From Prochlorococcus sp. AG-402-I20 (GTDB taxonomy: Bacteria > Cyanobacteriota > Cyanobacteriia > PCC-6307 > Cyanobiaceae): DNA of 53,255 bases. Within the stretch, counting starts at the first letter, position 1, and every line of letters begins with the position of its first letter. The notes below the pieces were generated by a model that was not told the DNA's origin, ran no database searches, and saw only the letters and a program-made list of their open reading frames with translations. The position numbers and the translations under genes are program-made. Shown here piece after piece: positions 1-53,255 of the stretch. The stretch lies in assembly GCA_003216975.1 (NCBI GenBank), contig QCHY01000010.1, forward strand, positions 1-53,255, read 5' to 3'.

Positions 1-48
1 AAGCTTTCACAACAAGCGGTAACAAACAAAGTCAGATGCAGGTATAAA

Positions 49-68
49 TTAAATTAGATCTAATTTAA
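49..68. repeat. 20-bp perfect palindrome
   Basis: The sequence TTAAATTAGATCTAATTTAA equals its own reverse complement over 20 bases. It lies just downstream (minus sense) of the TPR-sulfotransferase gene. It has no adjoining T-run, so it is not a convincing terminator. A protein-binding site or a weak transcript-end hairpin is possible. Confidence 0.5.
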
Positions 69-96
69 AGTCTGATTAATAACTCCATATCTAATT

Positions 97-2055
97 TTAC
101 AATAAATCCTGTTTCAGGTAAAAGTCATTTTTCTTTAAAATTTCAATCGCAGGCAATAACATTTCTCTATAGTTTTTCCATCCACCCACAGATTTTGAAT
201 TAATTGGGGAACGAACCTGTACTGTGCTTGCTGTTAAAACTGATCTAGTATTTAAATGCGGAGATAAATACAAATCGTCCCAATCCCAACCTAACCATGA
301 AATCAAAGATTTGATTTCATGGTTAGGTTGTTTAACTAACAAATCATAATTTAAATCATAAATATTTGACCTATATAGTTTTTTATATTGTTTCATTACT
401 TTTTCGTGATTTAAATAAATACTTACACAATCAACAAGAGAAGAAGAATATTCATTACCTACTCCAAAATGAGTTCGATAAATCGACAAAATATTATCTA
501 GAGGATTTCTGAAACAATGAATAATTTTTGCTTTAGGTATTTGCTGAGAAATAATTCCTGCGTATTGATAATTGTATAACCATTTATTAGTTTTAATATT
601 CATATCACTCTTACAATTAGCTGTTTTTTGCCAATAGATTTCAGCAAGTGTTGATTTTCGATCGGAATCTTGCCATTCCTGGTAAGATTCCTCAAATATA
701 TTTATTTCTCCCAAATCATCAACAGAAGCATTCATAGCCAGTATTGACTCCAGTAAAGTAGATCCGCTTCTTGGCATTCCTACAATAAAAATTGTTTCTG
801 GAGAATCTATTTGTAAATTTCTCTTCTGATCTTTGATGGATTCAAAAAATAATTCTTCTGATCTTTTAATTAAAAGATTAGCTCTCGAGGGCTTAATTAA
901 AAGTTTAAGTTTATTTGCCAATTCTAGGTATTTAGCACTTTCATAATATTTTTTTTGATTATGCAAAATATTTGCTCTTGCAAAATAAATATCAACTTTG
1001 TTTTGATATGATTGGTTCGCTAAAACATCCTCACAAAAAAGCATATCAATACAATTTATACTTATATCTTCTAGCTTTAACATAGATAACAGAAAATAGG
1101 CTTTAGCTAAAAAAGGATTGATCTTTAGAGCATTTAATATAGAGACTTTTGCATCTTTTAATTTACCAATATTTATTAATATACTTCCCAAATTCGAATG
1201 AGCTTCGTAGTAATTAGGATTTATTAAAATAGCCTTACGAGTATAAATCTCAGCTTCTTTAAAATTCCTGTTGCCTTTAAAAATAGCGCCTAAATTCAAA
1301 AAGGCTTCAGCAAAATCAGAATTAAGTTGAATAGCTTTGCGAGTTGAATCTTCTGCTTCTTTAAATTTGCCAAGTTCTTTTAATATAACGCCATAATTAT
1401 AATGATAAAGATAGTTATTTGGATCGATATTAATAGCCTGAAAAGTGGCCTCTCTAGCATCTTCTAATTTTCCAAGGCTTTTTAGTATATTTCCAAGATT
1501 CAAATATGAATCTGAAGAATTAGGATTAAGTTTAATTGCTGTACGAATTGACTTTTCAGCTTCATTAAATTTTGCTTGATCATATAATATACATCCGTAG
1601 TTCAAGTATGAATCTGAAGAATTAGGATTAAGTTTAATTGCTTTTAAAGTTGACTTTTCAGCTTCTTCAAGCTTCCCTTGTTTACTTAAAATACTTCCTA
1701 AATTTGTAAAAGCTATTGCATAATCGGGATTTAGTTTAATCGCCATACGAGTATATAGTTCAGCTTCTTTGAATGCTCCAGAATTCATTAATATGGTTCC
1801 AAAATTACAGAACACTCTTGGATCACTAAAGCCTTGTTCACAAAAATAACGATAATATTTTTCCGCATCTAATATATTCCCATTTAAATGTAGGCTAATT
1901 GCTTTATTAATTATTTCTTCCTTAGAATTTATAGAAATATCTTCACTTATTTTTTCTATAGAAAATGGAATAGGGAATGTTTCTACTTTTCCATGATGAG
2001 TGTTTAAAGATTTATTTGTTTTTTTATTATTATTCACAGTTATATTTGCATCCAA
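97..2055 (-). CDS. TPR-repeat protein with C-terminal sulfotransferase domain
   Basis: The first ~370 residues are consecutive 34-residue TPR units with the usual pattern (for example AIKLNPNSSDSYLNLGNIL), a protein-protein interaction scaffold. The last ~220 residues look like a PAPS-dependent sulfotransferase: a 5'-phosphosulfate loop GMPRSGSTLLES near residue 430 and a 3'-phosphate region CFRNPLDNILSIYRTHF near residue 515. The predicted reaction is transfer of sulfate from PAPS to an unknown acceptor, perhaps a surface glycan or peptide. The start is a TTG; the next in-frame ATG lies well inside the TPR region, so the exact start is uncertain. Two adjacent TPR units share KLNPNSSDSYLN, showing recent internal duplication. 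It is a single gene with no co-oriented close neighbour. Confidence 0.85.
   Translation of the reverse strand: MDANITVNNNKKTNKSLNTHHGKVETFPIPFSIEKISEDISINSKEEIINKAISLHLNGNILDAEKYYRYFCEQGFSDPRVFCNFGTILMNSGAFKEAELYTRMAIKLNPDYAIAFTNLGSILSKQGKLEEAEKSTLKAIKLNPNSSDSYLNYGCILYDQAKFNEAEKSIRTAIKLNPNSSDSYLNLGNILKSLGKLEDAREATFQAINIDPNNYLYHYNYGVILKELGKFKEAEDSTRKAIQLNSDFAEAFLNLGAIFKGNRNFKEAEIYTRKAILINPNYYEAHSNLGSILINIGKLKDAKVSILNALKINPFLAKAYFLLSMLKLEDISINCIDMLFCEDVLANQSYQNKVDIYFARANILHNQKKYYESAKYLELANKLKLLIKPSRANLLIKRSEELFFESIKDQKRNLQIDSPETIFIVGMPRSGSTLLESILAMNASVDDLGEINIFEESYQEWQDSDRKSTLAEIYWQKTANCKSDMNIKTNKWLYNYQYAGIISQQIPKAKIIHCFRNPLDNILSIYRTHFGVGNEYSSSLVDCVSIYLNHEKVMKQYKKLYRSNIYDLNYDLLVKQPNHEIKSLISWLGWDWDDLYLSPHLNTRSVLTASTVQVRSPINSKSVGGWKNYREMLLPAIEILKKNDFYLKQDLL
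287..330. repeat. 21-bp perfect inverted repeat inside the sulfotransferase coding region
   Basis: The arm at 287-307 (starts CAACCTAACC, ends ATCAAA) is the exact reverse complement of 310-330, with only GA between. On the minus strand it encodes QPNHEIKSLISWLGW of the sulfotransferase domain. A perfect 21-bp hairpin inside a reading frame is not expected by chance. Confidence 0.9.
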
Positions 2056-2522
2056 AAAGGTCTCGGTTGGATATAATTTATAATAAAATAAGAAAATATA
2101 TCTGAAGAAATCAACTCAATTCAATAAAACTATAACAAAGCCGAGTTACGCTTACTAAGCATGAGAGAAATATATAAGCTATTATGCGCAAAAGATTCAA
2201 CCAAATCCTGCTATCTCTGCAAAGAGCGCTTTGGTCTCAGCTGATTAAGAGTATCCAAGAAGAACCTCATATCTTGTTTCTATACCATTAGTGAGTTGTC
2301 CTAACCAATAAGTTCAATACAACGGTATCTGCATCTCTGCCTAGAGGGTTTTTATACAGACTATTGACATAGGTAGAATAAGTAACAACAACAAAAACAG
2401 AAGGAAAATGCTCGTTCATTTCCCACCTAGTGAAAATTTCTCAGATAATTGCTTAATATTTGTTGCCCATTGAATGAATATCAGCTAAAAAGTATCAACA
2501 AATACAATTTTGGCTTCGACCC
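2056..2522. other. 467-bp intergenic stretch with no convincing gene
   Basis: It separates the minus-strand TPR-sulfotransferase from a plus-strand short gene. I see only very short open frames: one of 27 codons starting at 2161 that includes a CYLCKE motif, and one of 21 codons at 2408 preceded by AAGGA. Neither has support beyond being open. The promoter for the gene at 2523 probably lies in the right part. No recognisable copy of the ychF-derived repeat is seen here. Confidence 0.4.
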
Positions 2523-2660
2523 ATGATCAATGAGAACCTAGTAGAGATCCTTCTCGCTGCAATTCTTGTTTCAAATACCTTTGATAAGGATCAGCCCGTA
2601 ATTAAATGGGGTGGAATAGTAATAGCCGTTGCTGGTGTAGCATCTGCTTTATTTGTTTAA
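2523..2660 (+). CDS. 45-residue membrane protein, unknown function
   Basis: An ATG opens a frame of 45 codons beginning MINENLVEILLAAILVSNTF and ending with the hydrophobic run GGIVIAVAGVASALFV, so two short membrane-prone segments flank a charged centre (DKDQPVIKW). It is followed 54 bases later by a strong intrinsic terminator in the same orientation, which argues that this is a real transcription unit. I do not recognise the family. Very short single-gene units of this sort are common in Prochlorococcus islands. Confidence 0.6.
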   Translation: MINENLVEILLAAILVSNTFDKDQPVIKWGGIVIAVAGVASALFV

Positions 2661-2714
2661 ATATTAAAATCATTTGATTTTAGATTAATTCAAATAAATA
2701 AAGATTCATAGATG

Positions 2715-2745
2715 AGCTGCACATATTATATTGTGCAGCTTTTTT
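2715..2745 (+). terminator. Intrinsic terminator of the 45-residue gene
   Basis: AGCTGCACA (2715-2723) pairs perfectly with TGTGCAGCT (2732-2740) around a 7-base loop and runs into six Ts. Confidence 0.85.
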
Positions 2746-2769
2746 ATGCCTTAAACAAAAAACAATGTT

Positions 2770-2830
2770 GTTGATCAATTACGGGCGATTTTTCAGTAAA
2801 TATTTTTGTTAGACCCGTACAGCAAAAATT
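2770..2830 (-). repeat. Remnant of the ychF-array repeat (right flank only)
   Basis: GTTAGACCCGTACAGCAAAA at 2808-2827 matches GTTAGACCAGTACAACAAAA of the repeats at 7187-7206 and 10158-10177 in 18 of 20 positions. It is preceded by a GTTGAT...TTACGGGCG stretch equivalent to the GTTGATTACGAGC segment of other copies. The ychF-like centre itself is not recognisable. It suggests the array once extended this far left. Confidence 0.6.
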
Positions 2831-2976
2831 AAGCAAAATGAAACTAACCAGATAGTAATGAAATTGCTTACCAAGTTTATTTCTGATCTAATAAACTAAA
2901 TAGTAATATATAAACTTAAAGAACACATAATTAATTAATCTCAAAAAATTTTATAGCTATTATTATTGATTATTTA

Positions 2977-3933
2977 CTATAATTTTTTTATAATCATCAT
3001 TATTGAATCAGTGGTAAAATTCTTACATTTTTCATTTAGCCAAAAAGACTCTATCCAGGAAGGATTATCTCTAGCAATGTAATCATCACTCGTGACTTTT
3101 CGTTTATCATTATATCTTAACCACTCTATATAATTATAAAAGCCATATCTTTGTACTGGTAAAAAATCAATATCATAGTTACCGAGTTCAAGACTCTCTA
3201 ATAAATATCTAAGGGTGGATTTATTAAATGATGAAACATGCGCAGGGAATCTGATAATTTTAGAATAATTAGAAGAAAGCTTTAATAGATCATCATCTTC
3301 ATTTGGAACTTCTATAATAATAGATCCTCCTTTTTTTGTAATTGTAAAAATATTTTTAATGAAATCGCGTATGTTGTAAACATGCTCAAGGACATGAAAG
3401 CAGTAAGATATATCAAAATAATTAATGTATTCACTAGCGAATTTATTATCTAAAAGTCTATGATGAAAAGTAAAATCATCAATATTTGGTTGAAAACCTT
3501 CTATTCCCAAATTTATTCTTTCACTACTTGTTTCGAGAAGATGTATGTTTAGTTTTGGATTGGATTTTTTTAAATTAAATGATAACTGCCCGTATCCAGA
3601 ACCAATATCTATAAAACTGGAATTAGGTTTATTTAATAAAGATTGAATCAAAGGAATTAATCTTTCACAATCTCCTTTTATGAGATGAAGTACATTTTGA
3701 AGGGGTTTAGGTAATTTATCATCCGTAAAGAGATTTAAATCTTGAGATGAAGTTTTTCTAAAAGTGTCCTGAATAATAGATTCTTTATTAGCATTATCAT
3801 CTAGCTCATTCAATTGTTTTGCAGGAAGTTGAACAAGGCTACATTTCAAACATTTTAAAAGAGTATGATTGCTATCAATAGTATAAAATTTAGATAAATC
3901 TGTTGAGTTGCATATTCTACAGTGAATATTCAT
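2977..3933 (-). CDS. Class I SAM-dependent methyltransferase with N-terminal zinc-ribbon-like segment
   Basis: The N-terminus has paired cysteines typical of sugar C-methyltransferase-like proteins (CRICNST at residues 5-11 and CLKCSLVQL near 28-36), probably binding zinc. A SAM-binding motif I follows near residues 107-116 (FIDIGSGYGQ), then the FDISYCFHVLEHV post-motif near residue 174 that is usual in this fold. The likely role is methyl transfer to a sugar or polyketide-like small molecule; the substrate cannot be read from the sequence. The ATG at 3933 begins directly with the cysteine segment, so the start is credible. It stands alone on the minus strand between the remnant at 2.8 kb and the repeat at 4.0 kb. 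Confidence 0.8.
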   Translation of the reverse strand: MNIHCRICNSTDLSKFYTIDSNHTLLKCLKCSLVQLPAKQLNELDDNANKESIIQDTFRKTSSQDLNLFTDDKLPKPLQNVLHLIKGDCERLIPLIQSLLNKPNSSFIDIGSGYGQLSFNLKKSNPKLNIHLLETSSERINLGIEGFQPNIDDFTFHHRLLDNKFASEYINYFDISYCFHVLEHVYNIRDFIKNIFTITKKGGSIIIEVPNEDDDLLKLSSNYSKIIRFPAHVSSFNKSTLRYLLESLELGNYDIDFLPVQRYGFYNYIEWLRYNDKRKVTSDDYIARDNPSWIESFWLNEKCKNFTTDSIMMIIKKL

Positions 3934-3990
3934 TAGATTTGGTCAGATCAAAATTTTATATAGTTTAGAAAGGGAGATTCCATTAACAAC

Positions 3991-4101
3991 AAGTTTGCAA
4001 TAACTGGAAACTTACACATTGAATAAAAATTCATATCAGACACCTAATACCAACAGGTCTCAAGAGGATTTCCACTTTACTACAACGCAAAAAAGTTAGA
4101 C
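3991..4101 (-). repeat. ychF-derived array repeat, site H (most diverged full copy)
   Basis: Within the 400-bp gap 3934-4333 the core at 3998-4051 matches the copy at 10079-10133 (AATAACTGGAA, CTTANAC, TTGAATAAAAA, TCATAT, then TAATACCAAC). On the minus strand the centre reads Y-E-F-L-F-N-V-stop with third-position changes (GAA, AAT, GTG). A GTTAGAC motif follows at 4095. No gene is evident in the rest of the gap. Confidence 0.75.
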
Positions 4102-4333
4102 AAGGCTTGATTTAGTCATCAATATAAAACCAATTAATTGCTTGGAGGAATAAAAGAATATATTTATAACACTTTCAAGTAAGTGGAAATACGAATAATA
4201 AGGGTTACGTTCTTTCAATCATGAATGAGTGCGCACTTTTCAATAAATGTTAATATCAACATTAAATAGAAATCATGAAATACAAAATATAAGAAATTTT
4301 ACCTTATTCATATGATCATAGAAATTAATAATC

Positions 4334-5809
4334 TTATACTCTATAGAAATTCATTCCGATAATAATCCTATCTTTTTTGCCCTTATAGAATACAGAGTGA
4401 TTTCTCCATGCAGGAAAAATAATAATTAAACCATTATTTGGAAGAATCTCCTGTTTTGGATCTTCTAATTTCAAAATTCCTGGCTCTTCACAATCTTGAT
4501 CACCAATTGATAAATAATATACAAGCGAAAACTTGTTTTCTGAAAGATTCAAACCTTTCAAATTATCTACATCACTTAAATGATTATGACTTACTAATCC
4601 AGCGCCTGATTTAGATATAGTAAAAAATGAATCTAAAACGATTATTTCAGAATGAACAGACTCTGAAGCAATAGAAATTAGATCATTTTTTATCATATTT
4701 ATTATAGGATCATTTCTTTTAAATAATGAATAGTCAGAACCCCTTGCATTTCCATAAGTTGGTTCAATGTAGAATGATTGATCTATAGATCTTATTTCAT
4801 ACAAGCTATCTATAAGTTCTTGTTCTACAAATCTATTTATAATTAATGGGTTTTCTTTTAAAATCTCATTTTCAAACTTAGTTGTATTGTTTTTTATTTG
4901 AAAATTATTATACTCGATAATTTTATTTTTCTCGAAAAAACTTTTTAAAACCTTATTAAGTTCCTCATCAGGTTCAATATTTTCTGCTATACAAATATAT
5001 TCTAATGCCAATATTCTCTCACCCTTAATATAAAAGCAAATACTTAAATTACGATAAGCGATAGCATAATCAGATTTAATTTTAATTGCTTTATTTAGGA
5101 ATTTTTCTGCATCCATATATTTACCACTAATCATCAAAACATTTCCCAAATTAAGATAAGCTTCTTCAAGGGCAGGGTTAAGTTCAATTGCCTTAATTAG
5201 AGATAGTTCTGCTTCTTCATATTTCCCAAGATCTTTATATATTTTTCCTAAATTACTATAATTTTCTCCCAACTCAGGATTTATTTTAATTGCATTAAGT
5301 TGTGAAGCCTCTGCGTCTTTTAATTTACCAAGATATTTTAATAAAAGTGCTAAATTAGAGTGAGCCCTAGTAAAATCAGGTTTAATTTCAATAGCTTTTC
5401 GAAATAATAATTCCGCTTCTTGTACATTCCCAAGATCTCTTAATATATTTCCTAGATTAAAATAAGCATCTGCAAAATCAGGTTTAATTTCAATAGCTTT
5501 CCGAAATAATAATTCCGCTTCTTGTACATTCCCAAGATCCTTTAAAACTACACCATAGTTAGAGAAAACTCTGTAATCTTTATAACCTTGATCAATAAAA
5601 ACCTGATAATATTTGGCTGCTTCATAGATATTTCCTTCTTTATGAAACTTAAATGCTTGTTGGACAATATGCTCTTTAGAATTTTTCTTGAAAGCGTTAG
5701 TAAAAAAAGAACTACCTTCTATAATTTGCTCTGAGTCAAATGGAACTGTAAATATTGTCACCTTGTTGATAATATTATTTTTTTGCTCATTACTAGTAAG
5801 ACCTTCCAT
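4334..5809 (-). CDS. TPR-repeat protein with C-terminal 2OG-Fe(II) oxygenase-like domain
   Basis: Residues ~45-290 are TPR units. Two neighbouring units share DLGNVQEAELLFRKAIEI and are nearly identical at DNA level about 102 bases apart (around 5384-5450 and 5486-5550), so a unit was duplicated recently. Residues ~340-491 resemble a 2-oxoglutarate/Fe(II) dioxygenase: an HNHLSDVD metal region, a distal WRNHSVFY histidine and a downstream arginine in KKDRIIIG that would bind 2OG. The expected chemistry is hydroxylation of an unknown protein or peptide. The ATG at 5809 has GAGG immediately upstream. It parallels the TPR-sulfotransferase: a TPR scaffold with a swapped enzymatic tail. Confidence 0.8.
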   Translation of the reverse strand: MEGLTSNEQKNNIINKVTIFTVPFDSEQIIEGSSFFTNAFKKNSKEHIVQQAFKFHKEGNIYEAAKYYQVFIDQGYKDYRVFSNYGVVLKDLGNVQEAELLFRKAIEIKPDFADAYFNLGNILRDLGNVQEAELLFRKAIEIKPDFTRAHSNLALLLKYLGKLKDAEASQLNAIKINPELGENYSNLGKIYKDLGKYEEAELSLIKAIELNPALEEAYLNLGNVLMISGKYMDAEKFLNKAIKIKSDYAIAYRNLSICFYIKGERILALEYICIAENIEPDEELNKVLKSFFEKNKIIEYNNFQIKNNTTKFENEILKENPLIINRFVEQELIDSLYEIRSIDQSFYIEPTYGNARGSDYSLFKRNDPIINMIKNDLISIASESVHSEIIVLDSFFTISKSGAGLVSHNHLSDVDNLKGLNLSENKFSLVYYLSIGDQDCEEPGILKLEDPKQEILPNNGLIIIFPAWRNHSVFYKGKKDRIIIGMNFYRV

Positions 5810-6147
5810 ACCTCAACTATATAATCAATAAATTTACAGTCTATACTCAATTAACTTTTTTAATTATATTTGAATTATGCGACATTGCTTAAAAGACTAG
5901 TTCATGTGCAAGACTTGCAGAATTAGCTATACCTTGATGAGATTAGTTAAGTTTTTGAAGTTAAAAAATTCTTCGCAAATAGGGTAGTCGTTTTTTTTTA
6001 TCAGATAAAAGTACAGATCATTTTATTTAAGGCCTTATGAATACATAAAGTCATACTAAAAATTTTAGGACTATCTCCTTAAAGCCCTAAGATTGAGTTA
6101 GAGAAAGAAATCTCTAAAGAACTATCAAATGATTCTTTCGCTATTCT
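5810..6147. other. 338-bp intergenic stretch, nothing recognised
   Basis: It lies between two minus-strand genes and is strongly AT-rich, with an eight-base T-run near 5991. I found no open frame worth calling, no RNA gene and no array repeat. It probably contains the promoter of the TPR-oxygenase gene and the end of the small secreted-protein transcript. Confidence 0.4.
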
Positions 6148-6369
6148 CTAATTATATGTATTTGGTTTTTCTCTAGGGATACAACCAGTAACACAATTGA
6201 TATTTATTGGAGAATGAAAACGCGAGTCATCACCTTCTATTTCTACTGAGCCACTAATTTTTATGGTTTGGTCATATGCACTTACTGTCATTGGCAATGT
6301 CCCAATGCTAAAAGCAAGAGCAAAGATTGATGCTGGGGTGGCAAGTCTTAGAAGAGTTTCCTTATCCAT
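6148..6369 (-). CDS. Small secreted protein, 73 residues, unknown function
   Basis: It begins MDKETLLRLATPASIFALAF, then a short hydrophobic run ending TVSAYDQ, a good signal peptide with likely cleavage after VSA near residue 31. The mature part is only ~42 residues and holds two cysteines (NINCVTGCIPRE), which could form a disulfide in the periplasm. The opposing plus-strand frame over this region lacks any protein-like features. I do not know the family. It sits in the cassette between array sites H and G. Confidence 0.6.
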   Translation of the reverse strand: MDKETLLRLATPASIFALAFSIGTLPMTVSAYDQTIKISGSVEIEGDDSRFHSPININCVTGCIPREKPNTYN

Positions 6370-6787
6370 TTTGGAAATTGATGTTTACCCTTTTTACCTA
6401 AAAAAGTATTTAGATGGAATAAATATTCGAAGCCTTGGATCAAGGGTGATCAATAAAGGACAACATTATTACCGTTCATTAAATAACGAGAAATGGTGAG
6501 AACGTTCAACAGAGCTTCCATTCCTAACGTTTATTTGGGGTTTCTTTTTAATTCTCTTAAGATGCAGTTAAAGTTAGAAAAAATTCACTTCTAATATTAT
6601 TGAAAGCCATAAAAAGCATTAGAATAATCAAAAACCTTATAAACTCATCACAGTTTTCAGACAAAAAGAATACGAAGTAAATCCGCCTCTTAAAAAGACA
6701 ATTATATTATCAACTAAAACTAGCAAAAGTACGGGAAAGAATAAGCTTATATGTCAAAATTCAATAATAACTTTAGATAGTCGTATA
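6370..6787. other. 418-bp intergenic stretch
   Basis: It is AT-rich and follows the start of the small secreted protein. A 78-codon plus-strand frame (6263-6499) enters it but is mostly the antisense of that gene. I see no RNA, terminator or array repeat. Confidence 0.35.
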
Positions 6788-7084
6788 TTGCGAGTGCCCA
6801 TACTTTTTAAAAGTATCGACTCGTACAAAAAAATTGATTTCTTCACGCCTCAATTATTTTATAAACTCTATCCTAAACTTCTTGACAAATTATTAATAAT
6901 AGTAATTTTGGGTATTAATTCATTTGTAAGTTTTTGTACAGAAGAATCTCCAATCTTTTGTGCATATGCAATCCAATTTCTTATTATTAAAAAATTAATT
7001 AAATTGAATAAAACTCTATACAGGAAAGTAATAATAAATGATTACACCGATATTTGGGTATTAGAACAAAGCAAGGACAGATAA
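6788..7084 (+). CDS. Possible 98-residue hypothetical protein
   Basis: The frame starts at TTG 6788 or GTG 6794 and encodes a mostly hydrophobic, lysine- and isoleucine-rich product (LLDKLLIIVILGINSFVSF) with a basic tail. No ribosome-binding site or family is apparent, and such composition arises easily in AT-rich non-coding DNA. It ends just before array site G. It may be a decayed gene. Confidence 0.25.
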   Translation: MRVPILFKSIDSYKKIDFFTPQLFYKLYPKLLDKLLIIVILGINSFVSFCTEESPIFCAYAIQFLIIKKLIKLNKTLYRKVIINDYTDIWVLEQSKDR

Positions 7085-7100
7085 AGTTTTTACCTTTAAG

Positions 7101-7237
7101 AACCTCTGCAGTGACTGAACGCTTATACGTTAAATAAAAACTCCTTCACGTCAAGTCATAGCAGTTGATTACGAGAGAATTTACCGGTTAGACCAGTACA
7201 ACAAAATGTTAGACCATTCTTGAGACAGGTTGAGACT
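7101..7237 (-). repeat. ychF-derived array repeat, site G
   Basis: The core at 7108-7162 reads on the minus strand D-V-K-E-F-L-F-N-V-stop. Arms GTGACTGAACG and CGTCAAGTCATAGC are imperfect inverted repeats around it. The right flank has GTTGATTACGAG, then GTTAGACCAGTACAACAAAA (7187-7206), a second GTTAGAC and two GAGAC motifs, the same type as site E. Confidence 0.85.
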
Positions 7238-7285
7238 AATCACTCAAATATATTTCTTGGATAAGATAGAGTTTTGACTTTGGGA

Positions 7286-9025
7286 ATGGAAACTTTAGAC
7301 GCCGTATATAAAAGCTATCAAATTGAAACTAGTTTAGAAATAGAGCCTTTTAATAGATACATAGAAGCTTACGGAGTCAAAGTAGCTGGCTTGAAAGCAA
7401 CAGGAGGAAACGTTGCTGTAGAAGATGAATTTATAAGAAAGATAGCCCAAACAACAAAATTATTACTCAACCCAGAAGACACATCGATTGATTCAGACTC
7501 TCAAATAAAAGCTATTAAGCATTTAAAAACTATAAATACCCTACAAAGAATAGGAGTTGAGGAAATGGATTCGTACACTCCTTCGCTAAGCGGAGATAAT
7601 TATTCAGGATGGGACTTAACAAATGATAAGCATAGTCTTACCGATTTCATATGGCAATTCAACCTGTCTGGTAATTCAAGCAAAACAGCTAACAGTCAAA
7701 TAACAGAAGTACTTGAACATTTACTCCATACACTAGTTCGATTTGCCTTGCCAGGTGCATTCCCAGCGCAATTTCTATTTATTGAAGATAGAAGTCCTGA
7801 ATACGGTGGGGATGTCTCAAAAGAGGAGCCAGTATTGTCTGGTTCGCTTTATGAAGCAGCAAAAGAAGCTATTAACAATGGGGTTTTTGATGCTTCAAGC
7901 TACCACCATATGGGAGTGGATAGTTTCACATACTGGAAAACAGTAATGGTTGAATATCAATACGCTTTGACCTTTGCGGAATGGGGATATATTGAGAAAT
8001 ATTCAGGCAGTCTTGATCCAGAATGGTCAGATGATTACTTAACTCCCGACAAAATTAAGGAAGGAAATCCTTTAGGACATAGCTTGTATGAAAACTATAT
8101 TAAAAAAGTAATTAGTAAGCCTTCCAGCAATGAACTGGAAAAAATTTTCAAAGAGAATAACCAAGGGCTTTCCGGATATATCGCAAATACTGGGAGCAGT
8201 TCAAACGATGAGCTTACTGGTAGTAGTAGCAATGAAACTTTCTTCGCTTCAGAAGGCTCCGATAAAATTAATGGTGAAGGAGGTAACGACACTTCTGTTT
8301 ATTATGGAAAGTTTTCTGATTATTCCTTTACAAGAGAAACCAATTCATTAACCATTGTCGATCAAAGAACAGGTACAAATGATGGAACAGATACTCTCTC
8401 AAATATTGAATACATTCAGTTCTCAGATCAAAAAGTAGAAGAATCAAAAGTAGACGTTCTTAAAACATATAGCGGTGAATTTAGTGATTATAAATTTTAC
8501 AATAAAGGTAATGGTATCTATCAGATCGAAACAGATTCTGGCTATGACGATATCACTGGTCTTCCTCTCTTAACCTTTACCGGAGAGGCAACAACAAGTT
8601 CTTTTCGAGACATCAGTGCCATTGTTGATATCAAAGGAACATTTGATCAAATCACTGGTTTAAATACAAAAGATGCAAAAATGTTCCGCTTATATAACGC
8701 TTCTTTCAAACGCCTTCCAGATGCGGATGGTTTGAAATATTGGATAGGTAAATATAGTTCTGGAGAAAATGATGAGCGAGCAGTAGCATCTTCTTTCCTT
8801 GTCTCAGATGAATTTAAACAGCGTTATGGAGCAAATGTCTCTGACACAACTTACGTCAATAATCTTTATCAAAATGTACTAGGAAGATTACCTGATAGCA
8901 GTGGATTGAACTATTGGTTAGGTCAACTCAATAGTGGTGCTGAAACACGTTATGAAGTTCTCTTGGGGTTCTCAGAATCAGATGAAAACAAACTACTCTT
9001 TACTGAGATGACTGGGTTTGGATGA
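7286..9025 (+). CDS. Secreted RTX-like protein with C-terminal DUF4214 repeats
   Basis: The C-terminus has two DUF4214 units: FRLYNASFKRLPDADGLKYW near residue 470 and YVNNLYQNVLGRLPDSSG near residue 525, ending in the LLGFSESDEN signature. Before them lies a degenerate haemolysin-type glycine/aspartate stretch (GSDKINGEGGNDT) and DGTDTLSNIEYIQFSD, a segment that usually accompanies RTX repeats. No N-terminal signal peptide is seen, as expected for type I secretion substrates. The N-terminal ~290 residues are not recognised; EHLLHTLVRFALPG is its most distinctive segment. The first possible start is a TTG at 7274, but I prefer the ATG at 7286. It fills one array cassette alone, on the plus strand. 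A surface or extracellular role is likely; enzymatic activity is unknown. Confidence 0.75.
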   Translation: METLDAVYKSYQIETSLEIEPFNRYIEAYGVKVAGLKATGGNVAVEDEFIRKIAQTTKLLLNPEDTSIDSDSQIKAIKHLKTINTLQRIGVEEMDSYTPSLSGDNYSGWDLTNDKHSLTDFIWQFNLSGNSSKTANSQITEVLEHLLHTLVRFALPGAFPAQFLFIEDRSPEYGGDVSKEEPVLSGSLYEAAKEAINNGVFDASSYHHMGVDSFTYWKTVMVEYQYALTFAEWGYIEKYSGSLDPEWSDDYLTPDKIKEGNPLGHSLYENYIKKVISKPSSNELEKIFKENNQGLSGYIANTGSSSNDELTGSSSNETFFASEGSDKINGEGGNDTSVYYGKFSDYSFTRETNSLTIVDQRTGTNDGTDTLSNIEYIQFSDQKVEESKVDVLKTYSGEFSDYKFYNKGNGIYQIETDSGYDDITGLPLLTFTGEATTSSFRDISAIVDIKGTFDQITGLNTKDAKMFRLYNASFKRLPDADGLKYWIGKYSSGENDERAVASSFLVSDEFKQRYGANVSDTTYVNNLYQNVLGRLPDSSGLNYWLGQLNSGAETRYEVLLGFSESDENKLLFTEMTGFG

Positions 9026-9130
9026 AGATAGATGTTTTTAGTACTTTCACCAAAATGAATTAGCTTTATTTGCTTCAAAAACCGCAAGATTCAGTCTCGT
9101 CCGTCAAAAGCCCACCTTTTTCGTCTTAAA

Positions 9131-9300
9131 AAGTTAGAGTAAATTGTTAGACTATGCCTTAGACTAACTCCTGAGAACCCTTGGTATGACTAACCTTTTA
9201 GACGTTAAACGAAAACTCCTTAGCATCCAGTCATACCAGTTGATTACAGCGAAAAAACAGGGTTAGACGTAAGTTAGAAGAGCAGAACGAAGTTGTAACG
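9131..9300 (-). repeat. ychF-derived array repeat, site F
   Basis: The core at 9183-9238 reads D-A-K-E-F-S-F-N-V-stop on the minus strand, the only copy with a replacement (Leu to Ser) in the tail. The left flank carries AAGTTAGAG and GTTAGAC motifs. The right flank has GGTTAGACGTAAGTTAGAAG and AGAACGAAGTTGTAACG, the same type as site C. It occupies most of the 320-bp gap 9026-9345. Confidence 0.85.
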
Positions 9301-9345
9301 TTTCTATTGGCAAAAGAAATTTGCAGTAGATCGATCAATCTGCTG

Positions 9346-9912
9346 TCATACAAGTTTTTTCGCATCCACCGCATTTAGAAAAGCTTCATTTAATGGTTCT
9401 AAAGAGCTATTTGTCCATTCACTCAGAGCACTTCTCATTCCACAAGATCCATTCCTATAGGCATTTGTCATTTCTAAGCCTGTTAACTCATGATGACCGG
9501 AGAGGATTTGAAAGACTAATTCGGGATAACTATCGTAATTCTTAAGACAAATAGATAACTCTCCTAAGGCATCTTTCATAGAAAGTTTTTTTTCTTTCCG
9601 ATGTAATTCAAATAATTCTCTAGCAACTTCACCATATGTTTTTGCTCCACTATCAGAAAAAATACTATTACATTGATCTACCTCTTTTTCTTTATCAAAA
9701 GAGAAGTTATCGGTTAGATTTAAACGTTCTTCTAGTTTTAGTAGTCTCTTTTCAAGAATATCAAAGTCGTCTGTCACTTTAGTAGAGCCTTGTTCTAGTA
9801 GCTCAGTCACAAAAGCTGTTAATGTCTTCCCGCTCTTAATTGCCTTGGACTTCAATTTAAGCAAGAGTTCGGGATCAATCTTAATGTTCAATTGAGACTT
9901 ATCTTTACTCAT
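9346..9912 (-). CDS. Ribbon-helix-helix (CopG/Arc-like) N-terminal domain protein
   Basis: Residues 1-42 match a ribbon-helix-helix DNA-binding fold: QLNIKIDPELLLKLKSKAIK followed by SGKTLTAFVTELLEQ, a beta strand and two helices. A heptad-like segment follows (ILEKRLLKLEERLNL, residues ~54-68) that could be a coiled coil. The remaining ~110 residues, with cysteines in CNSIFSDSG and GELSICLKNYD, are not recognised. It is probably a dimeric DNA-binding regulator. It is alone in the smallest cassette (sites F-E, ~0.9 kb) and no toxin partner is adjacent. It could regulate cassette genes or the array itself, but that is inference. Confidence 0.65.
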   Translation of the reverse strand: MSKDKSQLNIKIDPELLLKLKSKAIKSGKTLTAFVTELLEQGSTKVTDDFDILEKRLLKLEERLNLTDNFSFDKEKEVDQCNSIFSDSGAKTYGEVARELFELHRKEKKLSMKDALGELSICLKNYDSYPELVFQILSGHHELTGLEMTNAYRNGSCGMRSALSEWTNSSLEPLNEAFLNAVDAKKLV

Positions 9913-10020
9913 ATTTATCGAGCATATATTTCTCTAGCCTATCTATCTCTTTAAATGAAGCAATGATCTATAGCATGATGCAAATTATTCTTTATCAATG
10001 CAGTGATTGATTATCAAAAC

Positions 10021-10209
10021 GTGCTTAGAAGTTAGAACAAAGTTAGAACAGGCTATAATTCAATTATCGAGAACTCCTGCTATAACTGGAAGCTTAAACG
10101 TTGAATAAAAACTCATATACATCAAGTCATACCAGTCGATCACAGCGATAAAAACGTGTTAGACCAGTACAACAAAATGTTAGACAATTTTCGAGACATC
10201 TTGAGACCC
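10021..10209 (-). repeat. ychF-derived array repeat, site E
   Basis: It fills much of the 347-bp gap 9913-10259. The left flank has two GTTAGAAC motifs (10031 and 10042). The core at 10079-10133 reads D-V-Y-E-F-L-F-N-V-stop (GTT TAA, as in intact ychF). The right flank has GTTAGACCAGTACAACAAAA (10158-10177), GTTAGAC and GAGAC motifs. Confidence 0.88.
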
Positions 10210-10259
10210 TAGTAAGTCTTTGAACTGGACTATCCTCGAAATTCATTCGGAAAGATTGA

Positions 10260-10973
10260 TTACGCGAACCCTCGCCCTCTGGATTTAGTGACATCACCTA
10301 CCGTTAAGAAGTGAGTCTGATCACTGCCAACGTCATAAAGAGTGTAATTAGCCCCTGCTCCAATTCCTATCACTGCACGTTTAGGAAGAGTATGTTCCTG
10401 GTTTCGTTTTCCATTTAAATCTTTTATTTTTGAGTCAACTACAGCATCAGTCAACTCAAGATGAAATTGCTGTTTACTTCTAGCTGTGAATAATCTATTC
10501 ACATTAAGGCGGGTAATTCGATCAAGAAGAGTAAGTGGAGGCGTTTGCTTTGTCAGAATGTCTCCTACATCTTTTGAACTTCCATGAATCAAGCCACAAT
10601 CAAGTTCTACAAATCCAAATTGTAGTGATGATATCCATCCCAAATAATATGGATCTACAGCATTCATAAGAGCATTGACAGCATCGTCTCCTTTATTGAG
10701 TCGTAAAGCATCTGCCTTTCTCTCCCCACGGTAACCTGTTTCTGCCAATAATTGTTCCTCCCACCAGCCATAGATACAGTGAGGTTTCAAATCACCACGA
10801 TGAGGGTTTAGTAATCTATTTAAAAGTGCATCACAATTCTTATTTGGTCCTACGACGTCTCCTAAAACAAAAAGAGTTATGTCTCCGCGAGTATTTTTTA
10901 AATCTTTTTGAATCAATTCATAGGTCTCAAGATCACCCATAAGACCACTTAAAAGTGCCCAACGTTCAATCAT
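10260..10973 (-). CDS. Degenerate metallophosphoesterase-like protein
   Basis: The layout follows the upstream phosphoesterase but metal ligands are lost: SGLMGDLETY replaces the SDxHGN motif, LGDVVGPNKN keeps the GD block, YGWWEEQ replaces GNHD, LIHGSSKD keeps one histidine, and the GHTH motif is replaced by LFTARSKQQFH. It is therefore probably not a working phosphoesterase; a binding or regulatory role is likelier. The ATG at 10973 overlaps the preceding stop as ATGA; a GTG three codons upstream is less likely. It is the last gene of a three-gene operon whose promoter carries a Fur/Zur-like box. Assignment rests on the shared block order, not a search. Confidence 0.65.
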   Translation of the reverse strand: MIERWALLSGLMGDLETYELIQKDLKNTRGDITLFVLGDVVGPNKNCDALLNRLLNPHRGDLKPHCIYGWWEEQLLAETGYRGERKADALRLNKGDDAVNALMNAVDPYYLGWISSLQFGFVELDCGLIHGSSKDVGDILTKQTPPLTLLDRITRLNVNRLFTARSKQQFHLELTDAVVDSKIKDLNGKRNQEHTLPKRAVIGIGAGANYTLYDVGSDQTHFLTVGDVTKSRGRGFA

Positions 10974-11785
10974 CTTTCGCACACGTGGCTAGCATCTTCA
11001 GCCAGTTCAGCAAATTCAAAACCGTTGCTCAAACGCCATGCAAACACATGGGGTAGACCAGCCTCAATAATTGCCTCACATGTTCTATCAATGTCGTAAG
11101 CAACTTCTCTAATCTCAACATCATTCTTTATATCGTCATGAATAACATACGTAGCATTTACTCCTCCATGACGAGGTTCTCCGACAGATCCAGCATTTAC
11201 AATTCTTCTCATAGGTAAAGTCATTTTTATATCCTCTCTTTCACGATCGGAAGCATTTTTAATATTTACGCGAATTGATCCATTCCCTAATTCACGTACA
11301 TATGGGAGATGAGTATGACCGCAAAACAAAGTATCGGCACCGCTCATCTCAACTCGTTCTAATGCTGCGAATGCATCCATATCGGGAAGCAGATACTCAT
11401 GCTGACTGTTGGGACTTCCATGTACGAATAACGATCTACCTCTTCTAATCGAGGTTGGGAGACTAGCTAGAAATTCTTTGTTTTCATTAGTCAACTTCTC
11501 CGTTGTCCATTGATGAGCCATATGCCCTCGCCTTTCTGCAAGCTGAGATGGATAGCTGCAATCACAAGCATCAAGACCATCAATTATGTCTTCATCCCAG
11601 CAACCCTGACAGGTTTCTATCTTCCTATCTCTAATAAGCTCAACAACTTCATTTGGCTGAGGACCATAGCCAACAAGATCGCCAAGACATGTAATGGTCT
11701 CAATGCCTTGCCGATCAATATCACCTATCACAGCTTCAACTGCTGAGAGATTGGCATGTAAACAGGAAATTACTGCGTGTTTCAT
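10970..11785 (-). CDS. Metallophosphoesterase (calcineurin-like) with cysteine-substituted metal motifs
   Basis: Ordered blocks: AVISCLHANLSAVEAV near residue 4 (the SDxHGN motif, with the aspartate changed to cysteine), CLGDLVGYGPQPNEV near residue 35, QGCWDED near residue 62 (in place of GNHD), FVHGSPNS near 120, CGHTHLPYV near 152 and NAGSVGEPRHGG near 193. These define the phosphodiesterase-like family, but two expected ligands are Cys or Trp here, so metal choice or activity may differ. I start it at ATG 11785, which lies 4 bases after the ATPase stop and directly precedes the first motif; the longer frame to 11860 would overlap that gene. It is the middle gene of the operon. Confidence 0.75.
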   Translation of the reverse strand: MKHAVISCLHANLSAVEAVIGDIDRQGIETITCLGDLVGYGPQPNEVVELIRDRKIETCQGCWDEDIIDGLDACDCSYPSQLAERRGHMAHQWTTEKLTNENKEFLASLPTSIRRGRSLFVHGSPNSQHEYLLPDMDAFAALERVEMSGADTLFCGHTHLPYVRELGNGSIRVNIKNASDREREDIKMTLPMRRIVNAGSVGEPRHGGVNATYVIHDDIKNDVEIREVAYDIDRTCEAIIEAGLPHVFAWRLSNGFEFAELAEDASHVCER

Positions 11786-11789
11786 ATCG

Positions 11790-12578
11790 TCAGGTTGAAA
11801 AACTAGGCTGCATTTGTGTATCTCTAAGAGGGGCTTGATGAAGCTCCAAAACTGAATCATTCAAGAGACAAAGCTCAATAGTTGATTCAATTCGTACAGA
11901 GTCAAGATTTTTCCCTTGAACAACAAGTTCAGATATTCTTGTAGGTCTACCACTTGGAGGTGAGACAGTATTAAGAGGTAAAAATTGCGAACCTTTTTGA
12001 CTAACAATCCAGTTAAAGAACATAGATCTACCATCGGGGATATTCATCAAGGCTTTAGCTCTATAAACATCTCCATAAGCACCATTAACCAGCTCGAACC
12101 AAAAGGTATTCAGACTAGGTGGATCCCAAACATTCCGATGAAGCTTGAACCTGCATGATTCAATTTGATTGAAATTTAATGTGTCATTAATTGGTAATTC
12201 CATATCACGTCCAAAATGAAGGTATTTATTTGGTTCGAGGTTTAAAGTTGCAAGTTGTTTGATTATGCGCGGATCAATTCCAGCCAAACCAAACTCTTTA
12301 GGAATTCGAAACTGAGGAAGCTCAATAAATATAAAAGAATCATCTTGATGCGAAATAGAGTCTGCACTGGAGCTTGATAAATCTATTAATTGAGGAATTT
12401 GATCTTTAAGAAAGGCATAGTCAATATCCGTAGAAGCTACTTGCTGTAGATCAATATCTCCGTAACCAGATAGACGCAAAAAGCCACAACTACCTTTGTG
12501 TGACTTGAGATTATTAAGGATCCAATTTGTTTTGCCACAGCCTGGCGATCCTGAAATCAGCCACGTATTGCTGCCCAT
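11790..12578 (-). CDS. P-loop NTPase, first gene of a Fur/Zur-boxed operon
   Basis: The protein opens with a Walker A motif (WLISGSPGCGKTNW) within 20 residues of its start, and a hydrophobic strand ending in acid (SFIFIELPQF, near residue 105) is a plausible Walker B. The N-terminal layout resembles COG0523/CobW-like metal chaperone GTPases, but I do not see their CxCC or NKxD motifs, so I leave it as a P-loop NTPase. ATG 12578 puts the P-loop at residue ~9; a GTG three codons upstream is possible. A Fur/Zur-like box lies ~40 bases upstream and the two phosphoesterase genes follow with minimal spacing, which points to a metal-starvation operon. Confidence 0.65.
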   Translation of the reverse strand: MGSNTWLISGSPGCGKTNWILNNLKSHKGSCGFLRLSGYGDIDLQQVASTDIDYAFLKDQIPQLIDLSSSSADSISHQDDSFIFIELPQFRIPKEFGLAGIDPRIIKQLATLNLEPNKYLHFGRDMELPINDTLNFNQIESCRFKLHRNVWDPPSLNTFWFELVNGAYGDVYRAKALMNIPDGRSMFFNWIVSQKGSQFLPLNTVSPPSGRPTRISELVVQGKNLDSVRIESTIELCLLNDSVLELHQAPLRDTQMQPSFST

Positions 12579-12618
12579 ACAGCACACAAATCAATGTATA
12601 AGAATATACACTGAATAT

Positions 12619-12637
12619 GAAAACGATAATCATTATT
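12619..12637 (-). promoter_or_regulatory. Fur/Zur-like operator upstream of the ATPase-phosphoesterase operon
   Basis: GAAAACGATAATCATTATT matches the classical 19-base Fur box GATAATGATAATCATTATC in 16 of 19 positions and keeps its palindromic centre GATAATCATTAT. Fur and Zur boxes are similar, so the sequence alone cannot say which regulator binds. Its place just upstream of the start codon fits repression when metal is replete. Confidence 0.65.
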
Positions 12638-12706
12638 GTTTTGTTACCTAGATATTTGATTATTTAGACATCCTGTCTCAAAAACCAGTTTTCATGTCTC
12701 GAAAAG

Positions 12707-12875
12707 TTAGACTAAATGTTTAGACCAAACCTTAGACTAACCTCTGAAAGCCACTGGTATAACTAGACGCTTATACGTTGAATAAAAACTCCATAACGTC
12801 CAGTCATACCAATTGATTACGAGCAAAAATCCGTGTTAGACCAAATCGCCAATTTGTTAGAACAAGTTAGAACAG
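12707..12875 (-). repeat. ychF-derived array repeat, site D
   Basis: The core at 12756-12810 reads D-V-M-E-F-L-F-N-V-stop, identical to the end of YchF. Arms GGTATAACTAGACG and CGTCCAGTCATACC are inverted with two mismatches. The left flank has AAAGTTAGAC and repeated TTAGAC motifs. The right flank has GTGTTAGACCAAATCGCC, TTGTTAGAAC and AAGTTAGAACAG, the same type as site B. Confidence 0.9.
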
Positions 12876-13313
12876 TCCCAATGAGACATAAAGGAGACAA
12901 GTGCATTTTGTAAGCTCATAATGAGTTTATGAATAAGCAAAACAAACTCCCAAGCTCATTGAACCACGCTTTAGCAAGCTTAATTTAATTTTCAAGCCTG
13001 GTATTTATAACAAAAAGCTTCTCACAATATTTACGGGGACTGCGCCCAATTCCTAAGGAATCCGCAATCCATCCCCAAGCCGAAACTAATTAAAAAATCA
13101 AATAGTTTCCAATATCAGTTATGATTTTTCATTTTCTTTATCTTCTAAGTATTGTTTTTACACCCCGTTAGACAGATTGGTTAGGCACTTAAATATTAAG
13201 CATTTACTGGAATAATAAGATTTCAAAGGGGGGACCAAAAGTCAAGCTATACATTCTAGATTTCAAAGTATTCAAGAAATCCTTGAATACTTTAACAGTT
13301 GTAGAGATTCAAA
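12876..13313. other. 438-bp leader region between site D and the first membrane gene
   Basis: It contains no gene-like frame. It holds a short GC-richer patch (13035-13080) with the small palindrome ATTCCTAAGGAAT, an isolated GTTAGAC at 13166, a GGGGGG tract and the hairpin at 13265-13293. It probably contains the promoter for the gene at 13314. Confidence 0.4.
13265..13293 (+). promoter_or_regulatory. 12-bp perfect hairpin in the leader of the membrane protein gene
   Basis: AAAGTATTCAAG pairs exactly with CTTGAATACTTT around a five-base loop and ends 20 bases before the ATG. No T-run follows, so it is more likely an operator or an mRNA structure near the ribosome-binding site than a terminator. 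Confidence 0.5.
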
Positions 13314-13952
13314 ATGAATAAGAAAAGAACGGGAGGAGGATCGTTCTGGTACATCGTCGGTGGAGTATCTGTACCCTTGATTCTGGCATCAGCTTCTTAT
13401 TTCCCTTGTAATAGTTTCTTGGCGGGTGAGGCCATAAAAATTTACTATATATCTTGCTTTTTGCTTCACTTTGTTGTTCGAGCAGTCCGAAGACTTTGGG
13501 GATTTATTAAAGCAAAAATATCATTGAGGACCATATTGAAGACTATTTGGACGGAAGTGTGGATATGTGTAATTGCCATTATCTATTGGACTTTCTGCAT
13601 TGGATTGGTTTACTTCAATCCTGTTTGTGCATCAGACCCATTTGATACGGTTAGTAAAGGAAGTGGTCCACGTAATTCCGTCATTCGAAGAGTTAAAGAA
13701 TGCGAGTTATTGAGATCCAAAGGTAATACAAGCCCTAGCTTTCGTGGTTGGGAAGGTGAGTCATACAAACTTCTCCCAGAAGACGGCGATTGCAATGGAG
13801 ATATTAATAACCACATAACAGCCGAATCAAAGGACACCGAAGACTTACCCACTTACTCTTTTAATGTCAAAACTCGAAAGAGGAGTTGTTTCCATGATGG
13901 TCCATATGAAAATTTTGCTGGTTGCAGTGCTAGAAGGGATGGTGAATGGTGA
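13314..13952 (+). CDS. Membrane protein with C-terminal extracytoplasmic domain (pilin-like?), unknown
   Basis: Three hydrophobic segments are visible: FWYIVGGVSVPLILASASYF (~11-30), IYYISCFLLHFVVRAV (~44-59) and VWICVIAIIYWTFCIGLVYF (~82-101). About 110 polar residues follow. This tail contains SVIRRVKECELLRSKGN and ends RSCFHDGP...GCSARRDGEW. The next gene's product has a matching order (LISLIRRCW, NPSF, then TTCKKPD...GCDTSKNPVGKAW), so the two are probably distant paralogues. The helix-then-globular, C-terminal cysteine pair pattern recalls cyanobacterial minor pilins, but no prepilin cleavage motif is seen. The function is unknown. It shares a cassette (sites D-C) with its paralogue. Confidence 0.6.
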   Translation: MNKKRTGGGSFWYIVGGVSVPLILASASYFPCNSFLAGEAIKIYYISCFLLHFVVRAVRRLWGFIKAKISLRTILKTIWTEVWICVIAIIYWTFCIGLVYFNPVCASDPFDTVSKGSGPRNSVIRRVKECELLRSKGNTSPSFRGWEGESYKLLPEDGDCNGDINNHITAESKDTEDLPTYSFNVKTRKRSCFHDGPYENFAGCSARRDGEW

Positions 13953-14037
13953 TAGACGTTAAAAGCCTCTTAATACTCGATCTCAATCTGAACTTATCTG
14001 TGATTTCCTTGAGCAAGCATTTAAAAAATCAGACAAA

Positions 14038-14057
14038 GTTAGACAACCAGACGAGAC
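14038..14057 (+). repeat. 20-bp repeat, left copy, bounding the second membrane gene
   Basis: GTTAGACAACCAGACGAGAC occurs here and again, without mismatch, at 15121-15140. The pair brackets a ~1.1-kb unit holding only the gene at 14313. The 360-bp gap 13953-14312 around this copy has no other feature that I can support. Confidence 0.8.
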
Positions 14058-14312
14058 CAAAAAAGCTCATACATAAAACTAGACAATCTAGATAAAGCTA
14101 GAGAAATTCAATCAGAATATTCATTGGATACATAATGATTACAACGCTATGGAACGGATGCAGATTTCAAAACTATTCTTGGGCTTATCAATAACGCTTA
14201 ATGCAGCCATCTGTCCACAAAAAATAAATCAAAAGCAAAGTATTTCATAACTAATTAATGGCTCCTATTCTTACTTATTTCATATAAGTTAGTATTCTTA
14301 AAAATATCAATT

Positions 14313-15095
14313 ATGTCAAATTCACTAAAGAGAAAATTCAAATATTTAATATATATATTGCTAGGGATTTTTTCTCCTTTTATATTTTTTGCAGGATTGA
14401 TGCTTTTCCCCATTGTACGCAATATAATAACTGGTATCACTGGAGTAACTATTGGTTTAATTATTTCATTAGTTTTACTATTAGTATTTTTATTCTCATT
14501 TTTTGCCAGTCAAAAGTCTTTGAGAAAATGGTCTTCTATTTCATACTCTAAGAAACAACAAATATTTATCTATGGATCTGCTTCAGTTTGGTGGTTAATT
14601 ACACTTGCATTTTCTGTTGTAACAGCAGGTACATTTATAGGGACAGAACATGCAAAAAAACAACTAATTAGTTTAATTAGACGATGTTGGATAAGTGGAA
14701 GATTGGAGTTTAACAAAAATCCAAGTTTTGGAACAATGCTCAAAGGTCAAAAAACAACTGATGAATTTGGGCCATATATATTTATTGATCCTTCTACTGG
14801 AGATCGAATTTCAACTAACAAGGCTTCCAAATCCTCATGTTTTGATATTTCAGCAATTAGTAGCAGCCCCTTTAATCCTTCTCTTAGGGTCACTCTTCCT
14901 AAAAAAGATAATGGTTTAATTATCCCTCCTCAAAATTTTACTGAATCTCTACTTATCAAATCTCCTGAATTCAATCCAAAAGCATGGTCTATTCAAAAAC
15001 CTAATGCTGAAAATCTAAAAACTACATGCAAAAAACCTGACTCATTTTCTTTTGGTTGCGACACCTCTAAGAATCCTGTTGGCAAAGCTTGGTAA
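14313..15095 (+). CDS. Membrane protein with C-terminal extracytoplasmic domain, likely paralogue of the preceding gene
   Basis: The N-terminal ~110 residues are strongly hydrophobic: YLIYILLGIFSPFIFFAGLM, then VTIGLIISLVLLLVFLFSFF, then WWLITLAFSVVTAGTFIG, giving three or four membrane helices. About 145 polar residues follow, beginning EHAKKQLISLIRRCWISG, a helix-like segment similar to the VIRRVKEC segment of the gene at 13314. The tail has CKKPDSFSFGCDTSKNPVGK and ends in tryptophan, like its neighbour. The last hydrophobic helix running into KKQLISL recalls the pilin helix, but I regard that only as a structural hint. It is enclosed by two copies of a 20-bp repeat, so it may have inserted or duplicated as a unit. 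Confidence 0.6.
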   Translation: MSNSLKRKFKYLIYILLGIFSPFIFFAGLMLFPIVRNIITGITGVTIGLIISLVLLLVFLFSFFASQKSLRKWSSISYSKKQQIFIYGSASVWWLITLAFSVVTAGTFIGTEHAKKQLISLIRRCWISGRLEFNKNPSFGTMLKGQKTTDEFGPYIFIDPSTGDRISTNKASKSSCFDISAISSSPFNPSLRVTLPKKDNGLIIPPQNFTESLLIKSPEFNPKAWSIQKPNAENLKTTCKKPDSFSFGCDTSKNPVGKAW

Positions 15096-15120
15096 AAGTT
15101 GAGATTGGTTAGAAAAAATA

Positions 15121-15140
15121 GTTAGACAACCAGACGAGAC
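15121..15140 (+). repeat. 20-bp repeat, right copy
   Basis: It is an exact second copy of GTTAGACAACCAGACGAGAC from 14038-14057. It lies between the stop of the membrane gene and array site C. Confidence 0.8.
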
Positions 15141-15162
15141 ATATTTAATAAAACAGCTAAAA

Positions 15163-15333
15163 AGTTAGACAAAAAGGTTAGACAAGCATTCTGTCTAACC
15201 TTTTGAAAACCCTTGCTATGACTAGTCTGCTATACGTTGAATAAAAACTCCATCATGTCCAGTTATACCAATTGATTAGAAGCTAAAATCGCGGTTAGAC
15301 GTAAGTTAGAAGAGTAGAACGAAGTTAGAACAG
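15163..15333 (-). repeat. ychF-derived array repeat, site C
   Basis: It lies in the 324-bp gap 15096-15419. The left flank has GTTAGACAAAAAGGTTAGAC. The core at 15214-15269 reads M-M-E-F-L-F-N-V-stop with TAG instead of TAA. The right flank GGTTAGACGTAAGTTAGAAG, then AGAACGAAGTTAGAACAG, matches site F. Confidence 0.88.
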
Positions 15334-15419
15334 ATATAACTATCAAGGAGGAGGCAGAAACGAGAAAGACTGATCGAAGATTTATCAATAAGTGAGTCTA
15401 TTCATAATTTCCATACAAT

Positions 15420-16268
15420 TCAGATAATTTCAATATTCCACTGTAATTCACTTTTCAAGTCAGGAGCACCAGTAAAACTTCCTCTTACTGGAGCTACAAG
15501 TTCAGACTTAGAAGAAGAGGCTAGGGTTATATATTTACTATTAATCAAACCACAACCGCTTGGATCAAATCCTCTCCATCCAAAACCAGGTATAAAAATC
15601 TCAGTCCATGCATGAAGTTCATATTTTTCTGGGGGTTGGTCCATAAATTGATACCCGCTAACGAAACGACTAGGTATGCCAACGCATCGACAAGTCTCCA
15701 TTAACAAAATCGCCAAATCCCTGCAAGAACCAACTCTTTCTCTAAGAGTTCTTCCTGCAGTCCATGCCGGTCCAATATGTCTAGGTGTATATTTAACTCT
15801 ATCTTTTATTAGAGCGATTAATTGATATAAAAAGTCCAATACATTATTTTCGATCCCTACCAATGCCTCTTGAGCAATTTGAATAGCTGCCGGATCATGT
15901 TGTCCATTAAGGAACCAACCTTGAATAAATCCATTCAATGAGCTATTTTCTCCTTCTATTTTCATAGGTAAACTTAGATCATTATAATTTTTTAATTGAT
16001 ATAAATCTGGATGAATCTGTGTCTCAATTTCACTTTCTGTCTTAATAAGAAGAGAATCAGTAGGTTCTTTAAAAAATACTTTAAAAATATCATCTCCATT
16101 AGCAGAGATCAAAGGAAATATTGAATGGGGATAGGGATTAATTTCAAGATCAAAATAATTTAACTTCTGGAAGCCGCCAGACCTGGGTTTCATACAAATC
16201 AAATGCTCGCTAAGAGAGACGGGCTCTTCATAAGAATAAAATAGTTTGTGAATTATTTTCTTTTTCAT
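15420..16268 (-). CDS. Transglutaminase-like cysteine protease/amidase family protein
   Basis: The C-terminal half carries the transglutaminase-like triad: cysteine in RVGSCRDLAILLMETCR near residue 165, histidine in ELHAWTEIFIPGFGW near 217, and aspartate in GFDPSGCG near 233. The N-terminal ~100 residues match the beta-rich region usual in bacterial members (DUF-type N-domain). The length, 282 residues, is normal. The start overlaps the stop of the upstream alpha-E gene by 4 bases (ATGA). In other bacteria this family repeatedly accompanies circularly permuted ATP-grasp and alpha-E proteins, as here, in a predicted peptide synthesis or modification pathway whose product is unknown. Confidence 0.85.
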   Translation of the reverse strand: MKKKIIHKLFYSYEEPVSLSEHLICMKPRSGGFQKLNYFDLEINPYPHSIFPLISANGDDIFKVFFKEPTDSLLIKTESEIETQIHPDLYQLKNYNDLSLPMKIEGENSSLNGFIQGWFLNGQHDPAAIQIAQEALVGIENNVLDFLYQLIALIKDRVKYTPRHIGPAWTAGRTLRERVGSCRDLAILLMETCRCVGIPSRFVSGYQFMDQPPEKYELHAWTEIFIPGFGWRGFDPSGCGLINSKYITLASSSKSELVAPVRGSFTGAPDLKSELQWNIEII

Positions 16269-17239
16269 TCTTGTAAAGAATCAAAATCAAATCCCTTTTC
16301 ATTTATAAAATAAAAGCTATGTATAAGATCATTTAATTTATTTAAATCAATTTGAAGACTATCAATAGCCTCATGCAAACCATTTTTAATTAAGTGATCT
16401 ATTCTTACAAAACTCCATTTTGATAGTAATAAACCTATTAAACATTCCAGATCATTTGGCTTCTCAGAAACAGGTGAATTTTGAATCTTACCTAAAGATT
16501 CTTTAATACCCTCAAGACAAAATCTCACAGATCTTGGGAAAATAGGATCTAATAGTAAAAAACTTGCGATTGCATTAGGAGTTATTGATCCTTGTTCAGA
16601 TCTTCTAAACATTTGATAAGCTCCCGCTGAGCGTAATAAAGAAATCCATTGCAGCTCGTCTAACGCTCCACCAAGCTCATTTAGATTTGGTAAAAGCAAA
16701 AAATATTTTACATCTAATATTCTAGAAGTCTTATCCGCTCTCTCAATCAACCTTCCTAATTTACTAAAATGCCATGCAATATCATGACTAAAAGTAGCAT
16801 CTGTAACTCCATAAAATAACTGGCAACTTCTTCTTATTTCGAATAATTGTTCTTGAGCAGGTTGATGCCAAATGACCTCACCCTCCTGAATACTCCAAAA
16901 CAAACTATTTATTTGTTCCCACATCTCAGAAGTAATAACATCTCTTATTTGGCGAGCATTTTCTCTTGCCATATAAATACAACTAACAATGCTATTTGGA
17001 TTCTCTCTATCTTTAATAAGAAAACTTATTACATCGCTTGAAGTTTTATTCTTATAACTCTTATCGAATTCGTTTCTATCACCACTAGCATCTATTAAAG
17101 GCAACCATGGTTCAGCACTACCAGGAGGACAATCTAGAGCCATAGACTCACTAACTTCAACAAATCTAGAAATATTCTCTGCACGTTCTAAATATCTATT
17201 AATCCAATAAAGTGATTCAGCAACTCTACTAAGTAACAT
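16265..17239 (-). CDS. Alpha-E domain protein (DUF403)
   Basis: It begins MLLSRVAESLYWINRYLERA, the characteristic opening of the alpha-E family, and the 324-residue product is predicted largely helical, with ENARQIRDVITSEMWEQIN near residue 95 and an RLIERADKTSRILDVKY segment near residue 165 that is also typical. No catalytic residues are known for the family. It sits 5 bases downstream of the ATP-grasp gene and overlaps the transglutaminase gene by ATGA, so the three are surely one transcript. It is thought to work with the ATP-grasp enzyme on an unknown peptide-like substrate. Confidence 0.88.
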   Translation of the reverse strand: MLLSRVAESLYWINRYLERAENISRFVEVSESMALDCPPGSAEPWLPLIDASGDRNEFDKSYKNKTSSDVISFLIKDRENPNSIVSCIYMARENARQIRDVITSEMWEQINSLFWSIQEGEVIWHQPAQEQLFEIRRSCQLFYGVTDATFSHDIAWHFSKLGRLIERADKTSRILDVKYFLLLPNLNELGGALDELQWISLLRSAGAYQMFRRSEQGSITPNAIASFLLLDPIFPRSVRFCLEGIKESLGKIQNSPVSEKPNDLECLIGLLLSKWSFVRIDHLIKNGLHEAIDSLQIDLNKLNDLIHSFYFINEKGFDFDSLQE

Positions 17240-17244
17240 TTATA

Positions 17245-18678
17245 TTATTGGCTTACCACCCAAGTGTCTTTACACCCTCCACCTTGAGAAGAATTAACAA
17301 TCAAAGAATCTCGTTTTAAAGCAACCCTTGTGAGACCTCCAGGACTTACCCAAGTATTCTTTCCCCTAAGAACATATGGTCTTAAATCAACATGACATGG
17401 GTATACTTCACCATCACTAAGTGATGGGACCGTAGACAAATCTAGAGTTGGTTGAGCTATATAATTTCTTGGATTAGCTTTGATTTTTGCTGAAAATTTA
17501 TCAATATCTATTTGAGAAGAATGTGGACCTATTAACATTCCATAGCCGCCAGCTTCAGAAACACTTTTAACAACTAAGTAATTGAGGTTCTCAAGTACAT
17601 AATTAAGATCTTTTTCCTTTGCACATACATATGTTTTAACATTATTTATTATAGGTTCCTCTTTTAAATAATATCTAATCATATCTGGTACAAAAGTATA
17701 AATTAATTTATCATCTGCTAATCCTGTGCCAGGAGCATTTGCAACAGCCACTCTACCCTTACTCATCACATCAAGAAGACCTGGGACTCCAAGCATTGAA
17801 TCTTTTCTAAAGAATTTAGGATCTAAAAAATCATCATCTATTCGACGATAAATAACATCAATTTTTTTTATCCCTGAGGTGGTTCTCAAATAAACATTAT
17901 CATTCTGACAAACTAAATCACTTCCTTCAACTAATTGAACTCCCATCTGTTGAGCTAAATAACTATGTTCAAAATATGCGCTATTAAAAACTCCAGGAGT
18001 CAATAAAACAACTTTTGGATTGTCAGTCCAAACTGCCAATTCCTGAAGTGATTTCAATAAATATGATGGGTAATCATCAATAGGTCTAACAATCCTGCCA
18101 GCAAAAAGGCTAGGAAAAATTCTTTTCATAACTAATCTATTCTCCAAGAAATATGCAACTCCTGAAGGGCACCGAAGATTGTCCTCAAGAACGAGCCAGT
18201 CTCCTTTTCCATCCCTAATTAAATCCAAGCCAGACACATGGCACCATTTACCTAATGGCAACAGAAATCCCTGCATTTGTGGCCGCCAACCATCAGAACT
18301 CTCTATAAATTCTCTTGGGATAATCCGATCTTTTATTATTTGCTGTTTCCCATAAACATCAGATAAAAATAAATCTATTGCTTCAAGTCTCTGTACAAGT
18401 CCTTTTTCTAGCTCTAACCACTCAGAGGCACCAATTACTCTCGGCAAAGGATCAAAAGGAAGAATCCTTTCAGAACCTTTATTACCGGAGTCGTTAAGAC
18501 GAAAAGTTGCTCCATGACGTAGAAGTAATTTTCTTGCAATTTCATGACTTACATTTAACTGGTCTAAACCTATCTTTTTTAAAGACGAAAGAAGAGGCTC
18601 AAGGGATGTTCTAGGAGAAAAATCTTCAGATGTAAAATATTCATCATATCCCTTTTTGGGTTGATAATCTGTAAACAT
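17245..18678 (-). CDS. Circularly permuted type 2 ATP-grasp protein
   Basis: At ~477 residues this matches the DUF404/DUF407 ATP-grasp-like proteins: LLRHGATFRLND near residue 50, LPFDPLPRVIGASEWLELEK near 75, GLDLIRDGKGDWLVLEDNLR near 150 and PSGVAYFLENRL following. These enzymes are predicted ATP-dependent amide ligases. I start at ATG 18678 because a clean GGAGG (complement of 18684-18688) lies 5 bases upstream. The four extra codons opening with TTG would use that same Shine-Dalgarno sequence as coding. It is the first gene of the ATP-grasp/alpha-E/transglutaminase operon, which fills the cassette between sites C and B. Confidence 0.88.
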   Translation of the reverse strand: MFTDYQPKKGYDEYFTSEDFSPRTSLEPLLSSLKKIGLDQLNVSHEIARKLLLRHGATFRLNDSGNKGSERILPFDPLPRVIGASEWLELEKGLVQRLEAIDLFLSDVYGKQQIIKDRIIPREFIESSDGWRPQMQGFLLPLGKWCHVSGLDLIRDGKGDWLVLEDNLRCPSGVAYFLENRLVMKRIFPSLFAGRIVRPIDDYPSYLLKSLQELAVWTDNPKVVLLTPGVFNSAYFEHSYLAQQMGVQLVEGSDLVCQNDNVYLRTTSGIKKIDVIYRRIDDDFLDPKFFRKDSMLGVPGLLDVMSKGRVAVANAPGTGLADDKLIYTFVPDMIRYYLKEEPIINNVKTYVCAKEKDLNYVLENLNYLVVKSVSEAGGYGMLIGPHSSQIDIDKFSAKIKANPRNYIAQPTLDLSTVPSLSDGEVYPCHVDLRPYVLRGKNTWVSPGGLTRVALKRDSLIVNSSQGGGCKDTWVVSQ

Positions 18679-18903
18679 ATCAACCTCCAATTAGTTAATT
18701 AAATATGAATCAAGCCAGCAATTATTCAGGTAGCTAAAAATACAAAAAAGAATTTAAATATCTCCAGTTTATGATTTAAGTATATTAAAATACAGTTCTT
18801 GCATGATCTTCTATTATTTCCTCATAAATCTCAAGCATCGAACGAACTTAAGGTTATGCATGTTTAGAGGGAAAATAACTAAAAAAGATTTCTAAAATAA
18901 TTC

Positions 18904-19061
18904 AGAAGTTAGAATAGCTATAAAAATCGCTGAAAACCCCTGCTATGACTGGACGCTTATACGTTGAATAAAAACTCCATACAGACTAGTCACACCAGTT
19001 GATTACGAGCAAAAATCTGTGTTAGACCAAATCGCTAATTTGTTAGAACAAGTTAGAACAG
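18904..19061 (-). repeat. ychF-derived array repeat, site B
   Basis: It lies in the 446-bp gap 18679-19124, where nothing else is recognised beyond the operon promoter region. The core at 18941-18997 reads C-M-E-F-L-F-N-V-stop. Left arm TGCTATGACTGGACG is the consensus form; the right arm is more diverged. The right flank GTGTTAGACCAAATCGC, TTGTTAGAAC, AAGTTAGAACAG matches site D. Confidence 0.9.
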
Positions 19062-19124
19062 CTCATACTTAGGCAATGAGACAAAGATAAGACAGACTGA
19101 TCGCGACCAATAGAAGGTTTTTTT

Positions 19125-19442
19125 ATGATGAACGATCCATTACGTCGTACCGGTTACTTTTTCAGAACAGACGACGAGATCTATTTCACCCCATCTGAAT
19201 ATTCCTACTTTAGGAAGAAAGAAGATCTTGATTCATTCGTTGCATGGTTTGATCATGTTCAAGAAAGCTATATCATGGCCGATTTGGAGCCCAAAGAAGA
19301 CCATAATTTCGTCAGGAAGCTCTATCTAATAAGGGAACAATACAAGAAGTTTTTTGATCAGCTTTGTGAGTTTGATCAGACGTTTGATCCATCACCAATT
19401 ACTCATCCAGATGGACAAGTTCAAATGTTTAATAAAAAATAG
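19125..19442 (+). CDS. Hypothetical protein, 105 residues
   Basis: It starts with tandem ATGs shortly after array site B and encodes a soluble, acidic and aromatic-rich product (YFFRTDDEIYFTPSEYSYFR, then LYLIREQYKKFFDQLCEFD). No signal peptide, membrane segment or known motif is visible, but the composition is protein-like and unlike the antisense frames. I do not recognise the family. It shares the last cassette (B to ychF) with the pentapeptide protein, convergently oriented with 38 bases between stops. Confidence 0.6.
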   Translation: MMNDPLRRTGYFFRTDDEIYFTPSEYSYFRKKEDLDSFVAWFDHVQESYIMADLEPKEDHNFVRKLYLIREQYKKFFDQLCEFDQTFDPSPITHPDGQVQMFNKK

Positions 19443-19480
19443 ACTCTCTAAAAAGACAACATCAAAATCTTGCTCTCTAA

Positions 19481-21034
19481 CTAAGCAATCAAAGCAACCG
19501 TATCTGCGAAGCCATGGCTCGTTAAATAATCAGTCATCTGATCTAAATTCTGATAATTCGCATATTGGATATTGCCATCTGCATGCATCAACATGTGGCA
19601 ATAAGCAGTATTATCCACTTTGCTCCAATACAACTCTTGAAAGCCATCACCGTCATAATCTCCAGCTCCTTTAAGGATTAAGTTATTTAGTTCCAAATCT
19701 TTTTGCAATGTATAACTACTATCTAATGGGCTACCTTTTTCTACTGTTCCTGTAGTGACATTGGGATCTTCATAGACGCCTACAACACGTGTGGTATCTC
19801 CACTTTCATATTTTGAATAGTCACAAATACCTGTCAAAGTATCAATAGAAGCTGTTACCCATCTACCACTATTTTGATTCGTATAGATTGATTCGTAGAG
19901 ACCATCACCATTAACGTCTATTACTCCTTGATATTGATATGCATCAGGTGTATCAAAATCCTTATTGCCGCCATGATAATTACCATCACTATCTTTGACA
20001 TGTGTCAGAGTATAGGTTTCACCAATGGTGTGTTCACATTCAATGGGAGCACTATCGTTCACGCTTACTGAACCATCGGTGTCAACTTGATAAGAACTAT
20101 TCGTAGACGCAATCTTATAGGTTGTTGCAGACGATTCAAAGAGATGACCATTCACAAGCTCCCAACCTGTCGGCATCGCTAGCGGTGTTCCTCTGATCCT
20201 TCCTGAACGAACACCATTCAGGTCAGAACCACTCAGGTCAGCATTAGTCAGATCAGCTCGTCTCAGGTCAGCATAAAACAGGTCTGCACCAGTCAGGTCT
20301 GCACCAGACAGGTCTGCTCGTATCAGTTTGGCATCCATCAGGTCAGCGTCAGTAAGGACAGCATCAATCAGGTCAGCATCAATCAGTTCTGCATCAAACA
20401 GATCTGCATCAGTCAGATCTGCACCAGTCAGGTCAGCATCCATCAGGTCAGCGCCTCTCAGGTCAGCGCCTCTCAGGTCAGCATCAGTCAGGTTAGCTCC
20501 AGGACCAATTAAATATTTATTAATTAAGCTCCAGCTTGTAGGCAATGCTAATGGTATGCCAACAATGTTTCCTGAACTAACACCACTCAGGTCAACACCA
20601 CTCAGGTCAATACCACTCAGGTCAATACCACTCAGGTCTAAACCACTCAGGTTAGCTCCAGGACCAACAAAATAGCCATTAATTAAGCTCCAGTTTGTAG
20701 GCAATGCTGATGGTATGCCAACAATGTTTCCTGAACTAACACCACTCAGGCGAGCTCCACTCAGATCAGCATCCCTCAGGCGAGCTCCACTCAGATCAGC
20801 ACCCCTCAGGTCTGCACCAGTCAGATCAGCACTCCTCAGGTCTGCACCAGTCAGAGATGAACCACTCAGGTCAGCGCCTCTCAGGTCAGCTCTCCCAACG
20901 TCTGCACCAGTCAGATCTGCACCACTCAGGTCAACACCACTCAGGTCAACTATCCAAAAGTCTGCACTAGCCAGGTAAGCGCCAGGACCAATTAAATATC
21001 CTCTTACGTAGAAGCCAGATCGAAGACTACTCAT
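19481..21034 (-). CDS. Pentapeptide-repeat protein with C-terminal repeat-poor domain
   Basis: Residues ~20-285 are runs of A(D/N)LxG-type pentapeptides (ADLTGADVGRADLRGADLSG), which fold as a right-handed quadrilateral beta-helix. The runs are broken three times by a linker of similar sequence (NIVGIPLALPTSWSLINKYL). Two linker copies are nearly identical at DNA level, starting at 20523 and 20682, 159 bases (53 codons) apart, evidence of segmental duplication. Residues ~310-517 have aspartate-rich stretches (DVNGDGLYES, GAGDYDGDGFQELYW) like calcium-binding FG-GAP or dockerin loops. No signal peptide is obvious. The function is unknown; the long polymer-like helix suggests a structural or binding role. 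Sense codons for the repeat give a 15-base DNA periodicity. Confidence 0.85.
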   Translation of the reverse strand: MSSLRSGFYVRGYLIGPGAYLASADFWIVDLSGVDLSGADLTGADVGRADLRGADLSGSSLTGADLRSADLTGADLRGADLSGARLRDADLSGARLSGVSSGNIVGIPSALPTNWSLINGYFVGPGANLSGLDLSGIDLSGIDLSGVDLSGVSSGNIVGIPLALPTSWSLINKYLIGPGANLTDADLRGADLRGADLMDADLTGADLTDADLFDAELIDADLIDAVLTDADLMDAKLIRADLSGADLTGADLFYADLRRADLTNADLSGSDLNGVRSGRIRGTPLAMPTGWELVNGHLFESSATTYKIASTNSSYQVDTDGSVSVNDSAPIECEHTIGETYTLTHVKDSDGNYHGGNKDFDTPDAYQYQGVIDVNGDGLYESIYTNQNSGRWVTASIDTLTGICDYSKYESGDTTRVVGVYEDPNVTTGTVEKGSPLDSSYTLQKDLELNNLILKGAGDYDGDGFQELYWSKVDNTAYCHMLMHADGNIQYANYQNLDQMTDYLTSHGFADTVALIA

Positions 21035-21185
21035 TTCAATATCACAACTAGCTCAAATAGTGTTGCTATAAATTATTTCTCACCAGTCATCTTCTTTGTA
21101 TCTTTCAATACAAAACACCTCAATCGTTACCCATTCAATACCAAAAATTAATTAGGGCTACATCTATAAAAACGACCTACACGAG

Positions 21186-21205
21186 CTTGTCTTGTCTTGT
21201 CTTGT
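21186..21205. repeat. Short tandem repeat (CTTGT)x4
   Basis: Four perfect CTTGT units lie in the 263-bp gap between the pentapeptide gene and ychF. It could be slippage-prone, but it is in no reading frame. Confidence 0.7.
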
Positions 21206-21227
21206 CGATAAAGTAAAATTCGCCAAT

Positions 21228-21248
21228 AAAAAAGCTTGCTTTAAAGCT
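21228..21248 (-). terminator. Candidate intrinsic terminator of ychF
   Basis: On the minus strand AGCTT...AAGCT forms a 5-bp stem around TAAAGC and runs into TTTTTT. The stem is short, so support is modest. It lies ~50 bases after the ychF stop. Confidence 0.4.
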
Positions 21249-21279
21249 AGAGAAGGGTATACAATAATCCTTAGAAACG

Positions 21280-21334
21280 CCTGCTATGACAGGGTTCTTA
21301 AACGTTGAATAAAAACTCCATAACATCACCCTCG
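21280..21334 (-). repeat. Native ychF 3' end, putative attachment site (site A) of the cassette array
   Basis: The segment from TGCTATGAC (21282) through the ychF stop (21298-21300) to the codons for [10 protein letters not shown] is the sequence repeated at sites B-H. To its right the ychF body continues, unlike all other copies. To its left it keeps the CCTGCTATGAC motif of the repeats. AGGGT (21291-21295) and ACCCT (21328-21332) form short inverted arms in positions matching the longer arms of the other sites. Confidence 0.75.
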
Positions 21335-22389
21335 TTTACGATATATTCTTTCCCTTCACTTCTTAGCCAACCTTTATTTCGAGCTTCCGATAAAGATCCG
21401 GCTTCAAGTAGTTTTTTATATGAAATTGTTTGAGCTCGAATAAATCCCTTTTCAAAATCTGTATGAATCACCCCAGCTGCTTGAGGAGCTGTCATGCCAT
21501 CAGAAATAGTCCAGGCTTTAGTTTCTTTTTCTCCCGTAGTAAAATAAGTACTTAAACCCAATAATCTATATGTAGCTTTAATAAGACTAATTAAACCTCC
21601 TTCTTCAACTCCTAAACCATTTAAATAATCATCTTTTTCTTCCTCCCCTAATTCAATTAATTCAGCTTCAACTTGCGCTGAAATCTTTACACATTCAGAA
21701 CCCTCTTTCGTTGCCAGTATATTTACTTCTTCTGAAAAGGGATTACCTTTCGCAAGTTCATCTTCCCCAAGATTCGTTGCATAAATAATTGGTTTTTCCG
21801 TTAACAACCCTAATGGTTTAATTAATTTTTTTTCTTCATCAGTTAACGAAATACTCCTAACTGCTTTTTCATTTTCAAGAGCTAGGCTTAATTTCTCCAA
21901 CACTTCATCTTCTAACTTTGCTTCTTTATTAGTACTTATTTGTTTTTTTAATCTAGTTCTACGTTTTTCTATCTGACTTAAATCAGCTAAAGCTAATTCT
22001 AAATTTATAATTTCAATATCCCTTGATGGGTCTACTGATCCAGAAACATGAATAACATCATCATCGTGAAAACACCTAATAACATGAACAATTGCATCTA
22101 CCTCCCTTATATTTGCTAAGAATTTATTACCCAGTCCCTCTCCTTTACTTGCCCCCTTAACAAGACCAGCAATATCCACAAACTCCATTCTAGTTGGAAT
22201 AATTTGCTTACTATTACTAAGATCACCAAGCAAATTCAGACGATGATCAGGGACTGAAACAGAGCCAACATTGGGTTCAATCGTACAAAAAGGAAAGTTT
22301 GCTGCTTGAGCTTGAGCATTCGCGACAAGAGCATTAAACAAAGTGGACTTTCCAACATTTGGTAGTCCAACAATTCCGGCCTTAAGCAT
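21298..22389 (-). CDS. ychF: Redox-regulated ATPase YchF (Obg-family, OLA1-like)
   Basis: It is a full-length 363-residue YchF. The P-loop [14 protein letters not shown] is at residues ~7-20, switch region [20 protein letters not shown] near 67, and the C-terminal TGS-like domain ends [19 protein letters not shown], the usual YchF tail. The family binds ATP rather than GTP and associates with ribosomes, influencing translation under stress. The ATG at 22389 precedes the P-loop directly, as expected. It is a core gene, and its last codons are the sequence copied throughout the island on its downstream side, so it appears to be the anchor of the cassette array. The reading frame is intact. Confidence 0.97.
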
Positions 22390-22555
22390 TTAAATGGGTC
22401 TTTAAAAGACGCCAGCTGATTAATTTGACTAAATTAAACCCAATAGTGCCCTTTAACAGCGAAAATATAGTTATAAATCTCCAAAGGAAAGTTTTTTAAG
22501 CTTTTTCTTTCATCATCAAAACTTCTAAAACTCTTGAGCACTTGATTTTCACAAC

Positions 22556-23629
22556 ATGATTTGGAAAAACATCAAAAAGAAAAAATTTATAAGTATCATC
22601 GCACTTTCGGTCTTAAGTGTTGGTGGGATTAGTTTTAAACTTTCACAAGGAAATGGATCTAACAAAGACATAACTGAATTTACTATTGCAGCGGAAAGCG
22701 GCAGTTTGCCTGGTTTGATAACAGCAAGTGGTGAATTAAAAGCAAATAAAAGCGTCAATGTAAGCCCAAAAAGACAAGGAATACTTGATGAAATTTTCGT
22801 AGAGGAGGGAGATCAGGTTAAGAAAGGAGATCTAATTGCAAAAATGGATTTTGGAGACTTGGAATTTAGAATTAACGAAATAAAAGCAAATCATGAGACT
22901 CAAAAAGCTAGCTATCTTAGAAGAAAGATGCTCTTTACTGAAGGTGCCATAAGTGCAGAAGAGTATGAAGAGTATAAAAATAGATTTTTAAGAAGCGAAG
23001 CTAAATTTAAACAAATAGAGGTCGAAGAGAATGAGACAAATATAAAAGCACCATTCAAAGGCGTAATAACGAGCAGGTATGCTGTGCCTGGTGCCTTCGT
23101 AACTCCAACGACTTCTGCTTCATCATCAAGAGAGGGCGGGGCTACAAGCTCCTCAATAGTTAAACTTTCTCAAGGTCTTGAAATAGTTGCGAAAGTTCCT
23201 GAAAGTGATATTGGAAGAATAAAAACAGGTCAAGGAGCAACTATTCGAGTAGATGCTTTTCCTGATAAGCGTTTTAAAGCAATTGTTTCCAAAATCTCTC
23301 CAAGTGCAATAAAGAACAACAACGTAACTTCATTTGAAGTTACGTTGTTGTTATCGAATAGGCCAGAAGACTTAAGACTAGGCATGACTTCTGATATTAA
23401 CTTTGAAACAGGAGCGACCGAAATTAGTACGCTTATTCCAACTGTTGCAATTGTCACAGAAGAAGGAAAAGCTGGAGTACTTGTAGTTGGAAATAACAAT
23501 CAACCAACATTTAAAAAAGTTGAATTGGGGACAAGTAGTGGTAGCAAGACTGCAATAATATCTGGATTAGAACCAGGAGAGAAAGTTTTTATTAATCTTC
23601 CTCCATGGGCTAAAAAAAGAAAAAATTAA
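22556..23629 (+). CDS. Efflux RND/ABC transporter periplasmic adaptor (HlyD/MacA-like)
   Basis: A single N-terminal membrane segment (KFISIIALSVLSVGGISF) anchors a periplasmic protein. A lipoyl-like half domain follows (NVSPKRQGILDEIFVEEGDQ, residues ~65-85), then a short helical hairpin (RRKMLFTEGAISAEEYEEYK), the second lipoyl half (ETNIKAPFKGVITSRYAVPG) and a beta-barrel/membrane-proximal domain (LRLGMTSDINFETG). The role is to bridge an inner-membrane pump and an outer-membrane channel; partner genes are not adjacent. At 357 residues it is normal length. It contains a perfect 18-bp inverted repeat. It reads divergently from ychF and is followed 27 bases later by polA. Confidence 0.88.
   Translation: MIWKNIKKKKFISIIALSVLSVGGISFKLSQGNGSNKDITEFTIAAESGSLPGLITASGELKANKSVNVSPKRQGILDEIFVEEGDQVKKGDLIAKMDFGDLEFRINEIKANHETQKASYLRRKMLFTEGAISAEEYEEYKNRFLRSEAKFKQIEVEENETNIKAPFKGVITSRYAVPGAFVTPTTSASSSREGGATSSSIVKLSQGLEIVAKVPESDIGRIKTGQGATIRVDAFPDKRFKAIVSKISPSAIKNNNVTSFEVTLLLSNRPEDLRLGMTSDINFETGATEISTLIPTVAIVTEEGKAGVLVVGNNNQPTFKKVELGTSSGSKTAIISGLEPGEKVFINLPPWAKKRKN
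23315..23352. repeat. 18-bp perfect inverted repeat inside the adaptor coding region
   Basis: AACAACAACGTAACTTCA (23315-23332) is the exact reverse complement of 23335-23352, with TT between. It encodes NNNVTSFEVTLLL. It has the same form (long arms, two-base centre) as the 21-bp one at 287-330. Confidence 0.9.
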
Positions 23630-23655
23630 TAGATTAATCTCGTCATGAATGTTTC

Positions 23656-26607
23656 ATGAAAGAAATAAAAAAGCCAACTTTATTATTAATAGATGGCCAC
23701 TCATTAGCTTTTAGAAGTTTTTATGCTTTTAGCAAAGGAGGGGAAGGAGGCCTTACGACAAAAGATGGTTTCCCTACGAGTGTTACCTATGGTTTTCTAA
23801 AAAGCCTTTTAGATAATTGCAAATCTCTCAAACCAAAAGGGATAACAATTGCTTTTGATACCGCTGAGCCAACATTTCGCCACAAAGAAGATCCAAACTA
23901 CAAAGCAAATCGAGATGTCGCACCAGATATATTTTTTCAAGATTTAGACAAGCTTGAAGAGATTCTCAAAGAAAGCCTGAATCTCTCAATCTGCAAAGCC
24001 CCAGGCTATGAGGCGGATGATGTATTAGGAACACTAGCCAACAATGCCGCTGAAAAAGGATGGAGTGTCAGAATTCTTTCTGGAGATAGAGACTTATTCC
24101 AATTAGTGGATGATGGAAGAGATATAGCAGTGTTGTACATGGGAGGAGGTCCCTACGCAAAAAGCGGAAATCCTAAACTTATTAAGGAAGAGGGCGTAAG
24201 GGAGAAACTTGGAGTCAATCCAAACAAGGTTATTGATTTGAAAGCCTTAACTGGTGATAGCTCAGATAATATTCCAGGAGTCAAAGGAGTTGGTCCAAAA
24301 ACAGCTATAAATCTTTTAAACGAAAACAATGATCTCGATGGAGTTTATAAATCACTCCAAGAGCTAGAAAAAGAAGGCGAAAAAGCTAAACGAGGCGCCA
24401 TAAAAGGAGCCGTAAGATTAAAGCTAAAAGTAGACAAAGAGAATGCATATCTCTCAAGAAAACTTGCAGAAATATTAATTAAAATCCCTATAAATACAAA
24501 AATAGAACATAACTTAAAAGGTATTAATGAATTAAGATTAACTGAAAGCCTTGAAAAACTTGAGTTACATAGCTTATTAAAACAAGTTTCAACTTTTAAA
24601 GCTCTATTTTCTAAAGAAGGATTCTCAGAGCACGACAATAATCGCTCATCAAAAGAAAGTAACATCATTAATAATAAAAGCGAGAATATTGAACTAACTA
24701 GGCTTAATGAAACAAAAGAGATTCCTCAGATAGAGCCTAAGATTATAGACAATCTAGAAGAACTTAATAATTTTGTTGCACAAATAATGAAACATACTGA
24801 TGCGACAAAACCAATAGCCATTGATACCGAAACAACCAATTTGAATCCTTTTAAAGCTGAACTTGTTGGCTTAGGATTTTGTTTTGGTGAATCATTAAAA
24901 GATATGGTTTATATACCAATAGGACATCAAAATAAAGAAACCGGTTTAATAGAAATTAATCAATTAAAGATTGAAGAAGTTATATTTGCACTTCAGGATT
25001 GGTTCTCTAGTAATGAAAATCCTAAAACCCTACAGAATGCAAAATACGACAGACTGATTTTACTAAGACACGGAATTATATTAAATGGAGTTGTAATTGA
25101 TACTTTACTTGCAGATTATATATGTGATGCAACTCTTAAACATAGTTTAGATGAAATTGCTTATAGAGAATTTGGATTTAAGCCCAAAAGTTTTTCTGAT
25201 GTTGTCAAAAAAGGAGAGGACTTCTCTTATGTGGACATTAAATCTGCAAGTATGTACTGCGGGATGGACGTCTATTTAACAAGAAAATTAGCAATTATTT
25301 ATTTTAATAGATTAAAAGAAAAAAGTACAAAATTAATAAACTTACTCAAAGAAGTTGAACAACCACTTGAGCAAGTTTTAGCGGAAATCGAATCGACAGG
25401 CATCATCATTGACATTCCTTATCTAAAAGATTTATCTTTAGAGTTAACAAAAAAATTAAATACTATCGAGGAAGAAGTATATAAGATTGCAGGAAGTGAG
25501 TTTAACCTTTCATCACCTAAACAATTAGGTGAATTACTTTTTGAGAAACTTGATTTAGATAGGAAGAAATCAAGAAAAACAAAAACAGGATGGAGTACAG
25601 ATGCAGGTGTATTGGAAAAGCTGGAATCTGACCATCCAATAGTAAAAATGATCATTGAACATCGCACTATAAGCAAGTTGCTTAATACTTATGTAGATGC
25701 TTTGCCTCAGCTTATTGAAAAAGAAACGGGAAGAGTACATACAGATTTCAATCAAGCCGTAACCGCTACTGGAAGATTAAGTAGCAGCAATCCAAATCTC
25801 CAAAATATACCTGTCAGAACTGAATTTAGTAGACGAATAAGAAAAGCTTTTCTTCCGCAAAAAGATTGGAAACTTCTAAGCGCAGACTATTCACAAATTG
25901 AACTTCGTATACTCACACATCTTTCAGGTGAAGAAGTACTAAGAAATGCTTATTTAAAAAATGAAGATGTCCACTCTTTAACAGCAAAAATTTTATTTGA
26001 AAAAGAGGCCATTAACGCCGATGAAAGAAGAATAGGAAAAACAATAAATTTTGGGGTTATCTATGGTATGGGGGCTCAAAGGTTTGCAAGATCAACGGGT
26101 GTTTCATTAATAGAAGCAAAATATTTTTTAAGTAAATTCAAAGAACGTTATCCAGCCGTTTTTAAATTTTTAGAATATCAAGAAAGACTTGCCCTAAGCC
26201 AAGGGTTTGTTGAAACATTGCTAGGAAGAAGACGTTATTTTCATTTCAATAAAAATGGGCTTGGAAGACTTCTGGGAACTCCACCAAATGAAATTGATTT
26301 AACTACGGCCAGAAGAGCAGGGATGGAAGCACAACAATTAAGAGCCGCAGCAAACGCACCTATTCAAGGCTCAAGTGCAGACATAATTAAGCTAGCAATG
26401 ATTCAATTGCATTCAGCTTTAAGGAAGACTGGATTGGCAGCAAAAATTCTACTTCAAGTGCATGATGAACTCGTGCTAGAAGTTGATCCCAAAGATTTGG
26501 AGAAAACAAAACTCCTTGTAAAAAACACTATGGAAAATGCTGTAAAACTTAGTGTCCCTCTTATCGTTGAAACTGGCGTTGGAGTAAATTGGATGGAGGC
26601 AAAATAG
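23656..26607 (+). CDS. polA: DNA polymerase I
   Basis: It has 983 residues and all three domains. The N-terminal 5'-3' exonuclease carries LLIDGHSLAFRSFYAF, then YEADDVLGTLA and GDSSDNIPGVKGVGPKTA. The middle 3'-5' exonuclease domain keeps catalytic acids (AIDTETTNLNPF, near residue 390; YCGMDVYLT later), so proofreading is probably active. The C-terminal polymerase has motif A DYSQIELRILTHLSG, motif B RRIGKTINFGVIYGMG and motif C QVHDELVLEV. It acts in Okazaki fragment processing and repair. The start ATG follows the adaptor gene by 27 bases. Confidence 0.98.
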   Translation: MKEIKKPTLLLIDGHSLAFRSFYAFSKGGEGGLTTKDGFPTSVTYGFLKSLLDNCKSLKPKGITIAFDTAEPTFRHKEDPNYKANRDVAPDIFFQDLDKLEEILKESLNLSICKAPGYEADDVLGTLANNAAEKGWSVRILSGDRDLFQLVDDGRDIAVLYMGGGPYAKSGNPKLIKEEGVREKLGVNPNKVIDLKALTGDSSDNIPGVKGVGPKTAINLLNENNDLDGVYKSLQELEKEGEKAKRGAIKGAVRLKLKVDKENAYLSRKLAEILIKIPINTKIEHNLKGINELRLTESLEKLELHSLLKQVSTFKALFSKEGFSEHDNNRSSKESNIINNKSENIELTRLNETKEIPQIEPKIIDNLEELNNFVAQIMKHTDATKPIAIDTETTNLNPFKAELVGLGFCFGESLKDMVYIPIGHQNKETGLIEINQLKIEEVIFALQDWFSSNENPKTLQNAKYDRLILLRHGIILNGVVIDTLLADYICDATLKHSLDEIAYREFGFKPKSFSDVVKKGEDFSYVDIKSASMYCGMDVYLTRKLAIIYFNRLKEKSTKLINLLKEVEQPLEQVLAEIESTGIIIDIPYLKDLSLELTKKLNTIEEEVYKIAGSEFNLSSPKQLGELLFEKLDLDRKKSRKTKTGWSTDAGVLEKLESDHPIVKMIIEHRTISKLLNTYVDALPQLIEKETGRVHTDFNQAVTATGRLSSSNPNLQNIPVRTEFSRRIRKAFLPQKDWKLLSADYSQIELRILTHLSGEEVLRNAYLKNEDVHSLTAKILFEKEAINADERRIGKTINFGVIYGMGAQRFARSTGVSLIEAKYFLSKFKERYPAVFKFLEYQERLALSQGFVETLLGRRRYFHFNKNGLGRLLGTPPNEIDLTTARRAGMEAQQLRAAANAPIQGSSADIIKLAMIQLHSALRKTGLAAKILLQVHDELVLEVDPKDLEKTKLLVKNTMENAVKLSVPLIVETGVGVNWMEAK

Positions 26608-26650
26608 TTGCTGACAAATTCAATAATTTCTCACATTTTTATCTAAGAAA

Positions 26651-28147
26651 TTGTCCCTAAAATTCACAAACACCTTATCCAAAAAGAAAGAGGATTTTGT
26701 TTCTATAAATCCTAATCAAGTTAAAATATATTGTTGTGGTGTAACTGTTTATGATCTTTGTCATCTTGGTCATGCAAGAAGTTATCTTAATTGGGATGTA
26801 TTAAGACGGTTTTTAATTTGGAAAGGATTTGAAGTTAAGTTTGTACAAAACTTCACTGATATTGATGACAAAATTATTAATCGAGCAAATAAAGAAGGAT
26901 GTTCTACTGATGAATTAAGTAAAAGAAATATTGATGAATTTCACAAAGATATGGATACTCTTTCTATTCTTAGACCAAGTAGCATGCCAAGAGCAACAAA
27001 ATGCCTTCATCAAATTATTAATTTCATAGAAGAATTAGAACAAAAAAAAGTAGCTTACTCATCAAATGGTGATGTTTATTTTTCAGTAGATAAACATAAA
27101 AATTATGGGAAACTTAGTGGAAGAGAAATTGAGAATCAGATAGATAATGCAGCAGGGAGATTAAAAACAAATCAAAAAGAAAGTAAAAAGAACTCCCTTG
27201 ATTTTGCTCTCTGGAAAAAGTCGAAATCAGGTGAGGTTAGTTACTCTTCGCCTTGGGGAAAAGGCAGACCAGGTTGGCATATTGAGTGTTCAGCAATGGT
27301 TAAACAAGAATTAGGAGAAAGTATTGACATTCACCTTGGTGGATCAGACCTAATCTTTCCTCATCACGAAAATGAAATAGCTCAATCTGAAGCCTGTAAT
27401 GGGAAAGAGTTAGCAAAATACTGGCTTCACAATGGAATGGTTAATGTGGGGGGCGAGAAGATGAGTAAATCACTAGGGAATTTTACAACCATTAGGTCTT
27501 TATTAGATGAAGGTATTTCACCTATGACTTTGAGATTTTTTGTGTTACAAACTAACTACCGAAAGCCCCTAGATTTTACCGAAGAAGCGCTAAAAGCTGC
27601 TTCAAAAGGGTGGGAAAGATTAAATAATTGCCTGTCTTTTGGTTATATTTACAAAATTAAAGATCAAGCTAAAAACGAAATCAACCTAGATAAACCGGTA
27701 AAAAGATCTGCCAACAGTAAACTTGATAAAGACTCATTTAAATTGTTATCAGACTTTGAAAACTATATGGATGATGACCTAAATACATCTGGAGCTTTAT
27801 CTATACTTTTTGAATTGTCTCAACCTATTAGAAAGTGCCTAAATTTATTAAAAGGGAAAGATATCAATGAAGTTGACGAAGATATTTTAAATCAAGTTTT
27901 TAATAAATGGAAACTACTCTCTGAGTTAGCAGGAGTTCTGGGATTAAAGGTAAATTTAAATCAAGAAGAACCAAAAAACAATACTGAACTTGACACGAAT
28001 AAAATTGAAGAACTTATCAAGAATAGATCCTTAGCAAAAGCTAATAAAGACTTTTTACTCGCTGATAAAATAAGAGCTGATTTGAAAAATATTGGAATTG
28101 ATTTAATTGATAAACCTAAAGGAGTTACTGAATGGAAAAAACTTTAG
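26651..28147 (+). CDS. cysS: Cysteinyl-tRNA synthetase
   Basis: It is a class I aminoacyl-tRNA synthetase of 498 residues. The zinc ligand cysteines are in YCCGVTVYD (~residue 28), the HIGH motif is HLGHARSYL (~38), zinc/active-site segments are WHIECSAM (~216) and [16 protein letters not shown] (~240), and the KMSKS motif is [10 protein letters not shown] (~275). It charges tRNA-Cys. The start is TTG at 26651, chosen because it places the conserved [12 protein letters not shown] opening at the N-terminus, and no suitable ATG lies nearby. It lies downstream of polA, with a 43-base spacer, and converges with the symporter gene (1-base gap). Confidence 0.97.
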
Positions 28148-28148
28148 A

Positions 28149-29474
28149 TTAAGCAAATGTTTCTATTGTAGATAAGACTGTTAAATAAAGTCCTATAGCA
28201 ATAACTGGTGGAGACACCCAGCGCAGCATAAACTTTAGATACCTTCTAACTCGTAAATTAGCATTAGAATTTGCAAGATCTTCATCATAACGATTTGGAA
28301 CAATCCAACCCAAAAGAATTGAAATTACAAGACCACCCAATATCAAGAGTGTATTACAGATAGCATCGGACTTGCCTAAAAAGTCTGTAGAAATAGCAGA
28401 CGGTATACCAATCAAGAAGATCAATAATGTTGAAGTCCAAACGGCCTTCTTCCTACTCCAATTCAGCCTGTCCATTAAAGAAGACACTGGTACTTCCATT
28501 AATGAAATAGAAGAAGTAATAGCAGCTATAAAAGCCAATCCGAAGAAAACGGCAGCAATCAATCTCCCAAACAATCCAAGATTTGCAAATCCAGTTGGAA
28601 GAGCAATAAATAAAGTCCCAACAGTTGAATCACTGATGACATCTTTCAAACCAAAACTCATAACTACAGGAAATGTAATCAGCCCAGCAAGTAAACCCAC
28701 AGCAGTATCCAATGTTGCAACCCTCAAAGCTTCTTTAGGAAGATGATTTTTACGGTTTAGATATGAAGAATAGGCAACCATAATTCCAATACCCAAACTT
28801 AAAGAAAAGAAAGCTTGTTTAAATGCATTACTTATTGTGTTTTTATCAAAAAGTTGAGATGAATCCCATTTAAGTAAAAATGATGTATATCCTTCCCATG
28901 CCCCAGATAAAGTTGCAGCCCATATAGCTAACAACAAAAGGAGTCCAAATAAAAATGGCATTGCCCATTTTGTTAGTTTTTCTATACCTCCACGAACGCC
29001 TGCAACAACAACAAAAGCAGTTAACAACAAGCTGATTATTTGACCTACAAATACACTATTACCACTGCTAATTTTACCAAAAAATTCTCCCGCCTCAGTC
29101 ATATCTGAGGGTAGGCCAATAAATAAGGAGTGAAAGAAAGTATCAATTGTCCATCCCATTATCACTGCGTAATAAGAAAGAATTCCACAAGAAGCTATTG
29201 CAAACAACCAACCTAGAGGCTTCCAATTCTCTCCAGCAGCTTTGATTGGAGCAATGAAAGGACTACTTGCAGTGCTTCTCCCCAAGACCATCTCTGCAAC
29301 TAAGACAGGTAGGCAAACAACTAAAACAACCAATACATAAAGGATAAGAAAAGCAAGTCCGCCACCTTGAGATGACCTATAAGCAAAGCCCCAAAGATTT
29401 CCAAGGCCTACAGCACTACCGGCCGCTGCGAGTGCGAATCCCAGTCCTGATCTCCATTGTTCCCTTTCTTGCAT
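28149..29474 (-). CDS. Neurotransmitter:sodium symporter (NSS/SNF) family transporter
   Basis: The opening GFALAAAGSAVGLGNLWGFAY is the NSS signature in which unwound helix 1 binds sodium and an amino acid, as in LeuT. About 11 hydrophobic helices span the 441 residues, ending VIAIGLYLTVLSTI. The protein resides in the plasma membrane and probably imports an amino acid with sodium; the substrate cannot be told from the sequence. It stands alone, divergent from dxr with a 92-base intergenic region, and converges on cysS. Confidence 0.9.
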   Translation of the reverse strand: MQEREQWRSGLGFALAAAGSAVGLGNLWGFAYRSSQGGGLAFLILYVLVVLVVCLPVLVAEMVLGRSTASSPFIAPIKAAGENWKPLGWLFAIASCGILSYYAVIMGWTIDTFFHSLFIGLPSDMTEAGEFFGKISSGNSVFVGQIISLLLTAFVVVAGVRGGIEKLTKWAMPFLFGLLLLLAIWAATLSGAWEGYTSFLLKWDSSQLFDKNTISNAFKQAFFSLSLGIGIMVAYSSYLNRKNHLPKEALRVATLDTAVGLLAGLITFPVVMSFGLKDVISDSTVGTLFIALPTGFANLGLFGRLIAAVFFGLAFIAAITSSISLMEVPVSSLMDRLNWSRKKAVWTSTLLIFLIGIPSAISTDFLGKSDAICNTLLILGGLVISILLGWIVPNRYDEDLANSNANLRVRRYLKFMLRWVSPPVIAIGLYLTVLSTIETFA

Positions 29475-29566
29475 AATAAATCTCTATTAAAATCCAGAAG
29501 AAACTGGTAAATATATAACTGGTTTATACCTTTAAATGGGAGACTGGTCATACTTGACTTCACAAT

Positions 29567-30805
29567 GTGAAAGCCATAAGCGTCTTAGGCTCAACAGGAT
29601 CTATTGGAACTCAAACCCTTCAAATTGCAGAAGAGTTTCCTGAACAATTCAAAATTGTTGCTCTAACAGCAGGAAAGAATCTTGATTTAGTAATCAAACA
29701 AATTGAAACTCATCAACCTGAGGTCGTTTCACTAGCCGATGACTCTCTTTTGCCAGAACTATCTAGGCGAATAAATAATCTCAATGAAGATTCAAAAATA
29801 TTCAAGAAGCCCTTATTGATGGCGGGAGCCGAAGGACTTAATACTGCAGCAGCTTGGGGAAGTGCAGATCTTGTTGTAACTGGAATAGTTGGCTGTGCTG
29901 GCCTCCTACCAACACTTGCAGCTATTGAAGCAGGGAAGGACCTAGCTCTAGCAAATAAAGAAACTTTGATTGCAGCAGGACCAGTTGTCATTCCTGCTTT
30001 AAAAAAAAGTGGAAGTAGGCTCTTGCCTGCGGATTCTGAACACTCAGCGATATTTCAATGTCTCCAAGGAACGCCATGGGCTGACAATGCAAGACTCTCA
30101 ACTGGAGTGCCTACTCCAGGATTTAAATCCATACAATTAACTGCATCAGGAGGAGCATTTAGAGATTGGAAAGCAGAAGATTTAGTCAAAGCAACTGTCG
30201 AGGATGCGACTAGCCATCCTAATTGGAGCATGGGAAAGAAAATAACTGTAGATTCTGCCACCCTTATGAATAAGGGACTCGAAGTCATTGAAGCGCATTA
30301 TCTTTTCGGCCTTTCATATGATCAAATCGAAATCATTATCCATCCTCAAAGCATCATTCACTCGATGGTTGAATTGGATGATTCATCAGTTTTAGCTCAA
30401 TTGGGATGGCCAGATATGAAGCTCCCTATTTTGTATTGTTTAAGTTGGCCTAGTCGACTTAAAACATCGTGGCCAAGATTAAAGCTTACTGAAATAGGCA
30501 ATTTAACTTTTAAAGAACCAGATACTAAAAAATATCCATGTATGGAACTTGCTTACAGCGCAGGAAAATTAGGGGGCACAATGCCAGCAGTGCTTAATGC
30601 CGCTAATGAAAAAGCAGTAGAACTATTTCTAGAAGAAAGGTTTAAATTTATCGATATTCCAAAAGTAATTGAGGCGATTTGTGAGAAACATAAATGCGAC
30701 CTAAATCTAAATCCAAGCCTCAGTGAAATTCTTGAAATTGACAACTGGGCCAGAGAAGAAGTCTTAGATTATTCAGAAAAAAAAATTACAAAAATGCAGT
30801 TTTAG
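29567..30805 (+). CDS. dxr: 1-deoxy-D-xylulose 5-phosphate reductoisomerase
   Basis: It catalyses the NADPH-dependent conversion of DXP to MEP, the first committed step of the MEP isoprenoid pathway that supplies carotenoids, phytol and quinones. The NADPH loop is [13 protein letters not shown] at the N-terminus; substrate-binding motifs include [11 protein letters not shown] (~residue 130), [15 protein letters not shown] (~155) and [10 protein letters not shown] (~185), and [20 protein letters not shown] (~225). The 412 residues are normal length. The start is GTG at 29567, which begins right at the conserved [11 protein letters not shown] opening. It converges with the hydrolase gene with a single base between stops. 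Confidence 0.98.
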
Positions 30806-30806
30806 A

Positions 30807-31913
30807 TTAAATAGTTTTCAAAGATAAAAACCATTTAGAAACAACTTGATCCCCCCAGCACCCTTCGACTCCATGAAATCCATTGTGTCCTCCTTTCTCA
30901 GTAAAAATAAATTGATTGGCTATTTGATTATTAGAAAATTTCATTTTTTCCATTAGTTTTTCAGCAGCTAAAAAAGGCACCCAAGGATCATCTTTGGATT
31001 GAATAAATAATGTTTTAGGAAGAGATTTTTTATTTTCCATAAGAGAGAAGAAAGGAGATGCTTTTGCATAATATTCCTCAACATTTTTATATCCCCACCT
31101 TGGAGCAGTTATAAAATTATCAAAAGATCTAATATCATTTATTTTTCTTGTTTTATCTATTTTATTTATTACTAATGCATCCTTTTCTGTTTCTTCTATA
31201 CCAAAAGGATCTTCTAAGGTTTGCCTAATCAAACGATTTAACAACCATTTCTGATAAATAAAATTTCTCGGTCTTTCAATAGAAGAACTACATTCATTCA
31301 AATCCAAAGGACTACTAATACATACCAATCCATCTAATAAAGACTCATCACTCATACAAGCATTTAAAAGAATGGTTCCACCCAAAGAAATCCCAGCACC
31401 AAAAAGAGGAATGTTTTTTGAACATTGATAGTCATTAGTTAATTGATATGAAATCTCTCTTGCACTCCTTAATGCAGGAAGTAGATCACTATTACACTCT
31501 GCAGCATAGGTACCATCAACATAATTCCTACAAGGATCTGACCCTCTCAGATTAAGTTTCAAAACGGCGAAATTTGATTGCACCAAAGCACTCGCCATCC
31601 TAGTCAACCCTCTTCTACGAGTAGAGCCACCAAGTCCATGCAGAAGTAAAACTAAACCATTGATTCCTAAGGAACTTGATGGCTTATCCAAGTAGGCAAC
31701 TAATGAGCCTCCTCCAGTTTTCCTACTTTTGAGAGGTGGAACATTGATACGAATCTCTGATGATTTGACATCAGGCAATTCATCGGATGCGAATGTATCT
31801 CTTAGGGTCTGAAGATCTGCTCCAATCCAGGGAATACGCTCTTTAAAAGGTCTTATTCCTAAATCTGAAAGCAAACCTTGTCTTTTAAAATTATCCTTTA
31901 CTGCCAACTCCAA
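30807..31913 (-). CDS. YheT-like alpha/beta hydrolase
   Basis: The fold is shown by LLLHGLGGSTRRRGLTRMAS (~residue 92), NLRGSDPCRNYVDGTYAAEC (~125), the nucleophile elbow GAGISLGGTIL (~175), SKDDPWVPF near 325 (acid) and EKGGHNGFHG near 345 (histidine). This is the YheT/EMB8 family of putative esterases; the physiological substrate is unknown. Its 5' end overlaps the end of pntB by ~20 bases. The start is TTG at 31913, or the TTG at 31907 that sits 7 bases after AAGGAG. It is probably co-transcribed with the pnt genes. Confidence 0.85.
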   Translation of the reverse strand: MELAVKDNFKRQGLLSDLGIRPFKERIPWIGADLQTLRDTFASDELPDVKSSEIRINVPPLKSRKTGGGSLVAYLDKPSSSLGINGLVLLLHGLGGSTRRRGLTRMASALVQSNFAVLKLNLRGSDPCRNYVDGTYAAECNSDLLPALRSAREISYQLTNDYQCSKNIPLFGAGISLGGTILLNACMSDESLLDGLVCISSPLDLNECSSSIERPRNFIYQKWLLNRLIRQTLEDPFGIEETEKDALVINKIDKTRKINDIRSFDNFITAPRWGYKNVEEYYAKASPFFSLMENKKSLPKTLFIQSKDDPWVPFLAAEKLMEKMKFSNNQIANQFIFTEKGGHNGFHGVEGCWGDQVVSKWFLSLKTI

Positions 31914-33327
31914 GCTCCTTTAATTCCACCAAAAGATCTCCAAGTACTTTTTTTGCATCTCCAAAGACCATAGATGTATTTTGCAAATCAAAAAGATCAT
32001 TTTTTATTCCTGAATATCCAGCACTCATTCCTCTTTTAACAACAAATACTGTTCTGGCTTCTTGAACATCTAAAACTGGCATTCCATACAAAGGTGAAGT
32101 CTGATCATTCTTGGCCTGAGGGTTAACAACATCATTCGCTCCTAGAACTAATACAACATCCGTCGCAGGAAATTCAGGATTAATTACATCCATTTCTTTT
32201 AATTGCTCATAAGGAACATCAGCTTCTGCCAAAAGAACGTTCATATGACCAGGCATTCTTCCTGCAACAGGATGAATAGCATATGTAACTTCAATGTCGG
32301 CACTCTCTAAAACCCTAGTGACCTCTCTTAGAGTGTGCTGAGCCTGAGCTACAGCGAGACCATAGCCTGGAACTATTACAACTCTCTCAGCAGCCTCAAG
32401 TGTTAATGCACATTCTTCGGGACTGCAACTAGTTATATTTTTATACTCTCCTCCTCCTCCTCCAGTAACTGAGCTTGCACCAAGTGCACCGCCAAACAAC
32501 ACAGAAACTAAAGATCTGTTCATGCCATCGCACATGACTTGTGTAAGAATCAAACCAGCGGCCCCAACCATTGCACCGGCTACAATCAGAAGTTGACTAC
32601 CAACAACAAAACCTGCTGCTGCTGCTGCTACTCCTGAGTAGCTGTTTAGTAAAGATATAACTACTGGCATATCGGCTCCACCAATAGGTAGAGTCACCCC
32701 AATACCAAGAAAAGATGAAGCAACTACAAGAAGGAAAAGACCATTTTGTCCATCGATTGAAAGATAGATCCCACCTATCAAAGCAAGAACAGCACATAAG
32801 ATATTAAAGAAATGCCTGGATTTACTTTGAGTCCAAGAAGGTGTTAACAGCCAACCCTGAAGCTTAGCCATTGCAACTATTGATCCAGAGAAAGTAATAG
32901 CACCAACAAAAAGTGAAACGACTATTGAGAAATTCCTGACTAGTTCACTTACAACTCCATCTGAGCCTTCTGAAGATGGAAACAATGCCACACCAAGTGC
33001 AACCAACAATGATGACATTCCTCCACAACCATTGAACAATGCCACTATTTCTGGCATTGCAGTCATTGGAACCTTTTTAGCTGTAATAGCTCCTAAAAGG
33101 CCACCAATCAAAGTTCCACTAATTATCCAAACCCAAGAGTGAATAGAAATTCCAATAGTGCCTTGTGAGTTCATTAAAACTCCAAAAGCAGCTAGTAACA
33201 TTGCAATAGCTGCGAGCCTGTTTGCCTCTCTTGCTGATCTAACTTTTGAAAGGCCTTTAATGCCCAAAGCCAGTAATAAAACAGCCAGTAGATCAATAGC
33301 AAACTTAATTGGACCAATAAGAGTCAT
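31891..33327 (-). CDS. pntB: NAD(P) transhydrogenase subunit beta
   Basis: It is the integral-membrane plus NADP(H)-binding subunit of proton-translocating transhydrogenase. About nine hydrophobic helices fill the first ~290 residues (IDLLAVLLLALGIKGLSKVR at the start; SYSGVAAAAAGFVVGSQL later). The dIII domain has the NADP-binding motifs VPGYGLAVAQAQH (~315), HPVAGRMPGHMNVLLAEADV (~350) and DVVLVLGANDVVNPQA (~390). It couples hydride transfer between NADH and NADP+ to the proton gradient. It lies 11 bases after the small pntA2 gene. Confidence 0.97.
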   Translation of the reverse strand: MTLIGPIKFAIDLLAVLLLALGIKGLSKVRSAREANRLAAIAMLLAAFGVLMNSQGTIGISIHSWVWIISGTLIGGLLGAITAKKVPMTAMPEIVALFNGCGGMSSLLVALGVALFPSSEGSDGVVSELVRNFSIVVSLFVGAITFSGSIVAMAKLQGWLLTPSWTQSKSRHFFNILCAVLALIGGIYLSIDGQNGLFLLVVASSFLGIGVTLPIGGADMPVVISLLNSYSGVAAAAAGFVVGSQLLIVAGAMVGAAGLILTQVMCDGMNRSLVSVLFGGALGASSVTGGGGGEYKNITSCSPEECALTLEAAERVVIVPGYGLAVAQAQHTLREVTRVLESADIEVTYAIHPVAGRMPGHMNVLLAEADVPYEQLKEMDVINPEFPATDVVLVLGANDVVNPQAKNDQTSPLYGMPVLDVQEARTVFVVKRGMSAGYSGIKNDLFDLQNTSMVFGDAKKVLGDLLVELKELGVGSKG

Positions 33328-33338
33328 AAGAAAAAGTC

Positions 33339-33632
33339 CTATTTAAGAGTTTTTTTACGGCTAAACATTGCAAGCATTCTGTCTGTAACCAGAAAGCCAC
33401 CAATTACATTAAACAAAGCGAACCCAAGAGATATTGAGCCAATTATTAGTAAAGGTAAATTGTCTCCTGATTGTATTATCAATGTTAGAGCTGCAAGCAT
33501 AGTGATGCCAGAGATTGCATTAGCTCCACTCATTAATGGAGTGTGTAAGGTCGGTGGAACCTTCCCTATAAGTTCTAGGCCCAAAAGACTTCCAAGAAGA
33601 AGCACCCAAAGAGCTTCACTAAAAAAACTCAT
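33339..33632 (-). CDS. pntA2: NAD(P) transhydrogenase alpha subunit, membrane part
   Basis: Cyanobacteria split PntA; this 97-residue piece is the membrane portion, with helices LWVLLLGSLLGLELIGKVPP, ISGITMLAALTLIIQSG and LLIIGSISLGFALFNVIGGF. The conserved HTPLMSGANAISG segment lies between. It overlaps pntA1 by one base at its start and precedes pntB, so the three subunits are translationally close. Confidence 0.96.
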   Translation of the reverse strand: MSFFSEALWVLLLGSLLGLELIGKVPPTLHTPLMSGANAISGITMLAALTLIIQSGDNLPLLIIGSISLGFALFNVIGGFLVTDRMLAMFSRKKTLK

Positions 33633-34774
33633 TACTTAATTCCTCCATTCTCAATAATTTCTGATTTAAGGATTACTCCATCCTTACTAATCAAAGAACC
33701 AGAAATAAGCTCATCATCGTTATCAATTAAAAACTTACCTTCTTTAAACATCGGTTTTAGAAGAGAGAGTAAATTTCTTGAATACAATGAGCTTGCGTGA
33801 TTTGGAATTGAACAAGGTAGATTAGAGGCACCAACAATCTTGACCCCTTTTCTATAAATAGTTTCTCCTGGTTTTGAGCATGCACAATTACCACCACTAA
33901 GAACAGCAAGATCAACTACTACCGAGCCAGGACGCATATCATCCAACATATTTTCATCAATAAGTTTTGGAGCTTTTTTACCAGGCACCTGAGCAGTACA
34001 AATTGCTACGTCAGCTTCAGATAATTGAGTTGCCAATTCTTTTCTTTGTGCAATCAGAAATTCATCCGAAACTTGTTTTGCATATCCTCCAGATTCTGAT
34101 GGAGTTTCGTCAATCTTTGGAAGCTCAATAAATCTTGCGCCTAGTGATTCAACTTGCTCTTTTACAGCCTCTCGGATATCACTAACATAAACCACAGCAC
34201 CAAGCCTTTTTGCTGTTGCAATGGCTTGCAATCCTGCGACTCCAGCGCCTAAGACAACAACTTTGGAAGGCTGAATTGTACCAGCAGCAGTCATCAACAT
34301 TGGGAAGTATCGATCAAGTGCACTAGCAGCTATGAGTACGGATTTATATCCAGCTATATTTGCTTGGGAAGATAATGCATCTGATGACTGCGCTCTGCTA
34401 ATTCTCGGAAGCAACTCCAAAGATATTGCAGAAATTTTTTGGGATTTTAATTTTTCTGCTAACAATGTATTTCCATAAGGATCTAATAATCCAACGAGGA
34501 TAGAACCAGGTTTTAAATGTGAGAGAAATTTTTCGTCAGGGGGCTGAACGCAAAGAACAATATCAACAATTTTTTTTACTTCATGATTTTCCTTTTCAAC
34601 TAATTCAGCGCCAGCATCTAAATAAGTATTGTCTAAAAACCCAGCAGCCTCTCCTGCTCCTTTTTCAAAAAATATTTTACAGCCTAGGTCCAAAAACTTT
34701 TTAACAGTCTCTGGAGTAGCTGAAACGCGTGTTTCCCCTAAAGCTGATTCGAAGGGAATTAAGAAACTAACCAA
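33632..34774 (-). CDS. pntA1: NAD(P) transhydrogenase alpha subunit, NAD(H)-binding part
   Basis: It is the soluble dI domain, 380 residues. It starts FLIPFESALGETRVSATPET, the typical opening, and has RISRAQSSDALSSQANIAGY near residue 128, a Rossmann loop VLGAGVAGLQAIATAKRLGA near 175, and VPGKKAPKLI near 265. It binds NAD(H) and passes hydride to PntB. The start used here is TTG 34774, but GGAGG lies ~15 bases upstream. An ATT codon (34783-34781) has ideal 6-base spacing from it and would add three residues, so the true start is unsettled. It is the first gene of pntA1-A2-B and the YheT-like gene. Confidence 0.95.
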   Translation of the reverse strand: MVSFLIPFESALGETRVSATPETVKKFLDLGCKIFFEKGAGEAAGFLDNTYLDAGAELVEKENHEVKKIVDIVLCVQPPDEKFLSHLKPGSILVGLLDPYGNTLLAEKLKSQKISAISLELLPRISRAQSSDALSSQANIAGYKSVLIAASALDRYFPMLMTAAGTIQPSKVVVLGAGVAGLQAIATAKRLGAVVYVSDIREAVKEQVESLGARFIELPKIDETPSESGGYAKQVSDEFLIAQRKELATQLSEADVAICTAQVPGKKAPKLIDENMLDDMRPGSVVVDLAVLSGGNCACSKPGETIYRKGVKIVGASNLPCSIPNHASSLYSRNLLSLLKPMFKEGKFLIDNDDELISGSLISKDGVILKSEIIENGGIK

Positions 34775-34887
34775 AGTAAAAATATTTATCCTCCTTAAGG
34801 TTAGAAGAGGATACGTTTGAATACCAGCATTTTTAGTTAAGAAAGGTTTTCCTAATAGTTTTTCTTGGCTATGAAGGAAATGAGAAA

Positions 34888-35487
34888 ATGTTATCGATCA
34901 AGAAAAAAATGAGCCTCACCGCGATCGAATGTCCTGATGGTGTTTGTCATAGCCATCACGGTGGGCATGCTGTTCCAAGGACAGCCATGCAAAAAAATCT
35001 GCAAAGTCACGGTAAAGAATGGTGTGAGCGATTAGCAGAACGAATTTATGAAATGTCTGTAGACACTTTTTCTCAGACAGTAATGCCAAGCCTCCATTCC
35101 TCTGGATGGCAGAGAAAACATCTTGACTGGGAATTCAAGCTTGCGAACAAAGAATCTGAACCAGATGAAGCTTTGGTCGAAGGGATCATCAATGCTACTG
35201 AAAGTTTTTTAAGAAGCAGCGAAGTTCATCGCTTATTTATTCAAGAACTTGTGCAAGGAACATTTGCCGAAGCGAAAGATGACAAATTACCATCCAAAGC
35301 TGTTAGAAAAGTAATAGAAAATGAAATAATAGTAATGATAGAAGACAAAAAACAAGAGTTAACAAATAAAATCGCAAAGGCATTAGTGGAAGAGGCGAAT
35401 GGAAATTTCGAGCTAGCCAAAAATGCAGCAATTGAAGGTATTAATGATGTTGAAAAACTATTAATCAATCACACAGAGGCAGTTTAA
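34888..35487 (+). CDS. Conserved cyanobacterial hypothetical protein (CHxHHGGH N-terminus)
   Basis: It is a soluble protein of ~192-199 residues. The N-terminus ECPDGVCHSHHGGHAVPRTA is cysteine- and histidine-rich and could bind metal. The rest is helical and charged (KEWCERLAERIYEMSVDTFS, SSGWQRKHLDWEFKLANKES). I recall similar proteins across picocyanobacteria without known function. Two starts are possible: ATG 34888, with AAGGA upstream, or ATG 34909, which begins closer to the conserved part. It is divergent from pntA1 across a 113-base region. Confidence 0.75.
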   Translation: MLSIKKKMSLTAIECPDGVCHSHHGGHAVPRTAMQKNLQSHGKEWCERLAERIYEMSVDTFSQTVMPSLHSSGWQRKHLDWEFKLANKESEPDEALVEGIINATESFLRSSEVHRLFIQELVQGTFAEAKDDKLPSKAVRKVIENEIIVMIEDKKQELTNKIAKALVEEANGNFELAKNAAIEGINDVEKLLINHTEAV

Positions 35488-35696
35488 TTAATTAGCCAAT
35501 GCGTATTTAGATAATTACCGGAATAATCCATTAATCGAGCCTTTAAATCAAGAAGAATACTATTTAAACCCAATTATAAAGGAAACCTAAAATCTTAAGT
35601 GATAATTTCGTTTTCCAGACAAAACGCTAATTTGTACCAAAAAACACAGGTTAATCACCCATTGGCATGTCAAGGTGAGCTCGTTGGGGATTAATT

Positions 35697-35927
35697 ATGA
35701 ATGCTTCTTTCAACAAAAGAATAAGTATCTCAAGCTGTTGGGCTGCAAGCAGAATAGCTTTACTTGATAGTGTGGAACGATATGAAGATAGTTATGCTAT
35801 CAGTCAGGAATTCTGCGAATGGATTACTTGCATCAACACTTACCCAGAAGGAATAAAAGCCTCAACCTTAAAAGTACCTGATTTTCAAAAAGAGAATTTT
35901 GACGCTGATGAACTTTTAGAACTTTAA
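35697..35927 (+). CDS. Conserved small hypothetical protein, 76 residues
   Basis: The product (SISSCWAASRIALLDSVERY, then ISQEFCEWITCINTYPEG) is soluble with four cysteines and no signal peptide. The composition is protein-like and the frame is clean from an ATG. I do not recognise a function. It lies upstream of trxB in the same orientation but ~100 bases away. Confidence 0.6.
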   Translation: MNASFNKRISISSCWAASRIALLDSVERYEDSYAISQEFCEWITCINTYPEGIKASTLKVPDFQKENFDADELLEL

Positions 35928-36030
35928 TTTCAAATAAATCTAGGATTCAAACACTATCCAATTTTTATCCTTTAAATACACTTTGAGGATTTTTTCTTAT
36001 ATCGTGTAAGTCAGTTTGATTGGGTATGGC

Positions 36031-37413
36031 ATGCCAGGCGAGAGTAAAGAATTAAAAACTGAAAATTTAGTAATTGTTGGTTCAGGACCCGCAGGATATA
36101 CAGCTGCTATTTATGCAGCAAGGGCTAATCTACAACCATTGCTTATTACTGGCTTTGAACAAGGTGGAATTCCTGGTGGCCAATTAATGACGACTACATT
36201 TGTGGAAAATTTTCCAGGCTTCCCAAATGGAGTTCAAGGTCCAGAATTGATGGATTTAATAAAAGCCCAAGCTTTGAGATGGGGAACAAAGTTAATCGAA
36301 GAAGATGCAATCTCAATTGATCTAAGCAAAAGACCCTTTTCAATCTTTACTGCAACTCAAAATTTCAAATCGAACTCCCTAATTATCTCAACAGGAGCAA
36401 GCGCAAATAGATTAGGTCTTAAAAACGAGAAATTATTTTGGAGTAAAGGTATTAGTGCCTGTGCCATTTGCGATGGGGCAACACCTCAATTCAGAAATGA
36501 AGAGCTTGCAGTAGTAGGAGGAGGCGACTCAGCTTGCGAAGAGGCTGAATATCTCACAAAATATGGAAGCCATGTACATTTGCTTGTACGGTCGAACAAA
36601 TTAAAGGCTTCTGCCGCAATGGCCGATAGAGTAGAAGCAAACTCCAACATTACTATTCATTGGGAGACTGAGCTTTTAGATGTTTTGGGTAATGATTGGC
36701 TGGAGAAATTAAAAATTAAGAGAAAAAATACTAATAAAGAAGAGGAAATTTTAGCTAAAGGACTATTTTATGCAATTGGACATACTCCCAACACTTCTTT
36801 ATTCACTAATCAGCTAAGTACAGATTCACGAGGTTACTTACTAACTAAACCTGGGAGGCCAGAAACTTCTTTAGAAGGTGTTTATGCCGCAGGAGATGTA
36901 GCTGATTCGGAATGGCGTCAGGGGATTACCGCGGCAGGTAGTGGGTGCAAAGCAGCTTTAGCCGCTGAAAGATGGCTAGCAAAGAATAAGCTAGCGACTC
37001 TTATCAAACGAGATAAAATAGAACCCTCAAAGGCTGAGACAAAAAAAACTTTAGAAATAAGTAATGAGGGAAATTTCAGCCCTGATAAAACATGGCAAAA
37101 GGGAAGTTATGCCCTTAGAAAGTTGTACCACGAGACCGAAAAACCTCTTTTCGTAATATACACATCTAGTAATTGTGGACCTTGTCACATACTCAAGCCC
37201 CAACTTCAAAGAGTTCTGAACGAATCAAAAGGGCAAGCCATTGGCATTGAAATTGATATTGAAGACGAACAAGATATTGCCAATCAAGCTGAAATAAGTG
37301 GGACTCCAACGGTACAACTTTTTAAGAACAAGGAATTAAAAAAGCAATGGAAAGGAGTGAAATCTAGAAGTGAATATAAATCCGCATTGAATGAACTAGT
37401 GATTGGTGACTAA
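36031..37413 (+). CDS. trxB: NADPH-thioredoxin reductase with fused thioredoxin domain (NTRC type)
   Basis: The FAD loop [20 protein letters not shown] is at the N-terminus, the redox-active CAICDGA near residue 150, NADPH loop [15 protein letters not shown] near 165, and [20 protein letters not shown] near 290. A thioredoxin domain is fused at the C-terminus, with active site [18 protein letters not shown] near 385. This makes it an NTRC, which uses NADPH to reduce 2-Cys peroxiredoxin and other targets, linking darkness or stress metabolism to thiol redox control. I prefer ATG 36031 over the TTG five codons upstream. It converges with the IF-1-like gene with 4 bases between. Confidence 0.95.
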
Positions 37414-37417
37414 CGTT

Positions 37418-37687
37418 TTATCTTTTTCTTGGTCCTCCTGGTCTATTGCCACCTTGCCTTCCTCCTCCAGGACCTACGTTTCTTTCTCTGTATGTAATAC
37501 GACCACGAGTTAAATCATAGGGACTTATTTCAACAAGAACCTTGTCTCCCGCAAGCAATTTTATTCTAAATTTAGTTAATTTACCTGCGGCCCTACACAA
37601 GCATTGATGTCCAGCGGGCTGTTCAAGAGTTACAAGATAGAATCCATTGCCTTGCTCTTTTTCAATAACGCCGGATGTTTCAATCAT
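37418..37687 (-). CDS. infA: IF-1-like S1/OB-fold protein with Gly/Arg-rich tail
   Basis: Residues 1-69 match translation initiation factor IF-1 (GVIEKEQGNGFYLVTLEQPA; AGKLTKFRIKLLAGDKVLVE; ISPYDLTRGRITYRER). Two features differ from the usual factor: an HQCLCRAAG cysteine pair where the family has a V-x-A-H stretch, and a ~18-residue GPGGGRQGGNRPGGPRKR tail. The usual infA sits in the ribosomal protein cluster, which is not here, so this may be a second, diverged copy. It could bind RNA or ribosomes under special conditions; that is inference. Confidence 0.8.
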   Translation of the reverse strand: MIETSGVIEKEQGNGFYLVTLEQPAGHQCLCRAAGKLTKFRIKLLAGDKVLVEISPYDLTRGRITYRERNVGPGGGRQGGNRPGGPRKR

Positions 37688-37763
37688 GTGTTTTTTTTTG
37701 CATCACAAATTAACTAAAATGATTGTATTCTAAAAAGTCTTTAATTAACCAATAAATGTATAT

Positions 37764-37979
37764 TTAACTAAAAATGTCTTGCAACTCTCTTGCAGTTTGA
37801 AATTGTCCATAATAATAATTCGCAGAAGCTCTTAACCCTGCATCAGCTAAACCATCAAACGCTTCAAATCCAATACTTTTCCATAATTCATTACCACATA
37901 ACTTATCTAGTTCCGAAGAAGCCTCTTTAGAAAGATTTTCCAATCTTCTATTTAGGTTCTTAATTTGACTAATTGACAT
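37764..37979 (-). CDS. Small conserved hypothetical protein, 71 residues
   Basis: It is a helical, soluble product (SISQIKNLNRRLENLSKEAS, then GFEAFDGLADAGLRASANYY) with a single cysteine and no signal peptide. The composition and clean ATG support a true gene. I have no function to offer. It lies between the IF-1-like gene and ycf39, on the same strand. Confidence 0.6.
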   Translation of the reverse strand: MSISQIKNLNRRLENLSKEASSELDKLCGNELWKSIGFEAFDGLADAGLRASANYYYGQFQTARELQDIFS

Positions 37980-38031
37980 CAGAAAACATAGTTTTCTATA
38001 TAGTACATATTAACTATTTTTCTGCAATAGC

Positions 38032-38994
38032 TCAAATGGGGAATTTCTTTTTCTCTTCAATATCAAGATCAACTCCAATATCTTTAAGCCTCTTCAATAT
38101 GACTCCATAATACTCTTTTATATAACTCTCCATTGTTGTTGAATCAGCTTGATTCAAGCCAAAAGCAGAATAAGTATCATCCATAGGGGAATCTAGCTTC
38201 CCTCCACTACCACTAACTTCAGAGAAAGAAAGCCTCTCTGCAACATTCAAGGTTGGTTCAAAAAAAGATACAAGTGATTGAGCAAAGGAAATCATTGTTG
38301 GAGAAACTTTTAATACTCTTGCTTTTTTTTCACTGAACTTTTCACATAGATCAACTAATTCTTTAGCACTCCATGCTTTGGGACCAACGATAGGAAATCT
38401 TCCTTTTATGGTTTGAGGCCTGTCTAAAGCTGCTACTGCGAATCGAGCTATATCCTGCGTATTCATATAAGCAATATCAGTAGGATTTCCGCTTATCCAA
38501 ACTGGTTCATTATTTAAGATAGGAATAGCGAATTGACCAATTACTCCTTGCATGAAAGCGACTCCTTGCAAGATGGTGTAGTCCAATGATGAACTAACCA
38601 ATAATTCTTCGGTACAATATTTGATATCCATTAATGGGATTTTTCTATATTTTTCAGCTCCTAATAGAGATAAAAATACAACTCTTTTTACATTTTTTTC
38701 ATCACAAGCATTGTATAAATTTAATTTTCCATCCCAATCTATTTCGTAAACGCTTCGTGGATCGTCAGGTCGGCTTGTAGCTGCATCAATAACAGCATCA
38801 ACGCCGTCAAGGGCATATTCAATATCATCTTTATTAATTAAATTTCCACGAGTTAATTCACAGCCCCACTCTTGAAGAAATGAAGCAGCTTTTGGTTTCC
38901 TAACCATGCAGCGCACTTTATGGCCTGCATCTATGGCGTTTTTGGCTATTTGGCGACCAAGAGTTCCCGTGCCACCAATCACCAGAACTTGCAT
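38032..38994 (-). CDS. ycf39: Ycf39-like NAD(P)-binding protein (PSII assembly)
   Basis: It is an atypical short-chain dehydrogenase (NmrA-like). The dinucleotide loop VLVIGGTGTLGRQIAKNA opens the protein; VRCMVRKPKAASFL and VDAVIDAATSRPDDPRSVYE follow, and YNACDEKNVKRVVFLSLLGA near residue 105 is typical. Ycf39 in other cyanobacteria works with high-light-inducible proteins to deliver chlorophyll to newly made D1. I start at ATG 38994 (MQVLVIGGTG), as in family members, rather than four codons upstream at 39006. petM lies 55 bases upstream in the same direction. Confidence 0.9.
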   Translation of the reverse strand: MQVLVIGGTGTLGRQIAKNAIDAGHKVRCMVRKPKAASFLQEWGCELTRGNLINKDDIEYALDGVDAVIDAATSRPDDPRSVYEIDWDGKLNLYNACDEKNVKRVVFLSLLGAEKYRKIPLMDIKYCTEELLVSSSLDYTILQGVAFMQGVIGQFAIPILNNEPVWISGNPTDIAYMNTQDIARFAVAALDRPQTIKGRFPIVGPKAWSAKELVDLCEKFSEKKARVLKVSPTMISFAQSLVSFFEPTLNVAERLSFSEVSGSGGKLDSPMDDTYSAFGLNQADSTTMESYIKEYYGVILKRLKDIGVDLDIEEKKKFPI

Positions 38995-39049
38995 AGTTGA
39001 ATTCATTACAAGAGTGGAGCCTAAATGGGCAAACTATAGATTGTGGAAA

Positions 39050-39148
39050 TTAATCACCTTGAAGTTTCAAAAGAAGTACTCCTCCTAATAGCCCAACGGG
39101 AATTAAAACCCAAAAGACTGCAGCGATTCCAAAAATTTCTGATGCCAT
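39050..39148 (-). CDS. petM: Cytochrome b6f complex subunit PetM
   Basis: It is a 32-residue single-helix subunit: [20 protein letters not shown], then a [11 protein letters not shown] end, which I recognise as PetM (subunit VII). It sits in the thylakoid membrane at the periphery of the cytochrome b6f dimer and supports complex stability. The gene is too short for most length cut-offs. It is directly upstream of ycf39, likely co-transcribed. Confidence 0.95.
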
Positions 39149-39292
39149 TTTTCTAATTTAACTCATCTACCATTAAAACCTAAAGCCCTGACATTCAGAT
39201 AACAATCGACAGGCATGAGTAAATTTTTAAAATAAAATTAAAATGAACTCAAAAATGGTTCAAATACAAAATTAAAGTTGGTTTTGAACTAA

Positions 39293-40264
39293 ATGCAGAC
39301 AAATATTGAGAATGAAGGCCCTTTAATGGGATCACCAAATTGGGGTGAATCTAAAAATTGGTACTACAAAGATCTTAGAGTTCATTTCAGAGTAACTGGA
39401 AAGGCATCAAATCCTCCAATTGTTTTAATACATGGTTTCGGAGCTAGTAGCGATCACTGGAGGAGTAATGCCGAAGTATTTGCATCAGAAGGTTTTAGGG
39501 TTTATGGGATAGATCTAATGGGTTTTGGGAAATCAGAGCAAAACTTTCAAGGCAAAATTAAGTATTTAGATAATCAGATTTGGGCAAATCAATTAGCTTC
39601 TTTTCTTGATGAAGTGGTAAACATAAAAAAGAATGGAAAGGCAATATTGATTGGGAATTCATTGGGAGCTTTAACAGCAATAACAACCCTCTCTAAAAGA
39701 GCAGAGTTAATAAAAACAGTAATTGCAGCTCCATTACCAGAGCCAGTTTTCGTTAATCCAATAAGAATTTTTTTTCCAAGTTGGATTAAAAAAGTTAAAA
39801 GTTTTCTGATAAAACTTATCTTTCATTTATTTCCACTTAAGACATTGGTTAATATAATATCAAAGACAAAATTAATTACTTTTGCTCTTCAAGGTGCATA
39901 TTTTCGCTCGATTTTAAATGACAATTTTTTAAAAAGAATCGTAACAGTCCCAGCGAGAAGAGTCTATGCCGCCAAAGCTCTTAGATCAATGTGTATTGGA
40001 ATGAGTAATAGACCAAACTCTGCAAAAGGACCGTATGTTATTGAAAAAATTAAAAACTTGCCAAATCGCCCTCCAATTTTATTGATTTGGGGCAATCAGG
40101 ATAAATTGATACCTATATTTTTAGCAAAAAAACTAATAAAGTTCCATCCTTGGCTTAAATTAACTGTAATTAATGAAGCAGGCCATTGTCTCCACGATGA
40201 AGTACCGCGACTTTTTAATCAAATTGTTCTGAAATGGCTTAAGAACTTAAAAATTTCTGAGTAA
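39293..40264 (+). CDS. Alpha/beta hydrolase family protein
   Basis: The oxyanion region [20 protein letters not shown] is near residue 43, the nucleophile elbow [14 protein letters not shown] near 120, the acid in [12 protein letters not shown] near 265 and the histidine in [12 protein letters not shown] near 295. This is the haloalkane dehalogenase/epoxide hydrolase-like branch that in cyanobacteria includes pigment-related esterases, but the substrate is not shown by the sequence. The length, 323 residues, is normal. The gene precedes ilvH by 5 bases and is probably co-transcribed, though a functional link is not obvious. Confidence 0.85.
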
Positions 40265-40269
40265 CACAT

Positions 40270-40779
40270 ATGAAGCACACACTTTCAGTTTTAGTTGAAG
40301 ATGAGTCAGGAGCACTGAGCAGGATTGCCGGCCTTTTTGCACGAAGAGGATTTAATATTGATAGCTTGGCCGTTGGTCCTGCAGAAGCTCAAGGGATATC
40401 TAGATTAACAATGGTTGTAGAGGGGGACGATTCAACACTTCAACAAATGACGAAACAATTGAACAAATTAATAAATGTTTTAGAAGTTCTAGATTTAACA
40501 ACTTTGCCCGCTGTAGAGAGAGAGTTGATGCTCTTAAAAGTCTCAGCTTCCTCTGAAAATAGAGGAAAAATTTTAGATCTAGTTCAAATTTTTAGAGCAA
40601 AAGTTGTAGACGTATCTGATAATGCACTGACACTTGAAGTTGTTGGTGACCCTGGAAAGCTTGTTGCCTTAGAGAACTTATTGAAACCTTATGGAATTTT
40701 AGAAATTGCCAGAACAGGGAAAGTCGCTCTTAAGAGGGCATCAGGTGTCAATACTGAAATGCTCAAAGCCACAAAATAA
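40270..40779 (+). CDS. ilvH: Acetolactate synthase small (regulatory) subunit
   Basis: It is the regulatory subunit of acetohydroxyacid synthase, the first common enzyme of valine, leucine and isoleucine synthesis. The ACT domain opens [20 protein letters not shown] and [20 protein letters not shown] follows immediately, both diagnostic. The C-terminal half ([12 protein letters not shown], near residue 83; EVVGDPGKL, near 124) is the second small-subunit domain. 169 residues is normal. It binds valine for feedback inhibition. It converges with the cyclophilin gene, 7 bases apart. Confidence 0.97.
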
Positions 40780-40786
40780 TTTTTCT

Positions 40787-41497
40787 TCAAAAATCGACTC
40801 TTTTAGCTTCAATTATAAAATCTTCTTCTTGAATCAAATCAACTATATTCATACCATTAATCACTTTTCCAAAAACGGCAAATCTTCCATCAAGTTCTGG
40901 TAAAGATTTAAGTAATATAAAAAACTGTGAGCTTGCTGAATTCAATGTTGTAGATCTTGCCATTGATAAATATGATCTTTTATGCTTAAGTTCAATGTTA
41001 TTTATTTGATTAAAAATATCTATTTCTTTTCCATAAACTGGTGATTTTTTTGTTTTTAGTTTTATTTCCAAAGGAATATATCTTATTTTTTCTATTGTAG
41101 CGTCTACAAACTTATTTTTGTTTTTTATAGAATTATTTTCTCCAACTCTAATTATAAAAGGGTAAGGTTCTTTGATAACCCTATTAAAAATTGTTTTATT
41201 ATATGCACCTTTTTCGACAAGATCTATAAAATTACCAACAGTTATTGGAGCTGATTTACCATATAACTCAAGTTTTATCTTACCTTTATTGGTAATCAAT
41301 AAGACATATTCATTTGATCCAAGACATGGTAGATTTGTAGTTGAACATATATTTATATCCTCATTTTTATTTTTACTTGAACATCCAGATATCAAAATTA
41401 AATTGACAAATAGAAAAATATAGACTGGTTTAAGAAATACAAAATTTACAATTAAATTATTTGAAATTTTTTTAATTTTATTTTTAAATCCCTTCAA
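40787..41497 (-). CDS. Lipoprotein peptidyl-prolyl cis-trans isomerase (cyclophilin type)
   Basis: The N-terminus has a hydrophobic segment ending in a lipobox ([12 protein letters not shown], cysteine at residue ~39), so the protein is probably lipid-anchored outside the cytoplasm. The cyclophilin fold is shown by [20 protein letters not shown] (~residue 75), [20 protein letters not shown] (~180) and [20 protein letters not shown] (~210). The role is folding of exported proteins. Its start overlaps the ycf4 stop by 14 bases, so the two are likely one transcript. Confidence 0.88.
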
Positions 41498-42059
41498 GGT
41501 TAACCTCTAAAAATCTTGCAATTTCAGCACCTTCATTCTCTAAATCAATTAATGGCTTAGGAGATCCCACTCTAGATATTGGTAAGTCCTTCCTACCTTT
41601 AATTCTCAAAGAAACTCTTCTAAGTGGATTAAACCCATCTCTCACCTCTAATTTAACAGCTTTAATTTCACCAATAGGAATTTCTATTTCTATATTTTTT
41701 AATAATCCTTTCCTAGATACAGATAAAACCCCTTTGTTTTTATCAAATCTATTGAATCCAGAACCATAATCAATAGCTATTAGTCTCCAGAAATAAAGAG
41801 CCAAAAAGAAAGCTGCGACTCCATAGAGACCCATAACCAAACCTTGTGGAACAAAAATCAAAGTAGAAGGGTTCCCTAATGGTAAAAAGTCTCTTCCAAA
41901 ATAACTAGATAATGAAGCCAGCAAAAATCCAACTCCCCCAATGCTTAGCATTGAAGCAACTAAATAGTTCGAAACCTTACGCGAACCTTTAATTTCTTGT
42001 TCTAGAACTAAATCAGATAATTCTTTTTCTGATTGACTTAAATTGGATTCGGTTGACAT
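41484..42059 (-). CDS. ycf4: Photosystem I assembly protein Ycf4
   Basis: It has 191 residues with two membrane helices ([20 protein letters not shown] near residue 32; [20 protein letters not shown] near 73) followed by a cytoplasmic tail with [16 protein letters not shown] and [17 protein letters not shown], both typical of Ycf4. It helps assemble PSI in the thylakoid. It is divergent from psbD across a 200-base region, an arrangement I recall in picocyanobacteria. Confidence 0.95.
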
Positions 42060-42259
42060 AAGCTCGTAAAATTGGGGACAAAATCCCTTTTAAAACATTA
42101 TAGAGACTAAGTTTTTGACAATTACTAACTAGCAATAAAAAAAATTTATTTTATCTCATTTCAATACAAGGGATTTCATCAAGTTAAAGATTTACCCACA
42201 AACACCGTCATCGTTGTTAAAGTCTCCGACGTATACAAAAGCTCAGCAACGCTCCTCCC

Positions 42260-43336
42260 ATGACGATCGCTGTTGGAAGCGCAACAGAACGAGGTTGGTT
42301 TGACGCCCTCGATGACTGGTTAAAGCGCGACCGATTCGTATTTGTTGGTTGGTCTGGACTACTTCTCTTCCCTACAGCTTTCCTAGCTATTGGTGGATGG
42401 TTTACAGGTACAACCTTCGTTTCTTCCTGGTACACCCATGGTGTAGCCAGTTCTTACCTTGAGGGATGCAATTTCCTCACAGCCGCTGTTAGTACTCCTG
42501 GCGATGCCATGGGTCACAGTCTTCTATTCCTTTGGGGACCAGAAGCTCAGGGCGATTTAACACGCTGGTTCCAGCTTGGTGGCCTATGGAATTTCGTTGC
42601 TCTACACGGTGCATTTAGTCTTATTGGCTTTATGCTTCGTCAATTCGAAATTGCAAGACTAGTTGGTATCCGTCCATATAACGCACTTGCTTTCTCAGCA
42701 GTTATTGCAGTATTCACTGCTTGCTTCCTTATTTATCCATTAGGACAGCACAGTTGGTTTTTCGCTCCTTCATTTGGAGTTGCAGCAATATTCCGTTTCA
42801 TTCTCTTCATTCAAGGATTCCATAACATCACGCTGAACCCATTCCACATGATGGGAGTCGCAGGAATTCTTGGAGGTGCTCTTCTTTGTGCTATTCACGG
42901 CGCAACAGTTCAGAACACTCTTTACGAAGATTCAAGCCAGTACTCTGACGGTAAAAATCAGAGCACAACTTTCAGAGGTTTCGACCCAGTACAAGAAGAA
43001 GAGACTTACTCATTTATTACTGCAAACCGTTTCTGGAGTCAGATTTTCGGTATTGCATTCTCAAATAAGCGTTTCCTTCACTTCTTGATGCTCTTCGTGC
43101 CAGTAACAGGTATGTGGGCCGCATCAATCGGAATTGTTGGATTAGCTCTAAACCTTCGTGCTTACGACTTCGTTAGCCAAGAAATCAGAGCTGCTGAAGA
43201 TCCTGAATTCGAAACTTTCTACACCAAAAACATCCTTCTTAATGAAGGTATGCGTGCATGGATGTCTTCTGTAGACCAACCACACGAAAACTTTGTATTC
43301 CCTGAGGAGGTACTCCCACGTGGAAACGCCCTTTAA
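42260..43336 (+). CDS. psbD: Photosystem II D2 protein
   Basis: It is the full 358-residue D2 reaction-centre protein. [20 protein letters not shown] is near the N-terminus; five membrane helices follow, with [20 protein letters not shown] near 108, [20 protein letters not shown] near 155 (chlorophyll-ligand region), [20 protein letters not shown] near 190, and the C-terminal [16 protein letters not shown]2 binds P680 cofactors, QA and non-heme iron partners with D1. The leader of 200 bases upstream, shared with ycf4, must contain its promoter; I could not place -10/-35 boxes with confidence. It overlaps psbC by 17 bases. Confidence 0.99.
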
Positions 43337-44702
43337 TAGTTTACTTAAAGCCCCTAATCAAAGTCTTGAAGAGACTGGTTACGCCTGGTATGTAGGAAAT
43401 GCAAGGCTAATCAACCTTTCAGGAAGATTATTAGGTGCTCACATTGCTCACGCAGGACTAATGGTGTTCTGGGCAGGCGCAATGATGCTTTTCGAAGTAA
43501 GTCACTTCACCATGGATAAACCCATGTGGGAGCAAGGCTTAATTTGTATGCCTCATGTAGCCATGTTTGGATACGGCATTGGTCCAGGCGGAGAAGTTAC
43601 AGATGTTTGGCCATTCTTCATAGCAGGTGTTATTCACCTTGTTGCATCTGGAATCCTAGGCTTTGGAGGGGTTTTTCACTCTTTAGCTGGACCAGAGAAA
43701 CTTGAAGAAGCTTTCCCATTTTTCTCTACTGACTGGAGAGATAAAAATCAAATGACCAATATTCTTGGTTTCCATTTGATTGTATTGGGTATTGGATCTC
43801 TTCTATTTTCACTTAACTGGATGTACTTAGGTGGTGCATACGACACTTGGGCTCCTGGCGGAGGAGAAGTTAGGCTGATCAACCCAACTCTCGATCCAAG
43901 AGTTATTTTTGGATATCTACTTTCAACCCCTTGGGGTGGTCAGGGTTGGATCGTTGGTGTCAACTCGATGGAAGATATTGTCGGAGGACATGTTTACCTA
44001 GCTGTTATAGAAATAATTGGTGGTATATTCCATGTCCTTACTGGCCCTTATGGATGGGCAAGAAGAGCCTTTATCTGGAATGGTGAAGGTCTTCTTAGTT
44101 ATGCATTAGGTGGAATATGTGTAGCAAGTTTCATTGCTTCTTGTTTCATCTGGTTCAATAACACTGCTTATCCATCTGAGTTTTATGGTCCAACAAACGC
44201 TGAAGCCTCTCAGGCTCAGAGTTTCACATTCCTAGTTCGTGACCAACGAATTGGTGCAAATGTAGGATCAACTATGGGACCAACTGGATTAGGTAAATAC
44301 TTGATGCGCTCTCCAACTGGTGAAATCATCTTTGGTGGAGAAACCATGCGTTTTTGGGATTTCCGAGGTCCATGGTTAGAACCTCTTAGAGGTCCTAATG
44401 GATTAAGTCTCGACAAAATTCAAAATGATATTCAGCCTTGGCAAGTTCGCCGTGCTGCTGAATACATGACACATGCTCCTAATGCTTCAATCAACTCTGT
44501 TGGTGGAATTATTACCGAGCCTAATGCAGTTAACTTTGTTAACTTGCGTCAATGGCTTGCAGGTGCTCAGTTCTTCCTTGGTTGGTTTACTTTCGTAGGC
44601 CATCTTTGGCATGCTGGTCGCGCGCGAGCAGCTGCAGCTGGATTTGAAAAAGGTATCAGTCGTTCACAAGAGCCTGCTCTTTCAATGCCTGATCTAGATT
44701 AG
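43320..44702 (+). CDS. psbC: Photosystem II CP43 chlorophyll-binding protein
   Basis: It is a 460-residue core antenna with six helices. I start it at the GTG 43320 inside psbD, the usual cyanobacterial and plastid arrangement, because it gives [20 protein letters not shown] and GAGGAGG-like Shine-Dalgarno sequence lies in the psbD end just before. Diagnostic segments: [20 protein letters not shown] (~35), GMEDI-type [20 protein letters not shown] (~220), the large lumenal loop with [20 protein letters not shown] (~340) that contributes the Mn-cluster ligand and arginine, and the closing [18 protein letters not shown] strong terminator follows. Confidence 0.99.
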
Positions 44703-44722
44703 ATCTCTCAATAAATAAAAAA

Positions 44723-44749
44723 AGCTCTCTTTTATAGAGGGCTTTTTTT
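44723..44749 (+). terminator. Intrinsic terminator of psbDC
   Basis: AGCTCTCT (44723-44730) pairs with AGAGGGCT (44736-44743) with one G-T wobble, a five-base loop, and a run of seven Ts follows. It ends the psbD-psbC transcript before maf, which lies on the opposite strand. Confidence 0.85.
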
Positions 44750-44779
44750 ATGGTTAAAAATATTTGATCTTAATATTAT

Positions 44780-45415
44780 TTATCTATCTAAAAGCAAGCG
44801 AGATAAACCCAATCTTTCTAAATTATTTTTTAACCAAGGTAAGCTAAGACCAATAACATTACTAAAACATCCATCTATTTTTTTTAAAAAAAGTGCTCCA
44901 TTTCCTTCAATCGCAAAGCCTCCTGCACAATTGTATGGTTCTGAAGTTGAAGCATATTTATTAATCTCAAAATTGGATAAATTCATAAATTCAATTTTTG
45001 TGCTCACAACTCCTTCGCAACTATTTTTTATTGAAATACTTTCAATCTCAGGTTTGGAATTATCCAACGAAATTAAATAGTGACCTGTATGCAAAAAACC
45101 AGTTTTACCAGACATCCTTTGCCATCTGGATATCAATTGCTCTTTATTAATTGGCTTTTCGAAAATCTCTCCCTCAAACTCAAACAAAGAGTCACAACCT
45201 AATAAAGCTTGAAAAGTATTTAAGGCATAATTTTCTTTTCTCAACTTTTTTAATGCACTATCAGCTTTACTAATAGCTAATAATTTGACCTTCAAAATTG
45301 GATTTTGTTCCTGAAGCTTTGTCTCGTCAAAATCACTTACAATAACTTTGTATCTTAAAGCGATTTGATCAAGTAATTTTTGACGTGCTTTGGATGCAGA
45401 GGCAAGCACAAACAT
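44780..45415 (-). CDS. maf: Maf-like nucleotide pyrophosphatase
   Basis: FVLASASKARQKLLDQIALR at the N-terminus is the Maf signature (LAS.S.RR.LL), YKVIVSDFDETKL follows, LLGCDSLFEFEGEIFEKP near residue 74 holds the conserved aspartate, and YNCAGGFAIEGNGALFLKKI near 165 is the usual C-terminal block. Maf proteins hydrolyse non-canonical or methylated nucleoside triphosphates to monophosphates (house-cleaning), and some influence septum formation. The length of 211 residues is normal. It converges with psbDC. Confidence 0.93.
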   Translation of the reverse strand: MFVLASASKARQKLLDQIALRYKVIVSDFDETKLQEQNPILKVKLLAISKADSALKKLRKENYALNTFQALLGCDSLFEFEGEIFEKPINKEQLISRWQRMSGKTGFLHTGHYLISLDNSKPEIESISIKNSCEGVVSTKIEFMNLSNFEINKYASTSEPYNCAGGFAIEGNGALFLKKIDGCFSNVIGLSLPWLKNNLERLGLSRLLLDR

Positions 45416-45486
45416 AGAAAACTAAATTTTTTAATACTTATGATCATTATTGATCTTCTTTTTAAAAAATAAATCCTTTTAATTAA

Positions 45487-45861
45487 ATGTTTCTGATTGA
45501 CCAAAAAATCTTTAAAAGAGCAAAGAAAGGGATTAGGAATTGTCCCTTTAACTTTGTTCTTTTTCAAAGTCTTAAAAATGAGAGTCTGAGTGCTCAAGAT
45601 GTTTTTGAGAATAAATCAAAATATTTGAATGAAGAGTTTATGTTTATCAATAGTAGTTTATTCATAGAAAATGAATTTCTTAAATTAATTAAAATCGGTG
45701 TCTTAAGAAGAGAAGTTGACGGTCAAGGGCTTACTTCAAAAGTTCGTGTTACACCAATAGGAAGGCAAGTCCTAAAAAGCCGTACGGATTTATTTACTAA
45801 AAAAATATCGCTTATAAAAAAATTAATTACATGCCTAAAATATCAATTATCCCCAAGATGA
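45487..45861 (+). CDS. Conserved cyanobacterial hypothetical protein (Npun_F0494-like)
   Basis: The 124-residue soluble protein has SLSAQDVFENKSKYLNEEFM near residue 33 and LIKIGVLRREVDGQGLTSKV near 67, which I recognise as a cyanobacterial family without known function; the second half resembles a winged-helix wing (VRVTPIGRQVLKS). Its stop overlaps the cobQ start as ATGA, so the two are translationally coupled. The context with cobQ hints only at co-expression. Confidence 0.7.
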   Translation: MFLIDQKIFKRAKKGIRNCPFNFVLFQSLKNESLSAQDVFENKSKYLNEEFMFINSSLFIENEFLKLIKIGVLRREVDGQGLTSKVRVTPIGRQVLKSRTDLFTKKISLIKKLITCLKYQLSPR

Positions 45862-47372
45862 ATATAGACCTCAAACGTACTCCATTAATGGTTTTAGGAA
45901 CCTCTAGTGGTGCAGGTAAAACTCTCATAGCTACTGCTATTTGTCGATGTTTAAAAAGGAAAGGAGAACAGCCAATACCTTTTAAGGGCCAAAACATGAG
46001 CAATAACGCATGGGTTGATACTCAAGGAAGAGAAATGGCATATTCTCAAGCACTCCAATCTTGGTCTGCAGGCATAGAGCCAAGTGCTGAAATGAATCCT
46101 GTGCTTCTAAAGCCAAAAGGGGATTGCATTAGTGAAGTAATTCATCTAGGCAAAAGTGTCGGCACTAGTAAAGCGGTCAATTATTACGAAGACTGGTTCG
46201 ATTCAGGGTGGGAAGCTATTAAAAAAGGCCTAGCAATATTATTAAAGAGCAATAAAAACGGAAGACTCATTCTTGAGGGAGCTGGAAGTCCCGTAGAGGT
46301 AAATTTGCAACATAAAGATCTTACAAATTTGAAATTAGCAAAATTTTTAAACGCAAATTGTATTTTAGTAGCAGATATTGAAAGAGGTGGTGTTTTTGCT
46401 CAAATAATTGGAACAATTGCATTGATGAAACCTATTGAAAAAAGATTGATTAAAGGAATAATTATTAATAGGTTCAGAGGCGATAAAGCCTTATTTGAAA
46501 CAGGAGTTACATGGATAGAGAAAGAAACAGGAATCCCAGTTTTAGGAATATTACCTTGGCTAAAAGAGATTTTCCCACCAGAAGATTCACTTGATCTACT
46601 TGAAAGGAAACAAATAAATCAAAGTGCAGAAATAGAAATAGCAATAATAAAATTACCTAGAATTAGTAATTTTTCTGATCTAGATCCTTTTATTAGCGAT
46701 TCAAGTATTCAATTGAGATGGATAGAACCTGGCCAAAAGCTAGGAGAACCGGATGTATTAATAATTCCTGGAAGCAAACAAACAATTAAAGATTTAGAGA
46801 GTCTAAATAAAACTGGTTTGAGCAACCAAATTAAAGATTATGCCCAAAAAGGGGGAAATATTTTTGGCATATGTGGAGGGTTACAAATGCTAGGAAAATC
46901 ATTAGAAGATCCCTATAACCAGGAAAGCATCAAGGGGGTAAATACATTTTCAAATATGGGGTTGAACCTTCTCCCCATCAAAACAACCTTTGGAGACATC
47001 AAGATCACTTCACAAAGAGAAGAAAGAGTTTCATGGCCAGATTCACAAAATATAAAGGGGTTTGAAATGCATTATGGGAAAAGTGATTTAATTAATCATA
47101 AAAATTCCGATATTATTTCCTTATTCAAAAATAGTTCTTTAGGATGGATAATTGAAAAAAAGGATAAAAGTTTTATTGGAGGAACTTACTTACATGGAAT
47201 TTTTGAAAATGATGAATGGCGTAACCAATGGATCAATAAAATAAGACAGAAAAAGGGATTAAACAAACTAAATACTAGCGAAGAGAATAATCATGATAAA
47301 AGAGAAAAACTATTGGATTTACTAGCTGATGCATTCGAAAAAAATATCAATATTGATATTTTTTTCGAATGA
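45858..47372 (+). CDS. cobQ: Cobyric acid synthase
   Basis: It is a glutamine-dependent amidotransferase that amidates carboxyls of adenosylcobyrinic acid a,c-diamide in cobalamin (pseudo-B12 in picocyanobacteria) synthesis. The ATP loop MVLGTSSGAGKTLIATAICR opens the protein, FKGQNMSNNAWV follows, and the class I glutaminase domain has IFGICGGLQMLGKSL (catalytic Cys near residue 335) and YLHGIFENDEWR (His) near the end. I choose ATG 45858 (ATGA overlap with the previous stop) over the frame's first ATG at 45831. 504 residues is normal. The ferredoxin gene follows 8 bases later. Confidence 0.96.
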   Translation: MNIDLKRTPLMVLGTSSGAGKTLIATAICRCLKRKGEQPIPFKGQNMSNNAWVDTQGREMAYSQALQSWSAGIEPSAEMNPVLLKPKGDCISEVIHLGKSVGTSKAVNYYEDWFDSGWEAIKKGLAILLKSNKNGRLILEGAGSPVEVNLQHKDLTNLKLAKFLNANCILVADIERGGVFAQIIGTIALMKPIEKRLIKGIIINRFRGDKALFETGVTWIEKETGIPVLGILPWLKEIFPPEDSLDLLERKQINQSAEIEIAIIKLPRISNFSDLDPFISDSSIQLRWIEPGQKLGEPDVLIIPGSKQTIKDLESLNKTGLSNQIKDYAQKGGNIFGICGGLQMLGKSLEDPYNQESIKGVNTFSNMGLNLLPIKTTFGDIKITSQREERVSWPDSQNIKGFEMHYGKSDLINHKNSDIISLFKNSSLGWIIEKKDKSFIGGTYLHGIFENDEWRNQWINKIRQKKGLNKLNTSEENNHDKREKLLDLLADAFEKNINIDIFFE

Positions 47373-47380
47373 TTTAAATA

Positions 47381-47614
47381 ATGAAAAACGTAAAAATCAA
47401 CTGGCCTAACAAGGAATCAAGCAATAGCACTCCTGGAGTTGACTGGTTAAAAGCTGCACATGATGCAAATATCGAGATCCCTACTGGATGCCTAGGAGGA
47501 AGCTGCGGTGCATGCGAAATAGAGGTTAACGGTGTAGTAGTACGTGCATGTATCGCCACAGTTCCAAACGAAAAGGAACTTAATGTTGAATTTTTCAGTG
47601 ATCCTTATTGGTAA
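47381..47614 (+). CDS. Short 2Fe-2S ferredoxin-like protein
   Basis: Four cysteines with plant-type spacing are present: GCLGGSCGACEIEVNGVVVR followed by AC, that is C-x5-C-x2-C then a fourth about 11 residues later. The protein has only 77 residues, versus about 97 in PetF, because the segment after the fourth cysteine is short. It starts 8 bases after cobQ in the same direction, so it may supply electrons to a nearby cobalamin or other oxidoreductase step; this is inference from position. It is not the main photosynthetic ferredoxin. Confidence 0.85.
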   Translation: MKNVKINWPNKESSNSTPGVDWLKAAHDANIEIPTGCLGGSCGACEIEVNGVVVRACIATVPNEKELNVEFFSDPYW

Positions 47615-47641
47615 TAACAAATAAATCCAACTTCTTGATAA

Positions 47642-48283
47642 TCAATAATATTTCTCTGCTCTTCTAATAGCTTTAATAGAACCTTTATAATCTCCAATTT
47701 TGTACTTTGATTCACTAATAAGCTCTAATGTATTTATCACCTCTTTTTTTCTTTTCTCACTAATCACTTTTTTATAATCTGCGATTAAATCATATTTACT
47801 TTTTCGTATTTCTGAACCTTTAATCAGAGCATTATATTTAGGTTCTAGATCCATTTTTTTAAATGTACCTAACAAAATATTTTTATAATCTATTTTAGTG
47901 TTATCTAATTCATTGGATTTATCAATTTCCAATAATCTAATTTTTTTAGCTTTTCTTTTATCATCTATTGCTCCCTGATAATCTCCATTTTTATATCTAG
48001 AGTTACTTCTACCACTAAATGAAATGTCTTTAGACCTTTGTTTAATAATATCTATTTTAGATTCAAAAAAAATTGACTTTGAGAAATCATCTATAGCAGA
48101 TATATTTTCTCCTAACTTATCATTCAAGAAACCACAATTTAAATATGCTAAAGCAATATCATCTGGGTTTTCAAGACTATCAATATTCTTTTTAATAGAG
48201 TTAATGGCCCCATCATAATCACCTAAATCAATCAAATTTATTGCTTCATCGTAAAAAGATGAAGGCTCTTCTGATTTTTTCAA
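47642..48283 (-). CDS. Small TPR-like repeat protein
   Basis: TPR-like units are visible: ALAYLNCGFLNDKLGENISA near residue 41, ISFSGRSNSRYKNGDYQGAI near 83 and ESKYKIGDYKGSIKAIRRAE near the C-terminus, where G-D-Y-x-G-(A/S)-I marks the second helix of each unit. The 213-residue product is lysine-rich, with no signal peptide. It probably acts as an interaction scaffold; the partner is unknown. It stands alone on the minus strand and resembles the many short TPR proteins of Prochlorococcus. Confidence 0.65.
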   Translation of the reverse strand: MKKSEEPSSFYDEAINLIDLGDYDGAINSIKKNIDSLENPDDIALAYLNCGFLNDKLGENISAIDDFSKSIFFESKIDIIKQRSKDISFSGRSNSRYKNGDYQGAIDDKRKAKKIRLLEIDKSNELDNTKIDYKNILLGTFKKMDLEPKYNALIKGSEIRKSKYDLIADYKKVISEKRKKEVINTLELISESKYKIGDYKGSIKAIRRAEKYY

Positions 48284-48379
48284 ATGATTTCTACCTCTTC
48301 TTTATTTTAAGCACATTCAATACAGTCAGTTTAAAAGTGTTCAAGAAAATATGTAAGAAAAAGTAACTTCTAGTCAATA

Positions 48380-48466
48380 CGGAGAGGGTGGGATTCGAAC
48401 CCACGGATAGTTTTAGCTATCAAACGATTTCGAGTCGTTCGCTTTCGACCACTCAGCCACCTCTCC
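48380..48466 (-). tRNA. tRNA-Ser (anticodon CGA)
   Basis: Minus-strand cloverleaf: 7-bp acceptor GGAGAGG/CCTCTCC with G discriminator at 48380, D-arm TGGCTGAGTGGTCGAAAGC, anticodon arm AACGA-CTCGAAA-TCGTT giving CGA, a long variable arm (GATAGCTAAAACTATC) as in serine tRNAs, and T-arm GTGGGTTCGAATCCCAC. CCA is not encoded. It decodes UCG. Confidence 0.97.
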
Positions 48467-48540
48467 CTAGAAGTTAGTTTAAGACAATCTTCTCTTTTCA
48501 CTTAAGAATAAGCAGAATTAAAAATCTAATTTTTAATTGT

Positions 48541-49566
48541 TTAATCCCAACCTGCCTTCCTCATAAGCTGTATTGCTTTTTTATTATTTGCTCCTAATTG
48601 ATCAATGGTCACACTATCAGGAGTAAATAATCCAAATTGTGCAACCTCATCGGTTTTATTGTAACCAACTAAAGGGTGTTCAAATGTTGGACCAGCTAAC
48701 CCACTACTCCCAACAGGAGAGGCAAGATACTCTAGGAGTTGAATAGCTTCTTCTTTGTTTTCAGCATATTTAGCAATTCCACCTGCACTGACATTTACAT
48801 GTGCAGGATTAGGAGTAAGAACCTTTACTTTTTTAGCCAACCTTTGATCTTTTCTACCATTGACACCCGCAAGCATTCTTGAAACATAGTAGTGATTAAC
48901 AATACCCACTCCACATTTACCTTGAGCAACAGCTCTTATAACACCAATATCACCAGGGAAAAAAGGCTGAGAAATATTTGAAATCATCCCTTTCAACCAC
49001 TCTTTGGTTTGGGCTTCTCCTTTATTGACAATTTGATTAGCGACTAATGATTGATTGTATGGACTGCTCCTTTTTCTCACACAGACAAGACCGTCCAAAG
49101 AAGGATTCGCAAGATCTGAATAATCTTTGATTGAATTTATATCAACTTTTTTTGGATTAGCAACCATGACTCTAACCCTTCTTGTTAAGGCATACCATCT
49201 TGCTTGAGGATCTCTATATTCCACTGGAACATTTTTATCTAATTTGGAAGACCTATATGACTGAAGAAGACCACTTTTAGCAGCATTGCTAATTCGAGCC
49301 GCATCAACAAGAAGAATCACATCGGCTTTAGAATTTGATCCTTCCCTTTTCAATCTTTCAACTAAAGAAATTCCTGTCGCCTCGATCAATCGGATTTTTA
49401 TCCCAGTCTCCTCTGCAAATTGCTTATATATCTGCTTATCGGTGTTGTAATGCCTGCCTGAATAAATTCTTACTTCTCTCTCAGAGGCTTTTACATGATA
49501 AAAACTTGAAGAGACTAATAAAGTACTTGCTACTACGGAAGTAAAAAGACGCTTAATTAAATTCAT
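48541..49566 (-). CDS. futA: Iron(III) ABC transporter substrate-binding protein (FutA/IdiA type)
   Basis: A signal peptide (RLFTSVVASTLLVSSSFYHV, cleaved near KASERE) leads to a periplasmic binding protein. REVRIYSGRHYNTDKQIYKQ is the classic FutA opening, and tyrosines near YVSRML (~230) with GVGIVNHYYVSR supply ferric ligands. It delivers Fe3+ to FutBC or protects PSII acceptors. 341 residues is normal. It is divergent from piuC across 148 bases, so both may share iron regulation; no clear E. coli-type Fur box is seen there, only the palindrome at 49641. Confidence 0.95.
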   Translation of the reverse strand: MNLIKRLFTSVVASTLLVSSSFYHVKASEREVRIYSGRHYNTDKQIYKQFAEETGIKIRLIEATGISLVERLKREGSNSKADVILLVDAARISNAAKSGLLQSYRSSKLDKNVPVEYRDPQARWYALTRRVRVMVANPKKVDINSIKDYSDLANPSLDGLVCVRKRSSPYNQSLVANQIVNKGEAQTKEWLKGMISNISQPFFPGDIGVIRAVAQGKCGVGIVNHYYVSRMLAGVNGRKDQRLAKKVKVLTPNPAHVNVSAGGIAKYAENKEEAIQLLEYLASPVGSSGLAGPTFEHPLVGYNKTDEVAQFGLFTPDSVTIDQLGANNKKAIQLMRKAGWD

Positions 49567-49640
49567 TAATCTATCTAGGGAAGGGATTAATAACTTTGCA
49601 TAGACTAGGCAAGAAGATACTGCTAAAAACAGATACGCAA

Positions 49641-49658
49641 CTTTGATACGTATTGAAG
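49641..49658. promoter_or_regulatory. Candidate operator between futA and piuC
   Basis: CTTTGATACGTATTGAAG is an imperfect palindrome (14 of 18 positions symmetric) centred in the divergent 148-bp region. It does not match the Fur box consensus well. A shared iron-responsive site is plausible but unproven. Confidence 0.35.
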
Positions 49659-49714
49659 TATAAATTGATATCTTATTTATACTTTATGATAGAAATTAAA
49701 TCTAAATATTAAAG

Positions 49715-50380
49715 ATGGAATATTTAACTCATTCTCTAATAGATGAATCAGAAGCTCTTCAAATAGTCAATAAGCTAAAAGCAGAGAAATTATCCTGGCA
49801 AGATGGTAAAAAGACTGCAGGAAGTCATGCTGCAGAAATAAAATCTAATTTTCAATTAGATAAAAATTCAAAATTATCAATAGAGCTTACAGATATCATT
49901 ATTAACAAAATAATTTCGAATCCTCTTATAAAAAGTTTTACGTTACCTAGTCTGATTCATGGAGTCATGTTTACTCAATCCCTTGCTGGGCATCACTATG
50001 GGTTGCATATTGATAATCCTTATATGCCCTCAGGAAGAAGTGATCTATCTTTTACCTTATTTTTAAATTCGCAAGAAGATTATGAAGGTGGTGAATTATG
50101 TATTCAGACGATAAATAAAACTGAAAAAATTAAACTTTCTGCTGGAGAAATGATAATTTATCCGAGCACTCAACTACATTCTGTTGCTGACGTCAAAGAT
50201 GGTGAACGTCATGTATGTGTAGGCTGGATTCAAAGCTATGTTCAAAACAATGAAGATAGAAATTTCCTATTCGGTCTGGATGCAGGAGCAAAAGGCTTAC
50301 TAGCAAAACATGGAAGATCCGATGAATTAGATTTAATTTTCCAAGCTTACAGCAATATCCTAAGAAGATTAGGAGATTAA
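49715..50380 (+). CDS. piuC: PiuC-type Fe(II)/2OG dioxygenase (PKHD hydroxylase)
   Basis: It is a 221-residue double-stranded beta-helix oxygenase. Metal ligands are in HHYGLHIDNPYM (His and Asp, near residue 93) and TQLHSVADV (His, near 157); 2OG is probably bound by the arginine in DGERHVCVGW. The YEGGELCIQT segment near 128 is typical of the PKHD family. PiuC genes elsewhere accompany iron and siderophore uptake and respond to iron. Here it is divergent from futA and co-directional with the small secreted protein at 50466, supporting an iron-response role. The substrate is unknown. Confidence 0.9.
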   Translation: MEYLTHSLIDESEALQIVNKLKAEKLSWQDGKKTAGSHAAEIKSNFQLDKNSKLSIELTDIIINKIISNPLIKSFTLPSLIHGVMFTQSLAGHHYGLHIDNPYMPSGRSDLSFTLFLNSQEDYEGGELCIQTINKTEKIKLSAGEMIIYPSTQLHSVADVKDGERHVCVGWIQSYVQNNEDRNFLFGLDAGAKGLLAKHGRSDELDLIFQAYSNILRRLGD

Positions 50381-50465
50381 ATCTATCACTTTATACAAGC
50401 AGAAGTAAAAAAAGAACTTTCATTAGAAGTCGCGACCTATCAAAATAGAACAAATCAAACTAGGC

Positions 50466-50711
50466 ATGCCAAGTAAAACACCCATTGGAATATTTCTAGC
50501 CGCCGCCGCAGCTTTATCTACTAATGCAATTATTCCAGTCAATTCAATTGCTGGTGAAAAACATGGAGATATGGGTGGTTTAAAGGAATGGACCACTGAT
50601 CAAGAAGTAGATGAAGAAGGAAAGCTTGACGAAGCTGCTCAAAAAGCTGCTGATAAAGCTAAAAAAGCAGATATTTGCATTCCAATTGGAGAAGGGGAAA
50701 ACTGCTGGTAA
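50466..50711 (+). CDS. Small secreted protein, 81 residues, C-terminal CIPIGEGENCW motif
   Basis: It has a signal peptide (PIGIFLAAAAALSTNAIIPV, cleaved near NSIAG). The mature part is charged and lysine/alanine-rich (GKLDEAAQKAADKAKKADIC), then ends ICIPIGEGENCW, with two cysteines. I recall similar small proteins near iron genes in marine cyanobacteria but have no function. It follows piuC by 85 bases and is closed by the terminator at 50730. Confidence 0.65.
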   Translation: MPSKTPIGIFLAAAAALSTNAIIPVNSIAGEKHGDMGGLKEWTTDQEVDEEGKLDEAAQKAADKAKKADICIPIGEGENCW

Positions 50712-50729
50712 TAAATTTAAAGTTCACAA

Positions 50730-50757
50730 AAAACTCCCTGAATGGGAGTTTTTTAAT
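50730..50757 (+). terminator. Intrinsic terminator after the small secreted protein
   Basis: AACTCCC (50732-50738) pairs with GGGAGTT (50744-50750), loop TGAAT, flanked by A and T runs that extend pairing. It ends the piuC/small-protein transcripts. Confidence 0.8.
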
Positions 50758-50775
50758 ACCAATAAATAAACAAAA

Positions 50776-50799
50776 AAAACGCCCCTTTTGGGGCGTTTT
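50776..50799 (-). terminator. Bidirectional terminator, probably of the porin gene
   Basis: AAAACGCCCC (50776-50785) pairs perfectly with GGGGCGTTTT (50790-50799) around TTTT, with further A and T runs on either side. It lies 23 bases beyond the porin stop and works for both strands. Confidence 0.88.
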
Positions 50800-50822
50800 T
50801 TAATGGTGTAATTCTTGAGAAT

Positions 50823-52067
50823 TTAGAATCTAAATTCTGTAAGAAGTACTGCACCAGTGATATCCTTTCCTTCTGCTTCAACATCTGTTGATCCAAATAC
50901 AGCAGGAGTTACGGTTACGCCGTCGTTAATTTTGAACTCGTAATAAGCTTCCCAAACTGTATTGTCCTCAGATGGATCAGATCCAACACCTTTTATGCCA
51001 GTAGCGGCTTGCCTTGAACCAAATGCAACACCAGCTCTATTGCCATCAACAAAAAGATCTTTCCAACCTAGACCAATCATCCAACCTGATGTATCTTCTG
51101 CCTGACCAGCTGAAGGGCTGTCCATAGAAGCAGTTTCATAACCAACCTGAATTTCAGGGATAGCACCTGTTTCGTCTGGCTTCCAGTATCCTCTTAGACC
51201 GTAAGCAGTGATGTCACCATCATGGTCTGCAAGTTTTGAATGGTAGTAACCATCATAACCATTAGCACCATTTTCTTTAAATGAAGTTGCAAGAGAAACT
51301 TGCCACTGAGGAGAACCATACTCAATCTTAGTTAAGACGAAATTCCTGGTTTTCTCACCAAACAGACCATTATCACTTGATGAATCAGCTCCATCTTTAG
51401 CAGTATAGTTAGCACTTACAGCCCATCTAGCGGCAGAAGGATCATCAACTTCCTGTGTCCATGCAACACCAAATCCTGGGCTTGTGCTTGAACCATAAGA
51501 AGAGCCATTAGGACCATTAGCAAATTGCTTAGTAATTGGCTTATAGATTGAAGCAGAACTAGCTAGCATGTAGTAGTTTTCAATTCTTGGTCCAACCCAA
51601 ACTTGAAGAGAATCTCCTACGGGGAATTGATACCAAAGTTTGTCTACCTTCAATGTGCCGCCATTTTTATTAGCAGCTGATAAGTAAGTACCTTGTCCAG
51701 AATCACCAAAATGATCGCTTACGTTACCAGTCTTGATACGGGTATAAAGATTATCTTCACCAGTGAAACTTGTATTCAGATTTAACTGATACATATATTC
51801 CATAGTGATGCTGTCAGTATCTGACTCTGAATCATCATCAACGTAACCAGTAATGAAAGCAGCTTTACCACTCATCTTTGTAGATGAAGAGAACTGACCA
51901 GCCATTATTTCGCCGAGTTGAGCTTCAACGCCATCAACACGAGCTTGAATAACTTCAGAACTTAAATCTGATTCGTTAGATACCGGAGTAACGTCGGCAT
52001 TTGCAGCTAATGGTGCCATTAGGCCCAAAGCAGCAGGAGCTACCAGCAAACGCTGAAAAAGCTTCAT
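50823..52067 (-). CDS. Outer-membrane porin (picocyanobacterial type)
   Basis: A signal peptide (KLFQRLLVAPAALGLMAPLA, cleaved near ANADV) precedes a short helical segment with DGVEAQLGEIMAGQFSSSTK, then a long beta-barrel of alternating polar/hydrophobic strands ending in LTEFRF, with the terminal phenylalanine expected for outer-membrane insertion. The SLH domain found in larger cyanobacterial porins is absent or replaced by the short coiled region. I start at ATG 52067, because GAGGA lies ~6 bases upstream; the frame extends eight codons further. It serves general or specific uptake of small solutes across the outer membrane. Confidence 0.9.
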   Translation of the reverse strand: MKLFQRLLVAPAALGLMAPLAANADVTPVSNESDLSSEVIQARVDGVEAQLGEIMAGQFSSSTKMSGKAAFITGYVDDDSESDTDSITMEYMYQLNLNTSFTGEDNLYTRIKTGNVSDHFGDSGQGTYLSAANKNGGTLKVDKLWYQFPVGDSLQVWVGPRIENYYMLASSASIYKPITKQFANGPNGSSYGSSTSPGFGVAWTQEVDDPSAARWAVSANYTAKDGADSSSDNGLFGEKTRNFVLTKIEYGSPQWQVSLATSFKENGANGYDGYYHSKLADHDGDITAYGLRGYWKPDETGAIPEIQVGYETASMDSPSAGQAEDTSGWMIGLGWKDLFVDGNRAGVAFGSRQAATGIKGVGSDPSEDNTVWEAYYEFKINDGVTVTPAVFGSTDVEAEGKDITGAVLLTEFRF

Positions 52068-52218
52068 TGTGTCCTCACACAAATATTTCAACCGAATAAT
52101 AGTGTATTCAATAAGACATTTCAGAGCGATAGCTCTTAGAAGTATCTTTTTATACAGCGAGATATACTATTCGATCTATTTGTTAGCGAATTAACCTAAA
52201 ATTATTACTTAGAGTTAA

Positions 52219-53091
52219 TTAATTTTCGGCACAAAGAGGGAAGCCAAGGTGCTCTCTTTCCTCTAACCAAGCTTCAGCAACTTTACGAGCTAAAGATCTA
52301 ATTCTTGCAATAATCTTAGTTCTCTCAGTAACAGAAATAACCCCTCTTGCTTCTAATAAATTAAATGTATGACTGCATTTTAAAACGTAATCAAGGCACG
52401 GTGCTGGTAGTTTTTTAGCGATTAATTGATGAGCTTCTTCCTCATAAATTTCAAAAAGTTTCCTTAAATTTTCCGAGTTAGATTCTTCAAAATTGTACTT
52501 ACATTGACCTTTTTCAAAAGGAAGCCAGATATCACCATATTTAGTCTTTTTATTCCAAGAAAGGTCCCAAATACTTTCAACATTTTGTAGATACATTGCC
52601 AATCGCTCCAAGCCATAAGTGATCTCAATTGAAACAGGCTTGCAATCAAGACCTCCACATTGCTGAAAATAAGTAAATTGGGTGACTTCCATCCCATCAA
52701 GCCAAACTTCCCAACCCACTCCCCATGCGCCTAAAGTTGGAGATTCCCAATTATCTTCAACGAATCTAATATCGTGGTCCTTAGCTGAAATCCCCATGGC
52801 TTCAAGGGAAGATAAATAGATCTCTTGTATACCGTCTAAAGAGGGCTTGATAAGAACTTGATATTGAAAATAATGCTGTGCTCTATTTGGATTGTCTCCA
52901 TACCTACCATCAGTAGGTCGTCGACAGGGCTCTGGGTAAGCGACAGCCCAAGGCTCAGGTCCTATCGCTCTTAAAAAAGAATGAGGGCTCATCGTCCCTG
53001 CACCCTTTTCTAAATCATATGGCTGAAGAAGCAAACAACCTTTCTCACTCCAGAAATTATTGAGGCTAGAAATTATGTCCTGAAAGTACAT
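52219..53091 (-). CDS. glyQ: Glycyl-tRNA synthetase alpha subunit
   Basis: It is the 290-residue alpha chain of the tetrameric bacterial GlyRS. Typical segments: [20 protein letters not shown] at the start, [20 protein letters not shown] near 25, [20 protein letters not shown] (~52), [20 protein letters not shown] (~125) and [15 protein letters not shown] (~160). It charges tRNA-Gly together with GlyS, which is not in this window. The remaining 164 bases to the right edge show no gene. Confidence 0.98.
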
Positions 53092-53255
53092 TAGTGTTGA
53101 TATAACTGGAGCTAGAGGTAATCAGCTTAGCTTGGCAAGGCTTACAACAAAGAAGTAACTCCAATACCCCTCGTTTTCAAAAAGCCCAACTGAGAAAATC
53201 AGTTAGATTCTAAATCAACTATCGAGTATTTAAAGCTGAGTATTTAGATGAGGAC

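Follow-up and report, generated by a model that had tools for sequence, protein, structure and literature searches.

The 3' end of ychF in Prochlorococcus sp. AG-402-I20 is joined to an island in which small non-autonomous cassettes are lined up in tandem, most probably inserted site-specifically and in succession at this gene end by an enzyme that presumably acts in trans. The window, which is the whole stretch of 53,255 nucleotides that was analysed, begins at base 1 of the array contig and still contains the distal border of the array; the genome is represented by 1.70 Mb in 43 contigs and is 92% complete, so that about 8% of it is possibly missing. Between 2.7 and 21.3 kb of the window, seven sites in the same orientation, a decayed distal site and a half-site at ychF delimit eight units.

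Anatomy of the array in the window

Direct-repeat search and alignment placed the site cores at 4016 (H), 7127 (G), 9202 (F), 10098 (E), 12775 (D), 15234 (C) and 18961 (B), with the ychF end (site A) at 21302, giving spacings from H to A of 3111, 2075, 896, 2677, 2459, 3727 and 2341 bp. This bears out the initial annotation, which had described seven same-orientation copies and had singled out site A as the only one entering the ychF body; its positions mark roughly where the flanking dyad begins on the left, hence small offsets from the core starts used here. Site A (21242..21328, forward strand) comprises the left arm of the element and the core and runs on into intact ychF (21298..22389, reverse strand), the last codons and stop of which are the core, and no other site continues into the gene body. 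The repeats are imperfect, about 150 bp long and ~60-90% alike. With one repeat as query against its own genome, all seven matches at E<=0.01 fell on the array contig (7119-21327) and site H was matched at E=0.017, while the search to E<=10 returned 18 rows, of which 11 belong to the array contig and the other 7, from elsewhere in the genome, all have E>=1.3. A 40-site model likewise placed 9 of 9 matches at E<=0.01 on the array contig (3992-21327).

The distal border is the small gene X (2523..2660, forward strand, 45 aa), which co-occurs with ychF in empty and occupied relatives. It is followed by a terminator-like hairpin, AGCTGCACA-N8-TGTGCAGCT plus T6 (2715..2745, forward strand); G014, the relative with an empty locus, has a similar hairpin at a distance of 89 bp from ychF. 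The remnant that had been proposed at 2770 can be recognised by eye as a decayed distal junction (2749..2850, forward strand), in which a TTAAAC-AAAAAAC core and the arm-like GTTAGACCCGTACAGCAAAA remain; neither the site profile nor the 40-site model detected it.

From this junction towards ychF, the cargo begins with a methyltransferase-domain protein (2977..3933, reverse strand, 318 aa), followed by site H (3993..4110; this and all other lettered sites are on the forward strand), which has an alignment score of 13/17, and by a TPR protein (4334..5809, reverse strand, 491 aa) with a weak 2OG-oxygenase-like end below the Pfam cut-off. Site G (7073..7223), next to which a weak arm-like match was noted at 7004-7079, precedes a DUF4214 protein with an RTX-repeat match (7274..9025, forward strand, 583 aa, unit family F5). 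Between site F (9140..9295) and site E (10037..10194) lies a 188-aa protein of unit family F3 (9346..9912, reverse strand) with a weak DUF6364 match below the Pfam cut-off; a relative in the same protein cluster has a weak RHH_10 match, also below the cut-off. The next unit, of family F1 (10260..12587, reverse strand), encodes a 240-aa protein, a calcineurin-like phosphoesterase of 296 aa and a CobW_C-like protein of 265 aa (below the Pfam cut-off). Two ORFs (212 and 260 aa; 13314..15095, forward strand), neither of which matched Pfam, stand between site D (12714..12871) and site C (15171..15329), and unit F4 (15420..18690, reverse strand) carries a transglutaminase-like protein (282 aa), an Alpha-E protein (324 aa) and a circularly permuted ATP-grasp protein (481 aa). 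After site B (18904..19057), the unit adjoining ychF holds a pentapeptide-repeat protein (19481..21034, reverse strand, 517 aa). Units between well-kept sites in the window measure 0.9-3.7 kb. Only one tRNA was found in the window, at position 48380. Defence cargo was considered and rejected: among 10 window cargo proteins, all from units other than F4, PADLOC gave weak matches for 2, to methyltransferase- and TPR-type models.

Architecture of the sites

The core shared by joined units is a 17-bp sequence from the ychF 3' end, and the initial annotation had rightly placed the last codons and stop of ychF at the centre of the repeat. A dyad, GGTATGACTnGAC ... GTCnAGTCATACC, surrounds the core and is centred on GTT-GAATAAA-AAC (GTT-N7-AAC, with a 7-bp spacer), and GTTAGAC/GTTAGAA repeats form arms both left and right of the core. 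Attachment sites of tyrosine integrases that have arms are commonly defined by a core of inverted half-sites, a short spacer and arm motifs on both sides, and each of these parts is found in the anatomy of the array sites. Judged from their sequence, these sites look like attP in a lambda-like layout. When 60 genomes were scanned for the double-arm pattern, 80 matches were obtained in the 37 genomes of the genus, of which 72 fell on array loci and 8 outside them; the reversed pattern, used as a control, gave 31 matches in the same 37 genomes, with 0-2 per strand and genome.

An ordinary integron with IntI, attI and attC would also present a polar and ordered cassette array, and words of the attC type GTTRRRY do occur here (GTTAGAC as an arm motif, GTTGAAT within the core). 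However, the dyad halves showed no clear covariation (491 against an expectation of 477.9, sd 8.1, P=0.06), so that a folded attC-like hairpin finds no support there; cargo genes lie on both strands; and the only PF00589 match in the own genome (92% complete), a tyrosine recombinase termed TR387, is without an integron-specific NCBIfam match. We regard this explanation as very improbable.

The ychF locus in relatives

Site matches were found in 27 of the 37 genus genomes (the own genome included, and G014 at the ychF end only), and in all 10 genomes without a match an assembled ychF was missing as well. Of the 25 ychF loci in the genus, 24 have an element arm adjoining the gene, G014 being the exception. 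The distance between X and ychF, used because mapping core against variable genes in the distal flank gave an unclear picture, ranged from 86 bp in the empty G014 to 18,586 bp in this window among 15 genomes with both borders on one contig, and G025 and G026 have alleles of about one unit. Among the 25 ychF loci, in the extent retrieved, gene X was paired with ychF in just 15. Since five genomes (G002, G022, G028, G032 and G033) carry a further site beyond X, strong in G032 only, X could be an old cassette in its own right. One locus holds strain-variable cassettes, with repeats of a conserved gene end as separators.

As the initial annotation had expected, the repeat is tied to ychF and not widely scattered. 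Stray sites do exist: one strong copy far from ychF in G020, one on a ychF-less contig in G012, and weaker matches of the 40-site model elsewhere, for example G032:410297 and G182:1662688 among the matches listed.

Beyond the genus, the ychF loci of some of the family's other genera show related end motifs. In another Prochlorococcus genus, L037 carries a single 7.46-kb unit at ychF with a 15-bp direct repeat, ACATTAAATAAGAAC, and L021, L028 and L029 are empty. L022 and L023 hold ~5 kb of other DNA without an arm at ychF, so this place accepts other insertions too.

Exchange and order of the units

Across the genus, 85 stretches lie between neighbouring detected sites, 7 of them under 200 bp and attributable to doubled or weak site calls. 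Relatives hold the same units at other array positions, joined at the 17-bp core. Unit F4 occurs in 6 genomes, at positions 1, 1, 2, 2, 2 and 5 from ychF, and unit F1 in 12 genomes, at position 1 in 9, at position 4 in 2 and once on a ychF-less contig. F4 adjoins ychF in G011 and G031, and one further, different unit intervenes in G000, G001 and G022, which is the single-unit presence and absence precisely between sites that the initial annotation had predicted. At both F4 ends the neighbouring sequence switches across the core. The proposal of serial integration at the ychF 3' end made in that annotation is supported by these site-to-site units together with the empty allele of G014 and the alleles of about one unit.

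Unit types F1 and F4 have spread horizontally in recent times, because their identity at four-fold sites is far above that of ychF: 0.949-0.951 against 0.686 for F4 (15 of 15 pairs, in each of 3 genes) and 0.932-0.946 against 0.649 for F1 (55 of 55 pairs, in each of 3 genes). F3 shows a weak excess at four-fold sites (0.741 against 0.689 in ychF, 19 of 28 pairs). Whole-unit identity lies below that of ychF for F2 (0 of 19 pairs above), F3 (1 of 32 above) and the single F5 pair.

Site scores fall with rank from ychF (Spearman -0.52 for bits and -0.47 for the core, n=77 internal sites; within-genome rho -0.21 to -0.89 in the 8 genomes that have at least six sites). Because the sites decay with distance from ychF in this way, new units apparently enter at the ychF end and older ones lie farther out. 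The most diverged F4 copy is that of G020, at position 5.

In five F4 copies with bodies 99.1% identical, identity drops to 83.3% over the 42 bp right of the core and to 80.2% over a 60-bp left-arm stretch (the latter partly through an indel); in a fixed-window comparison of unit ends the step was blurred for F1. Such mosaic arms are not what core-only exchange predicts, and homologous recombination or gene conversion probably remodels them. One could go further and let RecA alone shuffle the ~150-bp imperfect repeats after uptake of foreign DNA, without any site-specific enzyme, and the mosaic arms, a stretch right of the core that varies independently of the cargo and repeats about 60-90% alike would all suit this. 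Yet L037 gained its 7.46-kb unit with ~15 bp of shared sequence while its relatives L021, L028 and L029 are armless, the genus also has empty and single-unit alleles, and neighbours change across the core at both F4 ends, so we find homologous recombination as the sole agent quite improbable.

Search for the recombinase

Profile searches found no recombinase gene in the ychF arrays examined, in line with the initial annotation, which saw no integrase in the window; a home-made profile found none in the ychF loci read from other genera of the family. The reading of site-specific recombination thus rests on site anatomy and joints, and the units, being without integrase in arrays that also have none, are taken as non-autonomous cassettes. 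Serine recombinases of the resolvase family are present in 22 of 37 genomes including the own (the search covered genomes other than G024-G036), all outside arrays, and were rejected as the array enzyme. The lambda-like layout and 7-bp spacer suggest that the enzyme would be a tyrosine recombinase.

Looking elsewhere in the genome, as had been advised, yielded the one PF00589 match already mentioned, TR387, which is unlinked to the array; several array genomes, one of them complete, show a single tyrosine recombinase, this near-universal protein. No integron-specific NCBIfam model matched TR387 at E<=0.001, the sole match being to an archaeal XerA model, with a score well short of the cut-off. 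A single-sequence structure model was poor, and one from 17 sequences reached a mean pLDDT of 74.8 and a pTM of 0.50; its best PDB matches were XerA, IntI4 and the Tn1549 integrase, with TM-scores to the query of 0.29-0.36, so low that the catalytic class alone is supported. By resemblance, the N-terminal beta-beta-beta-alpha part may be an arm-binding domain. Marine picocyanobacteria could then possess an integron-like chromosomal capture system, with the ychF 3' end as capture site, the attP-like sites with GTTAGAC arms as tags and resident TR387 acting in trans. We think this unlikely, and its odds are slightly lowered because two incomplete array genomes, G003 (73%) and G343 (86%), show no TR387.

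A 529-aa recombinase of G007 was also considered, since the 41 bp preceding its start contain three GTTAGAA/TTCTAAC words, an arrangement seen at 0 of 17 other recombinase loci. It was dropped as the common enzyme since close full-length copies were seen in G007 only; G011 has a 31-33% relative, fragments occur elsewhere, and 9 of 37 genomes match.

Alternatively, each unit could be a decayed autonomous element (a prophage or tycheposon) that lost its integrase after insertion. Two stray sites do lie near degraded tyrosine recombinase genes: that of G020 (L220:7353-7483) near gene fragments at 8818-10054, and that of G012 (L144) ~3.4 kb from one. Well-kept F1 and F4, however, are near identical between genomes and are shared in recombinase-free form, and the loci of other genera speak against it too, which makes decay very doubtful.

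The non-autonomous cassettes may instead be satellites of a transient helper (a phage, a plasmid or another island) that supplies the integrase; satellites using helper enzymes are a known kind, the units are small, and the arrays lack a detected recombinase gene. Against this stands weak evidence, absence from phage records and IMG/VR contigs: one queried site had 0 matches in 50,697 phage records, where TR387 was not found either, and two exact core/arm patterns and one protein scan drew no match from IMG/VR contigs. A viral origin thus found no support in these collections and was set aside; the only match of unit F4 to phage records was 202 bp at 71%, in two Acinetobacter phage records. 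We give the helper close to an even chance.

Under the preferred reading, each cassette would travel in circular form, its closed ends together making up one complete attachment site (left arm, dyad and core, right arm). Recombination inside the core with the ychF copy would set the cassette beside the gene, giving ychF a new stop-codon edge and shifting the previous cassette outward, and the tyrosine recombinase would act in trans, coming from a transient helper element or being chromosomal TR387. We infer the circular form, the type of enzyme, its supply in trans, the addition of new units on the ychF side and a role of homologous recombination or gene conversion in reshaping the arms.

Comparison with known systems

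Prochlorococcus has very small genomes in which few plasmids or prophages are known, leaving open by what route it acquires genes. At this fixed locus the order seems to record arrival, and one genus includes alleles with no, one and eight cassettes, so that gene gain could be followed step by step and identifying the enzyme becomes a well-defined task. No title reporting a ychF-linked Prochlorococcus array was found in a search that left most subscription papers outside.

Integrons and CALINs insert cassettes in a polar manner at one end of an array, and the linked integrase may be missing; the ychF array is like them in apparently polar insertion and in possibly having no linked integrase. 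It differs in that the own genome has no IntI match (by PF00589 and NCBIfam), the dyad lacks clear covariation, cassettes hold several genes on both strands, and the target is a conserved gene end.

SGI1 encodes its own integrase. It integrates at the 3' end of the conserved gene trmE, where tandem copies are possible (PMC2297512, PMC8409611). The 3'-end target is alike, whereas the unlike cassettes of the ychF array have only their ends in common.

Tycheposons, reportedly the subject of Hackl et al. in 2023, are said to bring mobile cargo to conserved genes in Prochlorococcus with a tyrosine recombinase. Host genus and mobile cargo at conserved genes are shared with the array. Tycheposons, however, insert at tRNA genes and carry a tyrosine recombinase, whereas the array core is the ychF 3' end, the arrays examined gave no recombinase match and the units measure 0.9-3.7 kb; one source describes elements of 4-200 kb at seven tRNA genes in Prochlorococcus (PMC10872708).

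Closest are the additive flexible genomic islands, in which a single locus, targeted through a conserved gene, gains and loses cassettes (PMC4119200, PMC10872708). Those described there (Alteromonas fGI1, 'Ca. Actinomarinales' fGI1 and Methylophilaceae fGI-2) resemble the array in cassette gain and loss at one locus, but target a tRNA gene and carry a short tRNA-fragment repeat where the array uses the protein gene ychF. The array sites moreover carry a conserved dyad and arm motifs, with quality falling away from the target. The best reading of the ychF array is a variant of additive cassette islands, new in its protein-gene target and its attP-like sites.

Structure and decay of the sites

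Repeat search, alignment and a site profile all showed that the repeat copies described in the initial annotation are real and in register. Their proposed tie to ychF also held within the source genome (1.70 Mb in 43 contigs, the window being contig 10), where all seven matches to a single-repeat query and all nine matches to the site model (both at E<=0.01) lay inside the array. The locus is an additive island of cassettes beside a protein gene, carrying integrase-style sites, with a linked integrase not found. Among the genomes fetched, the nearest named relative in the source genus (g1), which we take to be the low-light clade including the NATL strains, is Prochlorococcus sp. AG-402-K04 (G003).

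The anatomy of the sites was established from 56 full sites in 23 loci. Each is ordered as left arm, CTGAGAACCCTTGGTATGACT, core ACGTTGAATAAAAACTC, GTCCAGTCATACCA, GATTACAAGCAAAAATC and right arm; all these parts, including the GTTAGAC/GTTAGAA repeats of the left arm and the GGTTAGAC start of the right arm, are common to the 56. By eye, the right arms fall into about four types. The core ACGTTGAATAAAAACTC corresponds to the final codons of ychF read on the complementary strand, and the dyad centre is GTT-GAATAAA-AAC. No clear covariation was seen between the dyad halves (P=0.06), as expected for protein-binding half-sites. The left part of the ychF-side site differs among genomes (TTAAACG, CTATACG, CTAGACG and others), so that the edge of the ychF stop is supplied by the element side.

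Across 77 internal sites, a set that excludes those at ychF and those on contigs lacking ychF, site score dropped with rank from ychF: the mean was 115 bits for rank 1 and 35 bits for rank 8. The P value of this polarity is inexact, since sites of the same genome are non-independent, doubled and weak calls were ranked, and good sites had been used to train the profile.

Empty and filled alleles

The 45-aa gene at the distal border of the array (X) and ychF lay on one stretch in 15 of the 25 genomes with a ychF locus; X had no match in the fetched stretch of the other 10, nor did the same search find it in nine loci from other genera. The gap between X and ychF measured 86 bp in G014, 157 bp in G017, 2720 bp in G026, 2783 bp in G025, 4963 bp in G028, 6877 bp in G032, 10588 bp in G034, 10784 bp in G033, 12141 bp in G020, 12460 bp in G022, 13683 bp in G004, 14088 bp in G002, 14539 bp in G013, 16057 bp in G011 and 18586 bp in the window. 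Neither site profile nor alignment detected an element arm at ychF of G014, and G017 retains an arm in a gap too small for a unit. Six of seven terminator-pattern matches in these loci adjoin a core or the ychF end; the window hairpin, picked up by a hairpin scan, has a longer loop than this pattern. An extra site lies beyond X in five genomes (G002, G022, G028, G032 and G033; strong in G032 only), and X may therefore be an old cassette rather than native flank.

TPR proteins flank the distal border on both sides (window 97-2055 and 4334-5809), with different C-terminal domains, a sulfotransferase in the former and a weak 2OG-oxygenase in the latter.

Units and their movement

The 85 inter-site stretches formed 10 multi-member families at the chosen thresholds, and the biggest cargo cluster comprised 16 TPR proteins. 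Counts exclude L020, which duplicates G003. The predicted presence or absence of single units between sites was borne out by family F4, whose neighbours switch across the core on both sides. Counted from ychF, F4 occupies position 1 in G011 and G031, 2 in G000, G001 and G022, and 5 in G020; F1 comes first in nine genomes and fourth in G000 and G031. Identity at four-fold sites was 0.949-0.951 for F4 genes vs 0.686 for ychF (15/15 pairs for each gene), 0.932-0.946 for F1 genes vs 0.649 (55/55 pairs for each gene), and 0.741 for F3 vs 0.689 (19/28 pairs). Whole-unit identity was 0.959 for F1 and 0.976 for F4, compared with 0.889 for ychF, and was lower than ychF for F2 (0.813) and F3 (0.797), which we regard as loose families in which single linkage joined some distant stretches.

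Five F4 copies (the decayed G020 copy excluded) were 99.1% identical in the body and 83.3% in a 42-bp stretch that borders the core on its right (window 15251-15292 and homologues). Since this segment does not track the cargo, conversion or exchange within the arms is likely.

Search for the recombinase

The tyrosine recombinase profile PF00589 was searched in the source genome, in 37 genomes (24 of g1, the source included) and in 12 chosen genomes, and no match lay in an array, in agreement with the integrase absence noted initially. Matches in the six complete g1 genomes were >35 kb away from ychF, the nearest being in G025 (766708 vs ychF at 726208-727296). The single match was the unlinked recombinase TR387 in G032 (complete), G156, G027, G285, G022, G016, G013, G009, G017 and the source genome, as well as in complete G142 of another genus. 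TR387, nearly universal in the family and equipped with an extra N-terminal domain, is found at L019:1438-2601, adjoining a presumably cobO-like gene; R241, K268, R333, H356 and Y365 are invariant among 17 sequences, and Y330 occupies a position held by His in many relatives. Within the order, 291 of 299 genomes have TR387, so its presence is no test of its role. The sole match in G003 (73% complete) was a different recombinase, and G343 (86% complete, ychF sites present) gave no TR387 match at E<=1e-40; these two genomes are evidence against a role for TR387.

A home-made recombinase profile found fragments in L144 and L220 only, close to stray sites. The full site at L220:7353-7483 (G020:C1:1100353-1100483), away from the ychF array, adjoins pilin-like genes, and a degraded tyrosine recombinase gene is 1.3 kb away; in G020, the unit adjoining ychF also encodes a protein with a pilin-methylation motif and a weak lectin match. 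At L144:6500-6800 (G012:C9), a stray core and right arm without a left arm lie inside an island containing a gene we take to be aroQ and, 3.4 kb away, a broken tyrosine recombinase gene. In G007, the 41 bp preceding the gene start of a tyrosine recombinase of 529 aa contain three GTTAGAA/TTCTAAC words (L168:7265-7308). In Anabaena azotica (L041), a relative of TR387 is located 5 kb upstream of ychF.

Sites at ychF outside the genus

In Prochlorococcus sp. AG-402-K22 (L037), a 7.46-kb unit with ACATTAAATAAGAAC at each end lies at ychF, its left arm on the ychF side and its right arm, which contains GTTAGAC, at the distal end. The main ORFs of the unit encode 189, 197 and 1818 aa, and the longest product has cadherin domains. 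The flanks of this unit are joined in L021, L028 and L029, and L022 and L023 carry about 5 kb of other DNA, without an arm, at the same place. Across the order, at least 153 of 299 genomes matched the site model at E<=0.01, many of these matches being the ychF end alone; loci with arms or with several sites were inspected in a subset, such as G170 with three sites, where the dyad is retained and the arms differ, and G182 with two before ychF.

Four alphaproteobacterial ychF loci each contain a tyrosine recombinase relative, 2-8 kb downstream of the gene (L056:18452-19555, L067:14016-15095, L069:14466-15545 and L090:13211-14044), and thus ychF may be an integration target in other lineages too.
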